A stretch of 64,000 nucleotides of DNA. Origin: Streptomyces xanthophaeus (lineage in GTDB: Bacteria; Actinomycetota; Actinomycetes; Streptomycetales; Streptomycetaceae). The stretch lies in NCBI RefSeq assembly GCF_000725805.1, contig NZ_KL647132.1:186001-250000 (forward strand), read 5' to 3'. Both the position numbers and the translations under genes were made by a program. This document shows, piece after piece, positions 1 to 64,000 of this stretch. Below the pieces are notes generated by a model that saw nothing but the letters and a program-made list of their open reading frames with translations, did no database searches and was not told the DNA's origin. Each line of letters starts with the position of its first letter. Within the stretch, counting starts at the first letter, position 1.

Positions 1-535
1 CCATCCCCCGGTAGGTGCGCGGGCCGACGTAGTGGATCGGCGAGGAGGAGCGGGTCTGCGCGTCGAAGTAGAGGTAGTCGCGGGGCTCGGTGAAGAACGG
101 CCACTTGAACTCGATGCCCTCGCGCTTGACGGGGTCCCCGTCGACCATCTCGCCGGTGGCGTGCACCGGGTCCTGGGTGTGGGCGTCGAAGATGTAGCGC
201 TCGGGGATCTGGGAGACCATCTTCCCGTCCGGCCCGATGATGTACGACAGCGTGTCCCAGACGACGACGTCCTTGCCCGCGTCGGCCTCGATCTCCTTCG
301 ACGCCTCCACGTTGCCCTTGAGGGTCTGGACGATCGTGACCTTGTCGACCTTCTTGGGCTTCATGCCGTCGTTGTAGTCGATGAGGGTGGCGTCCTTCGC
401 CTCCAGGACCATCTCCTGGTACTGGTTCGGCGGGATCTTCGCGAGCCGCGGGTACGCGTACCAGCGCAGCAGCGGCGCGAGGGCCGCGCAGAACACGGCG
501 AGGGCCAGCAGGACAAGGCTCGCTCTGCGTCGCAT
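1..535 (-). CDS. DUF3068 (PorA-like) membrane-anchored protein, C-terminus beyond window
   Basis: The gene starts at an ATG at 535 with a GAGGAGG ribosome site and runs off the left edge, so about 178 codons are visible. The N-terminus MRRRASLVLLALAVF is a basic patch plus one hydrophobic segment, either a signal anchor or an uncleaved signal. The exported part contains WYAYPRLAKIP, a stretch ending in DYNDGMKPKKV, and WPFFTEPRDYLYFD, which I recognise from the DUF3068/porin PorA-like family of actinobacteria. Family members are single-pass surface proteins of unknown biochemical role. The gene follows a 46-residue peptide gene by 14 bases, so the two probably form one transcript. Confidence 0.75.
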   Translation of the reverse strand, partial: MRRRASLVLLALAVFCAALAPLLRWYAYPRLAKIPPNQYQEMVLEAKDATLIDYNDGMKPKKVDKVTIVQTLKGNVEASKEIEADAGKDVVVWDTLSYIIGPDGKMVSQIPERYIFDAHTQDPVHATGEMVDGDPVKREGIEFKWPFFTEPRDYLYFDAQTRSSSPIHYVGPRTYRGM

Positions 536-549
536 GGCCGGGCCCTCCT

Positions 550-690
550 CTACTTTCCGGGCGCGGCGGGCGCGGTGGTGAGCAACGGCTTGGGCGAGGT
601 CTTGCCTTCGGGCGCCCCGAACGCCGTGACGGCGAGGACGAGGAGCACCGCGAGGACGAGCCCGCCGGCGGCGGCGATGGCTGCGCGCAT
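550..690 (-). CDS. 46-residue membrane peptide (SPW_0924-like family)
   Basis: The reading frame starts at an ATG at 690 with GGAGG nine bases upstream and ends in TAG at 550. It encodes a single hydrophobic helix (AAIAAAGGLVLAVLLVLAV) followed by a short conserved-looking tail, FGAPEGKTSPKPLLTT. I recall this tail from the tiny SPW_0924 family of Streptomyces proteins; that match is from memory. It lies directly upstream of the DUF3068 gene and probably shares its transcript. The function is unknown. A single-pass peptide next to a membrane protein could be an accessory subunit, but nothing here proves it. Confidence 0.7.
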   Translation of the reverse strand: MRAAIAAAGGLVLAVLLVLAVTAFGAPEGKTSPKPLLTTAPAAPGK

Positions 691-867
691 GCCGGGCCTC
701 CGGAATCTGATAGGGCGTCAGGGCGGAGGCACCGTAGCAACGCGGAGGCGAGATGAGAACCGTCTGGGCCTGCAGTTTCACGGGCGGCGGCGGCGCGGGC
801 CGCGCAGCGTCGGCCCTGAGTACGGGTACTCATGCCCGGGCGGGCTCCCGAGGGCAGGGTGGTGGGC

Positions 868-1266
868 ATGGACACCTCACCTGCGCCTGCCGGCCCGCGG
901 GAACACCGGGGCCCGGGCGCGGACGTCGCCCGGGCCGCCTTCCTGATCGTGGGCGAACTCCTCGCCCTGGCCACGGTCTTCTTCCTGTGGGTGCTCTCCG
1001 GGCTGAGCTTCGGCCCCTCGACGGACGAGGGCCATCCGGTCTGGGGCTACCTGGTGGCCGCGGGGTGCCTGGCGGTCCTGATGACCTGGGCGAGCCTGGG
1101 CGCGTCCCACCGCGGCGAAGGGGTGACCGCCGTGACGCAGGCCCTCATGGCGATGGGGACGGTGGTGGTGATCCTCGGCGGCGCCTCCTACCAGCACCGC
1201 GAGGACACCCCGCCGCCTCCGGACCCGTGCCTGAAGTCGCCCTCCGCACCGTGGTGCTACGGCTGA
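868..1266 (+). CDS. small three-helix membrane protein (DUF6234-like)
   Basis: This 132-residue protein starts at the ATG at 868; an in-frame ATG at 832 is less likely because the residues between look non-coding. A polar N-terminus of about 20 residues is followed by three hydrophobic segments (around FLIVGELLALATVFFLWVL, GYLVAAGCLAVLMTW and LMAMGTVVVILGG). It ends in a Pro-rich tail with two cysteines (CLKSPSAPWCYG). It resembles the DUF6234 membrane family of Streptomyces, but I hold that assignment loosely. It stands alone, divergent from the DUF3068 unit and convergent with the transglycosylase gene. No role can be assigned. Confidence 0.65.
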   Translation: MDTSPAPAGPREHRGPGADVARAAFLIVGELLALATVFFLWVLSGLSFGPSTDEGHPVWGYLVAAGCLAVLMTWASLGASHRGEGVTAVTQALMAMGTVVVILGGASYQHREDTPPPPDPCLKSPSAPWCYG

Positions 1267-1288
1267 CGGACCGGACCGGACCGCGCGC

Positions 1289-2650
1289 CTACGGGGCTTC
1301 GGCCGGACCCTGCACCGGGCCGGGGGCCGCCGCTCCGGAGGCCGAGGGCGTGGGCCGGGCACTGGCGGAGGGGCTGGGCTTCGGGCTGGGCGCGGAACTC
1401 GCGGTCGGGGTCGGCTTGGGGGTGGGGGTCGGCGTCGGGGTGGGAGTCGGGGTCGGGGTGGGAGTCGGCGTCGGCGTCGGCTCAGGGGTCGGCGTCGGCG
1501 TCGGGGTGGGAGTCGGCTCAGGCGTCCGCGTGGGCGTGGGAGTCGGCTCAGGGGTAGGAGTTGGCTCAGGTGTCGGCGTCGGCGTGGGAGTCGGTGTAGG
1601 CGTCGGCTCAGGCGTCGGGCTCGGCTTCGGGTCCGGCGTAGGGCTGGGCTTCGGGTCCGGCGTGGGCTCCGGCTTCGGGTCCGGCTTCGGCTTCGGGTCC
1701 GGCTTGGGCTCCTGCTTCGGCGGGCTCACCGCGGGCACGCCCGCCCCGGTACCCGCGCCCGCGCCCGCACCGTCCGGGACCTCGTGCGTCCCCTTCAGGT
1801 AGTACGTGAACCAGGACCGCACCGTCCGCAGGTAAGCCGTGGACCGGTTGTACGAGAGCACCGCCCGGTCCAGGTCGGCGTCCCGCCGCAGGTCCCGGTC
1901 GCCCGCGCACAGGTACCGTCCGGCCGCCAGCGCCGCGTCGTACACGTTGTTCGGGTTGCGCCGGCCGTCGCCGTCCGCGTCCTGCCCCCAAGCCGCCCAC
2001 GTGGAGGGGATGAACTGCATCGGCCCGACCGCCCGGTCGTAGCGGCCGTCCCCGTCGTAGGCCCCGCCGTCCGTGTCGGAGATGTTCGCGAAGCCGTTGC
2101 CGTCGAGCACCGGTCCCAGGATCGGCCGCAGCGTGGTCCCCGCCCCGTCCACCCGGCCGCCGCGCGCCTGCCCGGACTCCACCTTGCCGATCGCCGCGAG
2201 CAGTTGCCAGCGCAGCCCGCAGCCCGGGTCGCTCTCCCCCACCGTCGCCTCCGCCCGCCGGTACGCCGCGAGCACGCTCGCCGGTATCCCCTGCGCGCCC
2301 TCGCCCGCGCCGGTGACCACCTGCTCGGCCTGCGCTCCCGTCCCGGCCTGCGGCTGCTGCGCCTGCGCCGGGTCCGCCGCGTCCGGCGGCTGCTGCTGCC
2401 CGTCCTCGGGCAGCAGGACGGCCGGCGGCTCGGGGCTGATCAGCGGCGGCAGTTCGGTGAAGTAGGAGGAGTCGCCTCCGGATTCTGCCGCGGGAAGGGG
2501 CTGCGGGCTGCCCTTCCCCGCCGTGTCCGTCCGCCCGGCGCTCCCGGCGCCCGGACCCTGGGACGCGGTCACCGCGGCGACCACCAGCGCGGAGGCGAGG
2601 GCGGCCATGGCGCCCCGGCGCAGCCTGCGTCCGAATATTCGAGCCGACAT
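1289..2650 (-). CDS. secreted lytic murein transglycosylase with Pro/Thr repeat tail
   Basis: A 453-residue exported peptidoglycan hydrolase of the SLT_2/MltB-like group, which cleaves the MurNAc-GlcNAc bond to a 1,6-anhydro product. The start at 2650 has GAGGGG upstream, and the N-terminus ([19 protein letters not shown]) is a signal peptide. After a Gln/Pro-rich linker the catalytic domain spans roughly residues 115-285. It includes the catalytic glutamate in [10 protein letters not shown], the substrate-groove motif [16 protein letters not shown], and an Asp-rich loop ([17 protein letters not shown]). The last 130 or so residues are [15 protein letters not shown] repeats, probably a wall-spanning or extended linker with no domain after it. 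It stands alone. A housekeeping cell-wall remodelling role is likely. Confidence 0.88.
1400..1700 (-). repeat. imperfect 6-12 bp tandem repeat encoding the Pro/Thr/Glu tail
   Basis: On the plus strand the stretch consists of variants of GGGGTCGGCGTCGGAGTC. Read on the minus strand these give PTP, PEPTP and PDPKPSPTP units inside the transglycosylase gene. The repeat is in frame and variable in length between units, so copy number can change without breaking the reading frame. Both strands stay open over it, and the plus-strand Gly/Val reading is a shadow. Confidence 0.85.
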
Positions 2651-2854
2651 GAGCCGGACCCCTCCCCCTCGACGTCCGCGCGACCTTATGCCAACTCCCT
2701 GCACACGGCACGCACCGTGACGGGGATTTCACCACATCCCCACGTCCCTGCCCAGGTCACGCATACTGTCCAGACCCTTCATGGGCATTGGCCCGAAGTA
2801 AGGAACCCGCGCCGGGGGCTCCCGGCGGTCCCCGACCCCCCGAGGAGAGGCGCC

Positions 2855-3745
2855 GTGCCGTTCACTCTCAGCCATGCGGCCGCCGTACTTCCGGCCGTCC
2901 GCCGCACCGGACGCGCACGCGGGCCGCTCGTCGCCTCGGCCCTGGTCCTCGGATCGTTCGCGCCGGACACCTTCTACTTCGCCGACGCGGTGGTCTCCGG
3001 CGTCATGGGGTACGGGACGTTCACGCACTCCCTGCCCGGTGTCCTGACCGCGGACGCGGCGCTCACCGCCGCCCTCGTGGCCTGCTGGCTGTTGCTGCGC
3101 GAACCGCTGATCGCGCTCCTGCCGGCCGGCTGGCGGGGCCGGGTGCACGCGTTCGTGCGCGGCGAGCACTGGCGGGGCCGCCGGCTCCTGCCGCTCGCGC
3201 TCTGGTTCTACCTCTCGGCGGTGGCCGGCTCGCTCACGCACGTGGTGTGGGACAGCTTCACGCACCTGGACCGCTGGGGGACGCAGCTCCTGCCGGACCT
3301 CGGCGAGCCGCTCGCCTTCGGGCTGCCGCTGTACTCCTACCTCCAGTACGGCAGTTCGGCGGTGGCGGCCGTGGCGCTGGTGTGGTTCACGGCGACCGCG
3401 CTGCGGCGGCTGCCGCCGGCCCCGGCCCCCGCGTCCGTCCCGGTGCTGACCCGCGCCGAAGTGCGGGGCGCGCTCGCACTGGTGACGGTGTGCGTCGCGG
3501 CCGGGGTCACGATGCGGGTGGTCCGCTTCTTCACGTTCTTCGACCGGATCGACAGTCCGCTCGACATCATCCCGACGGTCTGCTTCGGCGCGGGCGGCGG
3601 CCTCGCCGTCGCGCTGCTGCTGTACGGGGCCCTCGTACGGCTGCGCCACCGCCACCGCCACCGCCGCGACCACGACCAGGACCAGGACCAGGACAGCAAC
3701 GGTCACGACGGCCGCGACGCACGGACGCCCGTCCCCACCGCATAA
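2855..3745 (+). CDS. DUF4184 family integral membrane protein
   Basis: A 296-residue polytopic membrane protein starting at a GTG at 2855 behind GAGGAGAGG. The opening MPFTLSHAAAVLPA, the motif FAPDTFYF and the conserved SLTHVVWDSFTH with paired His and Asp residues are hallmarks of DUF4184. They resemble the metal-binding core of the YdjM/DUF457 membrane hydrolase group. Six to seven hydrophobic segments are visible. The C-terminus is a His/Arg/Asp/Gln-rich cytoplasmic tail (RHRHRHRRDHDQDQDQD) encoded by short tandem codons. It is convergent with polA. The activity is unknown; the His/Asp pair suggests metal-dependent phospholipid chemistry, which is inference only. Confidence 0.85.
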   Translation: MPFTLSHAAAVLPAVRRTGRARGPLVASALVLGSFAPDTFYFADAVVSGVMGYGTFTHSLPGVLTADAALTAALVACWLLLREPLIALLPAGWRGRVHAFVRGEHWRGRRLLPLALWFYLSAVAGSLTHVVWDSFTHLDRWGTQLLPDLGEPLAFGLPLYSYLQYGSSAVAAVALVWFTATALRRLPPAPAPASVPVLTRAEVRGALALVTVCVAAGVTMRVVRFFTFFDRIDSPLDIIPTVCFGAGGGLAVALLLYGALVRLRHRHRHRRDHDQDQDQDSNGHDGRDARTPVPTA

Positions 3746-3776
3746 CGGGGGACGGGCGTCCGCGGGCCGGTGCAGG

Positions 3777-6500
<2,724 letters not shown>

Positions 6501-6604
6501 GCCCCCGATCCTAGGCGCCCCCGCCGACAATTCCGGCGTCGGCGATGTCCCCCGGGCGTGACAGGATCGGACACGTAAGCGATGACAGCTCGAAGGGGAG
6601 CGAC

Positions 6605-8875
6605 ATGGCCGCCAAGCCGCCCGCAGGTGATCCCGTACAGGACGCGCCGCAGGTCGCGCCCCCCAAGCACGCGGCCGCCGGACTGCCCGCCATCGGGTAC
6701 ACGCTGAAGGCCGCGCAGCAGCAGATGGGCCTGGCCCGCACCGCCCGCACCCTCCTCAAGGTCAACCAGAAGGACGGCTTCGACTGCCCCGGCTGCGCCT
6801 GGCCCGAGGGCGACAAGCGGCACACCTTCGAATTCTGCGAGAACGGCGCCAAGGCCGTCGCCGAGGAAGCCACCCTGCGCCGGGTCACCCCCGAATTCTT
6901 CGCCGCGCACCCGCTCGCCGACCTGGCCGGCCGCTCCGGCTACTGGCTGGGCCAGCAGGGCCGCATCACCCACCCCGTGTACCTGCCCGAGGGCGCCGAC
7001 CGGTACGAGGAGATCAGCTGGGAGCGGGCCTTCGCCGTCATCGCCGAGGAGCTCACCGCCCTCGACTCCCCCGACGAGGCCGTCTTCTACACCTCCGGCC
7101 GCACCAGCAACGAAGCCGCGTTCCTCTTCCAGCTCTTCGTCCGCGAATTCGGCACCAACAACCTGCCCGACTGCTCCAACATGTGCCACGAGTCCTCGGG
7201 CTCCGCACTGAACGAGACCATCGGCATCGGCAAGGGCAGCGTCTCCCTGGAGGACCTCCACCAGGCCGACCTGATCATCGTCGCCGGACAGAACCCGGGC
7301 ACCAACCACCCCCGCATGCTCTCCGCCCTGGACAAGGCCAAGTCCGCCGGCGCGAAGATCATCTCGGTGAACCCGCTGCCCGAAGCCGGCATGGAACGCT
7401 TCAAGGACCCCCAGACCGCCGCCGGCATGCTCAAGGGCACCGCCCTGAACGACCTGTTCCTCCAGATCCGCATCGGCGGCGACCAGGCCCTCTTCCGCCT
7501 CCTGAACAAACTCGTCATCGAGGCCGGCGGCGCCACCGACGAAGACTTCATCCGCGAACACACCCACGGCTACGAGGAGTTCGCCGCAGCCGCCAAGGAA
7601 ACCGACTGGGACGACACCCTCACCGCCACCGGCCTCACCCGCCCCGACATCGAACGCGCCCTCGCCATGATCCTGGCCTCCGAGCGCACCATCATCTGCT
7701 GGGCCATGGGCCTCACCCAGCACAAGCACTCCGTCGCCACCATCCGCGAGGTCGTCAACCTCCTCCTGCTCCGCGGCAACATCGGCCGCCCCGGCGCCGG
7801 CGTCTGCCCCGTCCGCGGCCACTCCAACGTCCAGGGCGACCGCACCATGGGCATCTTCGAACGCCCCGCACCCGCCTTCCTCGACGCCCTCGACAAGGAA
7901 TTCGGCATCACCTCGCCCCGCCACCACGGCTTCGACGTGGTCCGCGCCATCGAGGCCCTGCGCGACGGCGAGGCCAAGGTCTTCTTCGCCATGGGCGGCA
8001 ACTTCGTCGGAGCCACCCCCGACACCGACGTCACCGAGGCCGCCGTCCGCCGCGCCCGCCTGACCGTCCACGTCTCCACCAAACTCAACCGCTCCCACGC
8101 CGTCACCGGCCGGCGCGCCCTGATCCTGCCCACCCTCGGCCGCACCGACAAGGACGTCCAGGCCACCGGCAAGCAGTTCGTGACCGTCGAGGACTCCATG
8201 GGCATGGTCCACGCCTCCCGCGGCAACCTCACCCCCGCCGGCCCCGCCCTGCTCTCCGAGCCCGCCATCGTCGCCCGCATGGCCCGCGCCGTCCTCGGCA
8301 GCGCCTCCAGCACCCCCTGGGAGGAGTTCGAGCAGGACTACGCCACCATCCGCGACCGGATCTCCCGCGTCGTCCCCGGCTTCCAGGACTTCAACACCCG
8401 GGTCGCCCGCCCCGGCGGCTTCCAGCTCCCGCACGGCCCCCGCGACGAACGCCGCTTCCCCACCACGACCGGCAAGGCCAACTTCACCGCCGCACCCGTG
8501 GAATACCCCCGCGTCCCCCAAGGACGCCTGCTCCTGCAGACCCTGCGCAGCCACGACCAGTACAACACCACCATCTACGGCCTCGACGACCGCTACCGCG
8601 GCATCACCGGCGGCCGCCGCATCGTCATGGTCAACCCCGAGGACGCCGCCGAACTCGGACTCGCCGACGGCGCCTACACCGACCTGATCGGCGAATGGAA
8701 GGACGGCGTGGAACGCCGCGCCCCCGGCTTCCGCATCGTCCACTACCCCACCGCCCGCGGATGCGCCGCCGCCTACTACCCCGAGACCAACGTCCTGGTC
8801 CCCCTCGACTCCACCGCCGACACCAGCAACACCCCCGCATCCAAGTCCGTCGTCATCCGCTTCGAACCGGCCTGA
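6605..8875 (+). CDS. FdhF/YdeP family molybdopterin-dependent oxidoreductase
   Basis: A 756-residue protein with the full alpha-subunit fold of the DMSO-reductase/formate dehydrogenase superfamily (YdeP subgroup). The start at 6605 follows AAGGGGAG. The N-terminus has GFDCPGCAWPEGD instead of the usual four-cysteine [4Fe-4S] motif. CSNMCHESSG near residue 198 is the expected metal-ligand region, with Cys and no in-frame UGA. Other cofactor motifs are GQNPGTNHPRML, ALRDGEAKVFFAMGGNF and a C-terminal molydopterin-binding domain with RSHDQYNTTIYGLDDRYRG. The substrate cannot be read from sequence. YdeP is linked to acid resistance in E. coli, but actinobacterial homologues are uncharacterised. 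No fdhD or partner subunit is adjacent. Confidence 0.9.
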   Translation: MAAKPPAGDPVQDAPQVAPPKHAAAGLPAIGYTLKAAQQQMGLARTARTLLKVNQKDGFDCPGCAWPEGDKRHTFEFCENGAKAVAEEATLRRVTPEFFAAHPLADLAGRSGYWLGQQGRITHPVYLPEGADRYEEISWERAFAVIAEELTALDSPDEAVFYTSGRTSNEAAFLFQLFVREFGTNNLPDCSNMCHESSGSALNETIGIGKGSVSLEDLHQADLIIVAGQNPGTNHPRMLSALDKAKSAGAKIISVNPLPEAGMERFKDPQTAAGMLKGTALNDLFLQIRIGGDQALFRLLNKLVIEAGGATDEDFIREHTHGYEEFAAAAKETDWDDTLTATGLTRPDIERALAMILASERTIICWAMGLTQHKHSVATIREVVNLLLLRGNIGRPGAGVCPVRGHSNVQGDRTMGIFERPAPAFLDALDKEFGITSPRHHGFDVVRAIEALRDGEAKVFFAMGGNFVGATPDTDVTEAAVRRARLTVHVSTKLNRSHAVTGRRALILPTLGRTDKDVQATGKQFVTVEDSMGMVHASRGNLTPAGPALLSEPAIVARMARAVLGSASSTPWEEFEQDYATIRDRISRVVPGFQDFNTRVARPGGFQLPHGPRDERRFPTTTGKANFTAAPVEYPRVPQGRLLLQTLRSHDQYNTTIYGLDDRYRGITGGRRIVMVNPEDAAELGLADGAYTDLIGEWKDGVERRAPGFRIVHYPTARGCAAAYYPETNVLVPLDSTADTSNTPASKSVVIRFEPA

Positions 8876-8929
8876 TAGAACGACCCCAGGACAAGATGGT
8901 TAACGAGCGTTGACGAACGGAGCCGGCCC

Positions 8930-9406
8930 ATGGGCGAGAAGCACGCAGTGAAGTTCCCGCAGGAGGTACTCGACGAGTACGCGGCCCTGGGCATCGACCT
9001 GCCCGCTCTGTTCTCGGCCGGAGACCTCGGCGAGCGGATGGACATCCGCATCCTGGAGGCCTCGGCCGACCGCGTCGTCGGCACCATGCCGGTCAAGGGC
9101 AACACCCAGCCCTACGGACTGCTGCACGGCGGTGCCTCGGCCGTGCTGGCCGAGACCCTCGGCTCGATCGGCGCCATGATGCACGGCGGCATCAACAAGA
9201 TCGCCGTCGGCGTCGACCTGAACTGCACCCACCACCGCGGCGCCCGCTCCGGCCTGGTCACCGGCGTCGCCACCCCGGTGCACCGCGGCCGCTCGACCAC
9301 CACCTTCGAGATCGTCATCACCGACGAGCAGGACAAGCGGATCTGCACCGCCCGCCTCACCTGCCTGCTGCGCGACACAGACCCGCAACACCCCGGCAAC
9401 GCCTGA
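8930..9406 (+). CDS. PaaI-family hotdog-fold acyl-CoA thioesterase
   Basis: A 158-residue hotdog protein. The stretch GNTQPYGLLHGGASAVLAET is the PaaI/4HBT signature, with the HGG turn and a downstream acidic residue that activates water. It is followed by VDLNCTHHRGARSG and a C-terminal strand pair. Homologues hydrolyse aryl- or acyl-CoA thioesters in the cytosol as tetramers. It starts 54 bases after the oxidoreductase gene on the same strand, so co-transcription is plausible, but no functional link is evident. The range of substrates is unknown. Confidence 0.88.
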   Translation: MGEKHAVKFPQEVLDEYAALGIDLPALFSAGDLGERMDIRILEASADRVVGTMPVKGNTQPYGLLHGGASAVLAETLGSIGAMMHGGINKIAVGVDLNCTHHRGARSGLVTGVATPVHRGRSTTTFEIVITDEQDKRICTARLTCLLRDTDPQHPGNA

Positions 9407-9445
9407 CCGTTGTGACTTCCCCGGCGCCGGTCTAGCGTGCCCCGC

Positions 9446-9886
9446 ATGGGTACGGGACCGGCGCCGCGGAGCGCCCGGACAGCAGGCGCGGCGGCCCTCG
9501 TCGCCGCCCTCGCCCTCGGCTGCACCACGGGCGGCGGCACGGGCGGCACCGCAGACGGCACCAGGGGCGCCCCCACGGCCTCCAGCACCCCCTCCGCCCC
9601 CGCCCCGCACACCACGTCCCCCCAGGACCTGTGCACCCACCTGATCACCCACTGGAGCGGCGTCCTCCTCGACGCCGGACCCGGCCAGGACCCCGTAGGC
9701 CTCGACTACCAGGCCATGGGACTCTCCGGCGGCCAGAACGACATCCTGCGCGCCGTCGTCGCCGCCGCCCGCACCGAAGAGCAGACCGCGGGACGCGAGG
9801 CCTCCCGCGCCCTCGTCGCCCGCGAGGCCCGGCTGCGCTGCGAGGAGCGCTACCGCTCCGGCACCCCCACCGGCGGCCCCTGGTGA
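9446..9886 (+). CDS. small secreted lipoprotein of unknown function
   Basis: A 146-residue protein with a type II signal. Basic residues precede AAALVAALALGC, and the cysteine is the predicted lipidation site. A Gly/Thr/Ser/Pro linker rich in TTGGGTGGT follows. The folded part contains two cysteines (DLCTHLITHWSG and RLRCEERY) that could form one disulfide after export. It resembles short lipoproteins common in Streptomyces but no family function is known to me. It starts 39 bases downstream of the thioesterase gene. Confidence 0.75.
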   Translation: MGTGPAPRSARTAGAAALVAALALGCTTGGGTGGTADGTRGAPTASSTPSAPAPHTTSPQDLCTHLITHWSGVLLDAGPGQDPVGLDYQAMGLSGGQNDILRAVVAAARTEEQTAGREASRALVAREARLRCEERYRSGTPTGGPW

Positions 9887-10530
9887 CCGAGACCCTCACC
9901 GTCCGTTGCGGCCCGCCCTGCGCCCCGCCGGTGACCGCCCAGCGGACGGACCCCCTCCGGCGGACACGCACGGTGACGCGGACACGTCGCACACCCTCTG
10001 CGACCGGCACCGGAGCCCCCGGCCGGGCAGGGGCGGCGATTGACCCTTCGAATGGGTTCATATGACACGGAATTCAGGACTCCCATTTCCGGGGGTAACT
10101 CTGCGCAATGACCATCGAAAAGCAGGCCACCCCTCCACCCCGGGCAACCCTTATGAAGGGGATCATTTCAACCCCCTGACCAGGCCTTGTCCCGGAGATC
10201 GAGACGACCCACCCCCCGGCAGGTCATGACCAAAACCCGCCACAGTCCTGCACGGTCAGGACTCAAACCCCCAGACAGTCCTGCCGCATCTCACCATGCG
10301 GACAAGACGAACCGGCCGGAATTCCCCCGTTCCACCCCCACAGATCCGCTATGTATTACGCCGTGGCATAACAAGAGAGTCACATCATTGGCCTGAGCCC
10401 TCCATATGGGCCTATCAGCCGCTTAGAGTCACGGCCAGTCACCGCGACCACCGGATTCCTTTCAGTTCGGTTCCCCGCGTTACGACTCGGCGCGTCCCAC
10501 GGGGGACGCCGTGCCTGGAAAGGACTGATC
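9887..10530 (+). promoter_or_regulatory. 643-bp leader region upstream of livJ with candidate operators
   Basis: No gene is supported here. The region is less GC-rich than its surroundings and probably holds the liv promoter. Three visible elements could be protein sites. The first is an inverted repeat AGTCCTG-6-CAGGACT at 10244-10263. The second is a direct repeat CAGTCCTGC at 10243-10251 and 10276-10284. The third is an imperfect palindrome TTACGCCGTGGCATAA at 10356-10371. A ribosome site GGAAAGGA precedes the livJ GTG. I could not place a convincing -35/-10 pair. Confidence 0.45.
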
Positions 10531-11760
10531 GTGCGTCATCGTTCCCTCATTGCCGTGACGGCCGCGCTTGCCGCGGGAGCCCTCACTCTCACCGCCTGTG
10601 GATCGCGCGACGACAAGGGCGGGAACGACGCCGGCGGCGGCGACACCACGGTCGTCATCGGCGTCGACTCCCCGACGACCGGCGACCTGTCGGCCCTCGG
10701 CCTCGGCATCCGCAACTCCGTCGACCTGGCCGTCCGCCAGGCCAACGAGAAGAAGTACGTCAAGGGCATCACCTTCAAGCTCGAAGCCCTCGACGACCAG
10801 GCGCAGGCCGCATCCGGCCAGCAGAACGCGACCAAGCTCGTCGCGAACAAGGACGTCCTCGGCGTCGTCGGCCCCCTGAACTCCTCGGTCTCCGAGTCCA
10901 TGCAGAAGGTCTTCGACGACGCCAAGCTCGTCCAGATCTCCCCCGCCAACACCAGCCCCTCCCTCACCCAGGGACCCAAGTGGGCCACCGGCGAGAAGGC
11001 CCGCACCTACAAGAGCTACTTCCGCACCGCCACCACGGACGCCATCCAGGGCCCCTTCGCGGCGCAGTACCTCTTCAACAAGGCCGGCAAGAAGAAGGTC
11101 TTCATCATCGATGACAAGAAGACCTACGGCGCAGGCCTCGCCGGCACCTTCAAGGGAGAATTCACCAAGCTCGGCGGCCAGGTCGTCGGCGAAGGCCACA
11201 TCGACCCGGAGAGCAAGGACTTCTCCGCCGTCGTGACCCAGGTCAAGAGCTCCGGCGCCGACGTCGTCTACTACGGCGGCGAGTACCCCGCAGCCGGCCC
11301 GCTCAGCAAGCAGATCAAGGCCTCCGGCACCAACATCCCGCTCGCCGGCGGCGACGGCATCAAGGACAAGAAGTACGTCGAGCTCGCCGGTGAAGGCGCC
11401 CAGGGCGACTTCAGCACCTCGGTCGGCGCCCCCGTGGAGACCCTCCCCTCCGCGCAGGACTTCATCGCCAACTACAAGAAGGCCGGCTTCAAGGACGACT
11501 TCTCCGCCTACGGCGGCTACTCCTACGACTCGGCCTGGGCCATCATCGAGGCCATCAAGACCGTCGTCGAAGCCAACAACGGCAAGCTCCCCGCCGACGC
11601 CCGCGCCAAGGTCCTCGACGCCGTCCAGAAGGTCTCCTTCGACGGCGTGACCGGCAAGGTCTCCTTCGACGAGTTCGGCGACGCCACCAACAAGCAGCTG
11701 ACCGTCTACAAGGTCGAGGGCGACGACTTCAAGACCGTCGAGTCCGGCACCCTCAGCTGA
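10531..11760 (+). CDS. livJ: branched-chain amino acid ABC transporter, substrate-binding lipoprotein
   Basis: A 409-residue periplasmic-binding protein of the Leu/Ile/Val (PBP1) type. The GTG start at 10531 is preceded by GGAAAGGA. The signal peptide ends in a lipobox (TLTACGS), so it is anchored to the outer face of the membrane. The mature part begins VVIGVDSPTTGDLSALG and has the family features GVVGPLNSSVSESM and YGGEYPAAGPL. It delivers ligand to LivHM. It is the first gene of the liv operon, separated from livH by 128 bases containing a strong hairpin. The exact amino-acid specificity is not visible. Confidence 0.95.
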   Translation: MRHRSLIAVTAALAAGALTLTACGSRDDKGGNDAGGGDTTVVIGVDSPTTGDLSALGLGIRNSVDLAVRQANEKKYVKGITFKLEALDDQAQAASGQQNATKLVANKDVLGVVGPLNSSVSESMQKVFDDAKLVQISPANTSPSLTQGPKWATGEKARTYKSYFRTATTDAIQGPFAAQYLFNKAGKKKVFIIDDKKTYGAGLAGTFKGEFTKLGGQVVGEGHIDPESKDFSAVVTQVKSSGADVVYYGGEYPAAGPLSKQIKASGTNIPLAGGDGIKDKKYVELAGEGAQGDFSTSVGAPVETLPSAQDFIANYKKAGFKDDFSAYGGYSYDSAWAIIEAIKTVVEANNGKLPADARAKVLDAVQKVSFDGVTGKVSFDEFGDATNKQLTVYKVEGDDFKTVESGTLS

Positions 11761-11819
11761 CCTCCCACCCGCTAGCCGGCAGCCCCCCGGCCACCCGCTA
11801 GCACCCCCACCCCTCTCTG

Positions 11820-11854
11820 CCGCGCGGGGCGCGCACACAAAGCGCCCCGCGCGG
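11820..11854 (+). terminator. 13-bp GC hairpin between livJ and livH (attenuator)
   Basis: Arms CCGCGCGGGGCGC (11820-11832) and its exact complement (11842-11854) enclose a 9-base loop. There is no T-run. Placed between the binding-protein gene and the permease genes, it probably stops part of the transcripts and protects the livJ mRNA 3' end. That would give more binding protein than permease, as is common in ABC operons. Confidence 0.75.
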
Positions 11855-11888
11855 TGTCACATCCGTCGAAAGACTCGGAGGACCTGCG

Positions 11889-12818
11889 GTGCACGAACTG
11901 CCGCAACAGCTGGTCAACGGCCTGCTACTGGGATCCATGTACGGGCTCGTCGCCATCGGCTACACGATGGTCTATGGCATTGTCCAGCTCATCAACTTCG
12001 CCCACGGCGAGATCTTCATGACCGGCGGCTTCGGCGCGCTCACGGTCTGGCTGATGCTCCCCGGCGGCACCACCATGTGGATCGCCCTACCGCTCATGCT
12101 CATAGGCGCGGTCATCGTGGCAACCACCATCGCCGTCGGCGCGGAACGCTTCGCCTACCGCCCCCTGCGCAACGCACCACGCCTCGCCCCGCTCATCACC
12201 GCCATCGGCCTCTCCATCGCCCTCCAGCAGGCGGTATGGGCCTGGTACCCGGGCGCCACCAGCTCCATCGTCTTCCCCGAGATCCCCGGCGGACCCTTCC
12301 ACCTCGGCAGCATCACCATCCAGACCGGTGACGTCTTCCTCCTGATCGCAGCCCCCGTCTCCATGGCCTTCCTCGGCTTCTTCGTCAAGAAGACCCGCAC
12401 CGGCCGCGGCATGCAGGCAACCGCCCAGGACCCCGACACCGCCAAGCTCATGGGCATCAACACCGACCGCATCATCACCACCGCGTTCGCCCTCGGCGCC
12501 CTCTTCGCCGCCGTCGGAGCCGTCGCCTACGGCCTCAAGTACGGCGAAGTCCAGTTCAAGATGGGCTTCCTCCTCGGCCTCAAGGCCTTCACCGCAGCCG
12601 TCCTCGGCGGCATCGGGAACATCTACGGCGCCATGGTCGGCGGCCTCGTCCTCGGACTCGCCGAAACCCTGACCACCGTCTACGTAGACGACATCCCCGG
12701 CCTCCAGCAGCTCGGCGGACAGTCCTGGGGCAACACCTGGGCGTTCGTACTTCTCATCCTCGTGCTCCTCTTCCGGCCGCAAGGCCTGCTGGGCCAGCGC
12801 GTGTCGGACAGGGTGTGA
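11889..12818 (+). CDS. livH: branched-chain amino acid ABC transporter permease LivH
   Basis: A 309-residue polytopic permease starting at a GTG at 11889 behind CGGAGG. The motif YGLVAIGYTMVYGIVQLINF and the downstream FAHGEIFMTGGFG are typical of LivH, and the EAA-like coupling region falls near GRGMQATAQDPDTAKLMG. It forms the membrane channel with LivM. Its last codons overlap the region where livM starts, which indicates translational coupling. Confidence 0.95.
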   Translation: MHELPQQLVNGLLLGSMYGLVAIGYTMVYGIVQLINFAHGEIFMTGGFGALTVWLMLPGGTTMWIALPLMLIGAVIVATTIAVGAERFAYRPLRNAPRLAPLITAIGLSIALQQAVWAWYPGATSSIVFPEIPGGPFHLGSITIQTGDVFLLIAAPVSMAFLGFFVKKTRTGRGMQATAQDPDTAKLMGINTDRIITTAFALGALFAAVGAVAYGLKYGEVQFKMGFLLGLKAFTAAVLGGIGNIYGAMVGGLVLGLAETLTTVYVDDIPGLQQLGGQSWGNTWAFVLLILVLLFRPQGLLGQRVSDRV

Positions 12819-12823
12819 CCTCC

Positions 12824-14647
12824 ATGACGACCATCACCGCGGACACCGCGAACACCGAGAAGAGCCCCACCACGGAAAAGGGCTTCATCGCCCTCTCCGA
12901 AAAGACGGCCCGACTCCTCGCCACCGGCGGCGGCGCCCTCACCGCCCTCTCCGCCTTCCTCGCCTGGACCTGGACCACCGCCTACCCCGGCAACCTCACC
13001 GTCTACGGCTACCCCGGCGGCCTCCAGGTCCTCGTCCTCATCGGCGGCATCCTCACCACCCTCTTCGGCCTCGCCTCCTACGGAGTCAAGGGCCTCAGCT
13101 GGCTCGCCCCCGCCGGCACCGACGCGGCCATCAAGCTCTCCGCCCTCGCCGCATTCGTCACCACCTGGTACACCGTCGTCTCCATCGTGGTCGAGCTCGG
13201 CGCCCTCGTCGACCTCGAACCCGGCGCAGCCTTCGCCGCCCTCGTCAGCCTCGCCGCCGTCATCGGCGCCTTCGCCCTGCCCTTCAAGCGACCGGCTCTC
13301 GAAGGCCCCGACCCCGACGACAACGACTGGGACAAGTTCAAGCACGAAGCCGGCAACAAGTGGGCCACCTTCAAGGCCTCCTTCGCCACCGGCCCCGTCA
13401 CCCCCGCCAAAGTCCTCCCCGCCTGGACCGAGATCCTCCTGATCGCCGCCGTCCTCGGCCTCGGACTCCTCGTCTTCACCTACGGCATCACCACCGCCTA
13501 CCAGGAACTCTTCATCGGCTTCCTGATCACCACCAGCTTCGGTGCCGCCGCACTCAACAAGGCAGGCCTCATGGCCCGCCTCACCACCCTCACCAACCGC
13601 CACCGCAACGTCGCCCTCGTCGGCGCCTTCGCAGCAGCGGCCGCCTTCCCCCTCACCCAGACCGACGACCAGTACGCAAGCCTCGGCGTCAACATCCTCA
13701 TCTTCGCCACCGTCGCCCTCGGCCTCAACATCGTCGTCGGCCTCACCGGCCTCCTCGACCTCGGCTACGTCGCCTTCCTCGGCGTCGGCGCCTACACCGC
13801 AGCCCTGGTCTCCGGCAGCCCCAACTCCCCCTTCGGCGTCCAGCTCCCCTTCTGGGCCGCACTCCTCGCCGGAGCAGCAGCATCCATGATCTTCGGCGTC
13901 CTCATCGGCGCCCCGACCCTGCGACTGCGCGGCGACTACCTCGCCATCGTCACGCTCGGCTTCGGAGAGATCTTCCGCATCTCCATGAACAACCTCGACG
14001 GCGTCTCCGGCCCCGACGTCACCAACGGCCCCAACGGCGTCGCCAACATCCCGAACATCAACCTGTTCGGATTCGACTTCGGAGCCGCACACACCTTCCT
14101 CGGCTTCACCATCGGCCGATTCGCCAACTACTTCCTCCTCATGCTGGCGATCACCCTCATCGTCGTCCTGGTCTTCCGCCGCAGCGCCGAATCCCGCATC
14201 GGCCGCGCCTGGGTCGCCATCCGCGAAGACGAAACCGCCGCCGAAGCCATGGGCATCAACGGCTTCCGCGTCAAGCTCATCGCCTTCGCCCTCGGCGCCA
14301 CCCTCGCCGGCCTCGCCGGAGTCGTCCAGGCACACGTCCAGTACACGGTCACCCCCGACCAGTACCAGTTCGCCAACGCCGTACCCCCGAACTCCGCGTT
14401 CCTGCTCGCCGCGGTCGTCCTCGGCGGCATGGGCACCATCTCCGGACCCCTCGTCGGCGGCGCACTCCTCTTCCTCATCCCCAACAAGCTCCAGTTCCTG
14501 GGTGAGTACCAGCTCCTCGTCTTCGGCTTCGCCCTCATCATCCTGATGCGACTGCGCCCCGAAGGCCTCATCCCCAACCGGCGCAACCAGCTCGAACTCC
14601 ACGACGAGGCTGCCGCCCCGACCGTCCTCGGCAAGGCAGGGGTCTGA
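12824..14647 (+). CDS. livM: branched-chain amino acid ABC transporter permease LivM, with long N-terminal membrane extension
   Basis: A 607-residue permease; a GTG at 12815 overlapping the livH stop is the alternative start. The LivM core is the C-terminal ~370 residues, with GLTGLLDLGYVAFLGVGAYT, LRGDYLAIVTLGFGEI and an EAA-like loop (VAIREDETAAEAMGINGF). The first ~230 residues add several extra hydrophobic segments and a charged cytoplasmic stretch (DPDDNDWDKFKHEAGNKW). Ordinary LivM proteins are 300-420 residues, so this one is long. I recall that long forms are usual in Streptomyces. The function of the extension is unknown. It pairs with LivH. Confidence 0.93.
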   Translation: MTTITADTANTEKSPTTEKGFIALSEKTARLLATGGGALTALSAFLAWTWTTAYPGNLTVYGYPGGLQVLVLIGGILTTLFGLASYGVKGLSWLAPAGTDAAIKLSALAAFVTTWYTVVSIVVELGALVDLEPGAAFAALVSLAAVIGAFALPFKRPALEGPDPDDNDWDKFKHEAGNKWATFKASFATGPVTPAKVLPAWTEILLIAAVLGLGLLVFTYGITTAYQELFIGFLITTSFGAAALNKAGLMARLTTLTNRHRNVALVGAFAAAAAFPLTQTDDQYASLGVNILIFATVALGLNIVVGLTGLLDLGYVAFLGVGAYTAALVSGSPNSPFGVQLPFWAALLAGAAASMIFGVLIGAPTLRLRGDYLAIVTLGFGEIFRISMNNLDGVSGPDVTNGPNGVANIPNINLFGFDFGAAHTFLGFTIGRFANYFLLMLAITLIVVLVFRRSAESRIGRAWVAIREDETAAEAMGINGFRVKLIAFALGATLAGLAGVVQAHVQYTVTPDQYQFANAVPPNSAFLLAAVVLGGMGTISGPLVGGALLFLIPNKLQFLGEYQLLVFGFALIILMRLRPEGLIPNRRNQLELHDEAAAPTVLGKAGV

Positions 14648-14650
14648 CCC

Positions 14651-15570
14651 ATGACGACCACCACCACCCCCGCCCCCACCACGGCGGAAACCGTCCTCGA
14701 CGCACGCGGCGTCACGATGCGCTTCGGCGGCCTCACCGCCGTCAAGAACGTCGACCTCACCGTCCGCAGCGGCGAAATCGTCGGCCTCATCGGACCCAAC
14801 GGCGCCGGCAAGACCACCTTCTTCAACTGCCTCACCGGCCTCTACATCCCCACCGAGGGAGAAGTCCGGTACAAGGACACGGTCCTGCCGCCCAAGTCCT
14901 TCAAGGTCACCGCCGCCGGCGTCGCCCGCACCTTCCAGAACATCCGTCTCTTCAACAACATGACGGTCCTGGAAAACGTCCTCGTCGGCCGCCACACCCG
15001 CACCAAGCAAGGCCTCTGGTCCTCGCTCCTGCGCCTCCCCGTCTTCCACCGCGAGGAAGCCGCCAGCCGCGAACGGTCCATGGAACTCCTGGAGTTCATC
15101 GGCCTCGCCCACAAGGCCGAACACCTCGCGCGCAACCTCCCCTACGGAGAACAGCGCAAGCTGGAGATCGCCCGCGCCCTCGCCAGCGACCCCGGACTCA
15201 TCCTCCTGGACGAGCCCACCGCCGGCATGAACCCCCAGGAAACCCGAGCCACCGAAGAACTCATCTTCGCCATCCGGGACCAGGGCATCGCCGTCCTCGT
15301 CATCGAGCACGACATGCGCTTCATCTTCAACCTCTGCGACCGGGTCGCCTGCCTGGTCCAGGGCGAGAAGCTCATCGAAGGCACCGCCAGCGAGGTCCAG
15401 AGCGACGAGCGCGTCATCGCCGCCTACCTCGGCGAACCCTTCGAAGGCGCCCCCGGCGCCGAAGAAGCCGCAGAGGTCGAAGCCGCCGAAGCCGAAGTGG
15501 CTGAGGCCGTAGCCGCCCAAGCCGAGGCGGCCGAGGCGCACAGCACCACCAGCACGGACGGAGAAGCCAA

Positions 15571-15574
<4 letters not shown>
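14651..15574 (+). CDS. livG: branched-chain amino acid ABC transporter ATPase LivG
   Basis: A 307-residue ABC ATPase. It has Walker A GPNGAGKTT, a signature region LPYGEQRKLEIARALA (LivG-type, YGEQR in place of LSGGQ), Walker B LILLDEPTAGMNP and an H-loop in VIEHDM. The last ~45 residues are an acidic Ala/Glu stretch (AAEVEAAEAEVAEAVAAQ) absent from typical LivG. It is probably a disordered or coiled tail made of repeated codons. Start at ATG 14651, three bases after livM. It hydrolyses ATP with LivF to drive uptake. Confidence 0.95.
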
Positions 15575-16287
<713 letters not shown>

Positions 16288-16314
16288 CCCCCGCCGCAGG
16301 ACCGCCACACACGC

Positions 16315-16352
16315 GTGAGGCCCGCCTCCCCTCGGGGGGAGGCGGGCCTCAC
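16315..16352. terminator. 17-bp perfect hairpin, bidirectional terminator
   Basis: The left arm (16315-16331) and right arm (16336-16352) pair without mismatch around a TCGG tetraloop. It lies between the convergent livF and ANTAR-regulator genes, so it can end transcription from both sides. There is no T-run, as is usual in Streptomyces. Confidence 0.88.
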
Positions 16353-16378
16353 GTACGTACCGGGGGCCTCGGCCCTTG

Positions 16379-17032
16379 TCAGCCCTTGGCCGCGTTCTTC
16401 TTCTCCTCGGCGTCCTCGATGACCGCCTCGGCGACCTGCTGCATCGACATGCGGCGGTCCATGGACGTCTTCTGGATCCACCGGAAGGCGGCCGGCTCGC
16501 TCAGCCCGTACTGCGTCTGCAGGATGCTCTTGGCCCGGTCCACCAGCTTGCGGGTCTCCAGCCGCTGCGAGAGGTCCTCGACCTCCTTCTCCAGCGCACG
16601 CAGCTCCGCGAACCGCGACACCGCCATCTCGATGGCCGGCACCACGTCGCTCTTGCTGAACGGCTTCACCAGGTACGCCATGGCCCCGGCGTCCCGGGCC
16701 CGCTCGACCAGGTCGCGCTGCGAGAACGCGGTGAGCATGAGCACCGGGGCGATGGACTCCTCCGCGATCTTCTCCGCGGCGGAGATCCCGTCCAGGACGG
16801 GCATCTTCACGTCGAGGATCACCAGGTCGGGCCGGTGCTCACGCGCGAGCTCCACGGCCCGCTGGCCGTCCCCGGCCTCACCGACGACGGAGTACCCCTC
16901 CTCCTCCAGCATCTCCTTCAGGTCGAGACGGATGAGCGCCTCGTCCTCGGCGATGACGACGCGGGTCGTCAGCGGCGGAACGTGCGACTGGTCGGCGTCG
17001 GGCATGGGCGTCGACTCGTGCTCGGCGGTCAC
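16379..17032 (-). CDS. pdtaR: ANTAR-domain response regulator (PdtaR-type antiterminator)
   Basis: A 217-residue protein. The receiver domain at about 23-140 has the acidic pocket in VVIAEDEALIRLDL, the phospho-acceptor Asp in LVILDVKMP, the Thr in LMLTAF and the Lys in LVKPF. The ANTAR domain at about 150-210 has LSQRLETRKLVDRAKSILQ and the conserved AFRWIQKTSMD. ANTAR proteins bind paired hairpins in nascent RNA and block termination. In mycobacteria PdtaR works with the histidine kinase PdtaS, which is not in this window. It is monocistronic, with a terminator shared with liv and the tRNA gene upstream. Confidence 0.92.
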   Translation of the reverse strand: MTAEHESTPMPDADQSHVPPLTTRVVIAEDEALIRLDLKEMLEEEGYSVVGEAGDGQRAVELAREHRPDLVILDVKMPVLDGISAAEKIAEESIAPVLMLTAFSQRDLVERARDAGAMAYLVKPFSKSDVVPAIEMAVSRFAELRALEKEVEDLSQRLETRKLVDRAKSILQTQYGLSEPAAFRWIQKTSMDRRMSMQQVAEAVIEDAEEKKNAAKG

Positions 17033-17124
17033 GGGGGCTCCTCTTTGCGGGGCTGTGCTGCTTGTATGAGCCTACCTAGCAGCGGAGCCCGATGGTCACC
17101 CGGTACACTCCGACGTGCGACCCT

Positions 17125-17207
17125 GCCGGGTTGGTGGAATGGCATACACGGATGTCTCAAACACATCTGCCCGTGAGGGCTTGCGGGTTCGAGTCCCGCA
17201 CCCGGCA
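17125..17207 (+). tRNA. tRNA-Leu (anticodon CAA)
   Basis: The acceptor arms GCCGGGT and ACCCGGC pair perfectly with A as discriminator. The anticodon stem GATGT/ACATC encloses CTCAAAC, with T33 and anticodon CAA reading UUG. The variable arm is long (TGCCCGTGAGGGCT), as in class II tRNAs. The T arm GCGGG-TTCGAGT-CCCGC is canonical. CCA is not encoded. A strong terminator follows ten bases downstream. Confidence 0.96.
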
Positions 17208-17216
17208 CAGAGTCCG

Positions 17217-17255
17217 AAAAGCGGACGTTCACCTTCGCGTGAACGTTCGCTTTTT
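17217..17255 (+). terminator. intrinsic terminator of tRNA-Leu
   Basis: The arms GCGGACGTTCAC and GTGAACGTTCGC pair with one G-T wobble around CTTCGC. They are flanked by AAAA on the left and TTTTT on the right, a classic rho-independent terminator. The T-run is unusual for such a GC-rich genome. Confidence 0.9.
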
Positions 17256-17293
17256 GCTGCACAGGGTCACCGCTCATCACGCACGGTGTCCTC

Positions 17294-18070
17294 ATGGAGT
17301 TTCACAGCCTCGAAGTACGACAGACGGCCGTCACCCTGCTGCGTGAAGGTGTCCGCAACGCGGAAGTGGCCCGCAAGCTGAAGGTGCCGCTCGGCACGAT
17401 CAGCTACTGGAAGCACAAGGACCGGGCGAAGCGTGGCGAATGCCCCGGGCCCCATCAACCCGACTGCCCACGGTGTGACGGTAGCCCGCTCGACACGGAG
17501 GCCTACTCCTATCTCCTCGGCCTATACCTGGGAGACGGCCACATAAGCCGGTATTCAGGCCACAGGGTGCCCAATCTGATGATCACATGCGATGACCATT
17601 GGCCCGGCCTCATGGACGCCACAGAGCAGGCCATGCAGCGCGTGTTCCCCTTCAACCAGGTGTGCCGCGTACGGAAGACCGGATGCCACAACGTCAAGGT
17701 GTACTCGAAGCACCTCCCCTGCCTGTTCCCACAGCATGGCCCCGGCCGCAAACACGAGCGCCGCATCGCCCTTGAGGACTGGCAGCAGGAGATCGTCGAT
17801 GCGCATCCCTGGGAGTTCATCCGGGGGCTGATCCATTCCGACGGGTGTCGGGTCACCAACTGGACCGTCCGCAACGGCAAGCGCTACGAGTACCCGCGGT
17901 ACTTCTTCACCAACAAGTCGGACGACATCCGGAAGCTGTGCACGGACACCCTCGCGAAGGTCGGCGTCGAGTGGACGATCCTGGCGCGGGGCAGTGACCC
18001 GTTCAACGTGTCGATCGCCCGGCGGGCGTCCGTCGTGCTGCTGGATGCCCACGTCGGGGCGAAGTACTAG
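17294..18070 (+). CDS. HTH plus two-motif LAGLIDADG-type protein, freestanding
   Basis: A 258-residue protein. Residues 1-45 form a transposase/resolvase-like helix-turn-helix (VRNAEVARKLKVPLGTISYW). A short Cys/His cluster follows (CPGPHQPDCPRC) that could bind zinc. Two LAGLIDADG-type helices are then visible, YLLGLYLGDGHIS (about 72-84) and FIRGLIHSDGCRV (about 175-187), each keeping the acidic residue expected of a metal-dependent homing endonuclease. It is not inside an intein or intron and starts 39 bases after the tRNA-Leu terminator. It may be an endonuclease or, like WhiA, a LAGLIDADG fold recruited for regulation. It overlaps the convergent MarR gene by four bases. Confidence 0.8.
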   Translation: MEFHSLEVRQTAVTLLREGVRNAEVARKLKVPLGTISYWKHKDRAKRGECPGPHQPDCPRCDGSPLDTEAYSYLLGLYLGDGHISRYSGHRVPNLMITCDDHWPGLMDATEQAMQRVFPFNQVCRVRKTGCHNVKVYSKHLPCLFPQHGPGRKHERRIALEDWQQEIVDAHPWEFIRGLIHSDGCRVTNWTVRNGKRYEYPRYFFTNKSDDIRKLCTDTLAKVGVEWTILARGSDPFNVSIARRASVVLLDAHVGAKY

Positions 18071-18522
18071 GGGAGGTCGCCGTTGCCGCCGAGGTTGGCG
18101 ACCAGGCGGCGGAGGGTGTCGATGGTGGCGGCGTACGTCGCGTCGTCGATGCCTTCGCGCATGCGGGCGTGGACCTTGGCGTTGCGGTCGTGGGCGCGCC
18201 GGCGGCCCGCTTCGCCGGCTTCGGTGAGGGTGAGGGTGCCGTCGGTCCCGGTGAGCCAGCCGCGGGCGGTGAGGTCGTCATAGAGGGCCTCGAAGTCGGT
18301 GTCCTGGTCGTCGAAGGGGGCCAGCTTCGCGGTGAGGGCGGTGCGCGTCCAGGTGGCCGGGGAGCCGGCGACGTGGTTGAGGGTCCACCAGTGGGGCTGG
18401 GTGAGGTCTTCTTCGGCGAGGGCGGTGCGGAGGCCGCCGATGACCAGGTTGGCGGCTTCGCGGGTCCAGTAGCCGATGGGCTGGGCGGCGAGGCGGGCCT
18501 GGGGGTATTCCTTGATCGTCAT
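18067..18522 (-). CDS. MarR-like winged-helix regulator
   Basis: A 151-residue all-helical protein with a winged-helix layout. An N-terminal helix (IGYWTREAANLVIGGLRTAL) is followed by PHWWTLNHVAG, then DFEALYDDLTARGWL and a beta wing GTDGTLTLTEAGEAGR. The C-terminal helix (TYAATIDTLRRLVANL) would dimerise. This matches MarR-family proteins of Streptomyces that bind small phenolic or other ligands. No operator is obvious in the 118 bases toward pyk. It is convergent with the LAGLIDADG gene. Confidence 0.78.
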   Translation of the reverse strand: MTIKEYPQARLAAQPIGYWTREAANLVIGGLRTALAEEDLTQPHWWTLNHVAGSPATWTRTALTAKLAPFDDQDTDFEALYDDLTARGWLTGTDGTLTLTEAGEAGRRRAHDRNAKVHARMREGIDDATYAATIDTLRRLVANLGGNGDLP

Positions 18523-18641
18523 GGTGTGAGCGTAGGAGCTCGACCGGACTTGAGGTCAAGGGAGTCGGGGGCGACCGCGTCGGGCGGGCGCTCCCTCTGT
18601 GCGGTGGGGAGCGGCCCGACGCGGTGTGTCGTCGTCGACGG

Positions 18642-20069
18642 TCAGCGGACGGCGTCGCCGATGTGGTGGATGCGGACCAGGTTGGTGGAGCCGCTGACGC
18701 CGGGGGGTGAGCCGGCGGTGATGACGACGGTGTCGCCGGGTACGCAGCGGCCGATGCGCAGGAGTTCTTCTTCGACCTGGGCGACCATGGCGTCGGTGGA
18801 GTCGACGTGGGGGCCGAGGAAGGTTTCGACGCCCCAGGTGAGGTTGAGTTGGGAGCGGGTGGCGGGGTCGGGGGTGAAGGCGAGGAGGGGGATGGGTGAG
18901 CGGTAGCGGGAGAGTCGGCGGACGGTGTCGCCGCTCTGGGTGAAGGCGACGAGGAATTTGGCGTCGAGGAAGTCGCCCATTTCGGCGGCTGCGCGGGCGA
19001 CGGCGCCGCCTTGGGTGCGGGGCTTGTTGCGGTCGGTGAGTGGGGGGAGGCCCTTGGCGAGGATGTCTTCTTCGGCGGCTTCGACGATGCGGGACATGGT
19101 GCGGACGGTTTCGACGGGGTATTTGCCGACGCTGGTTTCGCCGGAGAGCATGACGGCGTCGGTGCCGTCGATGACGGCGTTGGCGACGTCGGAGGCTTCG
19201 GCGCGGGTGGGTCGGGAGTTGTCGATCATCGAGTCGAGCATCTGGGTGGCGACGATGACGGGTTTGGCGTTGCGCTTGGCGAGTTTGACGGCGCGCTTTT
19301 GGACGATGGGGACTTGTTCGAGGGGCATTTCGACGCCGAGGTCGCCGCGGGCGACCATGATGCCGTCGAAGGCGGCGACGATGCTGTCGATGTTCTCGAC
19401 GGCCTGGGGCTTTTCGATCTTGGCGATGACGGGGAGGCGTCGGCCTTCCTCGTCCATGATGCGGTGGACGTCCTTGATGTCGTCGCCGCTGCGGACGAAG
19501 GAGAGGGCGATGACGTCGGCGCCGGTGCGCAGGGCCCAGCGGAGGTCGTCGATGTCTTTTTCGGAGAGGGCGGGCACGGAGACGGCGACGCCGGGGAGGT
19601 TGAGGCCCTTGTGGTCGGAGACCATGCCGCCTTCGATGACGGTGGTGCGGACGTGGGGGCCGTCTACGGCGGTGACTTCGAGGGTGACGCGGCCGTCGTC
19701 GACGAGGATGCGTTCGCCGGTGGTGACGTCTGCGGCGAGTCCTTTGTAGGTGGTGCCGCAGGTGTGGCGGTCGCCTTCGTGGTCTTCGACGGTGATGGTG
19801 AACTCGTCGCCGCGTTCGAGTAGTACGGGTCCTTCGCGGAAGCGGCCGAGTCGGATCTTCGGGCCTTGAAGGTCGGCGAGGATGCCGACGCTGTGGCCGG
19901 TTTCGTCGGAGGCTTTGCGTACGCGCTGGTAGCGCTCTTCGTGTTCGGCGTAGGTGCCGTGGCTGAGGTTGAGGCGGGCGATGTCCATTCCGGCTTCGAC
20001 CAGTGCTTTGATCTGGTCGTATGAGTCGGTGGCGGGGCCCAGGGTACATACGATTTTCGCTCGGCGCAT
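18642..20069 (-). CDS. pyk: pyruvate kinase
   Basis: A 475-residue glycolytic enzyme converting phosphoenolpyruvate and ADP to pyruvate and ATP. Signature stretches are MRRAKIVCTLGPAT, GMDIARLNLSHG (Arg and Asn at the phosphate/metal site), LADLQGPKIRLGRF, the catalytic Lys in VIAKIEKPQAVENID, the metal ligands in GDLGVEMP and the pattern TQMLDSMI...PTRAEASDVANAV. The C-terminal effector domain is present (GSPPGVSGSTNLVRI). The ATG at 20069 is chosen by homology and has only a weak ribosome site. An 11-bp near-perfect inverted repeat lies upstream and may be an operator. Confidence 0.97.
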   Translation of the reverse strand: MRRAKIVCTLGPATDSYDQIKALVEAGMDIARLNLSHGTYAEHEERYQRVRKASDETGHSVGILADLQGPKIRLGRFREGPVLLERGDEFTITVEDHEGDRHTCGTTYKGLAADVTTGERILVDDGRVTLEVTAVDGPHVRTTVIEGGMVSDHKGLNLPGVAVSVPALSEKDIDDLRWALRTGADVIALSFVRSGDDIKDVHRIMDEEGRRLPVIAKIEKPQAVENIDSIVAAFDGIMVARGDLGVEMPLEQVPIVQKRAVKLAKRNAKPVIVATQMLDSMIDNSRPTRAEASDVANAVIDGTDAVMLSGETSVGKYPVETVRTMSRIVEAAEEDILAKGLPPLTDRNKPRTQGGAVARAAAEMGDFLDAKFLVAFTQSGDTVRRLSRYRSPIPLLAFTPDPATRSQLNLTWGVETFLGPHVDSTDAMVAQVEEELLRIGRCVPGDTVVITAGSPPGVSGSTNLVRIHHIGDAVR

Positions 20070-20123
20070 GGGGTGAGCGTATGCCCCTACCAGGGAGTAG
20101 GAAATTGGTTCCTGGTGTCCACT

Positions 20124-20150
20124 CAACAACCTTTGAGCAAAAGCTTGTTG
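20124..20150. promoter_or_regulatory. inverted repeat upstream of pyk, candidate operator
   Basis: CAACAACCTTT (20124-20134) and AAAGCTTGTTG (20140-20150) pair with a single mismatch across a 5-base centre. The stretch is AT-rich compared with its surroundings and lies 55-81 bases upstream of the pyk start. TTGTCA (20149-20154 on the minus strand) overlaps its edge and could be a -35 element. The cognate regulator is unknown. Confidence 0.45.
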
Positions 20151-20166
20151 ACAACTGTTGAATGTG

Positions 20167-20196
20167 CATGAGGGTGCTCTGATGAGCACCCTCATG
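20167..20196 (-). terminator. 12-bp hairpin after the SIMPL gene
   Basis: CATGAGGGTGCT and AGCACCCTCATG pair perfectly around CTGATG. It lies 20 bases beyond the SIMPL-domain stop and upstream of the pyk control region, so it probably insulates pyk from read-through. Confidence 0.8.
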
Positions 20197-20215
20197 GGCC
20201 CGTTTCCGCGTGTTC

Positions 20216-20917
20216 TCAGAGCTGCGGCGGGGTCATTGTGAAGCGTGCGTTCACCTGGGCGTAGACGGTCTGGCGCTGCGGTTCGAGGTCGAGGGGCGGG
20301 GCGCCTGCGTCCTCGGTGGTGCTGAAGGCCATGGTGCGCATTCCGCTGCCGGGGTGGGCGGGGAAGGGGTCGGCGTTCTCGGCTCCGAGGTCGGCGAGTT
20401 CGACGAGGGCGGCGAGGCGTGCGCCGAGGGCTTCGGCGTATTCGCGGGCGCGCTGGACGGCTTCGAGTACGGCTTGGCGGCGGGCTTGGCCGTGGGCGGG
20501 TGAGGTGGGGCGCAGGGCCCACCAGGGGCCGTCGACCTGGGTGAGTTCGAGGTCGGCGAGGCGGGTGGTGAGTTCGCCGAGGGTGGTGAAGTCGTTGAGT
20601 TCGGCGGTGATGTGGACGCGTCCGTGGTAGGCGCGGATGCGTTCGCCGCGGCCGTGGCGGGTGAGTTCGGGGCTGATGGAGAAGGAGCCGGTCTCCAGTT
20701 TTTCGACGGGGTCGCCGTAGCTCTTGATGAGGTCGAGGACGGTGGCGTTGCGTCGGGTGAGGTCTTCGAGGGCGGTGCGGCGGTCGGTGCCGCGGGCGCT
20801 GACGGTGATGGTGATGCGGGCGATTTCGGGTTCGACTTCGAGGCGGGCTTCGCCGCGGACGGCGACGCGGGGGGTTTCGGGGGTTCCGTAGGGCTGGTGC
20901 GATACGTCCTGGGTCAT
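20216..20917 (-). CDS. SIMPL-domain protein (DUF541)
   Basis: A 233-residue protein beginning at the ATG at 20917; a GTG at 20926 is an alternative. It carries the SIMPL/DUF541 pattern: VAVRGEARLEVEPEIARITITVSARG at the N-terminus (two strands in sequence), a central YHGRVHITAEL strand and a C-terminal VYAQVNARFTM strand. Bacterial members are periplasmic or cytosolic oligomers linked to oxidative stress and membrane integrity. No signal peptide is visible here, so this one is probably cytosolic. The precise role is unknown. Confidence 0.85.
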   Translation of the reverse strand: MTQDVSHQPYGTPETPRVAVRGEARLEVEPEIARITITVSARGTDRRTALEDLTRRNATVLDLIKSYGDPVEKLETGSFSISPELTRHGRGERIRAYHGRVHITAELNDFTTLGELTTRLADLELTQVDGPWWALRPTSPAHGQARRQAVLEAVQRAREYAEALGARLAALVELADLGAENADPFPAHPGSGMRTMAFSTTEDAGAPPLDLEPQRQTVYAQVNARFTMTPPQL

Positions 20918-21059
20918 GGTTTCCACTGTCGCACTGTGGTGCGGAGGGGTGGGGTCATCGGATCGAAACCTTGTGGGGGTGTTGCCGGTTGTCGTGGCCG
21001 GGTCAGAATCTACGCGCGCTGATCTACGCGCGTTGTTGGTTCCTCACGAGGGAGATGGC

Positions 21060-22871
21060 ATGGGGTTCGACCGCAGGACGTTCTTGGGTTCCACGGCTGT
21101 GACGGGTGCGGCGGTGGCGCTGGTGGGGGGCGCGGCCGCTCCGGCTGCTGCTGCCGCTGCGCAGCCGGCGGGGCAGGGGTCGCAGGGCTCGCGGACGTAT
21201 GCGTTCACGGTGATGGGGACGACGGATCTGCACGGGAACGTCTTCAACTGGGACTACTTCACGGACCGGGAGTTCGATGACAAGGCGCACAACGACGTGG
21301 GTCTGGCGAAGATTTCGACTCTGGTGAATGAGGTGCGGGCAGCGAAGGGGCGGCGCAATACGCTGCTGATCGATGCGGGTGACACGATCCAGGGCACGCA
21401 GTTGTCGTATTACTACGCGAAGGTGGATCCGATCACGGCGCGGCGTGGTCCGGTGCATCCGATGGCGCAGGCGATGAATGCGATCGGGTACGACGCGGCG
21501 GCGCTGGGGAATCACGAGTTCAATTACGGGATTCCGGTGTTGCGGAAGTTCGAGGAGCAGTGTGATTTTCCGCTGCTGGGGGCGAATGCGCTGGATGCGA
21601 AGACGTTGCGGCCGGCGTTCGCGCCGTACAGCATGCACCGGTTGCGGACGCCGTGCGGGCGGGATGTGAAGGTGGCGGTGCTGGGGTTGACGAATCCGGG
21701 GATCGCGATCTGGGACAAGGCGCACGTGCAGGGGAAGATGACGTTCCCGGGTCTGGAGGAGCAGGCGGCGAAGTATGTGCCGCGGTTGCGTTCGATGGGT
21801 GCGGATGTGGTGATCGTGTCGGCGCATTCGGGGTCGAGCGGTACGTCTTCGTACGGGGACCAGTTGCCGTACGTGGAGAATGCGGTGGCTCTGGTGGCGG
21901 AGCAGGTGCCGGGGATCGACGCGATTCTGGTGGGGCATGCGCATACGGAGATCCCGGAGTACCGGGTGAGGAACAAGGCGACGGGTAAGGAGGTGGTGTT
22001 GTCGGAGCCGTTGAAGTGGGGGCAGCGGCTGACGTTGTTCGATTTCGAGCTGACGTGGGTGAAGGGGCGTTGGTCGGTGGCGAAGGTGTCGGCGAGCGTC
22101 ATGAATTCGAATGTGGCGGTGGAGGATCCGAAGATCACGGGGTTGTTGTCGGACGAGCACCGCAAGGTGGTGGCGTACGTGAACCAGGTGATCGGTACGT
22201 CGTTGCAGGCGATGAGTTCGGCGGAGGGTCCGGTGAAGGACGTGCCGGTGATCGATCTGATCAACCATGTGCAGGCGGAGACGGTGCGGGCGGCTCTGGC
22301 GGGTTCGGAGTGGGCGGCGTTGCCGGTGGTGTCGCAGGCTTCGTGTTTCTCGCGGACGGCGGGGATACCGGCGGGTCAGGTGACGATCCGGGATGCGGCG
22401 GGTCTGTATCCGTTCGAGAACACGTTGGAGGCGCGGCTGCTGACGGGTGCGCAGTTGAAGGATTATCTGGAGTATTCGGCTCGGTATTTCGTGCGGACGG
22501 CGCCGGGAGATGTGGTGGATCCGGCGAAGCTGACGAATGCGGAGGGGATTCCGGACTACAACTACGACGCGGTGTCCGGGCTGGTGTACGACGTGGACAT
22601 CGCGCAGCCGGTGGGTTCGCGGATCACGGGGTTGTCGTTCGGGGGTCGGGCGGTGGATCCGGCGGAGCGGTTCGTGCTGGCGGTGAACAACTACCGGGCC
22701 TCGGGGGGTGGGAACTTCCCGCATGTTCCGCAGGCCAGGCAGTTGTGGGCGGATTCGGATGAGATCCGGAACACGATCGTGTCGTGGGTGAAGGCGAAGG
22801 GGACGGTGGATGCGGCGCAGTTCGCTTCGGTGGGCTGGCGGCTGACGCGGGGGTCGGTCCCGGTGTTCTAG
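21060..22871 (+). CDS. Tat-exported bifunctional metallophosphatase/5'-nucleotidase
   Basis: A 603-residue secreted enzyme of the 5'-nucleotidase/2',3'-cyclic phosphodiesterase family. The start at 21060 follows GAGGGAGA. The twin-arginine signal is FDRRTFLGSTAVTGAAVAL. The two-metal phosphatase domain shows GTTDLHGN, LIDAGDTIQG, LGNHEFNYG and SAHSGSSG with downstream GHAHTE. The C-terminal nucleotidase domain contains NALDAK-type loops, GLYPFENTLEARLLTG and NNYRASGGGNFPH, with the aromatic/Arg substrate clamp. It scavenges phosphate and nucleosides outside the cell. Its codon choice is odd: G- and T-ending codons (GCG, GTG, TTG, GAT, AAT) dominate, unlike the C-ending liv genes. Confidence 0.93.
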   Translation: MGFDRRTFLGSTAVTGAAVALVGGAAAPAAAAAAQPAGQGSQGSRTYAFTVMGTTDLHGNVFNWDYFTDREFDDKAHNDVGLAKISTLVNEVRAAKGRRNTLLIDAGDTIQGTQLSYYYAKVDPITARRGPVHPMAQAMNAIGYDAAALGNHEFNYGIPVLRKFEEQCDFPLLGANALDAKTLRPAFAPYSMHRLRTPCGRDVKVAVLGLTNPGIAIWDKAHVQGKMTFPGLEEQAAKYVPRLRSMGADVVIVSAHSGSSGTSSYGDQLPYVENAVALVAEQVPGIDAILVGHAHTEIPEYRVRNKATGKEVVLSEPLKWGQRLTLFDFELTWVKGRWSVAKVSASVMNSNVAVEDPKITGLLSDEHRKVVAYVNQVIGTSLQAMSSAEGPVKDVPVIDLINHVQAETVRAALAGSEWAALPVVSQASCFSRTAGIPAGQVTIRDAAGLYPFENTLEARLLTGAQLKDYLEYSARYFVRTAPGDVVDPAKLTNAEGIPDYNYDAVSGLVYDVDIAQPVGSRITGLSFGGRAVDPAERFVLAVNNYRASGGGNFPHVPQARQLWADSDEIRNTIVSWVKAKGTVDAAQFASVGWRLTRGSVPVF

Positions 22872-22902
22872 CCGTGGTGGGTTGTTAGGGGTTGTCCGGT
22901 CG

Positions 22903-24312
22903 TCAGGGGTGGTCGACCAGCGGGAGCAGTTCGCCGGCGGGTCGGGGGCGGGTGTGCTCCCGCTGTTCGAGGCCGAAGGTGGTGAAGGCGGTGCGGCGGG
23001 GCTGGGGGTAGGGCTCTTTGCCGGTGAGGGTGTTGAGGATGGCGGCGCTGCGCCAGGCGGCGAGGCCGAGGTCGGGGGCGCCGACGCCGTGGGTGTGGCG
23101 TTCGCCGTTCTGGACGAAGATGCTGCCGGTGACGGCGGGGTCGGTGATCATCCGGTAGCGGTCGTCGATGCGGGGGCGGCCGGAGGAGTCTTTGCGCAGG
23201 TAGGGGTCGAGTCCGGCGAGGAGGCGGCTGAGGGGGCGTTCTCGGTAGCCGGTGGCGAGGACGACGGCGTCGGTGGTGAGGCGGGAGCGGGTGCCTTCTT
23301 CGACGTGTTCGAGGTGGAGTTCGACTTTGGTGGTGGCGACGCGGCCGGCGGTGCGGACGTGGACGCCGGGGGTGAGGACGGCGTCGGGCCAGCCTCCGTG
23401 GAGGGTGCGGCGGTAGAGCTCGTGGTGGATGGCGGCGATGGTGTCGGCGTCGATGCCTTTGTGGAGCTGCCATTGGGCGGGTACGAGGCGGTCGCGTACG
23501 GGTTCGGGGAGGGAGTGGAAGTAGCGGGTGTAGTCGGGGGTGAAGTGTTCGAGGCCGAGTTTGGAGTACTCCATGGGGGCGAAGGAGGGGGTGCGGGCGA
23601 GCCAGGTGAGGCGTTCTCGGCTGTCGGGGCGGGCGCGGAGGAGGTCGAGGAAGACTTCGGCGCCGGATTGGCCTGCTCCGATGACGGTGACGTGGGGGGC
23701 GCCGAGGATGCGGTCGCGGTGGTCGAGGTAGTCGGCGGAGTGGATGACGGGGACGGTGGGGGCTTCTACGAGGGGTCGTAGGGGTTCGGGGATGTGGGGG
23801 GCGGTGCCGATGCCGAGGGCGAGGTGGCGGGTGTAGGTGCGGCCGAGGGCTTCGGCTTCGCCGTCGGGGTCGAGTTGGGTGAAGTCGACTTCGAAGAGGT
23901 CGCGTTCGGGGTTCCAGCGGACGGCGTCGACCTGGTGGCCGAAGTGGAGTCCGGGGATGCGGCCGGCGACCCAGCGGCAGTAGGCGTCGTATTCGGCGCG
24001 GTGGATGTGGGACTGCTCGGCGAAGTAGAAGGGGAAGAGCCGTTCTTTGTGTTTGAGGTAGTTGAGGAAGCTCCAGGGGCTGGTGGGGTCGGCGAGGGTG
24101 ACGAGGTCGGCGAGGTGGGGGACTTGGAGGGTGGCGCCTTCGATGAGGAGTCCGGGGTGCCATCGGAAGTCGCGGCGCTGGTCGTAGAAGGCGGTGGCGA
24201 GTTCGCCTGCGCCTTGTCGGGGGAGGCCGTGGGCGAGGGCTGCGAGGGACAGGTTGAAGGGGCCGATGCCGATTCCGACGAGGTCGTGGGGTGCATCGAG
24301 CTGGGCGGTCAT
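22903..24312 (-). CDS. FAD/NADPH-dependent L-lysine/ornithine/diamine N-hydroxylase
   Basis: A 469-residue flavin N-monooxygenase of the IucD/SidA/DesB family. It has the FAD motif GIGIGPFNLSLAALAHG, the substrate-region pattern HPGLLIEGATLQVPHLADLV, the NADPH motif VTVIGAGQSGAEVFLDLL and the C-terminal ATGYRERPLSRLL. These enzymes make N-hydroxy amines for hydroxamate siderophores. The start overlaps the decarboxylase stop by four bases (ATGA), so the two are coupled. The decarboxylase partner suggests the substrate is a diamine (cadaverine or putrescine), as in DesA/DesB of desferrioxamine synthesis. No DesC acyltransferase or DesD synthetase is adjacent. Confidence 0.9.
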   Translation of the reverse strand: MTAQLDAPHDLVGIGIGPFNLSLAALAHGLPRQGAGELATAFYDQRRDFRWHPGLLIEGATLQVPHLADLVTLADPTSPWSFLNYLKHKERLFPFYFAEQSHIHRAEYDAYCRWVAGRIPGLHFGHQVDAVRWNPERDLFEVDFTQLDPDGEAEALGRTYTRHLALGIGTAPHIPEPLRPLVEAPTVPVIHSADYLDHRDRILGAPHVTVIGAGQSGAEVFLDLLRARPDSRERLTWLARTPSFAPMEYSKLGLEHFTPDYTRYFHSLPEPVRDRLVPAQWQLHKGIDADTIAAIHHELYRRTLHGGWPDAVLTPGVHVRTAGRVATTKVELHLEHVEEGTRSRLTTDAVVLATGYRERPLSRLLAGLDPYLRKDSSGRPRIDDRYRMITDPAVTGSIFVQNGERHTHGVGAPDLGLAAWRSAAILNTLTGKEPYPQPRRTAFTTFGLEQREHTRPRPAGELLPLVDHP

Positions 24313-25697
24313 CGGTGGGTGCTGCCTTCCAGGAGTGCGATGAGGGTGTCCAGGTCTGCCGCCGTGGTGTGGGGGTTGAGCAGGGTGGCTTTGAGCCAGA
24401 GGCGGCCGGCGGTGTGGGTGCGGCCGAGGACTGCGCGGCCCTCGTGGAGGAGGGTGCGGCGCAGGGCGGCGACCTGGTTGTCGTCGGCTCGGGTGGGCCG
24501 GAAGAGCACGGTGCTGATGGTGGGCGCCGAGTGCAGCTCGAAGCCGGGGTGGGCGTCGAGGAGGTGTGCGAGGTGTTGGGCGAGTGCGCAGGTGTGGTCG
24601 ATGAGGCGGGTGATTCCGTCGCGGCCGAGGGAGCGCAGGGTGGCGGCGGTTTTGAAGGCGTCGGGGCGTCGGGTGGTGCGGAGGGAGCGGCCGAGGAGGT
24701 CGGGGAGGCCTGCTTCGGTGTCGTCGGTGGCGTTGAGGTAGTCGGCCTGGTGGGCGAGGGGGGTCAGGAGGGTGGTGTCGGGGACGGCGAGGAGTCCGGC
24801 GGCGACGGGCTGCCAGCCGAGTTTGTGCAGGTCGATGGTGAGGGAGTGGGCGCGGTCGAGTCCGTCGAGCTGGTGGCGGTGGCGGGGGCTGAGGGCGAGG
24901 AGGCCTCCGTAGGCGGCGTCGATGTGGAGGTCGGCGCCGTGGTGTTCGCAGAGGTCGGCGATGGGGTGGAGGGGGTCGATGAGTCCGGCGTCGGTGGTTC
25001 CGGCGGTGGCGGTGACGAGGACGGGGCCGGGGGTGGCGGCGAGGGCTCGGGCGAGGTCGTCGGGGTGCAGGGTGCCGGTGGGGGTGGGGACGGTGATGGC
25101 GGGCGGGAGGCCGAGGAGCCAGGCGGCGCGGGGGACGGAGTGGTGGGCGTTGGCTCCGTGGAGGACGGTGAGGCGGGGGCCGTGGCGTTCGCGGGCGAGG
25201 AGCAGGGCGAGTTGGTTGGCTTCGGTGCCGCCGGTGGTGACGAGGGCGTCGGGGTGGGGGGCGTGGGGGTAGAACTCGGCGGCAAGGGTGCGGGTGAGGA
25301 GGGCTTCGACGGCGGAGGCGGCGGGGGCCTGGTCCCAGGAGTCGAGGGAGGGGTTGAGGGCGCTGGCGGCGAGGTCGGCGGCGGCTGCGACGGCGAGGGG
25401 TGGGCAGTGCAGGTGGGCTGCGCAGAGGGGTTCGGCGGGGTCGGCGGCGCCGGCGGCCAGGGTGTGGACGAGGGTGCGCAGGGCTTCGTGGTCGCCGGTG
25501 CCGTGGGCGGGCAGTACGTCGCCGAGTGCGGCGTGGACCTGGGCGGTGACGGTGTCGGGGCCGCCGGCGGGGAGGGGTCCGCCGCGGGCGCGGGCGCCGG
25601 TGCGGAGGGCGTCGAGGACGGTGTCGAGGAGCGGCCGTAGGGCGTCGGGGCCTGCGGGGCCGCCGGCGAGGGGTGGTGTGCCGGGCGGCGCGGTCAT
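24309..25697 (-). CDS. PLP-dependent group II decarboxylase (lysine/2,4-diaminobutyrate/aromatic type)
   Basis: A 462-residue fold-type I PLP enzyme. The ATG at 25697 follows GGAGGA. Motifs are TGGTEANQLALLLARERHG (phosphate-binding turn), ANAHHSVPRAAWLLG (His stacking on PLP), VTATAGTTDAGLIDPL, DLHIDAAYGG (Asp to pyridine N) and the Schiff-base Lys in LTIDLHKLGWQP. It is closest in pattern to DesA/Ddc-like decarboxylases acting on basic amino acids, which is inferred from the coupled N-hydroxylase gene. An upstream open frame reaching 26504 is repeat DNA, not protein. No iron-box sequence was seen in the upstream 120 bases. Confidence 0.88.
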   Translation of the reverse strand: MTAPPGTPPLAGGPAGPDALRPLLDTVLDALRTGARARGGPLPAGGPDTVTAQVHAALGDVLPAHGTGDHEALRTLVHTLAAGAADPAEPLCAAHLHCPPLAVAAAADLAASALNPSLDSWDQAPAASAVEALLTRTLAAEFYPHAPHPDALVTTGGTEANQLALLLARERHGPRLTVLHGANAHHSVPRAAWLLGLPPAITVPTPTGTLHPDDLARALAATPGPVLVTATAGTTDAGLIDPLHPIADLCEHHGADLHIDAAYGGLLALSPRHRHQLDGLDRAHSLTIDLHKLGWQPVAAGLLAVPDTTLLTPLAHQADYLNATDDTEAGLPDLLGRSLRTTRRPDAFKTAATLRSLGRDGITRLIDHTCALAQHLAHLLDAHPGFELHSAPTISTVLFRPTRADDNQVAALRRTLLHEGRAVLGRTHTAGRLWLKATLLNPHTTAADLDTLIALLEGSTHR

Positions 25698-25860
25698 CGG
25701 GTCCTCCGGAGGCGGGTTCGGCGCTGCCCGGGGGCGGCTGGGGCTGGGCCCCCGGTGGGTACAACGATCCGACCCGAATGGGGTAACCGCCGGGGTTTGT
25801 CCGTGCCCGTTCCGCTGGCGCGGTCCCGCTGGCGCGGGGCCGACCGGTGGGGCCCTACCG

Positions 25861-26280
25861 CTGCCCGCGGGGGCTGGGCGGGGGCGGGCTCTGCCGCTGC
25901 TTGCGGGGCTGGGCGGGGCTCTGCCATTGCCCGCCCGGGCTGGGCTCTGCCACGGCCCGCGGGGGCTGGGCTTTGCCGCTGCCCGCGGGGGCGGGGCTTT
26001 GCCGCTGCCCGCGGGAACGGGGCTGGGCTCTGCCACTGCACGCAGGGGCGAGGCTCTGTCGCTGCCCGCCGGGGGCTGGGCTCTGCCACGGCCCGCGGGG
26101 GCTGGGCTTTGCCGCTGCCCGCGGGAACGGGGCTGGGCTCTGCCACTGCACGCAGGGGCGAGGCTCTGTCGCTGCCCGCCGGGGGCTGGGCTCTGCCGCT
26201 GCCCGCGGGGGCGGGGCTCTGCCGCTGCCCGCCGCGGGACTGGGCTTTCCCGCTGCCCGCCGGGGCGGGCAGGGCCGGGG
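25861..26280. repeat. 27-bp tandem repeat family (block A) in a gene-free region
   Basis: About fifteen copies of a unit close to GGGGCTGGGCTCTGCCGCTG followed by CCCGCGG fill the block. A larger segment of roughly 120-145 bp occurs twice (from about 25939 and about 26085); the second copy lacks one 27-bp unit, the mark of recent unequal exchange. All minus-strand frames stay open only because the unit length is a multiple of three. No ribosome site or codon bias supports a gene. The rest of 25698-27246 outside blocks A and B holds no recognised feature. Confidence 0.85.
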
Positions 26281-26616
26281 CGGGCCCGTACGACCGCCGG
26301 ATCGCAGACGCCTGGACGGAGTGGCCGGGACTCCCCCAACGGTCGCCAGGGCGGGGGGGGAAAGTGGGCTGGCGGGACGACGGCCCGGTCAGTACGGAAC
26401 CCTCTGGCTCCGAGCCCGGCCGGCACAGGCGGGGCGGCCCGGAGCCCGCGCGGGACCGCGGCGGCCGGGTCGGCGCGAACCGGGCAGCGGAACGGGCGCG
26501 TCACCCGGCCGGAGGGGGCTCAACCTCGTGTGGCGCCCCCGCTCGGGTCGCACCACCCGCGCAAGGCGGACCCCTGGGGTGGAGGGTCACACCAACCGGC
26601 TGAGGCGAGCCCCCGC

Positions 26617-27200
26617 GCGGGTCGCGCCAACCGGACGGGACGCTCCCCCGGGGTCGGGGGCACACCGACCGGGCCCCCGCCCCCAGTGGCGAGCCAGCCC
26701 GGCGGAGGTCACACCAACCGGGCGGGGCGGACCCCGGGGTCGGGGGCGCACCACCGGGCCCCAACCCCGGTGGCGGGACGGCCCGGCGGAGGTCACACCC
26801 ACCAGACGGGACGGACCCCTGGGGTCGGGGACACACCACCGAGCCTCACCCCAGGTGGCGGGACGGCCCGGCGCGGGTTGCACCCACCAGACGGGACGGA
26901 CCCCCGAGGGCGGGGGCGCACCACCGGAGCCCCACCCCCGGTGGCAAGCCGACCCGGCGGAGGTCACACCCACCAGACGGGACGGACCCCCGAGGGCGGG
27001 GGCGCACCACCGGAGCCCCACCCCGAGTGACGGGACGGCCCGGCGCGGGTTGCACCGACGGGACGGGCCCCGGAGGCGGGGCCCACTACCGGGCCCCACC
27101 CCCGGGGGCGGGACGGCCCGGCGCGGGTTGCACCGACGGGACGGGCCCCGGGGGCGGGGGCATACCAGCCGGGCCCCGGTGGCGGGGTGCAGGGCTGGGG
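26617..27200. repeat. about 84-bp tandem repeat family (block B)
   Basis: At least six units begin with GGCGGAGGTCACACC or GGCGCGGGTTGCACC, at 26701, 26785, 26870, 26956, 27042 and 27120. Spacings are 84, 85, 86, 86 and 78 bases, and a more diverged unit precedes them. Two alternating subtypes of the start motif are present. The unequal spacings break any common reading frame, which argues against coding. The block ends about 50 bases beyond the pepN stop. Confidence 0.85.
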
Positions 27201-27246
27201 TGGCCTCCGTCCCCCCGGGGGCTCGGCGCATCGGGGAGGGGGTGGG

Positions 27247-29805
27247 TCAGGGGGTGCGGACGTGGAGGGCTCGGGAGAGGTCGGCGAGTTGGTCGTCGAG
27301 CTTGCGGCGCAGTGACGGCTGGATGTCCGGGTCGGCGAGGCAGGCGCGGCCGGCCTGGAGGTTGGCTTCGTCGACGGCGTAGGCGGGGAAGGCCCAGCGG
27401 CCTGCGGCTGCGCCGATGGCGGGGCCGCGGCGGGCGCTGAGGGCGACGGCCTCGGGGTAGTAGCGCGGCACGTAGTCCCGTACGAGTTCGCTCTGTTCGG
27501 GCTGCCAGAAGCCCTGGGCGACGGCGGTGAACAGGTAGTTGGAGAGGCCGTCGTCGTGGAACAGCTGCTGCCAGGCGGCGGCCTTGGCCTCGGGGGTGGG
27601 CAGTGCGGCGCGGCAGCGGGCGGCGCCTTCCTGGCCGGTGGCGCTGGGGTCGGCGGCAAGGGCGGCGTCGATCTCGGGTTCACCGGCGGCGCCGAGGACG
27701 CAGAGGCGGGCGAGGGTGCGCCAGCGCAGTTCGGGGTCGAGTTCGGGGCCGCCGGGGACGGTGTCGTCGGCGAGCCAGGTCGTGAGGGTGTGGGGCTGGG
27801 TGGCGCTGTCGATGAGGACGCGTACGGCGGTGAGCCGCAGGCCCGGGTCGGAGCCGTCCTCGGTGCGGCGCAGCAGGTCGCGGGCGATGGCGGTGAGGGT
27901 GGCGAGGGCGGCGCCGCGCTGGTCGGGGGCGGTGTAGCAGTCGGCGACCTGGGTGCGGGCGAAGCCGAGAACGCCTTGGACGATGGCGAGGTCGGCTTCT
28001 GCGGGCAGGTGGGCGCGGGCGGTGGCGAGGTAGTCGGCGGGGGCGAGTTCGCCGTCGCGGACCATGTCGCGCAGGGAGTTCCAGACGACGGCGCGGGTGA
28101 GCGGGTCGGGGATGCCGGAGAGGCTGCGCAGGGCGGTGTCGACGGAGGTGGGGTCGAGGCGGACCTTGGCGTAGGTGAGGTCGGCGTCGTTGAGGACGAG
28201 GAGTGCGGGGCGCGGGCCGCTGGCGGAGAGGATCTCGTCGGAGGGGACGTCGAGGTCGAGGAGTTCGCGCAGTTCCAGGACGCGGTCGTCGACGGGGTCG
28301 TGGTCGTAGAGGCCGGCGGCGATGTGGTGGGGGCGGCTGCCGCGGCGGTCGACGGTGAGGGTCCAGCCGGGGGGTCCGTCGGCGCTGACCTGGATCTTGG
28401 GGGTGAGGGTGTCGGTGCCGGTGGTGCGGAGCCAGGTGTCGGCCCAGGCGTGGACGTCGCGGTCGGTGTGGGCGGCGAGGGAGTCGACGAAGTCGGCGAG
28501 GGAAGCGTTGGCGAACTTGTGGCGGGCGAAGTGGGTGTTGATTCCGGCGAGGAAGTCCTTCTCGCCGAGCCAGGCGACGAGCTGGCGCAGGGCGGAGGCG
28601 CCCTTGGCGTAGGAGATGCCGTCGAAGTTGAGGAGGGCGGAGGCGGTGTCGGGTACGTCGTCGGGGTCGGGGGCGACGGGGTGGGTGGAGGGGCGCTGGT
28701 CTGCGTCGTAGCCCCAGGGCTTGCGGGTGGCGGCGAAGTCGGTCCAGGTGCCGGTGAAGCGGGTGGCTTCGGTGAGGGTCTGGTAGCCCATGTATTCGGC
28801 GAAGGACTCGTTGAGCCAGATGTCGTCGAACCAGCGGAGAGTGACGAGGTCGCCGAACCACATGTGGGCCATCTCGTGGGCGATGGTGACGGCGCGGCGC
28901 TGGCGTTCGGTGTCGGTGACGGCGGAGCGGAAGACGTATTCGTCGCGGAAGGTGACGAGGCCGGGGTTTTCCATGGCTCCGGCGTTGAACTCGGGGACGA
29001 AGGCCTGGTCGTAGGAGTCGAAGGGGTAGGGCTCGGTGAATTTCTGCTGGTAGCGGTCGAAGCAGTCCTTGGTGATGGAGAGGATCTCTTCGGCGTCGGC
29101 GTCCAGGTGGGGGGCGAGGGACTGGCGGCAGTGGATGCCGAAGGGGAGTCCGGCGTGTTCGGTGGTCACGCTGTGCCAGGGGCCTGCGGCTACGGCGGCG
29201 AGGTAGGTGGGGATGGGGGGTGTGGCGGCGGACCGCCACACTGCGGTCCGGCCCTCGGCGGTGTCCCTACCGTCCGGGCTGTCCGTCGTGTCCGTCGTGT
29301 CCGTCGTGTCGATGCGCGTGGTGATGCCGTTGGCGAGGACGGTCCAGTGTGCGGGCGCGGTGACGGTGAATTCGAAGACGGCCTTCAGGTCGGGCTGGTC
29401 GAAGGCCGGGAAGACCCGCTGGACGTCGTCGAGGAACATCTGGCTGTAGACGTACGTCCGGCCGTCCGCGGGGTCGGTGAAGCGGTGCAGGCCCTCGCCG
29501 GTGCGGGAGTAGCGCATGCGGGTGTCGGTGCGCAGCTCGTGGGGGCCTTCGGCCAGGCCGGGGAGGGGGAGGCGGTTGCCGTCGAGGGAGGCGGGGTCGA
29601 GGGGGTGGCCGTCGAGCGTGACGGAGCGCAGTTCGTCCGGCTTCAGCTCCAGGAAGGTGTCTCCGGCGGTGCGGGTGGTGAACCGGATGACGGTGGTGGA
29701 GTCGAAGGTCTCGTCGCCGCCGGTGAGGTCGAGGGTGACGGCGTAGTGGTGGACGTCGAGGAGCTGGGCTCGGTGCTGCGCTTCGTTGCGCGTCAGTGCG
29801 GACAT
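27247..29805 (-). CDS. pepN: aminopeptidase N (M1 family zinc metallopeptidase)
   Basis: An 852-residue cytosolic M1 aminopeptidase that trims N-terminal residues from peptides. Substrate recognition is by FNAGAMENPGLVTF. Zinc binding is by HEMAHMWFGDLVTLRW with the third ligand in WLNESFAEYMGY. The catalytic Tyr region and a C-terminal ERAP1-like helical domain follow. The start is uncertain: ATGs at 29805 and 29814 both lack a clear ribosome site. Near residues 165-185 an in-frame 9-bp repeat encodes DTTDTTDTTDS in a surface loop, not expected in other PepN. It is downstream of the chorismate mutase gene by 105 bases. Confidence 0.95.
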   Translation of the reverse strand: MSALTRNEAQHRAQLLDVHHYAVTLDLTGGDETFDSTTVIRFTTRTAGDTFLELKPDELRSVTLDGHPLDPASLDGNRLPLPGLAEGPHELRTDTRMRYSRTGEGLHRFTDPADGRTYVYSQMFLDDVQRVFPAFDQPDLKAVFEFTVTAPAHWTVLANGITTRIDTTDTTDTTDSPDGRDTAEGRTAVWRSAATPPIPTYLAAVAAGPWHSVTTEHAGLPFGIHCRQSLAPHLDADAEEILSITKDCFDRYQQKFTEPYPFDSYDQAFVPEFNAGAMENPGLVTFRDEYVFRSAVTDTERQRRAVTIAHEMAHMWFGDLVTLRWFDDIWLNESFAEYMGYQTLTEATRFTGTWTDFAATRKPWGYDADQRPSTHPVAPDPDDVPDTASALLNFDGISYAKGASALRQLVAWLGEKDFLAGINTHFARHKFANASLADFVDSLAAHTDRDVHAWADTWLRTTGTDTLTPKIQVSADGPPGWTLTVDRRGSRPHHIAAGLYDHDPVDDRVLELRELLDLDVPSDEILSASGPRPALLVLNDADLTYAKVRLDPTSVDTALRSLSGIPDPLTRAVVWNSLRDMVRDGELAPADYLATARAHLPAEADLAIVQGVLGFARTQVADCYTAPDQRGAALATLTAIARDLLRRTEDGSDPGLRLTAVRVLIDSATQPHTLTTWLADDTVPGGPELDPELRWRTLARLCVLGAAGEPEIDAALAADPSATGQEGAARCRAALPTPEAKAAAWQQLFHDDGLSNYLFTAVAQGFWQPEQSELVRDYVPRYYPEAVALSARRGPAIGAAAGRWAFPAYAVDEANLQAGRACLADPDIQPSLRRKLDDQLADLSRALHVRTP

Positions 29806-29910
29806 GGGGCCCATGCTGCCGCAAGGGGGCAGCCGGGCCCCAGGCGGTGTGATCTACGGCGCTACGGGACTACGGGCCGAGGGGCGGGGGCCGGGGGGCG
29901 GGGGCCGGGG

Positions 29911-30249
29911 CTACGGGGCGTCTTCGCCGGCGGCGATCGTCTCGTGGTGGCGGATGACCTCGGCGATGATGAAGTTGAGGAGCTTCTCGGCGAAGGCCGG
30001 GTCGAGCTTGGCGTTCTCGGCGAGCTGGCGCAGCCGGGCGATCTGGCTGGCTTCGCGGTTCGGGTCGGCCGGGGGCAGCTGGTGCTTGGCCTTGAGGTGG
30101 CCGACCTGCTGGGTGCACTTGAAGCGTTCGGCGAGCATGTGGACCACGGCCGCGTCGATGTTGTCGATGCTGTCCCGCAGTCGGGCCAGCTCGGCGGTGA
30201 CGTCCGAGTCGATCCCGCCGGTGCCGTTGTCGCTGTCGCTCTTGTTCAT
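29911..30249 (-). CDS. chorismate mutase, AroQ type
   Basis: A 112-residue helical protein. ELARLRDSIDNIDAAVVHML, ERFKCTQQVGHLKAKHQLP, DPNREASQIARLRQLA and KLLNFIIAEVIRHHETIA match the AroQ (PF01817) fold. Its Arg, Lys and Arg/Gln residues hold chorismate for rearrangement to prephenate, the branch step to Phe and Tyr. It has no signal peptide and is not fused to prephenate dehydratase or DAHP synthase. It sits between the sensor kinase gene (64 bases upstream) and pepN, with no pathway genes nearby. Confidence 0.9.
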   Translation of the reverse strand: MNKSDSDNGTGGIDSDVTAELARLRDSIDNIDAAVVHMLAERFKCTQQVGHLKAKHQLPPADPNREASQIARLRQLAENAKLDPAFAEKLLNFIIAEVIRHHETIAAGEDAP

Positions 30250-30313
30250 GGTCACCGAGAATACGTGGCGGTGGCGGGTGGTCCTGCGGCCAGTCGGTCC
30301 GTGAGACGGCACG

Positions 30314-31531
30314 TCAGAGCGGCAGGACGGCGGTGACGAGCCAGCCGCCTTCGGGGGCGGGGCCTGCGGTGAGGGAGCCGCCGAGGGCTTGGGCGCGTTC
30401 GGTCATGCCGACGAGGCCGTAGCCGCCGCCGCGGGCGTTCTCGGAGAGGCGGGCGGGGCGGCCGCCGTCATCGGCGATGCGGACCTCCAGTCCGGCGGGG
30501 ACGGTGCGCAGGCCGACCCGTACGGCGGTGGCGGTGGCTGCGTGCTTGGCGATGTTGGTGAGGGCTTCGAGGACGATGCGGTGGGCGGTGGCGGCGACGT
30601 CGCCGGGGAGGTGTTCCTCCAGTCCGGCTTCGATGTAGAGGACGACGGGCGGGCCGGTGACGGAGAAGCGTTCGGTGAGGGTGCGGATGTCGGCGAGGCC
30701 GGCGACGGGGGCGGTGCCGGCCCGGCGGCCGGTACCGGTGGCGGAGGCCGTGCCGGTGGCGGTGGGTCCGTCGGGGCCGTCGGGGCCTTCGCCCTCGTCC
30801 TCGTCCTCGCGGAGGATCTTCACGAGGCGGCGCATGGAGCCGAGGGCTTCGTCGCCGGCGGTCTCGATGCGGCCGAGGACCTCGGCGGCGCGTTCCGCGG
30901 AGACCTTGGTGAAGCGGGCCGCGCGGGCCTCGACGACGATCCCGGTGACGTGGTGGGCGACGAGGTCGTGGAGTTCGCGGGCGAGTTCGAGGCGTTCGGC
31001 GGTGCGTACGGCGCGCAGCTCGCGGACCCGCTGGGCGGCCTGGAGGCGCAGCAGGAGGGAGTACGCGCCGACGACGACGGTGAGGACGGAGAAGAGGAGG
31101 GTGAAGCGGCCGGGGTCGGTGTCGCGGACGGGGACGGCCATGCAGCCGAGCCCGAGGAGCGGGCCGAGGACGGCGGCGGTGCGGGCGGGGGCGCGGAGCA
31201 GGACCTGGGAGAGGAGGACGAGGAGGGCGATGGCTTCGCCTCCGCCCCAGACGACGAGGGGGTGGTTGCCGAAGATGAGCAGGAGGGTGACGGTCCAGGT
31301 GACGGCGGCGGCGAACCAGGCGCGGCCGAGGAGCGGCAGGGCGGGCCAGGGCACGGCGCTGAGGCAGACGAGGATCCCGGAGACCCATACGGCGGCGTGC
31401 GGGAGGCTGGGCTGGCGGGCGAGGACGACGCCTTCGAAGGTGACGAGGGCGAGCAGGGCGAGGGAGAGGCAGAGCCGGATCCAGTCGGCGGCGTGCGGGT
31501 GGCGCCGCGCCCAGCTGGCGAGGGGGCTCAC
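30314..31531 (-). CDS. NarL-partner sensor histidine kinase (HisKA_3)
   Basis: A 405-residue membrane kinase starting at a GTG at 31531 behind GGGGGCG. The N-terminal half has about five hydrophobic segments with short loops. The dimerisation/phosphotransfer helix is ERLELARELHDLVAHHVTGI, with the phospho-acceptor His in ELHD. The ATPase domain has LTNIAKHAATATAVRVG (N box), VRIADDGG (G1) and GGGYGLVGMTERAQALGG (G2). A low-complexity Asp/Gly/Pro/Thr linker (about 240-270) separates DHp and ATPase domains. It pairs with the response regulator gene upstream. A longer frame back to 31921 would add a repetitive Pro/Arg tail; see the finding. Confidence 0.88.
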   Translation of the reverse strand: MSPLASWARRHPHAADWIRLCLSLALLALVTFEGVVLARQPSLPHAAVWVSGILVCLSAVPWPALPLLGRAWFAAAVTWTVTLLLIFGNHPLVVWGGGEAIALLVLLSQVLLRAPARTAAVLGPLLGLGCMAVPVRDTDPGRFTLLFSVLTVVVGAYSLLLRLQAAQRVRELRAVRTAERLELARELHDLVAHHVTGIVVEARAARFTKVSAERAAEVLGRIETAGDEALGSMRRLVKILREDEDEGEGPDGPDGPTATGTASATGTGRRAGTAPVAGLADIRTLTERFSVTGPPVVLYIEAGLEEHLPGDVAATAHRIVLEALTNIAKHAATATAVRVGLRTVPAGLEVRIADDGGRPARLSENARGGGYGLVGMTERAQALGGSLTAGPAPEGGWLVTAVLPL

Positions 31532-32183
31532 GCCGCGCCCCCGCGGGGCCGGGCGCGCCTGCGGCTGCCGCTCCGGGTCTGGGTTCGCGTGCGCAGGCCG
31601 GCCCGGGTGCTGCGGGTGCGAGCGCTGCTCCAGGGAGGGGCCGCCGTACGGAGGCCGTGCCGCGTGGCCGTGCGGGCGTCGCCCCGGCTGCCGCTCCGGG
31701 CGCGGGTTCCCCTGCACGGACCGGGCCGGCCGCCCGCGCAGAGCCCGTCGCGACTGGCCGTGCGAGCAGCGGTTCCGCTGCCGGGGCCGCTCCGGGTCCG
31801 GGGTCTCGGGCGAAGGCCCGCCGAGCCCGCCGCCCGGAGGCCGTCCCGAGTGGCCGTCCGGGACCTGGCCCAGGTGCGGGCACCCGTACCGAGGCCGATC
31901 GGGGTGCCGGTCAGGCTGCATGGCCGGGTACGGGTACTGGTACTGGTACGGGCGCCGGCACGGAGGCGATCGCGGCTGCCGGTCCAGGCACGGGTACAGG
32001 TACGGCTCCCCCCGCGGCCGTGGTGGTCCGCACGGGCCGCGGGGAGCTGTTTCACCGGGCTTGTGCCGGTACGGGACCCTCCGCGGCAGGCGCTCGCCGG
32101 GGCCCGGCCGCGGCCGCCCGCCGGGGCCCCCGTGGGGCGCTCCGGGGTCGGGCGGGGTGGCGGGGTGCGGGACGCGTGGGGGG
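31532..32183 (-). repeat. degenerate repeat region between response regulator and kinase genes
   Basis: A 652-bp stretch without a confident gene. Variants of GAGGCCGTNCCGNGTGGCCGT recur near 31658, 31745, 31835 and 31893, and CGGCTGCCGCTCCGGG recurs near 31563 and 31687. GGTACGGGTACTGGTACTGG occurs near 31926. On the minus strand one frame (31531-31921) is continuous with the kinase and encodes three loose repeats containing PDPERPRQ, PRPERQPGRR and PDPERQPQAR. It may be an N-terminal disordered extension or simply non-coding repeat DNA. Confidence 0.55.
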
Positions 32184-32840
32184 TCACGCCGTGCTGGCGG
32201 CGAGGCCGCTTTCCCAGGCCCAGGCGGCGATCTCGACGCGGTTGCGGGCGTCGAGTTTGGCCTGGACGTTGGCGAGGTGCGTCTTGACGGTGGAGAGTGA
32301 GACGAAGAGTTCCCCGGCGATCTCGGCGTTGGTGAGCCCGCGGGCGAGGCAGCGTACGACTTCCCGCTCGCGTTCGGTCAGGGGTTCGGCGGGGCGGCGT
32401 GCCGCGAGGGCGGCGGGGGTCCGCAGGGCCATGTCGCGCAGCAGCCGCACGGTGATGGCGGGTGAGACGAGCGAGTCGCCGACGGCTGCGGCGCGTACGG
32501 CCTCAACCAGCATGGCCGGGCTGGCGTCCTTGAGGAGGAAGCCGGATGCTCCGCCGTGGAGCGCCGCGTGGACGTACTCGTCGAGGTCGAAGGTGGTGAC
32601 GATGACGATGCGGGGTCCGTCGTGGGCGGAGAGGCGCCGGGTGACTTCGAGTCCGTCGAGCTTCGGCATGCGGATGTCGAGGAGGAGGACGTCGGGGCGG
32701 TGTTCGGCCACTGCGGCGAGGGCGGCTTCGCCGTCGACGACGTCGGCGACGACCTCGATGTCGGGCTGGCTTTCGAGGATCATCCGGAATCCGGTTCTGA
32801 CCATCTCCTGGTCGTCCGCGATGACCACTCTGATCGCCAT
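32184..32840 (-). CDS. NarL/FixJ-family response regulator
   Basis: A 218-residue DNA-binding regulator. The receiver domain at about 1-120 has the acidic pair in VVIADDQEMVRTGF, the phosphorylated Asp in LLLDIRMP, the Thr pair in IVIVTTF and the Lys in FLLKDASP. The LuxR-type helix-turn-helix at about 150-215 has LTEREREVVRCLARGLTN and SLSTVKTHLANVQAKL. The start at 32840 has AGGTGG upstream. The cognate kinase is the downstream gene. The trigger and targets are unknown. Confidence 0.93.
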   Translation of the reverse strand: MAIRVVIADDQEMVRTGFRMILESQPDIEVVADVVDGEAALAAVAEHRPDVLLLDIRMPKLDGLEVTRRLSAHDGPRIVIVTTFDLDEYVHAALHGGASGFLLKDASPAMLVEAVRAAAVGDSLVSPAITVRLLRDMALRTPAALAARRPAEPLTEREREVVRCLARGLTNAEIAGELFVSLSTVKTHLANVQAKLDARNRVEIAAWAWESGLAASTA

Positions 32841-33027
32841 GCGCCACCTGCCCCACTGTCGCCCGTTGCCGGTGTCCTGTTCCCCGGCCGGTCCTCTCCA
32901 TGGGACGGGTGCGCGCGTCGGCCCGCAACCGCACGCCGGACCGTCGGGTGGGTGCCGCGGGGCTGGGACGGCGGTGTCCGGGCCTCGCGGTAGTGCCTTC
33001 GACCCTACGGGCGTACGGGGTGCGGTG

Positions 33028-33070
33028 CCTCGTCCTTCCGGCCGGACCTGGTCCGGCCGGAAGGACGAGG
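33028..33070 (-). terminator. 21-bp perfect palindrome after the protease gene
   Basis: The arms at 33028-33048 and 33050-33070 are exact complements with a single central T. In RNA this gives a very stable hairpin about 80 bases past the protease stop and about 190 bases before the response-regulator start. A terminator and insulator role is likely. Two copies of GGCACCTCGTAC lie next to it (about 33110-33131). Confidence 0.75.
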
Positions 33071-33147
33071 CGAGGCTGTCGTGCGGGGTGCCGTGCGGAA
33101 GCCCGTTCGGCACCTCGTACGGCACCTCGTACGGGCTCCCGTGGCGG

Positions 33148-34987
<1,840 letters not shown>

Positions 34988-35033
34988 ATCCACTCGAAGG
35001 CGCGGATTCACCCCCCGGCCACGAAAAGTTTCT

Positions 35034-35045
35034 TACCGGCCAGTA
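35034..35045. promoter_or_regulatory. TACCGGCCAGTA palindrome upstream of the phosphatase gene
   Basis: This 12-base near-palindrome (one mismatch) sits about 70 bases upstream of the phosphatase ATG in an otherwise short promoter region (34988-35113). Its TAC-6-GTA form is typical of TetR or GntR sites. The regulator is unknown. Confidence 0.35.
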
Positions 35046-35113
35046 GACATGGGGTCGGCCCTGACCGAATCTGGTCGCGTACATGCCAATTGCGTGACCG
35101 AGGAGCGTCCCCC

Positions 35114-35836
35114 ATGCGCATCACCCGCCGCACCCGCAACGACCGGCCCACCCATACCGTTCGTGCCGTTCGTGCCGCCCGTACCGCCGCCGTCGGCACG
35201 GCCGCCGCCGCCGCGATCCTGACACTGGTTCCGGCCACCGCAGCACAGGCGGCCCCGACCCCGGCCCAGGTTCAGGCCCCCGCGGCCGCCGCCGCTGTCA
35301 CCGCCTCCGCGCCCGGAGGCAACGCTGCGATCCTCGGCATCGATTACGCCACCTGGCAGCGCGACGTCGCCGCCGTCATCGACGCGGCCCGCCCCGCCAT
35401 CGAAGCGCGCATCGCCGCCTCCCCCGCCGGGGAGAAGCCCGCCCTCGTCCTCGACATCGACAACACGTCGCTGGAGACGGACTTCCACTGGTTCTGGACC
35501 TTCCCGACCCCGGCGATCAGCAAGGTGCGCGCCCTCACCCAGTACGCGAGCCAGCGCGGGGTCGCCGTCTTCTTCGTCACCGCCCGCCCCGGGATCATCG
35601 AGTCCCTCACCGCGCACAACCTCAAGGCCGTCGGCTACCCGGTCTCCGGGCTCTACGTACGCGATCTGCCCGACCTGTTCGACGAGGTCAGCGCCTACAA
35701 GACGAGCAAGCGCGCGGAGATCGAGGCCCGCGGCTACACGATCATCGCCAACATCGGCAACAGCCCCACCGACCTCGTCGGCGGCCACGCCGAACGCACC
35801 GTCAAGCTGCCCGACTACGACGGCAAGCTGTCCTGA
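35114..35836 (+). CDS. secreted HAD-superfamily acid phosphatase (class B/III-like)
   Basis: A 240-residue exported protein with GAGGAGCG upstream of the ATG at 35114. A long basic N-region precedes AAVGTAAAAAILTLVPATAAQA, cleaved near AQA-AP. The HAD catalytic site is LVLDIDNTSLETDF, with the first Asp as nucleophile. HAD motif II is FFVTARPG, and NIGNSPTDLVGG resembles motif IV. It probably hydrolyses phosphomonoesters outside the cell to supply phosphate. It is monocistronic; no pho box was identified. Confidence 0.9.
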   Translation: MRITRRTRNDRPTHTVRAVRAARTAAVGTAAAAAILTLVPATAAQAAPTPAQVQAPAAAAAVTASAPGGNAAILGIDYATWQRDVAAVIDAARPAIEARIAASPAGEKPALVLDIDNTSLETDFHWFWTFPTPAISKVRALTQYASQRGVAVFFVTARPGIIESLTAHNLKAVGYPVSGLYVRDLPDLFDEVSAYKTSKRAEIEARGYTIIANIGNSPTDLVGGHAERTVKLPDYDGKLS

Positions 35837-35989
35837 GCCGGTCGACGGGACAACATGATGGGGTGAACGCGGTTCAGCACCCGCCCGGAGCGGGTACTGA
35901 TACCTCATCGCACGAGTGACGGACCCGGACCCGACCCCTCGCCAGGGGGCCGGGCCCGGCCGCGTCCGGGGGCTTTGCGCCCGTGCCGG

Positions 35990-36664
35990 CTACCTGGGGG
36001 CGGGGCACACCTGCCAGGCCAGGTGGTAGAGGGTGTTGACGCTGGCGTCCGTGGAGTCCATCGCCATGAAGCTGGTCGCCGTCTGCGGGTTGGACGTGCC
36101 CGCGTTCACGCGCAGTTCGGTGTTGATGTTGAAGTTGCGCTTCTCCCCGCAGGGCGCCCAGACCAGGTCCGCGTACTCCGTCCGGTCGGACGCCTGCCAG
36201 TTGTCGTTGAGCGGACCGTTGAACGTGTGCGTCCGCTGGGAGGTCTGCGGCATCCCCTGGAAGTAGTAGTTCGCCCGCTCCTGGCCCCACGCGCCGGGCT
36301 GCAGGAACGCGAACCCGCGGTAGTCGGCCTGGACGATCGCGTAGGTGAACCCCGAGGGCACGTGGACGCGGAGGTTGAGCTGACAGTTCTTGCGGAACGC
36401 CGTCGGCGGGGCGCCGGGGCCGACCTGCGCGAGGTACTCGCTGTAGGTGACCGTGAAGGCGGTGTTGTCGGGGGCGACGGCCACCTCGGCGGTGCCTTCC
36501 CGGCAGCCGGAGCCGTTGACCGTGGCCAGCTCGATCACGATCTTGTCGGGCGGTGCGGTGATCGGGCCGGGGGCGGGACCGCCCGCCTGTGCCGGGGCGG
36601 CGGTGGCGATCAGCGCCACGGCCGCGGCTCCGACGAGCAGGGTGCGGGACAGGGAACGAGACAT
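35990..36664 (-). CDS. secreted DUF4360 protein, copy 1
   Basis: A 224-residue exported protein with GAAGGAAGTG before the ATG at 36664. The signal peptide is SRTLLVGAAAVALIATAAPAQA. The mature part has VNGSGCREGTAEVAVAPDNT, FTVTYSEYLAQVG, RKNCQLNLRVHVPSGFTYAI and a late Cys pair (WAPCGEKRN and WQVCP), the DUF4360 pattern. The family is found in actinobacteria and fungi, and its function is unknown. It follows copy 2 by 34 bases on the same strand, so both are co-transcribed. Confidence 0.88.
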   Translation of the reverse strand: MSRSLSRTLLVGAAAVALIATAAPAQAGGPAPGPITAPPDKIVIELATVNGSGCREGTAEVAVAPDNTAFTVTYSEYLAQVGPGAPPTAFRKNCQLNLRVHVPSGFTYAIVQADYRGFAFLQPGAWGQERANYYFQGMPQTSQRTHTFNGPLNDNWQASDRTEYADLVWAPCGEKRNFNINTELRVNAGTSNPQTATSFMAMDSTDASVNTLYHLAWQVCPAPR

Positions 36665-36698
36665 CGTCGTCACTTCCTTCTGCGCGAGCACGGGCGGA

Positions 36699-37349
36699 TC
36701 AGGAGGCCGGACATTCCTTCCACTCGAAGTGGTAGACGGTGCTGACGCTGCCGTCGGTGGAGTCCATGCTCATGAAGCTCAGCGCCTGCGGGCTCGACGT
36801 GCCCGCGTAGACGCGCAGTTCGGTGTTGACGTTGAGGTTGCGCTCCTCGCCGCAGGGGGCCCAGACCAGGTCCTGGTACTCCGTGCGGTCGCTCGCCTGC
36901 CAGTTGTCCGAGTGCGGGCCGTTGAACTGGTGGGTGCTGCGGGCGGTCTGCGCGGCGCCCTGGAAGTAGTAGTTCGCGCGCTGCTGCCCGAAGGCCCCGC
37001 GCTGGAGGTGGGCGAAGCCGCGGTAGTCGGCGCGGGCGATGGCGTACGTGAACCCCTGGGGCACGTGGACGCGCAGGGCGAGCTGGCAGTTCTTGCGGAA
37101 CTCGGTGCCGCCCGAGCCGGCCCCCGTCCGGGCCAGGTAGTCGCTGTAGGTGACGGTGAAGGAGGTGTTGTCGGAGGCGGCCGCCACGGCCGCGGTCCCC
37201 TGCGGGCAGCCCGAGCCGTTGACCCCGACCACCTCGACGGTGATCCTCCCGGGCGGCGGTGTGGGTGCGGGATCGGCACCTGCGGGTGCGGCGACGGCCA
37301 AGAGGGCCACCGCCACCGCACCGACGGTCAGTCTTCGGAGCGACGTCAT
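36699..37349 (-). CDS. secreted DUF4360 protein, copy 2
   Basis: A 216-residue exported paralogue of the gene just downstream. It shares VNGSGCPQGTAAVA, FTVTYSDYLAR, RKNCQLALRVHVPQGFTYAI and a Cys-containing C-terminus (WAPCGEERN, WKECPAS). The signal peptide is LRRLTVGAVAVALLAVAAPAGA, and GGAGA precedes the ATG at 37349. The four conserved cysteines suggest two disulfides. The two copies arose by tandem duplication and have diverged, mainly in their linkers. Function is unknown. Confidence 0.88.
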   Translation of the reverse strand: MTSLRRLTVGAVAVALLAVAAPAGADPAPTPPPGRITVEVVGVNGSGCPQGTAAVAAASDNTSFTVTYSDYLARTGAGSGGTEFRKNCQLALRVHVPQGFTYAIARADYRGFAHLQRGAFGQQRANYYFQGAAQTARSTHQFNGPHSDNWQASDRTEYQDLVWAPCGEERNLNVNTELRVYAGTSSPQALSFMSMDSTDGSVSTVYHFEWKECPAS

Positions 37350-37667
37350 CGTGTCTCCATTTCCGTTCGGACCGGATCGCCATTCGGCATGCGCATGCCA
37401 TCACGCATGCCGGGGTGCCGATAAGGCTGCGATACGGCCAACGCCGGGCGCCCGCCCTCCCCTGGCCGGAACCCGGGGCGCCGATCCGGCCCCCGCGCCC
37501 CGCATCAGCCCCGCGACCCGCGGCGGCCGGACGGTACGGACCCCCGCAGGCCCCGAAGATGACCGGAACCCCCCGATCCGCCGGACCGCCGCCCGGAACT
37601 CGATCCGCCGGACGCCGATCCGCCGGTCCGCCGGACCACGCCCCGGAGCCGGATCCGGTCGGTCCCC
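37350..37667. other. 318-bp gap with short direct repeats
   Basis: No gene is supported. GATCCGCCGGA-type units recur near 37573, 37608 and 37619, just beyond the stop of the first SDR gene. They could form alternative hairpins that end transcription. The promoter of the DUF4360 pair must lie at the left end of the gap. No operator matching the KstR2 box was seen here. Confidence 0.5.
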
Positions 37668-38576
37668 TCAGCGCGCCCCGTACACCGGCAGCGGGGCCGG
37701 TGCGGACGCGAGGAGTTTCGCCGCGGCCTCGCCCGCCTCGGCCGGGGTCCAGCGGGCCCCGCGGTCCGCGGTGGGACCCGGCCGCCAGCCCTCCATGACC
37801 GTGATGCGGCCGCCCTCCACCTCGAAGACCCGGCCCGAGACCCCCGCCGAGGCCGTCGAGCCCAGCCAGACCACCAGCGGGGACACGTTCTCCGGCGCCA
37901 TCGCGTCGAAGCCGCCCTCCCCCGGAGCGGCCATGGTCTCGGCGAAGGTCTGCTCCGTCATCCGGGTCCGCGCGGCGGGGGCGATCGCATTGGCCTGGAC
38001 CCCGTAGCGCCCCATCTCGGCGGCCGCGACCAGGGTCATGCCGAGGATCCCGGCCTTGGCCGCGCTGTAGTTGCCCTGCCCGACCGAGCCCAGCAGTCCG
38101 GCCCCGGAGGAGGTGTTGACCACCCGCGCCGCCACCGGACGGCCGGCCTTCGCCTCGGCCCTCCACCACGCGGCGGCGCTGCGCAGCGGCAGGAAGTGCC
38201 CCTTGAGGTGGACCCGCATGACGGCGTCCCAGTCCTCCTCGTCCAGGTTGACGAGCATCCGGTCGCGCAGGAAGCCCGCGTTGTTGACGAGGGTGTCCAG
38301 CCGGCCGAAGGCCGTGACCGCGCACTCCACGAGGGAGGCGGCGCCCTCTGCGGTGGCGATGTCCCCGCCGTGCGCCACCGCCTCCCCGCCCCGCGCCCGG
38401 ATCTCCGCGACCACCTGCCCGGCCGGGCCGTCCGTCCCCGGGGCCCCGTCCAGGCCCACCCCCAGGTCGTTGACGACGACCTTCGCCCCCTCGGCCGCGA
38501 AGGCCAGGGCGTGGGCCCGGCCCAGCCCCCGTCCCGCGCCCGTCACGATGACCACTCGGCCTTCGGCAATGCCCAT
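37668..38576 (-). CDS. SDR-family (3R)-hydroxyacyl-CoA dehydrogenase-like enzyme of the steroid C/D-ring locus
   Basis: A 302-residue short-chain dehydrogenase. It has the cofactor motif TGAGRGLGRAHALAFAAEGA, NNAGFLRDRM, the catalytic Ser in NTSSGAGLLG and the YSAAKAG pair. The pattern, including the long insert after VVVNDLGVGLDG, matches the 17beta-HSD4/MaoC-partner type seen in Mtb Rv3548c, the neighbour of echA20. It follows the second SDR gene by one base on the minus strand, in the order known from the mycobacterial HIP cluster. It is probably a beta-oxidation step on a steroid-derived acyl-CoA; the exact substrate is unproven. Confidence 0.88.
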   Translation of the reverse strand: MGIAEGRVVIVTGAGRGLGRAHALAFAAEGAKVVVNDLGVGLDGAPGTDGPAGQVVAEIRARGGEAVAHGGDIATAEGAASLVECAVTAFGRLDTLVNNAGFLRDRMLVNLDEEDWDAVMRVHLKGHFLPLRSAAAWWRAEAKAGRPVAARVVNTSSGAGLLGSVGQGNYSAAKAGILGMTLVAAAEMGRYGVQANAIAPAARTRMTEQTFAETMAAPGEGGFDAMAPENVSPLVVWLGSTASAGVSGRVFEVEGGRITVMEGWRPGPTADRGARWTPAEAGEAAAKLLASAPAPLPVYGAR

Positions 38577-38577
38577 C

Positions 38578-39342
38578 TCAGCTCTCCTTGTTCACAGTTG
38601 CCGCATCCAGAAACGCCGGGCGCTCCCCGCCCCCGTGCACCAGCAGGCTCGCTCCGCTCACGTACGCGGCGCGGGCGGAGGCCAGGAACACGGCGGCCTC
38701 CCCCACGTCCGAGGGTTCGGCCAGCCGTCCCAGCGGTACGGTCGCGCCCACCGCCGCGATCCCTGCCTCGTCGCCGTAGTGCAGGTGGGACAGTTCGGTC
38801 CGCACCATGCCCAGGACCAGGGAGTTGACCCGTACCTCGGGCGCCCATTCCACGGCCAGGGACCGGGCCAGGCTCTCCAGTCCCGCCTTGGCCGCCCCGT
38901 ACGCGGCGGTGCCGGGCGAGGGCCGGGTGCCGCTCACGCTGCCGATCATGACGACCGAGCCCCGGGCCTCCCGCAGCCACGGGTAGGCCAGCAGGGAGGC
39001 GGTCATCGGGGCGGTCAGGTTGAGTTCGAGGATCCGTGCGTGGCGCTGCGGGCCGCCTTCGGCCAGCAGCCGGTACGGGGTGCCGCCGGCGTTGTTGACC
39101 AGGCAGTCGAGCCGTCCGTGGCGTGCGGCGACCGCGGCGAGGAAGTCCTCGACGGCTGCGGGGTCGCGCAGGTCGACCGCGCTGAAGGCGGCTTCCCGGC
39201 CGCCGGCGGTGACCGGCTGTGCGGGCGGGCGGCGTGCGCAGACGAAGACTTCGGCCCCGGCCGCGAGGAACGACCGGGCGATGCCGGCGCCGACGCCCCG
39301 GGTTCCGCCGGTGACGACGGCGACCCTCCCGTCGAGCTCCAT
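38578..39342 (-). CDS. SDR-family oxidoreductase (Rv3549c-like) of the steroid C/D-ring locus
   Basis: A 254-residue SDR with VTGGTRGVGAGIARSFLAAGA, NNAGGTPYRLLAEG, catalytic Ser in IGSVSGTRPS and YGAAKAGLESLA. The placement, divergent from echA20 across a KstR2-type box and upstream of the Rv3548c-like gene, copies Rv3549c of M. tuberculosis. It probably reduces or oxidises a hydroxyacyl-CoA or keto intermediate of HIP breakdown; the mycobacterial protein is itself not fully assigned. Transcription likely starts within the 56-base gap that holds the box. Confidence 0.88.
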   Translation of the reverse strand: MELDGRVAVVTGGTRGVGAGIARSFLAAGAEVFVCARRPPAQPVTAGGREAAFSAVDLRDPAAVEDFLAAVAARHGRLDCLVNNAGGTPYRLLAEGGPQRHARILELNLTAPMTASLLAYPWLREARGSVVMIGSVSGTRPSPGTAAYGAAKAGLESLARSLAVEWAPEVRVNSLVLGMVRTELSHLHYGDEAGIAAVGATVPLGRLAEPSDVGEAAVFLASARAAYVSGASLLVHGGGERPAFLDAATVNKES

Positions 39343-39363
39343 AGGCTGCTACCTTCCTCACCT

Positions 39364-39377
39364 AACAAATGTTTGGT
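39364..39377. promoter_or_regulatory. KstR2-type operator, echA20/SDR divergent promoter
   Basis: AACAAATGTTTGGT fits AnCAARnnYTTGnT, the relaxed form of the published KstR2 motif AnCAAGnnCTTGnT. It sits between two divergent transcripts. The extended 18-mer CTAACAAATGTTTGGTGG matches the second site (48943-48960, opposite strand) at 16 of 18 positions, which supports a shared regulator. Confidence 0.82.
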
Positions 39378-39398
39378 GGAAAGGTAGCTGATCCGTTC

Positions 39399-40148
39399 AT
39401 GGGTGTCTCCACCTCGAGCCCGGGCAAGGGCATCGCACGTGTCACAGTCGACTTCCCGCCCGTCAACGCGCTGCCGGTGCAGGGCTGGTACGACCTCGCC
39501 GACGCCCTGCGCGCCGCGGGCCGCGACCCCGAGGTCCGGTGCGTGGTCCTCGCCGCCGAGGGCCGCGGGTTCAACGCGGGCGTGGACATCAAGGAGATGC
39601 AGCGGGACGCGGGACACGCCTCCCTCATCGGCGCCAACCGCGGCTGCTACGAGGCCTTCGCCGCCGTGTACGAGTGCGAGGTGCCCGTCGTCGCGGCCGT
39701 GAACGGCTTCTGCCTGGGCGGCGGCATCGGCCTCGTCGGCAACGCCGACGCGATCGTCGCCTCCGAGGACGCGGTCTTCGGCCTGCCCGAGCTCGACCGG
39801 GGCGCCCTCGGCGCGGCCACCCACCTGGCCCGTCTCGTCCCGCAGCACCTGATGCGGGCGCTCTACTACACCTCGCGCACGGCGAGCGCCGCCGAACTGC
39901 ACGCGCACGGCTCGGTCTGGAAGGTGGTCCCGCGCGCGGAACTGGCCGGCGCCGCCCTGGAGCTGGCCGCCGAGATCGCGCGCAAGGACGGCTACCTGAT
40001 CCGGCTGGCCAAGGCCGCCATCAACGGCATCGACCCCGTGGACGTGCGCCGCAGCTACCGCTTCGAGCAGGGCTTCACCTTCGAGGCCAACCTCAGCGGG
40101 GTGGCCGACCGGGTCCGCGACACCTTCGGGAAGGAACCGCGTCCATGA
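39399..40148 (+). CDS. echA20: steroid-ring enoyl-CoA hydratase-family hydrolase EchA20
   Basis: A 249-residue crotonase-fold enzyme. The ATG at 39399 gives the EchA20 length and has GGAAAGG upstream. Distinctive stretches are RGFNAGVDIKEMQRD, AAVNGFCLGGGIGLVGNADA (oxyanion hole) and VFGLPELDRGALGAATHLAR, which I recognise from mycobacterial EchA20. In M. tuberculosis this enzyme hydrolytically opens the last steroid rings of HIEC-CoA. It heads a tight operon (echA20-ipdA-ipdB-ipdC) with a four-base ATGA overlap into ipdA, under the KstR2-type box. Confidence 0.93.
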   Translation: MGVSTSSPGKGIARVTVDFPPVNALPVQGWYDLADALRAAGRDPEVRCVVLAAEGRGFNAGVDIKEMQRDAGHASLIGANRGCYEAFAAVYECEVPVVAAVNGFCLGGGIGLVGNADAIVASEDAVFGLPELDRGALGAATHLARLVPQHLMRALYYTSRTASAAELHAHGSVWKVVPRAELAGAALELAAEIARKDGYLIRLAKAAINGIDPVDVRRSYRFEQGFTFEANLSGVADRVRDTFGKEPRP

Positions 40149-40996
40149 CCGACAAGACCATGACCCCGGAAGAGGTCGTCGGGCGGCTGCAGAGCGGGAT
40201 GACGCTCGGCATCGGCGGCTGGGGGTCGCGGCGCAAGCCCATGGCCCTGGTGAGAGCGCTGCTCCGGTCCGAGATCACGGATCTCACCGTGATCGCGTAC
40301 GGCGGCCCCGACGTGGGCCTGCTGGCCGCCGCGGGCCGCATCCGCAGGCTCGTGACCCCCTTCGCCACCCTCGACTCCATCCCCCTGGAACCCCACTTCC
40401 GGGCCGCCCGCGAGCGCGCCGCCTTCACCCTCACCGAGCTCGACGAGGCCATGTTCATGTGGGGCCTGCACGCCGCCGCCAACCGGCTGCCCTTCCTCCC
40501 CGTCCGGGCCGGTCTCGGCTCCGACGTGATGCGGGTCAACCCCGAGCTGCGCACCGTCACCTCGCCCTACGCGGACGGCGAGGAGTTCGTCGCCGTACCC
40601 GCCCTGCGCATGGACGCCGCCCTGGTCCACCTCAACCGCGCCGACCGCCTCGGCAACGCCCAGTACCTCGGCCCGGACCCCTACTTCGACGACCTGTTCT
40701 GCGAGGCCGCGGACACCGCCTACGTCTCCTGCGAGCAGCTGGTGGAGACCGCCGAGCTCGCCAAGGCCGGTCCCCCGCAGTCCCTGCTGGTCAGCAGGCA
40801 CTGCGTCACCGGCGTCGTGGAGAGCCCGAACGGCGCCCACTTCACCTCCTGCGTCCCCGACTACGACCGCGACGAGGCCTTCCAGAAGCTGTACGCCACC
40901 ACCCCGTGGCCCGAGTTCGCCGCCCGCTTCCTCTCCGGCGCGAGCGAGCACGACTACCAGTCCGCCGTCCGCACCTGGCACGAGGAGCAGCAGTGA
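40145..40996 (+). CDS. ipdA: COCHEA-CoA hydrolase subunit alpha IpdA
   Basis: A 283-residue member of the class I CoA-transferase fold. GMTLGIGGWGSRRKPMALVR, IAYGGPDVGLL, NRLPFLPVRAGLGSDV and GPDPYFDDLFCEAA match IpdA of Mycobacterium and Rhodococcus. IpdAB is a CoA-transferase-like heterotetramer that in fact hydrolyses a C-C bond to open the final ring (COCHEA-CoA). The pair is a marker for C/D-ring degradation of steroids. The start overlaps the echA20 stop by four bases, and ipdB follows with a GTGA overlap. Confidence 0.94.
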   Translation: MTDKTMTPEEVVGRLQSGMTLGIGGWGSRRKPMALVRALLRSEITDLTVIAYGGPDVGLLAAAGRIRRLVTPFATLDSIPLEPHFRAARERAAFTLTELDEAMFMWGLHAAANRLPFLPVRAGLGSDVMRVNPELRTVTSPYADGEEFVAVPALRMDAALVHLNRADRLGNAQYLGPDPYFDDLFCEAADTAYVSCEQLVETAELAKAGPPQSLLVSRHCVTGVVESPNGAHFTSCVPDYDRDEAFQKLYATTPWPEFAARFLSGASEHDYQSAVRTWHEEQQ

Positions 40997-41727
40997 GCAC
41001 CGCAAGCGTCACCCGCGCCGAGTACTGCGTCATCGCCTGCGCCGAGGCCTGGCGCGGCAACGGCGAGGTGCTCGCCAGTCCGATGGGCCTGATCCCCTCC
41101 TTCGGGGCCCGGCTCGCGAAGCGGACCTTCTCCCCCGACCTGCTGCTGACCGACGGCGAGGCCATGCTCGTCGGTCTCGACGGCACGGCCGAGGGCTGGC
41201 TCCCGTACCGGCGGCACCTGACGATGGTCACGGGCGGCAAGCGGCACGTGATGATGGGCGCCAGCCAGATCGACCGGTTCGGCAACCAGAACATCTCCTG
41301 CATCGGTGACTGGGAGCAGCCTGTCCGGCAGCTGCTGGGGGTGCGCGGCGCTCCCGTCAACACCTTGAACAATCCGGTGAGTTACTGGATCCCCCGGCAT
41401 TCGGCGCGGGTGTTCGTGGAGCGCGTCGACATGGTGAGCGGGGTCGGCCACGACCGTGCCCGGGAGGCCGGGGTGACCCGCTACCACCGGCTGCCGCGGG
41501 TGGTCAGCGATCTCGGGGTCTTCGATTTCACCGGTCCCGGCCAGAGCATGCGCCTGGCTTCGGTGCACCCCGGTGTGACCGTCGGGCAGGTGCGGGCGGC
41601 CACCGGTTTCGAGCTGGCCGCGGACGGCGAGGTGCCGTTCACGCGGGAGCCGGACGCGCAGGAGCTGCGGCTGATCCGTGAGGTGATCGACCCCAAGGGT
41701 CTGCGCGAGCGCGAAGTGCGGGGCTGA
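40993..41727 (+). CDS. ipdB: COCHEA-CoA hydrolase subunit beta IpdB
   Basis: A 244-residue beta subunit starting at a GTG inside the ipdA stop. ARLAKRTFSPDLLLTDGEAM, GKRHVMMGASQIDRFGNQNIS, LGVRGAPVNTLNN, VSDLGVFDFTGPGQSM and IREVIDPKGLREREVRG are IpdB signatures. The hydrolase active site lies at the IpdA-IpdB interface. One-to-one pairing and tight coupling support heteromer formation. Confidence 0.94.
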   Translation: MSTASVTRAEYCVIACAEAWRGNGEVLASPMGLIPSFGARLAKRTFSPDLLLTDGEAMLVGLDGTAEGWLPYRRHLTMVTGGKRHVMMGASQIDRFGNQNISCIGDWEQPVRQLLGVRGAPVNTLNNPVSYWIPRHSARVFVERVDMVSGVGHDRAREAGVTRYHRLPRVVSDLGVFDFTGPGQSMRLASVHPGVTVGQVRAATGFELAADGEVPFTREPDAQELRLIREVIDPKGLREREVRG

Positions 41728-41731
41728 TCCG

Positions 41732-42823
41732 GTGGAGACGGCGTTCACGGAGCTGGTGGGGGTCCGCCACCCCCTCGTACAGACGGGCATGGGCTGGGTG
41801 GCCGGTCCGCGGCTGGTGTCGGGCGCGGCGAACGCGGGCGCGCTGGGCATCCTGGCCTCGGCGACGATGACCCTGGACCAGCTGCGGTCGGCGGTGCGCG
41901 AGGTGAGGTCCCGTACCGGGGAGGGCGTGCCGTTCGGGGTCAACCTGCGTGCGGACGCCGGGGACGCGGCCGAGCGGGCGCAGCTGATCATCGACGAGGG
42001 CGTGCGGGTGGCCTCGTTCGCGCTCGCGCCGTCGAGGGAGCTGATCGCGCGGCTGAAGGACGCGGGCGTGGTCGTCATCCCGTCGGTCGGGGCGCGGCGG
42101 CACGCGGAGAAGGTGGCGGCCTGGGGTGCGGACGCGGTGATCGTGCAGGGCGGTGAGGGCGGGGGGCACACGGGGGACGTGGCCACGACGGTCCTGCTGC
42201 CGCAGGTCGTGGACGCGGTGGACGTCCCGGTGGTCGCGGCGGGCGGGTTCAGTGACGGACGGGGCCTGGTCGCGGCCCTGTCGTACGGGGCCGCGGGCAT
42301 CGCCATGGGCACCCGCTTCCTGCTGACCTCGGACTCGACGGTCCCGGACGCCGTCAAGGCGTGCTATCTGGCGGCCACGGTCAAGGACGTCACCGTCACC
42401 ACGGCCGTGGACGGGCTGCCGCACCGCATGCTCCGTTCGGAGCTGGTCGATGCGCTGGAGCGCTCTGGCCGTGCCGGGGCGCTGGTGCGGGCGGTGCGGC
42501 ATGCGGCGGGCTTCCGCAGGCTCTCCGGGCTGAGCTGGGCGCAGATGGTGCGCGACGGTCTCGCGATGAAACACGGCAAGGACCTGTCCTGGAGCCAGGT
42601 CCTGCTCGCCGCGAACACCCCCATGCTCCTCAAGGCGTCCATGGTCGAGGGCCGTACGGATCTCGGAGTCATGGCATCGGGCCAGGTCGCGGGGGTGATC
42701 GATGACCTCCCGTCCTGCGCGGAGCTCGTCTCCCGCGTCATGGCCGAGGCACACACCGTGCTGAAGCACCTGGAACAGCTGGAGCGACCGCACCCGCTCG
42801 GCACCCTGCCACCACCAGGGTGA
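41732..42823 (+). CDS. ipdC: FMN-dependent oxidoreductase IpdC (nitronate monooxygenase family)
   Basis: A 363-residue TIM-barrel flavoprotein. HPLVQTGMGWVAGPRLVSG, AVIVQGGEGGGHTGDVATT and VAAGGFSDGRGLVAALSYGA (FMN phosphate site) place it in the NMO/IpdC group. In mycobacteria IpdC, with IpdF, inserts the ring double bond that prepares HIP-derived CoA esters for EchA20. It starts four bases after ipdB and is the last gene of the operon. A plain nitronate monooxygenase is the alternative reading, but the context argues for IpdC. Confidence 0.9.
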   Translation: METAFTELVGVRHPLVQTGMGWVAGPRLVSGAANAGALGILASATMTLDQLRSAVREVRSRTGEGVPFGVNLRADAGDAAERAQLIIDEGVRVASFALAPSRELIARLKDAGVVVIPSVGARRHAEKVAAWGADAVIVQGGEGGGHTGDVATTVLLPQVVDAVDVPVVAAGGFSDGRGLVAALSYGAAGIAMGTRFLLTSDSTVPDAVKACYLAATVKDVTVTTAVDGLPHRMLRSELVDALERSGRAGALVRAVRHAAGFRRLSGLSWAQMVRDGLAMKHGKDLSWSQVLLAANTPMLLKASMVEGRTDLGVMASGQVAGVIDDLPSCAELVSRVMAEAHTVLKHLEQLERPHPLGTLPPPG

Positions 42824-42854
42824 TCTCCCTTCTCCGCCACAGGAGTCGCTACAG

Positions 42855-43793
42855 ATGAGCCGTGCCCGAATCCGCCTGGCGACCTCGGTGCTCGCCGCCG
42901 TTCTCGCCGTCGCGGGCCTGCCCGCTTCCGCGTTCGCCGCGCCCGCGCCGCAAGCCGCGTCCAGTGCCCGCTCCCCGCTCCGGTACCAGGCCGGTGCGGA
43001 GCCGATCGTCCAGATCCCGCTCCAGGGCGCCGTCAACGTCCGTGACCTGGGCGGCTACCGTACGTACACGGGGGGTCAGGTCCGTAAGGGGCTGGTCTAC
43101 CGCGCCGATGCGCTGAGCAAGCTGACCCCCTCGGACGTCTCCACCGTCGCCGGTCTGCGCCTCACGAAGGTCGTCGACTTCCGCATCCCGATGGAGCTCC
43201 AGTACGACGGCCCCGACAAGCTGCCCGCGGGGCTCTCCGCCACCTCGCGGCCGGTCAGCGATCTCGGCCTCTACGGCACCCTGGTGGGTGCCATCTCCAG
43301 CGGCGATCCCGTCAAGCAGGAGCAGATGCTCGGCGGTGGCCGCGCCGAGGCGTACATGCGCGACATCTACAGGACGTTCGTGACCAGCCCCGAGAACCGG
43401 GCGCAGTTCGCGACGACGCTGCGGGAGATCGCCGACGGCAAGCAGGGCCCGCTGCTGTACCACTGCACGTCCGGAAAGGACCGGACGGGCTGGACGAGCT
43501 ACGTGCTGCTGCGCGCCCTGGCCGTCCCGCAGGGCACGGCCGAGCGTGACTACCTGGCGTCGAACACCTTCCGGGCGGCCTACGACGCCCAGCTGCGGGC
43601 CGGGCTGAAGCAGTCGGGGCGGATGCAGAACCCGGATCTGCTGATCCCGCTCCAGGAGGTCCGCCAGGACTACCTGGACGCTGCGACGGACCGGCTGGAG
43701 GCCGACTACGGCAGCTTCTACGCGTACCTGACCGAGGGGCTGGGCCTGGACCTGCGGACCCTGGTGAAGCTCCAGGAGAAGCTGGTGCGCTGA
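42855..43793 (+). CDS. secreted tyrosine phosphatase (Y_phosphatase3)
   Basis: A 312-residue exported protein with CAGGAG before the ATG. The signal peptide is RIRLATSVLAAVLAVAGLPASAFA. The catalytic P-loop is LYHCTSGKDRTGW, with the C-x5-R core and a following Asp-containing start motif GAVNVRDLGGYRTYTGG. This is the PF13350 type, related to MptpB and lipid/protein phosphatases. It follows ipdC by 31 bases but has no evident link to steroid breakdown; it may simply be read through from that operon. Confidence 0.92.
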   Translation: MSRARIRLATSVLAAVLAVAGLPASAFAAPAPQAASSARSPLRYQAGAEPIVQIPLQGAVNVRDLGGYRTYTGGQVRKGLVYRADALSKLTPSDVSTVAGLRLTKVVDFRIPMELQYDGPDKLPAGLSATSRPVSDLGLYGTLVGAISSGDPVKQEQMLGGGRAEAYMRDIYRTFVTSPENRAQFATTLREIADGKQGPLLYHCTSGKDRTGWTSYVLLRALAVPQGTAERDYLASNTFRAAYDAQLRAGLKQSGRMQNPDLLIPLQEVRQDYLDAATDRLEADYGSFYAYLTEGLGLDLRTLVKLQEKLVR

Positions 43794-43809
43794 TCCGGGC
43801 CGGGAACGG

Positions 43810-43852
43810 CACGACGCCGGGCGGTGCGCAGTGCGCGCCGCCCGGCGTCGTG
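43810..43852. terminator. 15-bp hairpin between convergent phosphatase and helicase genes
   Basis: CACGACGCCGGGCGG (43810-43824) pairs perfectly with 43838-43852 around a GC-rich loop that can extend the stem. It fits a bidirectional terminator. Confidence 0.85.
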
Positions 43853-43865
43853 GTGGTGCGTGGGG

Positions 43866-45554
43866 TCAGGCCGAGCGTCGGCGTCCCTGGCCGGCGCCGC
43901 CGACCCGGCTGCGGGCCGAAGCCGCGGCCGCGCCGCCGGAGGCGTTGCCCGTGCTGCGGCGTCCGCGCTCGCCCGAGCCGGCTGCGGTTGCGCCCTGGCC
44001 GCCCTGGCCGCGGCGGGGCTGGCCGGAGCCGGCGGCCGGGGCCTGGCCCGCGGCGCCGCCGGAGGTGCGGCGTCCGCGGCCGCCCCCGGCCGCGGCGGTG
44101 CCGGTGGCGGAGCCGGTGCGCGGGCCGCCGGAGCGGCGGCGTCCGCCACCGCCGGTGCCCGAGCCGCCCTGGCCGGCGGAGCGCTGGCGCGGCGGGGTGG
44201 GCTGCGGCACGTCCAGGACGACGGGGATGCCCGAGGGCTCCTTGGCGCCGGTAAGGCGGGCCAGTTCCGCGTCGGAGGACTTGATCTGCGCGGTGCGCGG
44301 GGAGATCCCGGCGTCCGCCATGAGGCGGGTCATGTCCCGCTTCTGGTCGGGGAGCACCAGGGTGACCACGCTGCCGGACTCGCCGGCCCGGGCGGTGCGT
44401 CCGCCGCGGTGCAGGTAGTCCTTGTGGTCGGTGGGCGGGTCCACGTTGACGACGAGGTCGAGGTCGTCGATGTGGATGCCGCGGGCGGCGACGTTGGTGG
44501 CCACCAGTGCGGTGACCTCGCCCGTCTTGAACCAGTCCAGGGTCCGGTTGCGCTGCGGCTGGGAGCGGCCGCCGTGCAGGCCGGAGGCGCGGACGCCGTC
44601 GGCGAGGAGCTTCTTGACCATGCGGTCGACCCCGCGCTTGGTGTCGACGAACATGATCACCCGGCCGTCGCGAGCGGCTATACGCGTCGCCACGGCCTTC
44701 TTGTCGGTCTCGTCCATGACGTACAGGACGTGGTGCTCCATGGTGGTGACCGCGCCGGCCGACGGGTCGACGGAGTGGCCGACCGGGTCGGTGAGGAACA
44801 TCTTGACGAGCTTGTCGATGTTCTTGTCGAGCGTGGCGGAGAACAGCATGGTCTGGCCGCCGGGCGCGACCTGCTTGAGCAGGGCGGTGACCTGCGGCAT
44901 GAAGCCCATGTCGGTCATCTGGTCGGCCTCGTCGAGGACCGTGATGGCGACCTGGGAGAGGTCGGCGTCACCGCGGTCGATGAGGTCCTTCAGGCGGCCG
45001 GGGGTGGCGACGAGCACCTCGGAGCCGCGGCGCAGGGCGCCCGACTGCCGGTTGATCGACATGCCGCCGACGACGGTCGCGATGCGCAGGTTGACGGACG
45101 TGGCGTAGGGCGCCAGGGCGTCGGTGACCTGCTGGGCGAGCTCGCGGGTCGGTACGAGGACCAGGGCGAGCGGGGCCTTGGGCTCCGCGCGGCGGCCTGC
45201 GGTGCGGGCCAGCAGTGCCAGGCCGAAGGCGAGGGTCTTGCCGGAGCCGGTGCGGCCGCGGCCGAGGAGGTCACGGCCGGCGAGGGAGTTCGGCAGGGTG
45301 GCTGCCTGGATCGGGAACGGCTCGGTGACGCCCTGGGCGGCGAGGGTCTTCAGCAGCGCCTCGGGCATGTCCATGTCGCCGAACGCCTCGACGGCCGGGA
45401 GGGCCGGGGTCAGCGGTACGGGCATGGTGAATTCTTGGGGCCTGGCCACGGGGGCGGACTTCTGCCGTCCCGCGCCAGCCTTCGGACGTCCCTGGGCCGC
45501 ACCTCGGCCCCGGGTGGGGCGGCGGCTGGGTCGTGCGGAGCTGGAGCTGGTCAT
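43866..45554 (-). CDS. DEAD-box ATP-dependent RNA helicase (RhlE/CsdA-like)
   Basis: A 562-residue helicase with AGGAGGG before the ATG at 45554. A short basic N-terminus precedes the core: Q motif (FPIQAATLPNSLAGRDLLG), motif I GRTGSGKT, Ia PTRELAQQ, Ib ATPGRL, II VLDEADQM (DEAD), III SATLD, V ATNVAARGIHIDDLD and VI HRGGRTARAG. The C-terminal ~140 residues are Arg/Gly/Ser/Ala repeats typical of RNA-binding tails. It is downstream of the cold-shock gene, so a role in unwinding structured mRNA at low temperature is likely. Confidence 0.94.
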   Translation of the reverse strand: MTSSSSARPSRRPTRGRGAAQGRPKAGAGRQKSAPVARPQEFTMPVPLTPALPAVEAFGDMDMPEALLKTLAAQGVTEPFPIQAATLPNSLAGRDLLGRGRTGSGKTLAFGLALLARTAGRRAEPKAPLALVLVPTRELAQQVTDALAPYATSVNLRIATVVGGMSINRQSGALRRGSEVLVATPGRLKDLIDRGDADLSQVAITVLDEADQMTDMGFMPQVTALLKQVAPGGQTMLFSATLDKNIDKLVKMFLTDPVGHSVDPSAGAVTTMEHHVLYVMDETDKKAVATRIAARDGRVIMFVDTKRGVDRMVKKLLADGVRASGLHGGRSQPQRNRTLDWFKTGEVTALVATNVAARGIHIDDLDLVVNVDPPTDHKDYLHRGGRTARAGESGSVVTLVLPDQKRDMTRLMADAGISPRTAQIKSSDAELARLTGAKEPSGIPVVLDVPQPTPPRQRSAGQGGSGTGGGGRRRSGGPRTGSATGTAAAGGGRGRRTSGGAAGQAPAAGSGQPRRGQGGQGATAAGSGERGRRSTGNASGGAAAASARSRVGGAGQGRRRSA

Positions 45555-45611
45555 GCGGAAATGCCCTCCTGAAACCGGCAGGTACAACAAAAAGGTCGAA
45601 ACAGCAGACAA

Positions 45612-45645
45612 GCCGGGGCCCGCACCTCGCGGTGCGGACCCCGGC
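45612..45645 (-). terminator. 15-bp hairpin after the cold-shock gene
   Basis: GCCGGGGCCCGCACC (45612-45626) and GGTGCGGACCCCGGC (45631-45645) pair with one wobble around TCGC. Reading the minus strand, a T-rich stretch including TTTTT lies about 20-30 bases further on. It probably makes a short abundant csp mRNA with partial read-through to the helicase. Confidence 0.8.
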
Positions 45646-45657
45646 CAGCTGAAATAC

Positions 45658-45864
45658 TTAGTTGGCGGGGAGGATGTTCTCCGCCTGGGGGCCCTTCTGG
45701 CCCTGGGTGACGTCGAAGGACACGCGCTGGCCCTCCTGGAGCTCACGGAAGCCCTGGGTGGCGATGTTCGAGTAGTGGGCGAAGACGTCCGGGCCGCCAC
45801 CGTCCTGCTCGATGAAGCCGAAGCCCTTTTCCGAGTTGAACCACTTCACGGTGCCAAGTGCCAT
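45658..45864 (-). CDS. cold-shock protein (CspA family)
   Basis: A 68-residue single-domain RNA-binding protein with AGGAGA before the ATG at 45864. It has the RNP1 motif KGFGFIEQ and the RNP2 region DVFAHYSNI; most Streptomyces paralogues have DVFVH here. It ends [15 protein letters not shown]. It acts as an RNA chaperone. A hairpin lies in its leader. Confidence 0.95.
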
Positions 45865-45925
45865 TTTAAATCTCCTGAATAGGCGGCAAAGGGCCCCATC
45901 CGGAGAGTCCGGCAAAACAATAAAA

Positions 45926-45953
45926 GCGCCTGAGGAACATTCCCGTCAGGCGC
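45926..45953 (-). promoter_or_regulatory. hairpin in the csp mRNA leader
   Basis: GCGCCTGA (45926-45933) pairs with TCAGGCGC (45946-45953), about 60-90 bases upstream of the csp start. The surrounding 45865-46138 is AT-richer than the genome and otherwise empty. Leader structures control csp mRNA in other bacteria, but whether this one is inside the transcript is not known. Confidence 0.45.
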
Positions 45954-46138
45954 ACATAAAGTTCATGGGTACCACAACTGCAACGCGTCCAAAGCTAGCA
46001 CACCTCGGCCGGGAAGTGTCACTGGTGGTGTGCGAGCTCACTCTCACGTGGTACCCGCGCACCCGCATGGCCCGCCCCTGCGGCCCCGCCCGCGCCGCGC
46101 GACAGCAGCACGGCGCGGGCCCCGCGGCGGGCGGCCGC

Positions 46139-47296
46139 TCACAGCCGTTCGATGATCGTCACGTTCGCCTGGCCGCCGCCCTCGCACATCGTCTGGAGGC
46201 CGAAGCGGCCTCCGGTGCGTTCCAGCTCGTGGAGCAGGGTGGTCATGAGCTTGACGCCGGTCGCGCCCAGCGGGTGGCCCAGGGCGATCGCGCCGCCGTT
46301 GACGTTGACCTTCTCCGGGTCGGCGCCCGTCTCCTTCAGCCAGGCCAGCACCACGGGGGCGAAGGCCTCGTTGATCTCCACCAGGTCGATGTCGGCCGGC
46401 GACATGCCCGTCTTCTTCAGGGCGTACGCGGTGGCCGGGATGGGGGCCGACAGCATGCGGATGGGGTCCTCGCCGCGGACGGAGAGGTGGTGGATGCGGG
46501 CCCGCGGCCGCAGGCCGTGCTCGCGGACCGCCCGTGCGGAGGCGATCAGCATGGCCGCCGCGCCGTCCGAGACCTGCGAGGAGACCGCGGCCGTGATGGT
46601 GCCGCCCTCCACCACCGGTTTCAGGCCCGCCATCTTCTCCAGGGTGGTGTCCCGCCGCGGGCCCTCGTCCGCGGTCACCTCCCCGTACGCCACCGTCTCG
46701 CGCGCGAAGCGGCCCTCGTCGAGGGCGCGCAGTGCCCGCTGGTGGGACCGCAGGGCGAATTCCTCCATGTCGCGGCGCGAGATGCCCCACTTGCGCGCGA
46801 TCAGCTCGGCCCCGTGGAACTGGTTGACCGGGGCGTCCCCGTACCGGGCCCGCCAGCCCTCGCTGCCCGCGTAGGGGCCCTCCGTGAGGCCCAGCGGCTC
46901 GGCGGCCTGCCGGGAGGCGAAGGCGATGGGGATCATCGACATGTTCTGGGTGCCGCCCGCGACGACGAGGTCCTGGGTGCCGGAGAGGACGCCCTGGGCC
47001 GCGAAGTGCACCGCCTGCTGGGAGGAGCCGCACTGGCGGTCGACGGTGACCCCGGGGACCTCCTCCGGCAGGCCCGCCGCCAGCCATGCCGTCCGCGCGA
47101 TGTCCCCCGCCTGCGGCCCCACCGTGTCGAGGCAGCCGAACACCACGTCCTCCACGGCGGCCGGGTCCACCCCGGAGCGCTCGACCAGCGCCTTGAGGAC
47201 GTGCGCGCCCAGGTCGGCCGGGTGGACGGCGGACAGGGCGCCTTTGCGCCGCCCCACGGGGGTGCGTACGGCTTCGACGATGTAGGCCTCAGGCAT
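46139..47296 (-). CDS. fadA6: steroid C/D-ring thiolase FadA6
   Basis: A 385-residue thiolase with GAGGAGT before the ATG. The active-site Cys is in [18 protein letters not shown], the His in [15 protein letters not shown] and the second Cys in [33 protein letters not shown] is the FadA6 form of the thiolase motif. In mycobacteria FadA6 thiolyses the beta-keto acyl-CoA formed after IpdAB opens the last ring. It is the last gene of the ipdF-kstR2-fadA6 run, 19 bases after kstR2. Confidence 0.92.
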
Positions 47297-47315
47297 CGGG
47301 ACTCCTCGGATCGGG

Positions 47316-47942
47316 TTACGTACGCAGGGCGATCCCGTCCAGCACCATCGAGAGGTACTGGCGGGCGATCTCCTCGGGGCTGTGCTGTCCGCCGGGCCGG
47401 TACCAGGAGGCCGCCACCCACACCGTGTCGCGGACGAAGCGGTAGGTGAGGCGGACGTCGAGGTCGGCGCGGAACACCTTCGCGGCGACCCCGCGCTCCA
47501 GCGTCCCCAGCCAGGCCTTCTCGAACTTCTGCTGCGAGTCGGCGAGGTAGTGGAAGCGTGGCTGGACCGACAGGTGGCGGGACTCCTTCTGGTAGATCGC
47601 GACGGCGTCGCGGTGCCGGTCGATCTCCCGGAAGGACTCGGTGACCAGGGCCTCGATGGTCTCCCTGGGGCCGAGGCCGGCCGCCAGGACGGTGTCGTAG
47701 CCCTGCCACAGCTCGGTCAGGAAGGCGGAGAGGATCTCGTCGAGCATCGATTCCTTGGAATCGAAGTGGTAGTAGAGGCTGCCGGCGAGCATCCCGGCGG
47801 CGTCGGCGATCTTGCGGACGGTGGTGGCGTTGTAGCCCTGCGCGGCGAAGACCTCGGCGGCGGTGGCGAGGAGTTCCCTGCGACGCTCGGGCGAAGCGGT
47901 CACCTGCGGCTTCTTCTTGGCTGTCGGCTTGTTCGTTGGCAC
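47316..47942 (-). CDS. kstR2: TetR-family repressor KstR2
   Basis: A 208-residue TetR regulator starting at a GTG at 47942 with a Lys-rich N-tail (TNKPTAKKKPQ). The helix-turn-helix is ATTVRKIADAAGMLAGSLYYHF. The ligand-binding half has YQKESRHLSVQPRFHYLAD, YRFVRDTVWVAASWYRPGG and QYLSMVLDGI, the pattern of mycobacterial KstR2. KstR2 represses the HIP regulon and is released by HIP-CoA. Two matching operators occur in this window. Its own start lies just after a 165-bp palindrome. Confidence 0.9.
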   Translation of the reverse strand: MPTNKPTAKKKPQVTASPERRRELLATAAEVFAAQGYNATTVRKIADAAGMLAGSLYYHFDSKESMLDEILSAFLTELWQGYDTVLAAGLGPRETIEALVTESFREIDRHRDAVAIYQKESRHLSVQPRFHYLADSQQKFEKAWLGTLERGVAAKVFRADLDVRLTYRFVRDTVWVAASWYRPGGQHSPEEIARQYLSMVLDGIALRT

Positions 47943-47959
47943 GGGCCCATTCTGGGGCC

Positions 47960-48124
47960 AGGGGGTGTCTGGTGGATCTCCGTGAGGGAAGGAGCGGCGT
48001 CCGGTGCGTGCTCTCGGCGTGCCGGATGAAAGCCCCCGTACTGGCCGTACTCGGGCTTTCGTCCGGTGCGGCGAGAGTGCGTGCCGGGCGTCGCGACGCC
48101 GCGGAGATCCACCAGACACCCCCT
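47960..48124. repeat. 165-bp imperfect palindrome (MITE-like element or complex terminator)
   Basis: The 23-base ends (47960-47982 and 48102-48124) are perfect inverted repeats. A co-centred inner palindrome (48022-48041 with 48047-48066) pairs at 17 of 20 positions around TGGCC. The intervening arms pair only partly (CTCTCG against CGAGAG). The right end includes the first two bases of the ipdF stop codon. Size, terminal repeats and GC-rich symmetry resemble a miniature transposable element, but no target duplication is clear. In RNA it would be a very long hairpin between ipdF and kstR2. Confidence 0.75.
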
Positions 48125-48905
48125 AGGCGTGCTGGCTGCTGACCGAGACGGTCTCGCCCGTCATGTACGACGAGTAGCCGCTGGCCAGGAAGACGATGAC
48201 GTTGGCGACCTCCCAGGGCTCGGCGTAGCGGCCGAAGGCCTCGCGGGCGGTCAGTTCGGCGAGCACTTCCTCGCTGGTGACCTTCACCAGGTGCGGGTGC
48301 ATGGCCAGGCTCGGTGCGACCGCGTTGACGCGTACGCCGAACTCGGCGGCCTCCAGGGCCGCGCAGCGGGTCAGGGCCATCACCCCGGCCTTCGCGGCGG
48401 CGTAGTGGGCCTGGCCGCTCTGGGCGCGCCAGCCGACGACGGAGGCGTTGTTGACGACGACCCCGCCGCGCCCGGCGGCCTTCAGGGAGCGCAGTGCGGC
48501 GCGGGTGCAGCGGAAGGTGCCGTTCAGGGTGACGTCGAGGACCCGCGACCACTGGTCGTCGGTCATGTCGACGAGTGCGGCGGTGCCGCCCAGGCCCGCG
48601 TTGTTGACCACGACGTCGAGGCCGCCGTGCAGGTGCCCGGCGCGGGCGAAGAGGGCCTGGACCTGGTCCTCGTCGGTGACGTCGCAGGCCAGGGAGGCGA
48701 CCTTGGCGGACCCGAACTCGGCGGCGAGCGCCTCCTCGGTCTCCTTCAGGCGGCGGGCGTGGGCGTCGCTGATGAGGATGCGGGCCCCTTCCTCCAGGAA
48801 ACGGCGGGCGGTGGCGCCGCCGATGCCCGCCCCGGCCGCTGCGGTGATGACGGCGCAGCGGCCCTCCAGCAGGCCGTGGCCGGCCAGGTAGCGGGGCTCG
48901 TTCAT
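48123..48905 (-). CDS. ipdF: SDR-family steroid-ring dehydrogenase IpdF
   Basis: A 260-residue SDR with GAGGAGTG before the ATG. ITAAAGAGIGGATARRFLEEGA is a variant cofactor loop (TAAAGxGIG rather than TGxxxGxG) shared with Mtb Rv3559c. NNAGLGGTAALVDMTDDQW, NNASVVGWRAQ, HYAAAKAGVMALTRC and YSSYMTGETVSVSSQHA match that protein along the length. IpdF oxidises the 5-hydroxyl of the HIP skeleton as its CoA ester. The gene is divergent from the acyl-CoA dehydrogenase pair across a KstR2-type box. Confidence 0.9.
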   Translation of the reverse strand: MNEPRYLAGHGLLEGRCAVITAAAGAGIGGATARRFLEEGARILISDAHARRLKETEEALAAEFGSAKVASLACDVTDEDQVQALFARAGHLHGGLDVVVNNAGLGGTAALVDMTDDQWSRVLDVTLNGTFRCTRAALRSLKAAGRGGVVVNNASVVGWRAQSGQAHYAAAKAGVMALTRCAALEAAEFGVRVNAVAPSLAMHPHLVKVTSEEVLAELTAREAFGRYAEPWEVANVIVFLASGYSSYMTGETVSVSSQHA

Positions 48906-48944
48906 GCGCACTCCTCGACGCTGCTCATGGCCGTACGTTAACCT

Positions 48945-48958
48945 ACCAAACACTTGTT
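48945..48958. promoter_or_regulatory. KstR2-type operator, ipdF/acyl-CoA dehydrogenase divergent promoter
   Basis: ACCAAACACTTGTT fits AnCAARnnYTTGnT and matches the published KstR2 consensus AnCAAGnnCTTGnT with one change. It lies in the 81-base divergent gap, 40 bases upstream of ipdF. Its reverse complement is nearly the same as the site at 39362-39379. Confidence 0.83.
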
Positions 48959-48986
48959 AGGGAAGCGTGGAGGGGGCGGGCACCTG

Positions 48987-50132
48987 ATGGATCTGACCCA
49001 GACGGCGGAGGTGGCGGCCTTCCGGGCCGAGGCCCGGGCCTGGCTGGCCCGGCACGTACCGGCCACGCCCCTGCCGTCCCTGGAGACGCGGGCGGGCTTC
49101 GCGGCCCACCGGGAGTGGGAGGCCCTGCTGCACGCCGGCCGCTGGGCGGTGGTGTCCTGGCCCGAGGAGTACGGGGGCCGCGGCGCGGACATCGTGCGCT
49201 GGCTGGTCTTCGAGGAGGAGTACTGGGCGGCGGGCGCGCCCGGCCGGGTCTCGCAGAACGGCATCAGCCTGCTCGCCCCGACCCTCTTCGACCACGCGAG
49301 CCCCGCCCAGCGGGCCCGGGTGCTGCCGTCCATGGCGAGCGGCGAGGTGGTCTGGGCCCAGGCCTGGTCGGAGCCGGAGGCGGGCTCCGACCTCGCCTCG
49401 CTGACCTCGCGGGCCGAACGCACCGACGGGGGCTGGCTGCTGACCGGACAGAAGACCTGGTCCTCGCGGGCGGCCTTCGCGGACCGCGCCTTCGGCATCT
49501 TCCGCACCGACCCGCAGGCCGCACGGCCCCACCAGGGGCTCACCTACCTGATGTTCGACCTGCGGGCGCCCGGGGTGACGGTGCGGCCCATCGGCCGCCT
49601 GGACGGCAAACCGGCCTTCGCGGAGCTCTTCCTGGACCGGGTCTTCGTCCCGGACGAGGACGTCATCGGTGAGCCGGGCCAGGGCTGGCGGATCGCGATG
49701 TCGACCACCGGCAACGAGCGGGGCCTGACCCTGCGCTCCCCCGGCCGGTTCCTGGCGGCCGCCGGACGGCTCCTCGCCCTGTGGCAGGAGAGCGGCGACC
49801 CCGGCGACACCGCGCTGCGGGACCGGGTGGCCGACGCGCTGGTGGGGGCCCGCGCCTACGAACTGTTCACCTGGGGAAACGCCTCCCGCTTCGCGGCGGG
49901 CGAGACCATCGGCGCCGAGTCGAGCCTGAACAAGGTCTTCTGGTCGGAGTACGACATCGCCCTCCACGAAACGGCCCTGGACCTGCTGGGGCCGGACGCC
50001 GAACTCGCCGACGGCGCCTGGGCCGAACCGTGGATCTTCTCCCTGGCCGGACCGATCTACGCCGGGACCAACGAGATCCAGCGCGACATCATCGCCGAGC
50101 GGCTGCTCGGCCTCCCGAAGGGCCGCCGCTGA
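48987..50132 (+). CDS. acyl-CoA dehydrogenase, FadE31-type, of the steroid C/D-ring locus
   Basis: A 381-residue flavoprotein with GGAGGGGG before the ATG at 48987. WPEEYGGRGADIVRWLVFEE, WAQAWSEPEAGSDLASL (FAD/substrate motif), GQKTWSSRAAFADRAFG and GPIYAGTNEIQRDIIAERLL are full acyl-CoA dehydrogenase signatures. The WLVFEEEYWAAGAPGR stretch is like mycobacterial FadE31. In the HIP pathway such proteins work as alpha2-beta2 pairs with a second, divergent FadE. The next gene overlaps by one base (TGATG), so the two subunits are coupled. Confidence 0.88.
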   Translation: MDLTQTAEVAAFRAEARAWLARHVPATPLPSLETRAGFAAHREWEALLHAGRWAVVSWPEEYGGRGADIVRWLVFEEEYWAAGAPGRVSQNGISLLAPTLFDHASPAQRARVLPSMASGEVVWAQAWSEPEAGSDLASLTSRAERTDGGWLLTGQKTWSSRAAFADRAFGIFRTDPQAARPHQGLTYLMFDLRAPGVTVRPIGRLDGKPAFAELFLDRVFVPDEDVIGEPGQGWRIAMSTTGNERGLTLRSPGRFLAAAGRLLALWQESGDPGDTALRDRVADALVGARAYELFTWGNASRFAAGETIGAESSLNKVFWSEYDIALHETALDLLGPDAELADGAWAEPWIFSLAGPIYAGTNEIQRDIIAERLLGLPKGRR

Positions 50133-51157
50133 TGCGCTTCCTGCTGACCGACGAGCAGGGCGACTACGCCCGCACCCTGCGCTCATTGCTGGCCTCGGCG
50201 GACGTGCCCGCGGCGGTACGTGCCTGGGCGGACGGCGACCACGCGCCCGGGCTGGCGCTCTGGTCGAGGCTGGCGGACACGGGGCTGACCGCGCTGGCCG
50301 CGCCCGAGGCCTACGACGGCGCGGGCCTGCTCCCGCTGGAGCTGTGCCTCGGCCTCGTCGAGGCGGGCCGGGCCGGGGTGCCGGGGCCGGTGGTGGAGAG
50401 CGCGGCCGTCTCGGTGCTGCTGACCGGGCTGGCGGACGACGCGCTGTCGAAGCGGTTCCTGCCGGGCCTGGTCGCGGGCCGGGCCGCGGCCACGCTGACC
50501 CTGGCCGGCGGGAGCCCGTACGCCCTGGACGCGGACGCCGCCGCGCACTGCTTCACCGTGTCGGCGGCGGGCGAACTCCGCCTGGCCCCGGGCCCCTGGC
50601 AGGCGAAGCGGTCCACGGACCCGGCGCGCAGGCTGTTCCTGCCCCCGGCCGCCGGGGGCGAACTCCTCGCGCAGGGGCCCCGGGTCACGGCGGCCGCGCA
50701 CCGCGCCGCGCAGTGGGCCCGGCTGCTGACGGCGGCCCAGTGCCTGGGCGTGGGCGAGGCACTGCTGGCGCACACGGTGGAGTACGTGCGCCGGCGCACC
50801 CAGTTCGGGACGCCGATCGGCGGCTTCCAGGCGGTCAAGCACCGCCTCGCGGACACCCTGCTGGCCCTGGAGTTCGCCCGGCCCCTGGTCCGGGCGGCGG
50901 CCCTGTCCCTGGCGCCGGGCGAGGTCGCGGCCGCCAAACTGACGGCGGGCGAGGCCTGTTACCGGGCCGCGATGACCGCCCTCCAGCTGCACGGCGCGGT
51001 CGGCTACACCGAGGAGCTCGACCTGTCCCTGTGGCTGCGCAAGGCCCGCCCGCTGCGCGACGCGTGGGGGACGCCGTCGCAGTGCCGGGCGGAGGTCGTG
51101 CGCTGCGCCGGCCCCGGGACGGGCGGGCCGGACCCCGTCACACCCGGGCGACGCTGA
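50132..51157 (+). CDS. acyl-CoA dehydrogenase partner subunit (FadE32/33-type)
   Basis: A 341-residue, shortened acyl-CoA dehydrogenase. The N-terminal helices (LLTDEQGDYARTLRSLLA) and the C-terminal domain (CLGVGEALLAHTVEYVRRRTQFGTPI and MTALQLHGAVGYTEELDLSL) are conserved. The middle FAD-binding motif is poorly conserved, as in half-subunits of heteromeric steroid FadEs. RTQFGTPIGGFQAVKHRLAD is the classic signature. It almost certainly pairs with the upstream protein. Its 3' end overlaps the convergent methyltransferase gene by 20 bases. Confidence 0.88.
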   Translation: MRFLLTDEQGDYARTLRSLLASADVPAAVRAWADGDHAPGLALWSRLADTGLTALAAPEAYDGAGLLPLELCLGLVEAGRAGVPGPVVESAAVSVLLTGLADDALSKRFLPGLVAGRAAATLTLAGGSPYALDADAAAHCFTVSAAGELRLAPGPWQAKRSTDPARRLFLPPAAGGELLAQGPRVTAAAHRAAQWARLLTAAQCLGVGEALLAHTVEYVRRRTQFGTPIGGFQAVKHRLADTLLALEFARPLVRAAALSLAPGEVAAAKLTAGEACYRAAMTALQLHGAVGYTEELDLSLWLRKARPLRDAWGTPSQCRAEVVRCAGPGTGGPDPVTPGRR

Positions 51158-51863
51158 GGGTCACCACGTACTGCTCCTCGACCGTGCCGGCGGGGAAGAG
51201 CGGGGCCAGCCGCTCCCGTTCGGCGTCCACGTACGCGCGGGTTCCGGCCTCACCGAGCAGCAGGAAGGCGGAGTGGCTGGCGAGATTGGCGAGGTGGCCC
51301 TCCAGCGTGACGCGCCGGGACCACCGCACGGAGCGGGTGGCGAACTCCCCGAGCCCCCGGGGCAGGGTGCGCAAGCTCTGCCCCTGCTCCCCGAAGAAGG
51401 CGTGCAGCCGCTCCTGCTGCCCGGCGATCCACGGCACGGCGGCATCCGGGTCGTTCCACCAGATGGCGAGCGCACCGCCGGGGCGCAGCACGCGGCGGGC
51501 CTCGGGGACCGAGCGCGCCGGGTCGGTCCAGTGCCAGGCCTGGGCGTAGGTGAGGAGGTCGAACGCGCCGCTCGCCAGGGGCAGCCGGTCCCCGTCCCCG
51601 CGCACGAGGGGGATGCCGGGGTGCGCCCGGCGGAACTCGGCGGCCATCCCGTCCCCGGGCTCCACGGCGAGGACTTCGGCCCCCCGGCCGTGCAGCAGCG
51701 CGGTGGCGATCCCGGTGCCCGCCCCCACGTCGGCCACCCGCGCCCCGGCGAGCGGCCGTCCGGCGAGGCCCTCGACGGCGTCGAACAGGGCCGGGGGGTA
51801 GCCGGGACGGTGCGCGCCGTACAGGGCGGCTGCGGCGTCGAAGGACCGTGCGCGTGTCGTCAT
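51138..51863 (-). CDS. class I SAM-dependent methyltransferase
   Basis: A 241-residue methyltransferase (Methyltransf_11 type). Motif I VADVGAGTGIATALL binds SAM, motif II is LAVEPGDGM, and later motifs are LPLASGAFDLLTYAQAWHW and RVLRPGGALAIWWND. Proteins with YAQAWHW often act on small molecules or are of unknown substrate. It is convergent with the FadE pair, and its gene overlaps the preceding one by 20 bases. There is no evidence that it belongs to the steroid regulon. Confidence 0.88.
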   Translation of the reverse strand: MTTRARSFDAAAALYGAHRPGYPPALFDAVEGLAGRPLAGARVADVGAGTGIATALLHGRGAEVLAVEPGDGMAAEFRRAHPGIPLVRGDGDRLPLASGAFDLLTYAQAWHWTDPARSVPEARRVLRPGGALAIWWNDPDAAVPWIAGQQERLHAFFGEQGQSLRTLPRGLGEFATRSVRWSRRVTLEGHLANLASHSAFLLLGEAGTRAYVDAERERLAPLFPAGTVEEQYVVTLSVARV

Positions 51864-51996
51864 GCGGCCATTGTCTTCGGTCGCGTCCGGCCGCCCGGGG
51901 GACGCCGTGCGCCGCGGCGGGTGCCGCTCACCGGCTGCGGGAACGGGGCGGGGGGCGGTTCTCCGGCGCGGCGGTCACCGCAGTAGGCTCCCCCAC

Positions 51997-52072
51997 GGCG
52001 GGGTCGTAGCGCAGAGGCAGTGCGCCTGCTCCATCGCAGGAGGACGCCGGTTCGAATCCGGCCGCCCCGCCA
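51997..52072 (+). tRNA. tRNA-like sequence, degenerate or non-canonical; anticodon unclear
   Basis: The T arm GCCGG-TTCGAAT-CCGGC and D arm GCGC-9-GCGC preceded by TA are canonical. The acceptor pairs as CGGGG(T)CG with CGCCCCG, that is with one bulged T, or alternatively as GGCGGGG with CCCCGCC at the cost of extra unpaired bases. The anticodon arm is CTGC-TCCATC-GCAG, a 4-5 bp stem with a six-base loop, so the region is about three bases short. CAT, CCA and TCC are possible triplets, none in register. It may be a pseudo-tRNA or a variant tRNA. It lies between two protein genes, 13 bases before the SDR stop. Confidence 0.6.
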
Positions 52073-52085
52073 CCCTTCCGCGCTC

Positions 52086-52817
52086 TCAGCGGGCCGTCGT
52101 CCCGCCGTCCACGGCGAACTCCGAGCCCGTCACGTACGAGGACGCGTCCGAGCAGAGGAACAGGACGAGTTCCGCGACCTCCTCCGGCCTGCCCATGCGC
52201 CCCAGCGGTACGTGCGACCAGTCGCGGCCCTCGACGGCCCCGGCGACCATCGGGGTGTCGATGGCCCCCGGATGCACCGAGTTGACCCGGATCCGGTCCC
52301 GGGCCAGGTCCAGGGCCGCCGAGCGGGTCAGCCCGCGCAGCGCGAACTTGGTGGAGCCGTAGGCCGCGTGGCCCGGTATCCCGGCCAGCCCGGCCGTCGA
52401 GGAGATGTTGACGATCGAGCCGCCGCCGGCCTCCCGCAGCACCGGTGCCACGGCCTGGATGCCGAGGAACGGGCCCAGCAGATTGACCCGGAGCAGCGCC
52501 TGGAACCCCTCCAGCGTCTGCCGCTCGACGTGGGCCGTGCGCCACAGGGCCGCGTTGTTGACCAGCGCGGAGACCGTGCCGAAGGCGCCGACGGCCCGCG
52601 CCACCACCGTCGCCCAGCTCTCCGGGTCGGCGACGTCGTGGCGTACGTACAGGCCCTGGTCGCCGAGTTCGGCGGCGACCGCCCGGCCCTCGTCCTCCCG
52701 CACGTCCGTAACGACGACCCGCGCGCCGGCCTGCGCGCACAGCCTGGCTTCGGCCGCGCCCTGGCCGCGTCCGGCACCGGTGACGAGGACGACCTTTCCG
52801 TCGAGGGAGACGGTCAC
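52086..52817 (-). CDS. SDR-family oxidoreductase
   Basis: A 243-residue SDR starting at a GTG at 52817 with GGAAGGG upstream. [59 protein letters not shown] and [16 protein letters not shown] give a complete classical SDR with Ser-Tyr-Lys triad. The pattern is of the 3-alpha/20-beta-hydroxysteroid dehydrogenase type, but substrate prediction inside this family is unreliable. It is divergent from a PadR regulator across a perfect palindrome and so is a likely target of that regulator. Confidence 0.9.
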
Positions 52818-52841
52818 GGCCCACCCTTCCTTGCCCTGCGG

Positions 52842-52864
52842 AAGTATTCCTAAGAGGAATACTT
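52842..52864. promoter_or_regulatory. perfect 10-3-10 palindrome, candidate PadR operator
   Basis: AAGTATTCCT (52842-52851) and AGGAATACTT (52855-52864) are exact complements around AAG. The site lies 25 bases upstream of the SDR start and about 60 bases upstream of the PadR start, in an AT-rich patch. PadR dimers bind such sites (classically ATGT-8-ACAT), and control of both divergent genes is the simplest model. Confidence 0.72.
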
Positions 52865-52925
52865 CTAGCAGTGACCCCTCGCCGCCGGAAGGGGGCCCGC
52901 GGGCAGCGGTCGTAGACTGCGCGGC

Positions 52926-53540
52926 GTGGCAGACGAGACGAACGGGCGCCCGCTCCCCGCGACCGGCTGGGCAGTGCTCGGGCTGCTCTCCTTCGGCGAG
53001 GAGCTCTCCGGCTACGACCTGAAGAAGTGGTCGGACCGGTCGCTGGGCTTCTTCTACTGGAGCCCCTCCTTCAGCCAGATCTACAGCGAGCTCAAACGCC
53101 TGGAGAAGGCCGGCTACGCCTCCTCGCGGACGGTCACCCCGGAGTCCGGCGCCCGTGACAAGCGGGTCTACCGGATCACCGGCGAGGGCATGGCGGCGGT
53201 ACGCGAGTGGGCCCGCGAGGCCCCCGTCGACCCCCTGGTCCTCAAGCACGGGCCGATGCTGCGGCTGTGGCTGGGCCATCTGCTGGAGCCCGGACAGATG
53301 CGTGAACTGCTGCTCCAGCAGCAGGAGTTCGCCGAGACGATGCGGCTGCGCGCGATCGCCGACGAGGCGGACGGGGCGGGCGGGGCGGGCGGGGCGGGCG
53401 GGGCGGGCGACGCCGGGGCGGCGTACCCGGCGCTCACCCTGAAGTGGGCGGAGCGGTACTACGCCTCCGAGCGCGACCTCGCGGCCGCCGCGCTCGCCGA
53501 CATCGACGCGCTGGCCGCCGGGCGCGGCGAGCGGCCCTGA
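52926..53540 (+). CDS. PadR-family transcriptional regulator
   Basis: A 204-residue regulator starting at a GTG at 52926. The winged helix is [22 protein letters not shown] with [16 protein letters not shown] and a wing [11 protein letters not shown]. The C-terminal half is a helical dimerisation region (PadR_C2 type). It carries a Gly/Ala insertion (GAGGAGGAGGAG) encoded by four near-exact copies of GGGGCGGGC around 53371-53408. The palindrome upstream is its probable operator. The inducer is unknown. Confidence 0.9.
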
Positions 53541-53550
53541 GGAGGACGCC

Positions 53551-54309
53551 GTGACGGGAAGTGCGATCAGCCTGCGCAAGGTCCAGGAGACGGCTCCGGC
53601 GCTCGTGGGCCTCTACGAGAGCGCCGGGGCGGCCCTCGGCAGGTACGGCCTGGAGGGCGGGCGCGCCTGCGTGTACCTGGTCCTGGACTACTCGGGGTCG
53701 ATGCGCCCGTACTACGCGGACGGCAGCGTGCAGGCCCTCGCCGACCGGGTGCTGGGGCTCTCCGCGCACCTGGACGACGACGCGCGGGTGCCGGTGGTGT
53801 TCTTCTCCACCGAGGTCGACGCGGTGGAGGAGGTCTCCCTGTCCGGCCACGAGGGCAGGGTCACCGAGATCGCCTCCCGCCTGGGCCACATGGGCAAGAC
53901 GTCCTACCACGCGGCGATGGACGCGGTCATCGACCACTACCTGGACTCGGGGTCCTCGGCCCCCGCCCTGGTCGTCTTCCAGACCGACGGCGGGCCGGTC
54001 AACAAGCTCGCGGCGGAGAAGTACCTGTGCAAGGCGGCCCGGCTGCCGCTGTTCTGGCAGTTCGTCGGCTTCGGCAACACGCGCAGCTCGCAGTTCGACT
54101 TCCTGCGCCGGCTCGACGAGCTGCCCGTCCCGGGCAGGCGGCCGGTGGACAACGCGGGCTACTTCCACGCGGGCATGGACCCGCGCGCGGTGCCGGACGA
54201 CGAGCTGTACGACCGGCTGGTCGCGGAGTTCCCCAGGTGGCTGGCGGCGGCGCGCCGGGAGGGAATCGTACGGTCCGTGCAGGAACAGGGCGCTTTGATG
54301 GCACCATGA
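53551..54309 (+). CDS. VWA-domain protein (TerF-like)
   Basis: A 252-residue cytosolic protein starting at a GTG behind GAGGAGGACG. The metal-binding MIDAS motif is [13 protein letters not shown] with later TSYHA and QTDGG residues. [10 protein letters not shown] and [10 protein letters not shown] match the vWA-TerF-like family (PF10138) linked to tellurite/chemical stress operons. TerD/TerC genes are absent here. It lies ten bases after padR, and its stop overlaps the next start, so the three genes are probably co-transcribed. Confidence 0.85.
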
Positions 54310-54902
54310 CGACGAACAACTGGGCAGCGTTCGAGAAGGCGGAACCGGAGTTCGCACGAGCCGTCCGCGCCCGTTTCGCGCAGTACCCGCACCACGTGCT
54401 GGCCACCCTCCGCAAGGACGGGTCGCCCCGCGTCGCCGGACTCAACGTCGACGTCCGGGGCGGGGAGCTGTGGCTGGGGATGATGGCGGGCTCGATGAAG
54501 GCCAGGGACCTCCAGCGCGACCCGCGCTTCGCCCTGCACACCAATCCGGGCGAGGGCGAGACGATGCCGGACGGGGACGTGCGGATCTCCGGGCGGGCGG
54601 TGGAGCTCGTGGACCCGCCGGAACTGCACCGGTACGCCGAGGAGACCGAGACCCCGCACCCCTTCCACCTCTTCCACGCGGATCTGACGGAGGTCGTCCA
54701 CATCGGGGTGGACGGCGACGAGCTGGTGGTGCGGTCCTGGACCCCGGCGCGCGGACTGCGCACGCTGCGCCGGGGCAACGACGACGAGCCGGCGCGCGAG
54801 GTCACGGACGAGGACGGCCCGGACGGCCCGGAGAACTCGGGCACCCCGGACACCCCGGACACCCCGGGCACCCCGGGCACCCCGGGCACCCCGACCGCCT
54901 GA
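54306..54902 (+). CDS. pyridoxamine 5'-phosphate oxidase-fold protein (flavin/F420-type)
   Basis: A 198-residue split-barrel protein overlapping the VWA stop (ATGA). ARFAQYPHHVLATLRKDGSPRVAG is the characteristic N-terminal strand pair of the FMN/F420-binding PNPOx-like family, followed by LWLGMMAGSMKARDLQRDP and FHADLTEVVHIGV. The C-terminal tail of about 40 residues is acidic and then PDTPDTPGTPGTPGTP, encoded by seven CACCCCGGN units. The cofactor and substrate are unknown. Confidence 0.82.
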   Translation: MTTNNWAAFEKAEPEFARAVRARFAQYPHHVLATLRKDGSPRVAGLNVDVRGGELWLGMMAGSMKARDLQRDPRFALHTNPGEGETMPDGDVRISGRAVELVDPPELHRYAEETETPHPFHLFHADLTEVVHIGVDGDELVVRSWTPARGLRTLRRGNDDEPAREVTDEDGPDGPENSGTPDTPDTPGTPGTPGTPTA

Positions 54903-55020
54903 CGGATCCGTACTGCCGGCACTGCCGGTACTGCCGGTAATGCTTTGCTCACCCCTCCCAGGCGTTTGCTACGGTCAACCGGACGACCTTGCTACGGCAC
55001 ACTTCGGGGGAAGGGGCACC

Positions 55021-55470
55021 GTGAATGCAGCTTCTGGCGCGGGCAGTTCGGCAAGTTCAGCCGGTTCCCGGGCGGACCTCGCGGTCGAAGGCGACAAACT
55101 CAGCAAACTTGCCGGTGACCTCGACACGATGCGGGAGGTCCTGAAGAAACAGCTCCTGCGCATGGACGAGATCGTGGACGGCATCGAGGCCCGCTGGCGC
55201 GGACCGGCCTCGGAGGCGTACCGGGCCAAGCACCGGGCCGCCGCCGAGGACGCCGTCCACATCCGGCAGACGATGAAGCTCCTGGCCAAGGCGATCCTCA
55301 TGAGCAAGGACGGCTTCTCGGCGCAGGAGCTCGAACTCCTGGACGACTTCAGGCGCCTCCAGTCGCACGCCGACGTCCAGGCGGAGACCGACGCGCTGTC
55401 CACGCCCCGCACCGCTCCCGCGGCGGACGCGCCGCCGCCGGGCCCGCGCAGCCGCATCGCCGACCTGTAG
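55021..55470 (+). CDS. WXG100-like helical protein (T7SS substrate family), long form
   Basis: A 149-residue protein; the GTG at 55021 follows GGGGAAGGGG. After a Ser/Gly/Ala-rich N-terminus, two helices (VEGDKLSKLAGDLDTMREVL and EAYRAKHRAAAEDAVHIRQ) flank the turn ARWRGPAS, the W-x-G of the ESAT-6/WXG100 fold. A C-terminal extension of about 50 residues is Pro/Ala-rich. Such proteins form four-helix bundles with partners and escort effectors through type VII (ESX) secretion. It is the first gene of the toxin locus. Confidence 0.82.
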   Translation: MNAASGAGSSASSAGSRADLAVEGDKLSKLAGDLDTMREVLKKQLLRMDEIVDGIEARWRGPASEAYRAKHRAAAEDAVHIRQTMKLLAKAILMSKDGFSAQELELLDDFRRLQSHADVQAETDALSTPRTAPAADAPPPGPRSRIADL

Positions 55471-55499
55471 CAGCACGTCCAGAGTCACCAGGGGGATTC

Positions 55500-55805
55500 A
55501 TGTCGTCGAACGACGGCCACATATCAGTCGACTTCGCGGCGCTGCAGGGCATGGCCGGGGACCTGGAGGAGATCCTCAAGACGCTCAACGAGCAGCTCGA
55601 CCTGCTCTACCGGCGCGTCGAGAAACTCGTCCTCACCTGGGACGGCGAAGCCCGCCAGGCCTTCGTCGACCAGCTCGACAAGTGGGACCGCTCCGCCCAG
55701 GACCTGCAAGCCACCCAGGCCTGGCTGCACGAGATCGTGGTGAACGGCCACCTCACCTACGCCTCCGCCCACCGGGCGGTGCTGCGCGGCTGGGGGGCCG
55801 CCTGA
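55500..55805 (+). CDS. WXG100-family protein
   Basis: A 101-residue protein with AGGGGG before the ATG. The helix-turn-helix layout has the turn VLTWDGEARQAF, and the first helix is ALQGMAGDLEEILKTLNEQLDLL. This is the size and shape of a canonical EsxA/B protein. The stop overlaps the toxin start (TGATG), so the protein is made with the toxin and probably pairs with it or with the upstream WXG protein. No ESX secretion genes (EccC etc.) are in the window. Confidence 0.88.
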   Translation: MSSNDGHISVDFAALQGMAGDLEEILKTLNEQLDLLYRRVEKLVLTWDGEARQAFVDQLDKWDRSAQDLQATQAWLHEIVVNGHLTYASAHRAVLRGWGAA

Positions 55806-57505
55806 TGACCACCCCGCCCTCCCCCGCGGCGAACGGGGGCTTCGACGTCCAGCCGGTGCACGTCCACCATGCGGCCGACAAGGTGAAGGAGGCCCAGTTC
55901 GCGCACGCCGAGCGCGCGTTCGTCCTCGTCGACGTGCTGAACAAGTACAACCAGTCCGCCGGGACCGGCCGGGGCGCGGACGCCTTCGCGGACGCCTACG
56001 CGGAGGTGGCCGCGAAGTTCCTGGAGGCGTGGGGCCGCAGCGTCGTCAGCGCCGGAGGTGCGGCCGTCGGGCTGAACCACACCGCCAACCACTACGTCAT
56101 GGCCGAATGGGAGGCGGGCGGCCGCAAGGGGACGCAGCCGCGCAACCAGCCGGAGCCCGTGGTCATCAACAAGCCGCCGCGCTACGGACCGGTCAACCCC
56201 ATCAAGTGGACGGGCACCGGCGAGGACGTCGACTCCTGGTGGATCTCGGGCGTCATCGGCGAGTTCCCCGACTTCCTCGCGGACGTCATCCGGCCCGCCA
56301 TCGAGCACGGACTGCGCCTCGGCAAGGTCCACGAGATCACCCCGGGCATCAAGGAGGACGAGGTCCGGGACATGGCCAAGGCCTGGAAGAAGCTCGCCTC
56401 GGAGGCGGAGAAGGCCTCGGACGACTTCAACACCGCCATCTCCGGGATCACCGACCCGAGCGACCGGGGCGAGTGGCAGACGGCCATGCGGACCTTCGGC
56501 CAGACCATCTGGGGCACCACGGCGTGGGGCCGGCAGCTCGACACGGAAGGCAACCGGAGCCAGGCGGGACGCCAGTGGCGCACCACCAAGGACCTCCCGC
56601 CGTCCGGGAGGCGCCCCATCGTCGACGTCCTGAAGAAGACGGCGGACGAGGTCGCGGCGCTCCTGGAACACGTCTCGGACGTCGGCGAGAAGACCACCAA
56701 GTTCACCAGCCAGGCCGGCATCAACGCGGCGAAGGCCACGGCCTCGTCCCTCACCGACCTGAGCCTGATGAACCTGACCAAGCTGGCGGTCGGCGGGATC
56801 GTCGGCCGGATCGTGCTGGTCTTCCGTTCCCACATGGACAAATCAGGCTGTGACGCGGTCGTCGAGACCTACCACAAGGAGTTCACGGAGGCGGCGGGCA
56901 AGCTCAAGGCCCTCGTCCCGGAACTCGACATCGCCATCAAGAGCGCCCCGACCTACCGGGCCGAGATCGCCCGCGCCCACAGCTTCGGCGCCCGCTCGCT
57001 CAACGAGTTCAAGAAGGAACACAGCTGGCAGATCGGCGGGGAGAGCCCCTTCCCGTACATGTACTCGCTGGACCTGGCGTCGCAAGAGGGCCTGGGCGGC
57101 GCCCACACCATCGACAAGCACGTCGGCAAGACGGACGAGCAGCTCCTGCAACGGCACGAGGACGAGGCGAAGGGCTCGGGCAAGCTGAGCCTGAGGGCCA
57201 CGTCCACGTTCACCGACCTCGAATCCGCCCAGAAGTACACCCAGCACTGCGTCCGCGCGAACACCCAGGAGATCCAGGACTGGCTGAAGAACCCTCCGCC
57301 GGATCCCCCGACCAAGACCTTCGACGTGCCCTCGGTCCCGACCGAGGGCCCCATGACCGGGCCCACGGCCACCGGCCGGAGCTCGAAGGCCGTGGACGAC
57401 TTCACCGCCGGTCCGGTCCAGGACGTGTACGGCGTGACCACCAAGCTCAAGTACGACGCCGGGCTCGATCCGCCGTTCGTCATCCTCACCTCGGCGCCTG
57501 AATAA
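55805..57505 (+). CDS. polymorphic toxin: WXG-like N-terminus, CdiA-CT RNase A-type C-terminus
   Basis: A 566-residue protein. Residues ~10-110 are helical and WXG/LXG-like (ADKVKEAQFAHAERAFVLVD). A middle helical region of ~330 residues carries no known domain. Residues ~440-566 look like RNAse_A_bac (PF18431): QEGLGGAHTIDKHVGKTDEQ supplies the catalytic His/Lys, and STFTDLESAQKYTQHCVRA and EIQDWL are family helix elements. C-terminal VILTSAPE may form the last strand. This fold degrades tRNA or RNA in CDI toxins. Two paralogous small genes follow at once and are the probable immunity proteins. The assignment is from pattern memory, not a search. Confidence 0.8.
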   Translation: MTTPPSPAANGGFDVQPVHVHHAADKVKEAQFAHAERAFVLVDVLNKYNQSAGTGRGADAFADAYAEVAAKFLEAWGRSVVSAGGAAVGLNHTANHYVMAEWEAGGRKGTQPRNQPEPVVINKPPRYGPVNPIKWTGTGEDVDSWWISGVIGEFPDFLADVIRPAIEHGLRLGKVHEITPGIKEDEVRDMAKAWKKLASEAEKASDDFNTAISGITDPSDRGEWQTAMRTFGQTIWGTTAWGRQLDTEGNRSQAGRQWRTTKDLPPSGRRPIVDVLKKTADEVAALLEHVSDVGEKTTKFTSQAGINAAKATASSLTDLSLMNLTKLAVGGIVGRIVLVFRSHMDKSGCDAVVETYHKEFTEAAGKLKALVPELDIAIKSAPTYRAEIARAHSFGARSLNEFKKEHSWQIGGESPFPYMYSLDLASQEGLGGAHTIDKHVGKTDEQLLQRHEDEAKGSGKLSLRATSTFTDLESAQKYTQHCVRANTQEIQDWLKNPPPDPPTKTFDVPSVPTEGPMTGPTATGRSSKAVDDFTAGPVQDVYGVTTKLKYDAGLDPPFVILTSAPE

Positions 57506-57516
57506 TGGAGCGAATG

Positions 57517-58092
57517 ATGGCTGATCCCCGCGCGGACGCTTGGGCGGACGCACTCGACCTGCTCGACGCCCGTCACGCGTGCGTCGGCGTCACGGCCCGT
57601 TCGCACGCCGCATGGTGGCTCGACGTGGCTGCGGTCATGCGCGGCGAGAGCCAGGACCCCCGCGGCTGGCGCGCGGTCGACCCGTACGAGGACGAGGTCG
57701 GCCTGGAGCGTCCCGAGCCGCCGTACCCGTGGATCGAGCCCCCCGTCTCTGCGCAGGACGTGGAACGCTTCCGCACCAAGGTCCGGGAACTCCCTCGGTC
57801 CTCGGCGGCGTCCCTGCTGGTCGTCCTCGGCGTCGTCGGCATGGACGTCGCGAAGACCTGGCGCTGGGAGGAACGCAGGCCGGAGATGGAACGCCGGGCC
57901 GAGGCGATCCTGTCGCGCTTCCCCGACGGCACCCGTTTCTACTCCAACGTCGGCTGGACGGGCGAGCACCCGGACTTCTACGAGCAACCGGTGACCGGGA
58001 TGCACCAGTTGAGCCAGGACCTCTGGGACGCAGGCCTCATCGCGGTCGGCGACACCGAAGTGGCCGTGCTGTGGACCTTCGAGTCCCTGTGA
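57517..58092 (+). CDS. putative immunity protein, copy 1
   Basis: A 191-residue cytosolic protein; the ATG at 57517 is six bases after GGAG. It has no family I can name. WLDVAAVMRGESQDPRGWRA, RWEERRPEMERRAEAIL and SRFPDGTRFYSNVGWTGEHP are shared with the next gene. Position directly after the toxin, small size and duplication argue for immunity. It is Trp- and Arg/Glu-rich, consistent with an exposed binding surface for a basic nuclease. It could also neutralise a different, lost toxin. Confidence 0.72.
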   Translation: MADPRADAWADALDLLDARHACVGVTARSHAAWWLDVAAVMRGESQDPRGWRAVDPYEDEVGLERPEPPYPWIEPPVSAQDVERFRTKVRELPRSSAASLLVVLGVVGMDVAKTWRWEERRPEMERRAEAILSRFPDGTRFYSNVGWTGEHPDFYEQPVTGMHQLSQDLWDAGLIAVGDTEVAVLWTFESL

Positions 58093-58700
58093 CCGACTCG
58101 ATCGTGAACGGCCCGACGACGACCGGCCTCACCGACCGCAGCTGGTCGGACGCGCTCACGCTGTACGAGTGGCTCTGCACGTTCGTCGGCGTCGCCCGGC
58201 GCGAGCACGACGAGTGGTGGCTCGACGTCGGCGCGATCATGCGCCTGGAAACCCGGGACCCGCGGGGCTGGGAATCCATCGACCCCTACGAGGGGGAGGA
58301 GGAGCGCCGCGACGATCCGTTCCACCCCTGGCTGGAGACGCCCTCCACCCCCGCGGACGCGGAACGTTACCGCCGGCGGATGGGGGAAGAGCTCCCCCGC
58401 TCGGCGGTGCGGTCGGTCCTGGTCCTGCTCGGATCCGCCGCCAGCCCCCTGGACATCACCAGGTCACAGGGCTGGGAAGAGCGCAGGCCCGGGATGGAAC
58501 GCCGGGCCGAGGCGATCCTGTCCCGCTTCCCCGACGGCACCCGCTTCCACACCAACCTCGGCTGGAAGGGCGACCGTCCCGACTTCTACAGCCCCTCCTC
58601 CCGAAGCTACGACCCCTTCAGCTCCTACGACTGGGACGCCGGACTGATCGCCGTGAACGACGACGAAGTGGCCGTGTTCTGGAACTTCCAGAACACCTGA
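58089..58700 (+). CDS. putative immunity protein, copy 2
   Basis: A 203-residue paralogue of copy 1, starting at a GTG that overlaps the copy 1 stop. Conserved blocks are WLDVGAIMRLETRDPRGWES, GWEERRPGMERRAEAIL and SRFPDGTRFHTNLGWKGDRP. The N-terminus and the LLGSAASPLDITRS loop differ most, which may reflect specificity for a different toxin variant. It probably forms one transcript with the toxin and copy 1. Confidence 0.72.
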   Translation: MTDSIVNGPTTTGLTDRSWSDALTLYEWLCTFVGVARREHDEWWLDVGAIMRLETRDPRGWESIDPYEGEEERRDDPFHPWLETPSTPADAERYRRRMGEELPRSAVRSVLVLLGSAASPLDITRSQGWEERRPGMERRAEAILSRFPDGTRFHTNLGWKGDRPDFYSPSSRSYDPFSSYDWDAGLIAVNDDEVAVFWNFQNT

Positions 58701-58731
58701 TCCGACCGCCGAAGCCGAACGGGAAGAACAA

Positions 58732-59031
58732 GTGCTCACCAGATCCGCCACGTACCCCGACCGCGAAACCGCCCAGTGGGCCACCCAGCAGGTCGTCACC
58801 CGCAACGAGCAGGCCATCCACCGCTGGCTCGCCCAGGGCACCCGCCCCCGCCTGACCGTCGAAGCGGCCTGGCCCTCGCGCGAGGACCCGGTCGGCCGCG
58901 TCCTGATCCAGGCCATGGCCCTCGCCGGGCGCGGGGCCGTGGACGTGCGGGCCGCGCGGGTCGTGCTCCGGCGGGAGCCCGCGAGCCCGCTCGGCTTCGT
59001 CGTGCACGGCACCTTCCCGATCTACCTGTAG
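58732..59031 (+). CDS. orphan RNase A-type toxin C-terminal fragment
   Basis: A 99-residue reading frame starting at a GTG with GGGAAG upstream. [20 protein letters not shown] and AIHRWLAQG line up with STFTDLESAQKYTQHCVRA and EIQDWL of the full toxin, and the C-terminus ([20 protein letters not shown]) fits the last strands of the CdiA-CT RNase A fold. The N-terminal part with the HTI..H catalytic motif is missing. It is best read as a displaced cassette or remnant, as seen in CDI/Rhs orphan modules. Whether it is expressed is unknown. Confidence 0.68.
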
Positions 59032-59043
59032 AGGCGCACGCCC

Positions 59044-59718
59044 ATGTCCATGAAGCCCCTGGAGTTCGACCGCCGCTACGGCGAGCTCGACCAGGTGATC
59101 AGCGCGTACGCCGGCCTGGCCGCCGACGACACCCCCGAACGGCCCGGTCAGGCCCTCACCGCCTACCTGCGCCACACCTGGCACACCCGGCCCTGGGCCC
59201 TGTCGGTGGCCGAGCAGCAGCTGCGCACCTACGCACAGAACCCGCCGGGCCGCCTGCGGCTGCGCCTCGGCGAGTTCTACCCGGTCCCGGACATCGGCCT
59301 CCCCGAGGACGGGATCCAGGCGTGGCTGCTGCTGCTCGCCGACCACATCAAGCTGAGCATCGAGGAGGGCCGGGTCCCGCCCCCGGCCGCGCTGCCGGAC
59401 ACGCACTGGGAGTGGCACGCCCGCTTCCCCGAGCTCGGCCAGTTCCTGGGCGGCTGGTTCTCGCAGGACATGCCCGACGAGTTCGAGGACCACGCCGCCG
59501 CGGTCACCGACTACGCCGCCTCCACGGCCCCGGCCCTGGTGGCCCGCCTCGTCGGCGAGATCCACGAACTCCTCGCCCTCGGCCTGGAGGAGGTCGACTA
59601 CGCGATCGCCGTGGCCGAACTGGGCATGGAGGTCGACCCCCCGGCCCCGTACACCCCGAGCGCCTGGCTGACGATCGTGGCCGACCACCTCTCGGGCCCG
59701 CGCGCCGAGTACGCGTAG
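59044..59718 (+). CDS. contact-dependent inhibition immunity protein (CdiI-like)
   Basis: A 224-residue protein. [22 protein letters not shown] with following [10 protein letters not shown] is the CdiI_2-type pattern (FPEL..FLG..F.QD.) found in immunity proteins of RNase A-type CDI toxins. The N-terminal third ([20 protein letters not shown]) may be a second repeat of the fold. It sits 12 bases after the orphan toxin fragment and is presumably its immunity partner. It is unrelated in sequence to the two immunity-like genes upstream. A terminator hairpin follows 20 bases later. Confidence 0.8.
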
Positions 59719-59738
59719 CCAGTCCAGCAGAACGCCAC

Positions 59739-59776
59739 AGCGCCCGCCATCCCTGGTCGGGGACATGGCGGGCGCT
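59739..59776 (+). terminator. 12-bp hairpin ending the toxin/immunity locus
   Basis: AGCGCCCGCCAT (59739-59750) pairs perfectly with ATGGCGGGCGCT (59765-59776) around a 14-base loop. It lies 20 bases after the CdiI stop. Confidence 0.83.
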
Positions 59777-59786
59777 GCGTCAGGGT

Positions 59787-60002
59787 TCCGCACACCGTTG
59801 TACGGACCGTATGAGGGGTCCCGCCCGGGGGCGGGGGTACTGCGGTGGCGCGGGCCCGGCACCGACGGTCGGAGGCCGGCGCAGCCGGGCGAAGCCCGGG
59901 AGGCCGCCTGCGGCCGAGCGGTGCGAGCGCGGCGTCAAGAAGGGGCTCCGCACACCGTTGTACGGACCGCAGTACCCCCGCCCTGGGGCGGGGGTACTGC
60001 GG
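59787..60002. repeat. duplicated ~60-bp segment between cdiI-like and gltD genes
   Basis: A 23-base sequence containing CACACCGTTGTACGGACCG occurs at 59787-59809 and again, identically, at 59947-59969. Each copy is followed after 18-21 bases by GCGGGGGTACTGCGG (59831-59845 and 59988-60002). The 289-bp gap 59719-60007 holds no gene besides these repeats and hairpins. Confidence 0.8.
59969..60000. terminator. 15-bp perfect hairpin downstream of gltD
   Basis: GCAGTACCCCCGCCC (59969-59983) and its exact complement (59986-60000) flank TG. It lies eight bases beyond the gltD stop and can terminate the gltBD transcript; it overlaps the second copy of the duplicated segment. Confidence 0.85.
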
Positions 60003-60007
60003 GGTGA

Positions 60008-61460
60008 CTACACCGTCAGGGAGCGGTCCGTCGGCTTGACCGGGTACGGGAGGGCGCTGCTGCCGGTCAGGAAGCGGTCCACGCCGCGGGCGGCCGAGCG
60101 GCCCTCCGCGATGGCCCAGACGATGAGCGACTGGCCGCGGCCCGCGTCACCGGCGACGAAGACACCGTCGACGTTGGTCGTGTAGGCCGCGTCGCGCTCG
60201 ATGTTGCCGCGCGCGTCCAGCGCCAGGCCGAACTGCTGGACCAGGCCGTTCTCCTGGTCCGTGCCCGTGAAGCCCATCGCCAGGGTGACCAGCTGCGCGG
60301 GGAGGACGCGCTCGGTTCCGGGCTTCTGCTCCAGCTTGCCGTCCTTGAACTCCACCTCGACGAGGTGCAGCGCCTTGACGTTGCCGTCCTCGTCGCCCTC
60401 GAAGTGGGTGGTGGAGACGGAGTAGACCCGCTCGCCGCCCTCCTCGTGCGCGGAGGTGACCTTGTACAGCATGGGGAAGGTCGGCCAGGGCTGGTTGGCC
60501 TGACGGTCCTCGCCCGGCTTCGGCATGATCTCCAGCTGCGTGACCGAGGCCGCGCCCTGGCGGTGGGCGGTGCCCACGCAGTCCGCGCCCGTGTCACCGC
60601 CGCCGATCACGACGACGTGCTTGCCCTCGGCCGTGATGGGGGGCGCCATGAAGTCGCCCTCCTGGACCTTGTTCGCGAGGGGGAGGTACTCCATCGCGAA
60701 GTGGATGCCGCCGAGCTCGCGCCCCGGGACCGGCAGGTCGCGGGAGACGGTCGCGCCCGCCGCGATGACGACCGCGTCGAACCGCTTGCGCAGGTCGGTG
60801 GCGGTGATGTCGCGGCCGACCTCGATGCCGGTGCGGAACTTGGTGCCCTCCGCGCGCATCTGCTCGATGCGGCGGTTGATGTGCACCTTCTCCATCTTGA
60901 ACTCGGGGATGCCGTAGCGCAGCAGGCCGCCGACGCGGTCCGCGCGCTCGTACACCACCACGGTGTGGCCGGCCCGCGTCAGCTGCTGGGCGGCGGCCAG
61001 ACCGGCCGGGCCCGAGCCGATGACGGCGGCCGTCTTGCCGGACAGGCGCTCCGGCGGCTGCGGGGTGACGTCGCCGTTGTCCCAGGCCTTGTCGATGATC
61101 GAGACTTCGACGTTCTTGATGGTGACGGCCGGCTGGTTGATGCCGAGCACGCACGCCGACTCGCAGGGAGCCGGGCACAGCCGCCCGGTGAACTCCGGGA
61201 AGTTGTTCGTGGCGTGCAGCCGCTCGGACGCCGCCGACCAGTCCTCGCGGTACGCGAAGTCGTTCCACTCGGGGATGAGGTTCCCGAGCGGGCAGCCGTT
61301 GTGACAGAACGGGATGCCGCAGTCCATGCAGCGCCCGGCCTGCTTGCTGATGATCGGGAGCAGCGAGCCCGGGACGTAGACCTCGTTCCAGTCCTTCAGC
61401 CGGTCGGCCACGGGACGGGAGCAGGCGGTCTCGCGCGCAGTGGTGAGGAAGCCCTTCGGG

Positions 61461-61468
<8 letters not shown>
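60008..61468 (-). CDS. gltD: glutamate synthase (NADPH) small subunit
   Basis: A 486-residue flavin/iron-sulfur subunit that passes electrons from NADPH to the large subunit. N-terminal cysteines for two [4Fe-4S] clusters are in [17 protein letters not shown] and [13 protein letters not shown]. The FAD site is [19 protein letters not shown], the NADPH site is [20 protein letters not shown] and the second FAD motif is [19 protein letters not shown]. The start overlaps the gltB stop by eight bases. It completes the GS-GOGAT ammonia assimilation pair with gltB. Confidence 0.97.

Positions 61469-64000
<2,532 letters not shown>

Follow-up and report, generated by a model that had tools for sequence, protein, structure and literature searches.

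The closest described systems are the KstR2 regulons of Mycobacterium and Rhodococcus (Rv3548c-Rv3564 type). According to the accessible part of PMC5380842, five enzymes take 5-OH HIC-CoA to MOODA-CoA in vitro, and that paper also cites a streptomycete that accumulates MOODA during growth on HIP, as well as Hashimoto and Hayakawa (1977), so the biochemistry itself is not new. A 2016 genome survey, in the accessible part of its text (PMC4810484), scored steroid catabolism as absent from 55 of 57 Streptomyces genomes.

The DNA analysed here is a stretch of 64,000 nucleotides from Streptomyces xanthophaeus ("the window"). Judged from its sequence, the locus at positions 37668-51157 is a KstR2-type steroid C/D-ring (HIP) opening locus, in which gene calls and family searches place two SDRs, EchA20, IpdA, IpdB, IpdC, FadA6, KstR2, IpdF, FadE31 and FadE32:

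37668..38576, minus strand: SDR1, counterpart of the Rv3548c-type SDR (NCBIfam PRK07791, 487 bits against a cut-off of 373; syntenic in relatives)
38578..39342, minus strand: SDR2, counterpart of the Rv3549c-type SDR (NCBIfam PRK07856, 374 against 255)
39361..39380, plus strand: putative KstR2-type operator in the SDR2/echA20 promoter, CCTAACAAATGTTTGGTGGA
39399..40148, plus strand: EchA20, predicted HIEC-CoA (ring D) hydrolase (NCBIfam PRK07938, 418 against 260)
40145..40996, plus strand: IpdA, predicted COCHEA-CoA (ring C) hydrolase, alpha subunit (6co6_A, E 1.4e-98)
40993..41727, plus strand: IpdB, beta subunit (6co6_B, E 1.2e-86)
41732..42823, plus strand: IpdC, FabK-like, predicted 5-OH HIC-CoA reductase (TIGR03151 (FabK), 231 bits, under the cut-off of 453; position and synteny)
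42888-43793: Tyr phosphatase, a bystander (Pfam)
43866-45849: helicase and cold-shock protein, bystanders (judged by eye)
46139..47296, minus strand: FadA6 thiolase (NCBIfam PRK07801, 701 against 591; 72% to R. jostii FadA6)
47316..47942, minus strand: KstR2, TetR repressor (2ibd, E 6.2e-65; 4w97, with a chain named KstR2, E 1.9e-54; 57% to R. jostii KstR2)
48123..48905, minus strand: IpdF (NCBIfam PRK07831, 448 against 336; 64% to R. jostii IpdF)
48942..48961, plus strand: putative KstR2-type operator in the ipdF/fadE31 promoter, CCTACCAAACACTTGTTAGG
48987..50132, plus strand: FadE31, acyl-CoA dehydrogenase (63% to R. jostii FadE31, 37% to FadE30)
50132..51157, plus strand: FadE32, acyl-CoA dehydrogenase partner (42% to R. 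jostii FadE32; Pfam Acyl-CoA_dh)

Every gene named in a preliminary description of this DNA was confirmed by these searches, the order and orientation it had claimed fit the KstR2 regulon table in the accessible part of PMC5380842, and the divergent acyl-CoA dehydrogenase pair it had pointed out proved to be FadE31 and FadE32. The NCBIfam search took in the core proteins except FadE32; curated cut-offs were passed by SDR1, SDR2, EchA20, FadA6 and IpdF and by none of IpdA, IpdC, KstR2 and FadE31, and IpdB had no NCBIfam match. The solved mycobacterial IpdAB (6co6) is the best structure match for both IpdA and IpdB, with the catalytic Glu of IpdA retained (Glu101, aligned to the position where the 6coj sequence has Ala in place of Glu), and 2ibd and 4w97 are the best ones for KstR2. 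EchA20, IpdC, IpdF, FadA6, FadE31 and FadE32 are all present in the cluster, which holds counterparts of all five of the in vitro enzymes (as given in the accessible part of PMC5380842) in addition to FadE31/32. The echA20 start codon is kept across 17 aligned loci, and the likely start of ipdF is an ATG behind a GAGGAG site, the gene call beginning at 48911. All 11 core genes are open and evolve under purifying selection, with dN/dS at 0.06-0.37 in comparisons with two near relatives and at 0.21-0.47 with a distant one. A 165-bp MITE-like insert sits between ipdF and kstR2. Among the plasmid-collection records with names, the best match of IpdA is from Streptomyces sp. BHT-5-2 (82.7%). The flanking order, polA...gltD-gltB...lgt-trpA-trpB, is also that of S. 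coelicolor.

With the Mycobacterium/Rhodococcus regulon the cluster shares the SDR pair divergent to echA20-ipdA-ipdB-ipdC, fadA6, kstR2 and ipdF, fadE31-fadE32, and a KstR2-type box in the SDR2/echA20 promoter. It differs in that fadD3, fadE30, fadE33 and echA13 are missing, that ipdF is divergent to fadE31 with a second operator there, that no box was found directly before kstR2, and that its two halves are separated by the helicase, cold-shock and phosphatase genes. In the accessible part of PMC3068626, which is the source of the AnCAAGnnCTTGnT motif of KstR2, a mycobacterial site proven by EMSA occupies the same place, i.e. the SDR2/echA20 promoter. The operator in the window has two mismatches to the published core (at 39363), and its palindrome recurs, slightly altered, in the 17 loci with sequence extending this far. 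The ipdF/fadE31 operator has one mismatch to the motif (core at 48945), and its 14-base core is identical in 11 of the 12 scanned loci holding this promoter, L114 being off by one base. Since an extended 20-base pattern was derived from the two window sites themselves, their fit to it (19 of 20 positions for the SDR2/echA20 operator) is by construction, and the pattern is informative only in that it reveals no further site: genome-wide, none of 35 CAARNNYTTG places fits the pattern as a third site.

FadD3, FadE30, FadE33 and EchA13 were found in the window cluster neither by synteny comparison nor by tblastn, which in the window (E up to 1e-6) gave no match above 45% identity for these four or for KshA, HsaC, HsaE, HsaF and HsaG. 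For the genes tested, the window is therefore as devoid of fadD3 and ring A/B genes as had been stated; the lack of FadE30, FadE33 and EchA13 had gone unmentioned. Remnants of fadE30, echA13, kshA and hsaC were sought within the window and none was found. In the source genome, rated 100% complete, KshA (PF19298) had no match at 1e-3 and HsaC none at 1e-5, while the same HsaC search gave matches of 47-73% in five strong-KshA genomes besides the query's own. These results bear out the doubt, raised in the preliminary description, that cholesterol is the substrate. Genome-wide, then, the absences hold for kshA and hsaC; they do not hold for kstD, which lies on contig C19 (C19:90169-91812; PRK07843, 894.5 against a cut-off of 788), or for a FadD3-family ligase and a FadE30 paralogue on contig C30. 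KstD-like matches occurred in 19 of 22 genomes tried. The KstD locus was considered as a hidden upper cluster and rejected: of its neighbours, only an Ltp-like thiolase (32%) and a partial ORF resembling a hydratase (36%) are reminiscent of steroid genes. The contig that carries the cluster also has a CoA-transferase III (C1:260253), which was rejected as a pathway member, being 29% identical to that of a distant family, f14, and lying about 24 kb past the cluster.

The C30 locus, unlinked to the window cluster, encodes the FadE30 paralogue (59%), the FadD3-family ligase (798 against a curated cut-off of 657), an IpdE2-like dehydrogenase below the IpdE2 cut-off (207 against 450), an SDR, a zinc alcohol dehydrogenase, ChsH2-like proteins, a TetR regulator of its own, and an Ltp with its best solved-structure match in 6ok1 (2.9e-98), which we take to be a steroid side-chain aldolase. 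Many of its genes have no known HIP role, and KstR2 boxes, sought there as evidence of co-regulation, were not found. Given the ligase and the FadE30 paralogue, fadD3-type activation is not absent from the genome; the earlier reading is corrected on this point and stands as to a C/D-ring (HIP) locus.

Whereas the 2016 survey saw almost no steroid catabolism in Streptomyces, the end part of the pathway, with IpdA as its marker, is present in 103 of 150 Streptomyces genomes, 94 of which have no strong KshA (defined as PF19298 at 270 bits or above, positives scoring 270-320 bits). Strong KshA occurs in nine of the 150, all nested within 17 genomes having cluster-type FadE30, and in 21 of 197 genomes drawn from the class, where 26 of 47 IpdA-positive genomes are without it; every strong-KshA genome in either set has IpdA. 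PF19298 matches of any strength were seen in 39 genomes of the genus (38 above Pfam's own cut-off) and 43 of the class. Scores fall directly from 283 to 101 bits in the genus list, with nothing between, the class list has some at 135-170, and we judge the weaker matches to be other Rieske oxygenases.

When the FadE30 copies on the scan list are typed by their identities and E-values rather than by a tree of all copies, the C30 type is found in 90 of 103 IpdA-positive against 3 of 47 IpdA-negative Streptomyces genomes, and either type in 100 of 103 against 3 of 47 (only 12 FadE30 and 10 FadD3 candidates were scored per genome). The IpdA-positive genomes comprise 10 with the cluster type only, 83 with the C30 type only, seven with both and three with neither (Fisher 1.9e-7), and because of the last two groups substitution is not strict. 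This split count includes several partial matches, the shortest in G020 and G024; an earlier count of 98/103 merged both types at a stricter cut-off. FadD3 copies are inseparable into the two types by identity (48-57%), so the complementarity derives from FadE30 alone. One genome, G015, retains fadE30 in the cluster and yields no FadE30 of the C30 type; in a relative, G038, remnants of both genes are still in place, the fadE30 lacking its N-terminal half and the echA13 gapped. Across a tree of 20 genomes the state of IpdA changed at least three times, and C30 followed in two or three of three independent pairs, too few for significance.

Our preferred explanation is that the C/D-ring opening core stands alone here, with no KshA or HsaC found, and that it probably degrades HIP or a bicyclic keto acid much like it, not whole steroids. 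Since these two key ring A/B enzymes were not found, the organism likely uses either ring fragments that others leave behind or some related compound of two rings. By homology, we infer that IpdF and IpdC would convert a 5-OH-HIC-CoA-type thioester to HIEC-CoA, that EchA20 would hydrolyse ring D and IpdAB then ring C, that FadA6 would release acetyl-CoA to yield MOODA-CoA, and that FadE31/32 would begin its beta-oxidation. Until an HIP-CoA-like thioester binds it, KstR2 would keep both divergent promoters repressed via the two operators. Acid activation and side-chain removal, the steps of the FadD3, FadE30, FadE33 and EchA13 missing from the cluster, may be supplied by the FadE30 paralogue, IpdE2-like dehydrogenase, FadD3-family ligase, SDR and zinc alcohol dehydrogenase of C30, under its own TetR. 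The core has likely become detached from the 9,10-seco pathway and would be fed by a second locus with HIP or a similar bicyclic acid. Speaking for this are the gene identities, the two operators, the failure to find KshA and HsaC, the purifying selection, the gene content of C30 and its co-occurrence with IpdA, the arrangement in f14, and the state of fadE30 in G015 and G038. Several observations go against this: a KstD above its curated cut-off fits some steroid chemistry; C30 has no KstR2 box, many genes of no known HIP role and an IpdE2-like protein under the cut-off; phylogeny is weakly controlled in the IpdA/C30 co-occurrence; and the link between the FadE30 copies of f14 and C30 comes from the tree only (90/92, at a branch that falls short of the tree's own star mark), whereas BLAST favours the cluster-type Streptomyces copy (63-66%) as closest to that of f14.

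One may also consider that whole steroids are degraded via an upper pathway without recognisable KshA or HsaC, to which KstD and the Ltp/ChsH2-like proteins would belong, HIP being its normal intermediate. The KstD score, the frequency of KstD-like matches and the 6ok1-like Ltp with ChsH2-like proteins on C30 would fit. Nevertheless, we consider this quite improbable, given a genome rated complete with neither enzyme found, the loss of FadE30, FadD3 and EchA13 from the cluster, a KstD apart from steroid genes, and strong-KshA genomes that all have IpdA. Alternatively, the core may serve a non-steroid bicyclic terpenoid (plant, fungal or self-made) delivered by C30, with steroid HIP a chance substrate; the mechanism would partly be that of our preferred explanation, and the substrate would differ. 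The many IpdA-positive genomes without strong KshA, in the genus and the class draw alike, speak for it, as does f14, in which core genes are linked with homologues of genes from C30 and strong KshA is lacking in eight of eight genomes. However, the retention of KstR2 and its operators suggests that an HIP-CoA-like effector was also retained, no gene indicates a named terpenoid, and KstD is present, making this unlikely. That the locus is the decaying remains of an earlier steroid pathway, with no present function, is scarcely credible: the upper-pathway genes not found, the broken fadE30 and echA13 of G038 and the MITE-like insert could be read this way, but all 11 genes are open, their dN/dS is low and the operators are conserved. 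A broader proposal, conceivable though doubtful, is that IpdAB-type ring opening is not steroid at root. In Streptomyces, as in other actinobacterial families, it would be the shared end of a separate, genus-wide, two-locus pathway for a bicyclic terpenoid acid, whose upper module (FadE30/FadD3/aldolase) would be its own, the cholesterol-type KshA/Hsa module being an optional addition in about 6% of these species.

The new facts are the gaps in the cluster, KshA and HsaC not found though KstD is present, the commonness of the core across the genus, and the association of C30 with IpdA. None of the matches listed in full-text literature, a body that leaves subscription journals mostly outside, treats an ipdAB/KstR2 locus as a general Streptomyces trait. 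Our counts point to a widespread and for the most part unassigned capacity among soil Streptomyces, either for steroid fragments freed by other microbes or for a different natural substrate. The same pathway is known for its role in tuberculosis, and what feeds IpdAB outside steroid degraders is directly testable in harmless, genetically tractable bacteria, now that a second locus has been named.

Within the genus, the strong-KshA clusters (9/150; e.g. G076 and G023) have the same core, with an IpdA 73-92% identical to that of the window, and the operator sequences of G076, G023 and G012 are the same as the window's. Unlike in the window, kshA lies 3-13 kb from ipdA in seven of the nine; G076 and G012 retain fadE30 and echA13, and in G023 the cluster has echA13, the fadE30 being next to kshA. 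The distant f14, where strong KshA was absent from all eight genomes examined, has two HIP-type loci, with EchA20-IpdA-IpdB-IpdC and SDR2 as well as IpdF, FadA6, FadE31 and FadE32, as in the window. No KstR2 was seen in the stretches read, and a homologue of TetR_54 adjoins SDR2/echA20-ipdABC. Homologues of the C30 proteins SDR_35, ADH_37, FadD3_63 and flavin reductase adjoin IpdF, FadA6 and FadE31/32, and the f14 loci also hold a homologue of the C30 FadE30. Thus, in f14 the C30-type homologues lie inside the ring-opening cluster, whereas in the window genome the two form separate loci.

The frame-composition gene caller resolved the cluster at window positions 37668-51157 of Streptomyces xanthophaeus as follows, with one predicted regulatory site included.

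SDR1 and SDR2, minus strand
EchA20, IpdA, IpdB and IpdC, plus strand, gene ends overlapping or almost touching
Tyr phosphatase, helicase and cold-shock protein, three bystanders between IpdC and FadA6
FadA6, KstR2 and IpdF, minus strand, after the bystanders
48945-48958, predicted KstR2 operator between ipdF and fadE31, at most one mismatch to AnCAAGnnCTTGnT
FadE31 and FadE32, plus strand, after IpdF

The gene content of the preliminary description (two SDRs, echA20-ipdA-ipdB-ipdC, fadA6, kstR2, ipdF and divergent dehydrogenases) is thus borne out by the gene calls, NCBIfam, structures 6co6 and 2ibd, and Rhodococcus jostii. Five window proteins score above their curated NCBIfam cut-offs; none of IpdA, IpdC, KstR2 and FadE31 does so, and IpdB has no NCBIfam match. 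The best matches of IpdA and IpdB are the solved IpdAB chains (6co6, 6coj, 6con), far ahead of other CoA transferases (next best glutaconate CoA-transferase, at 2.4e-26 and 9.8e-15, respectively), and Glu101 of IpdA aligns with the Glu position that is Ala in 6coj. KstR2 best matches 2ibd and chains named KstR2, the next regulator reaching only 1.2e-20. Against R. jostii NBRC 16295 (L020, genes named from the gene order in PMC5380842), FadE31 is 63% and FadE32 42% identical. dN/dS of 11 window genes is 0.06-0.37 against genomes G054 and G134, and 0.21-0.47 against G089. Between kstR2 and ipdF, a 165 bp MITE-like element (47960-48124; 23-nt perfect terminal inverted repeats) abuts the ipdF stop codon; in G054 these genes are called close together. 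Beyond the cluster, a vWA-TerF-like protein adjoins a PadR regulator (53551-54309), as it also does beside the ring-opening cluster of relatives L119, L120 and L138, and at 55129-57505 two small WXG100-looking proteins precede a 566-aa protein, an arrangement that by eye resembles a type VII secretion-related group.

By homology, the window encodes the full set (IpdF, IpdC, EchA20, IpdAB, FadA6) described in PMC5380842 as turning 5-OH-HIC-CoA into MOODA-CoA in vitro, together with its repressor; FadE32 is there placed after MOODA-CoA formation. Operator-like sites are present as well. The published KstR2 motif, AnCAAGnnCTTGnT (PMC3068626), occurs at up to one mismatch in three places in the window against 0.29 expected, one of them inside the cluster. 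Among 22 scanned loci (window, L103-L122, L138), 12 hold the promoter before ipdF, and its 14-base site is identical in 11 (window, L109, L113, L115-L120, L122, L138), L114 differing by one base. The SDR2/echA20 promoter carries CCTAACAAATGTTTGGTGGA, a palindrome with two mismatches to the published core that survives, slightly altered, in all 17 loci reaching this region (L110 falls short); in mycobacteria, binding of KstR2 to the corresponding promoter is documented in PMC3068626. CAARNNYTTG occurs in 35 places genome-wide, all fetched, and none of the others scanned exceeds 16/20 positions of an extended pattern built on the two window sites, so that no third fit emerges among these places.

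FadD3, FadE30, FadE33 and EchA13 are absent from the cluster; tblastn of the window shows no remnant, and the ipdF-fadE31 gap is 81 bases. At the spot where the window has nothing, genome G038 (L115:1087-2404) has a fadE30 lacking everything before about residue 172 and an echA13 with about 100 internal residues missing, which is decay caught in place. The genome itself (8.62 Mb, 162 contigs, rated 100% complete) has no match to KshA (PF19298; positive genomes score 270-320 bits) and none to HsaC at 1e-5. The HsaC search matched 10 of 22 genomes, those with strong KshA among them, with weak partial matches in G007 and G202; the HsaC-like proteins of two genomes without strong KshA, G009 (42%; G009:C1:7748112-7748861) and G091 (46%; G091:C1:8418726-8419478), may be other extradiol dioxygenases.

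Within a genus sample of 150 genomes, this one included, 103 carry IpdA (E <= 1e-40), 17 a cluster-type FadE30 (65-69% identical to that of R. jostii) and nine a strong KshA (>=270 bits), each smaller set nested inside the larger. In seven of the nine, kshA lies 3-13 kb from ipdA. hsaE/G/F-type genes stand before kshA in L107, L109 (both by eye) and L112, and hsaA/C/D/B- and kstD-type genes nearby in L108 (by eye) and L112. In L112, HsaA, HsaD, HsaG and HsaF pass NCBIfam cut-offs; HsaC, HsaB, KstD and the HsaE-type hydratase do not reach theirs, and no NCBIfam family matches KshA at 1e-40. Since the IpdA proteins of KshA-containing genomes (73-92% identical to ours) are interleaved with those of genomes lacking it, repeated loss of the upper pathway in the genus is suggested. 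In a draw of 197 genomes from the class, 47 have IpdA and 21 strong KshA, all 21 with IpdA; the remaining 26 comprise 10 of the same genus, seven of family f14, five of f18, three of f17 and one of f12, weaker PF19298 matches (in f14, G162 at 135 and G271 at 95 bits) being excluded from the KshA count.

Candidates for the missing steps lie at an unlinked locus on contig C30, where R. jostii FadE30 finds 39486-40661 (59%) and FadD3 finds 67734-69245 (51%). At about 30-75 kb, interspersed with unrelated genes, this contig carries:

two CoA ligases and two Amidohydro_2 proteins
four acyl-CoA dehydrogenases, of which one resembles IpdE2 yet misses the cut-off
an SDR (43% to SDR1), a zinc ADH and two hydratase-like proteins
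a flavin reductase, an FMO and a TetR regulator
thiolase-like Ltp and ChsH2-like proteins, two of each, with one pair side by side

Synteny extends to G054, G042 and, gapped, G023, most shared genes being 77-98% identical. C30-type FadE30 (mostly 59-64% identity, partial hits counted) occurs in 90 of 103 genus genomes with IpdA versus 3 of 47 without, two of these three being only 78-79% complete. In G054 the C30-type locus and ipdA lie about 2.2 Mb apart on one contig, so that a single deletion would not suffice to lose both. In a tree built from a conserved ligase of 20 genomes (six of the 47 and 14 of the 103), IpdA state changes at least three times, and C30 follows it in two or three of three independent pairs, depending on the pairing, numbers too small to reach significance. 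Among the 103, 10 have cluster-type FadE30 only, seven both, 83 C30-type only and three neither, a complementarity with Fisher 1.9e-7 (types assigned by identity and E-value, only 12 candidates per genome scored, relatedness uncontrolled). G015, with a cluster fadE30, has no C30-type copy among the candidates scored, and the SDR-FadE30-ADH part is missing from the 40 kb read.

In family f14, cluster L147 unites relatives of both loci: SDR_35-like (64%), IpdF (69%), ALDH, ADH_37-like (60%), FadE30, FadA6 (74%), FadE31, FadE32, CoA-transferase III, FadD3_63-like (56%) and flavin reductase. A TetR_54-like gene (48-50%) adjoins SDR2/echA20-ipdABC in f14 loci L146, L148 and L150, and the C30 flavin reductase is 54% identical to that of f14. 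The FadE30 tree groups C30-type with f14 copies (90/92, branch not starred), apart from cluster-type ones, whereas BLAST places the f14 FadE30 proteins closest to the Streptomyces cluster-type copy. The f14 ring-opening cluster ends (L147:16234-17415) with a flavin reductase domain and an IclR-type regulator domain fused in one frame. In f17 (L155, L156, L157; three genomes without a KshA match), FadE30, flavin-reductase-like and Ltp/ChsH2-like genes are adjacent, echoing the C30 set, the last 38-45% identical to those of C30.

Because C30 carries candidates for what the cluster lacks, namely FadD3 activation and side-chain beta-oxidation, the cluster is likely a detached C/D-ring module supplied by C30. 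The absence of fadD3 and ring A/B genes from view, as first described, extends genome-wide to KshA and HsaC. It does not extend to FadD3, which has its match on C30, or to KstD: contig C19 (G000:C19:90169-91812; L169:10161-11876) encodes one scoring above the 3-oxosteroid 1-dehydrogenase cut-off, and this KstD counts against a purely non-steroid reading. KstD-like matches occur in 19 of 22 genomes tried; here the gene stands apart from other steroid genes and its start region resembles, by eye, an export signal. For a C/D-ring module fed by C30, HIP is the preferred candidate substrate, since the genome has retained both the operators and KstR2 itself, for which PMC5380842 gives HIP-CoA as effector, and since a streptomycete cited in that paper accumulated MOODA on HIP.

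Genus-wide occurrence without KshA, nested loss and a paired second locus were not found among the full-text literature matches listed. The enzymes, the regulator and HIP use by one streptomycete are already known, and PMC3068626 has already described strong conservation of this regulon across actinomycetes.
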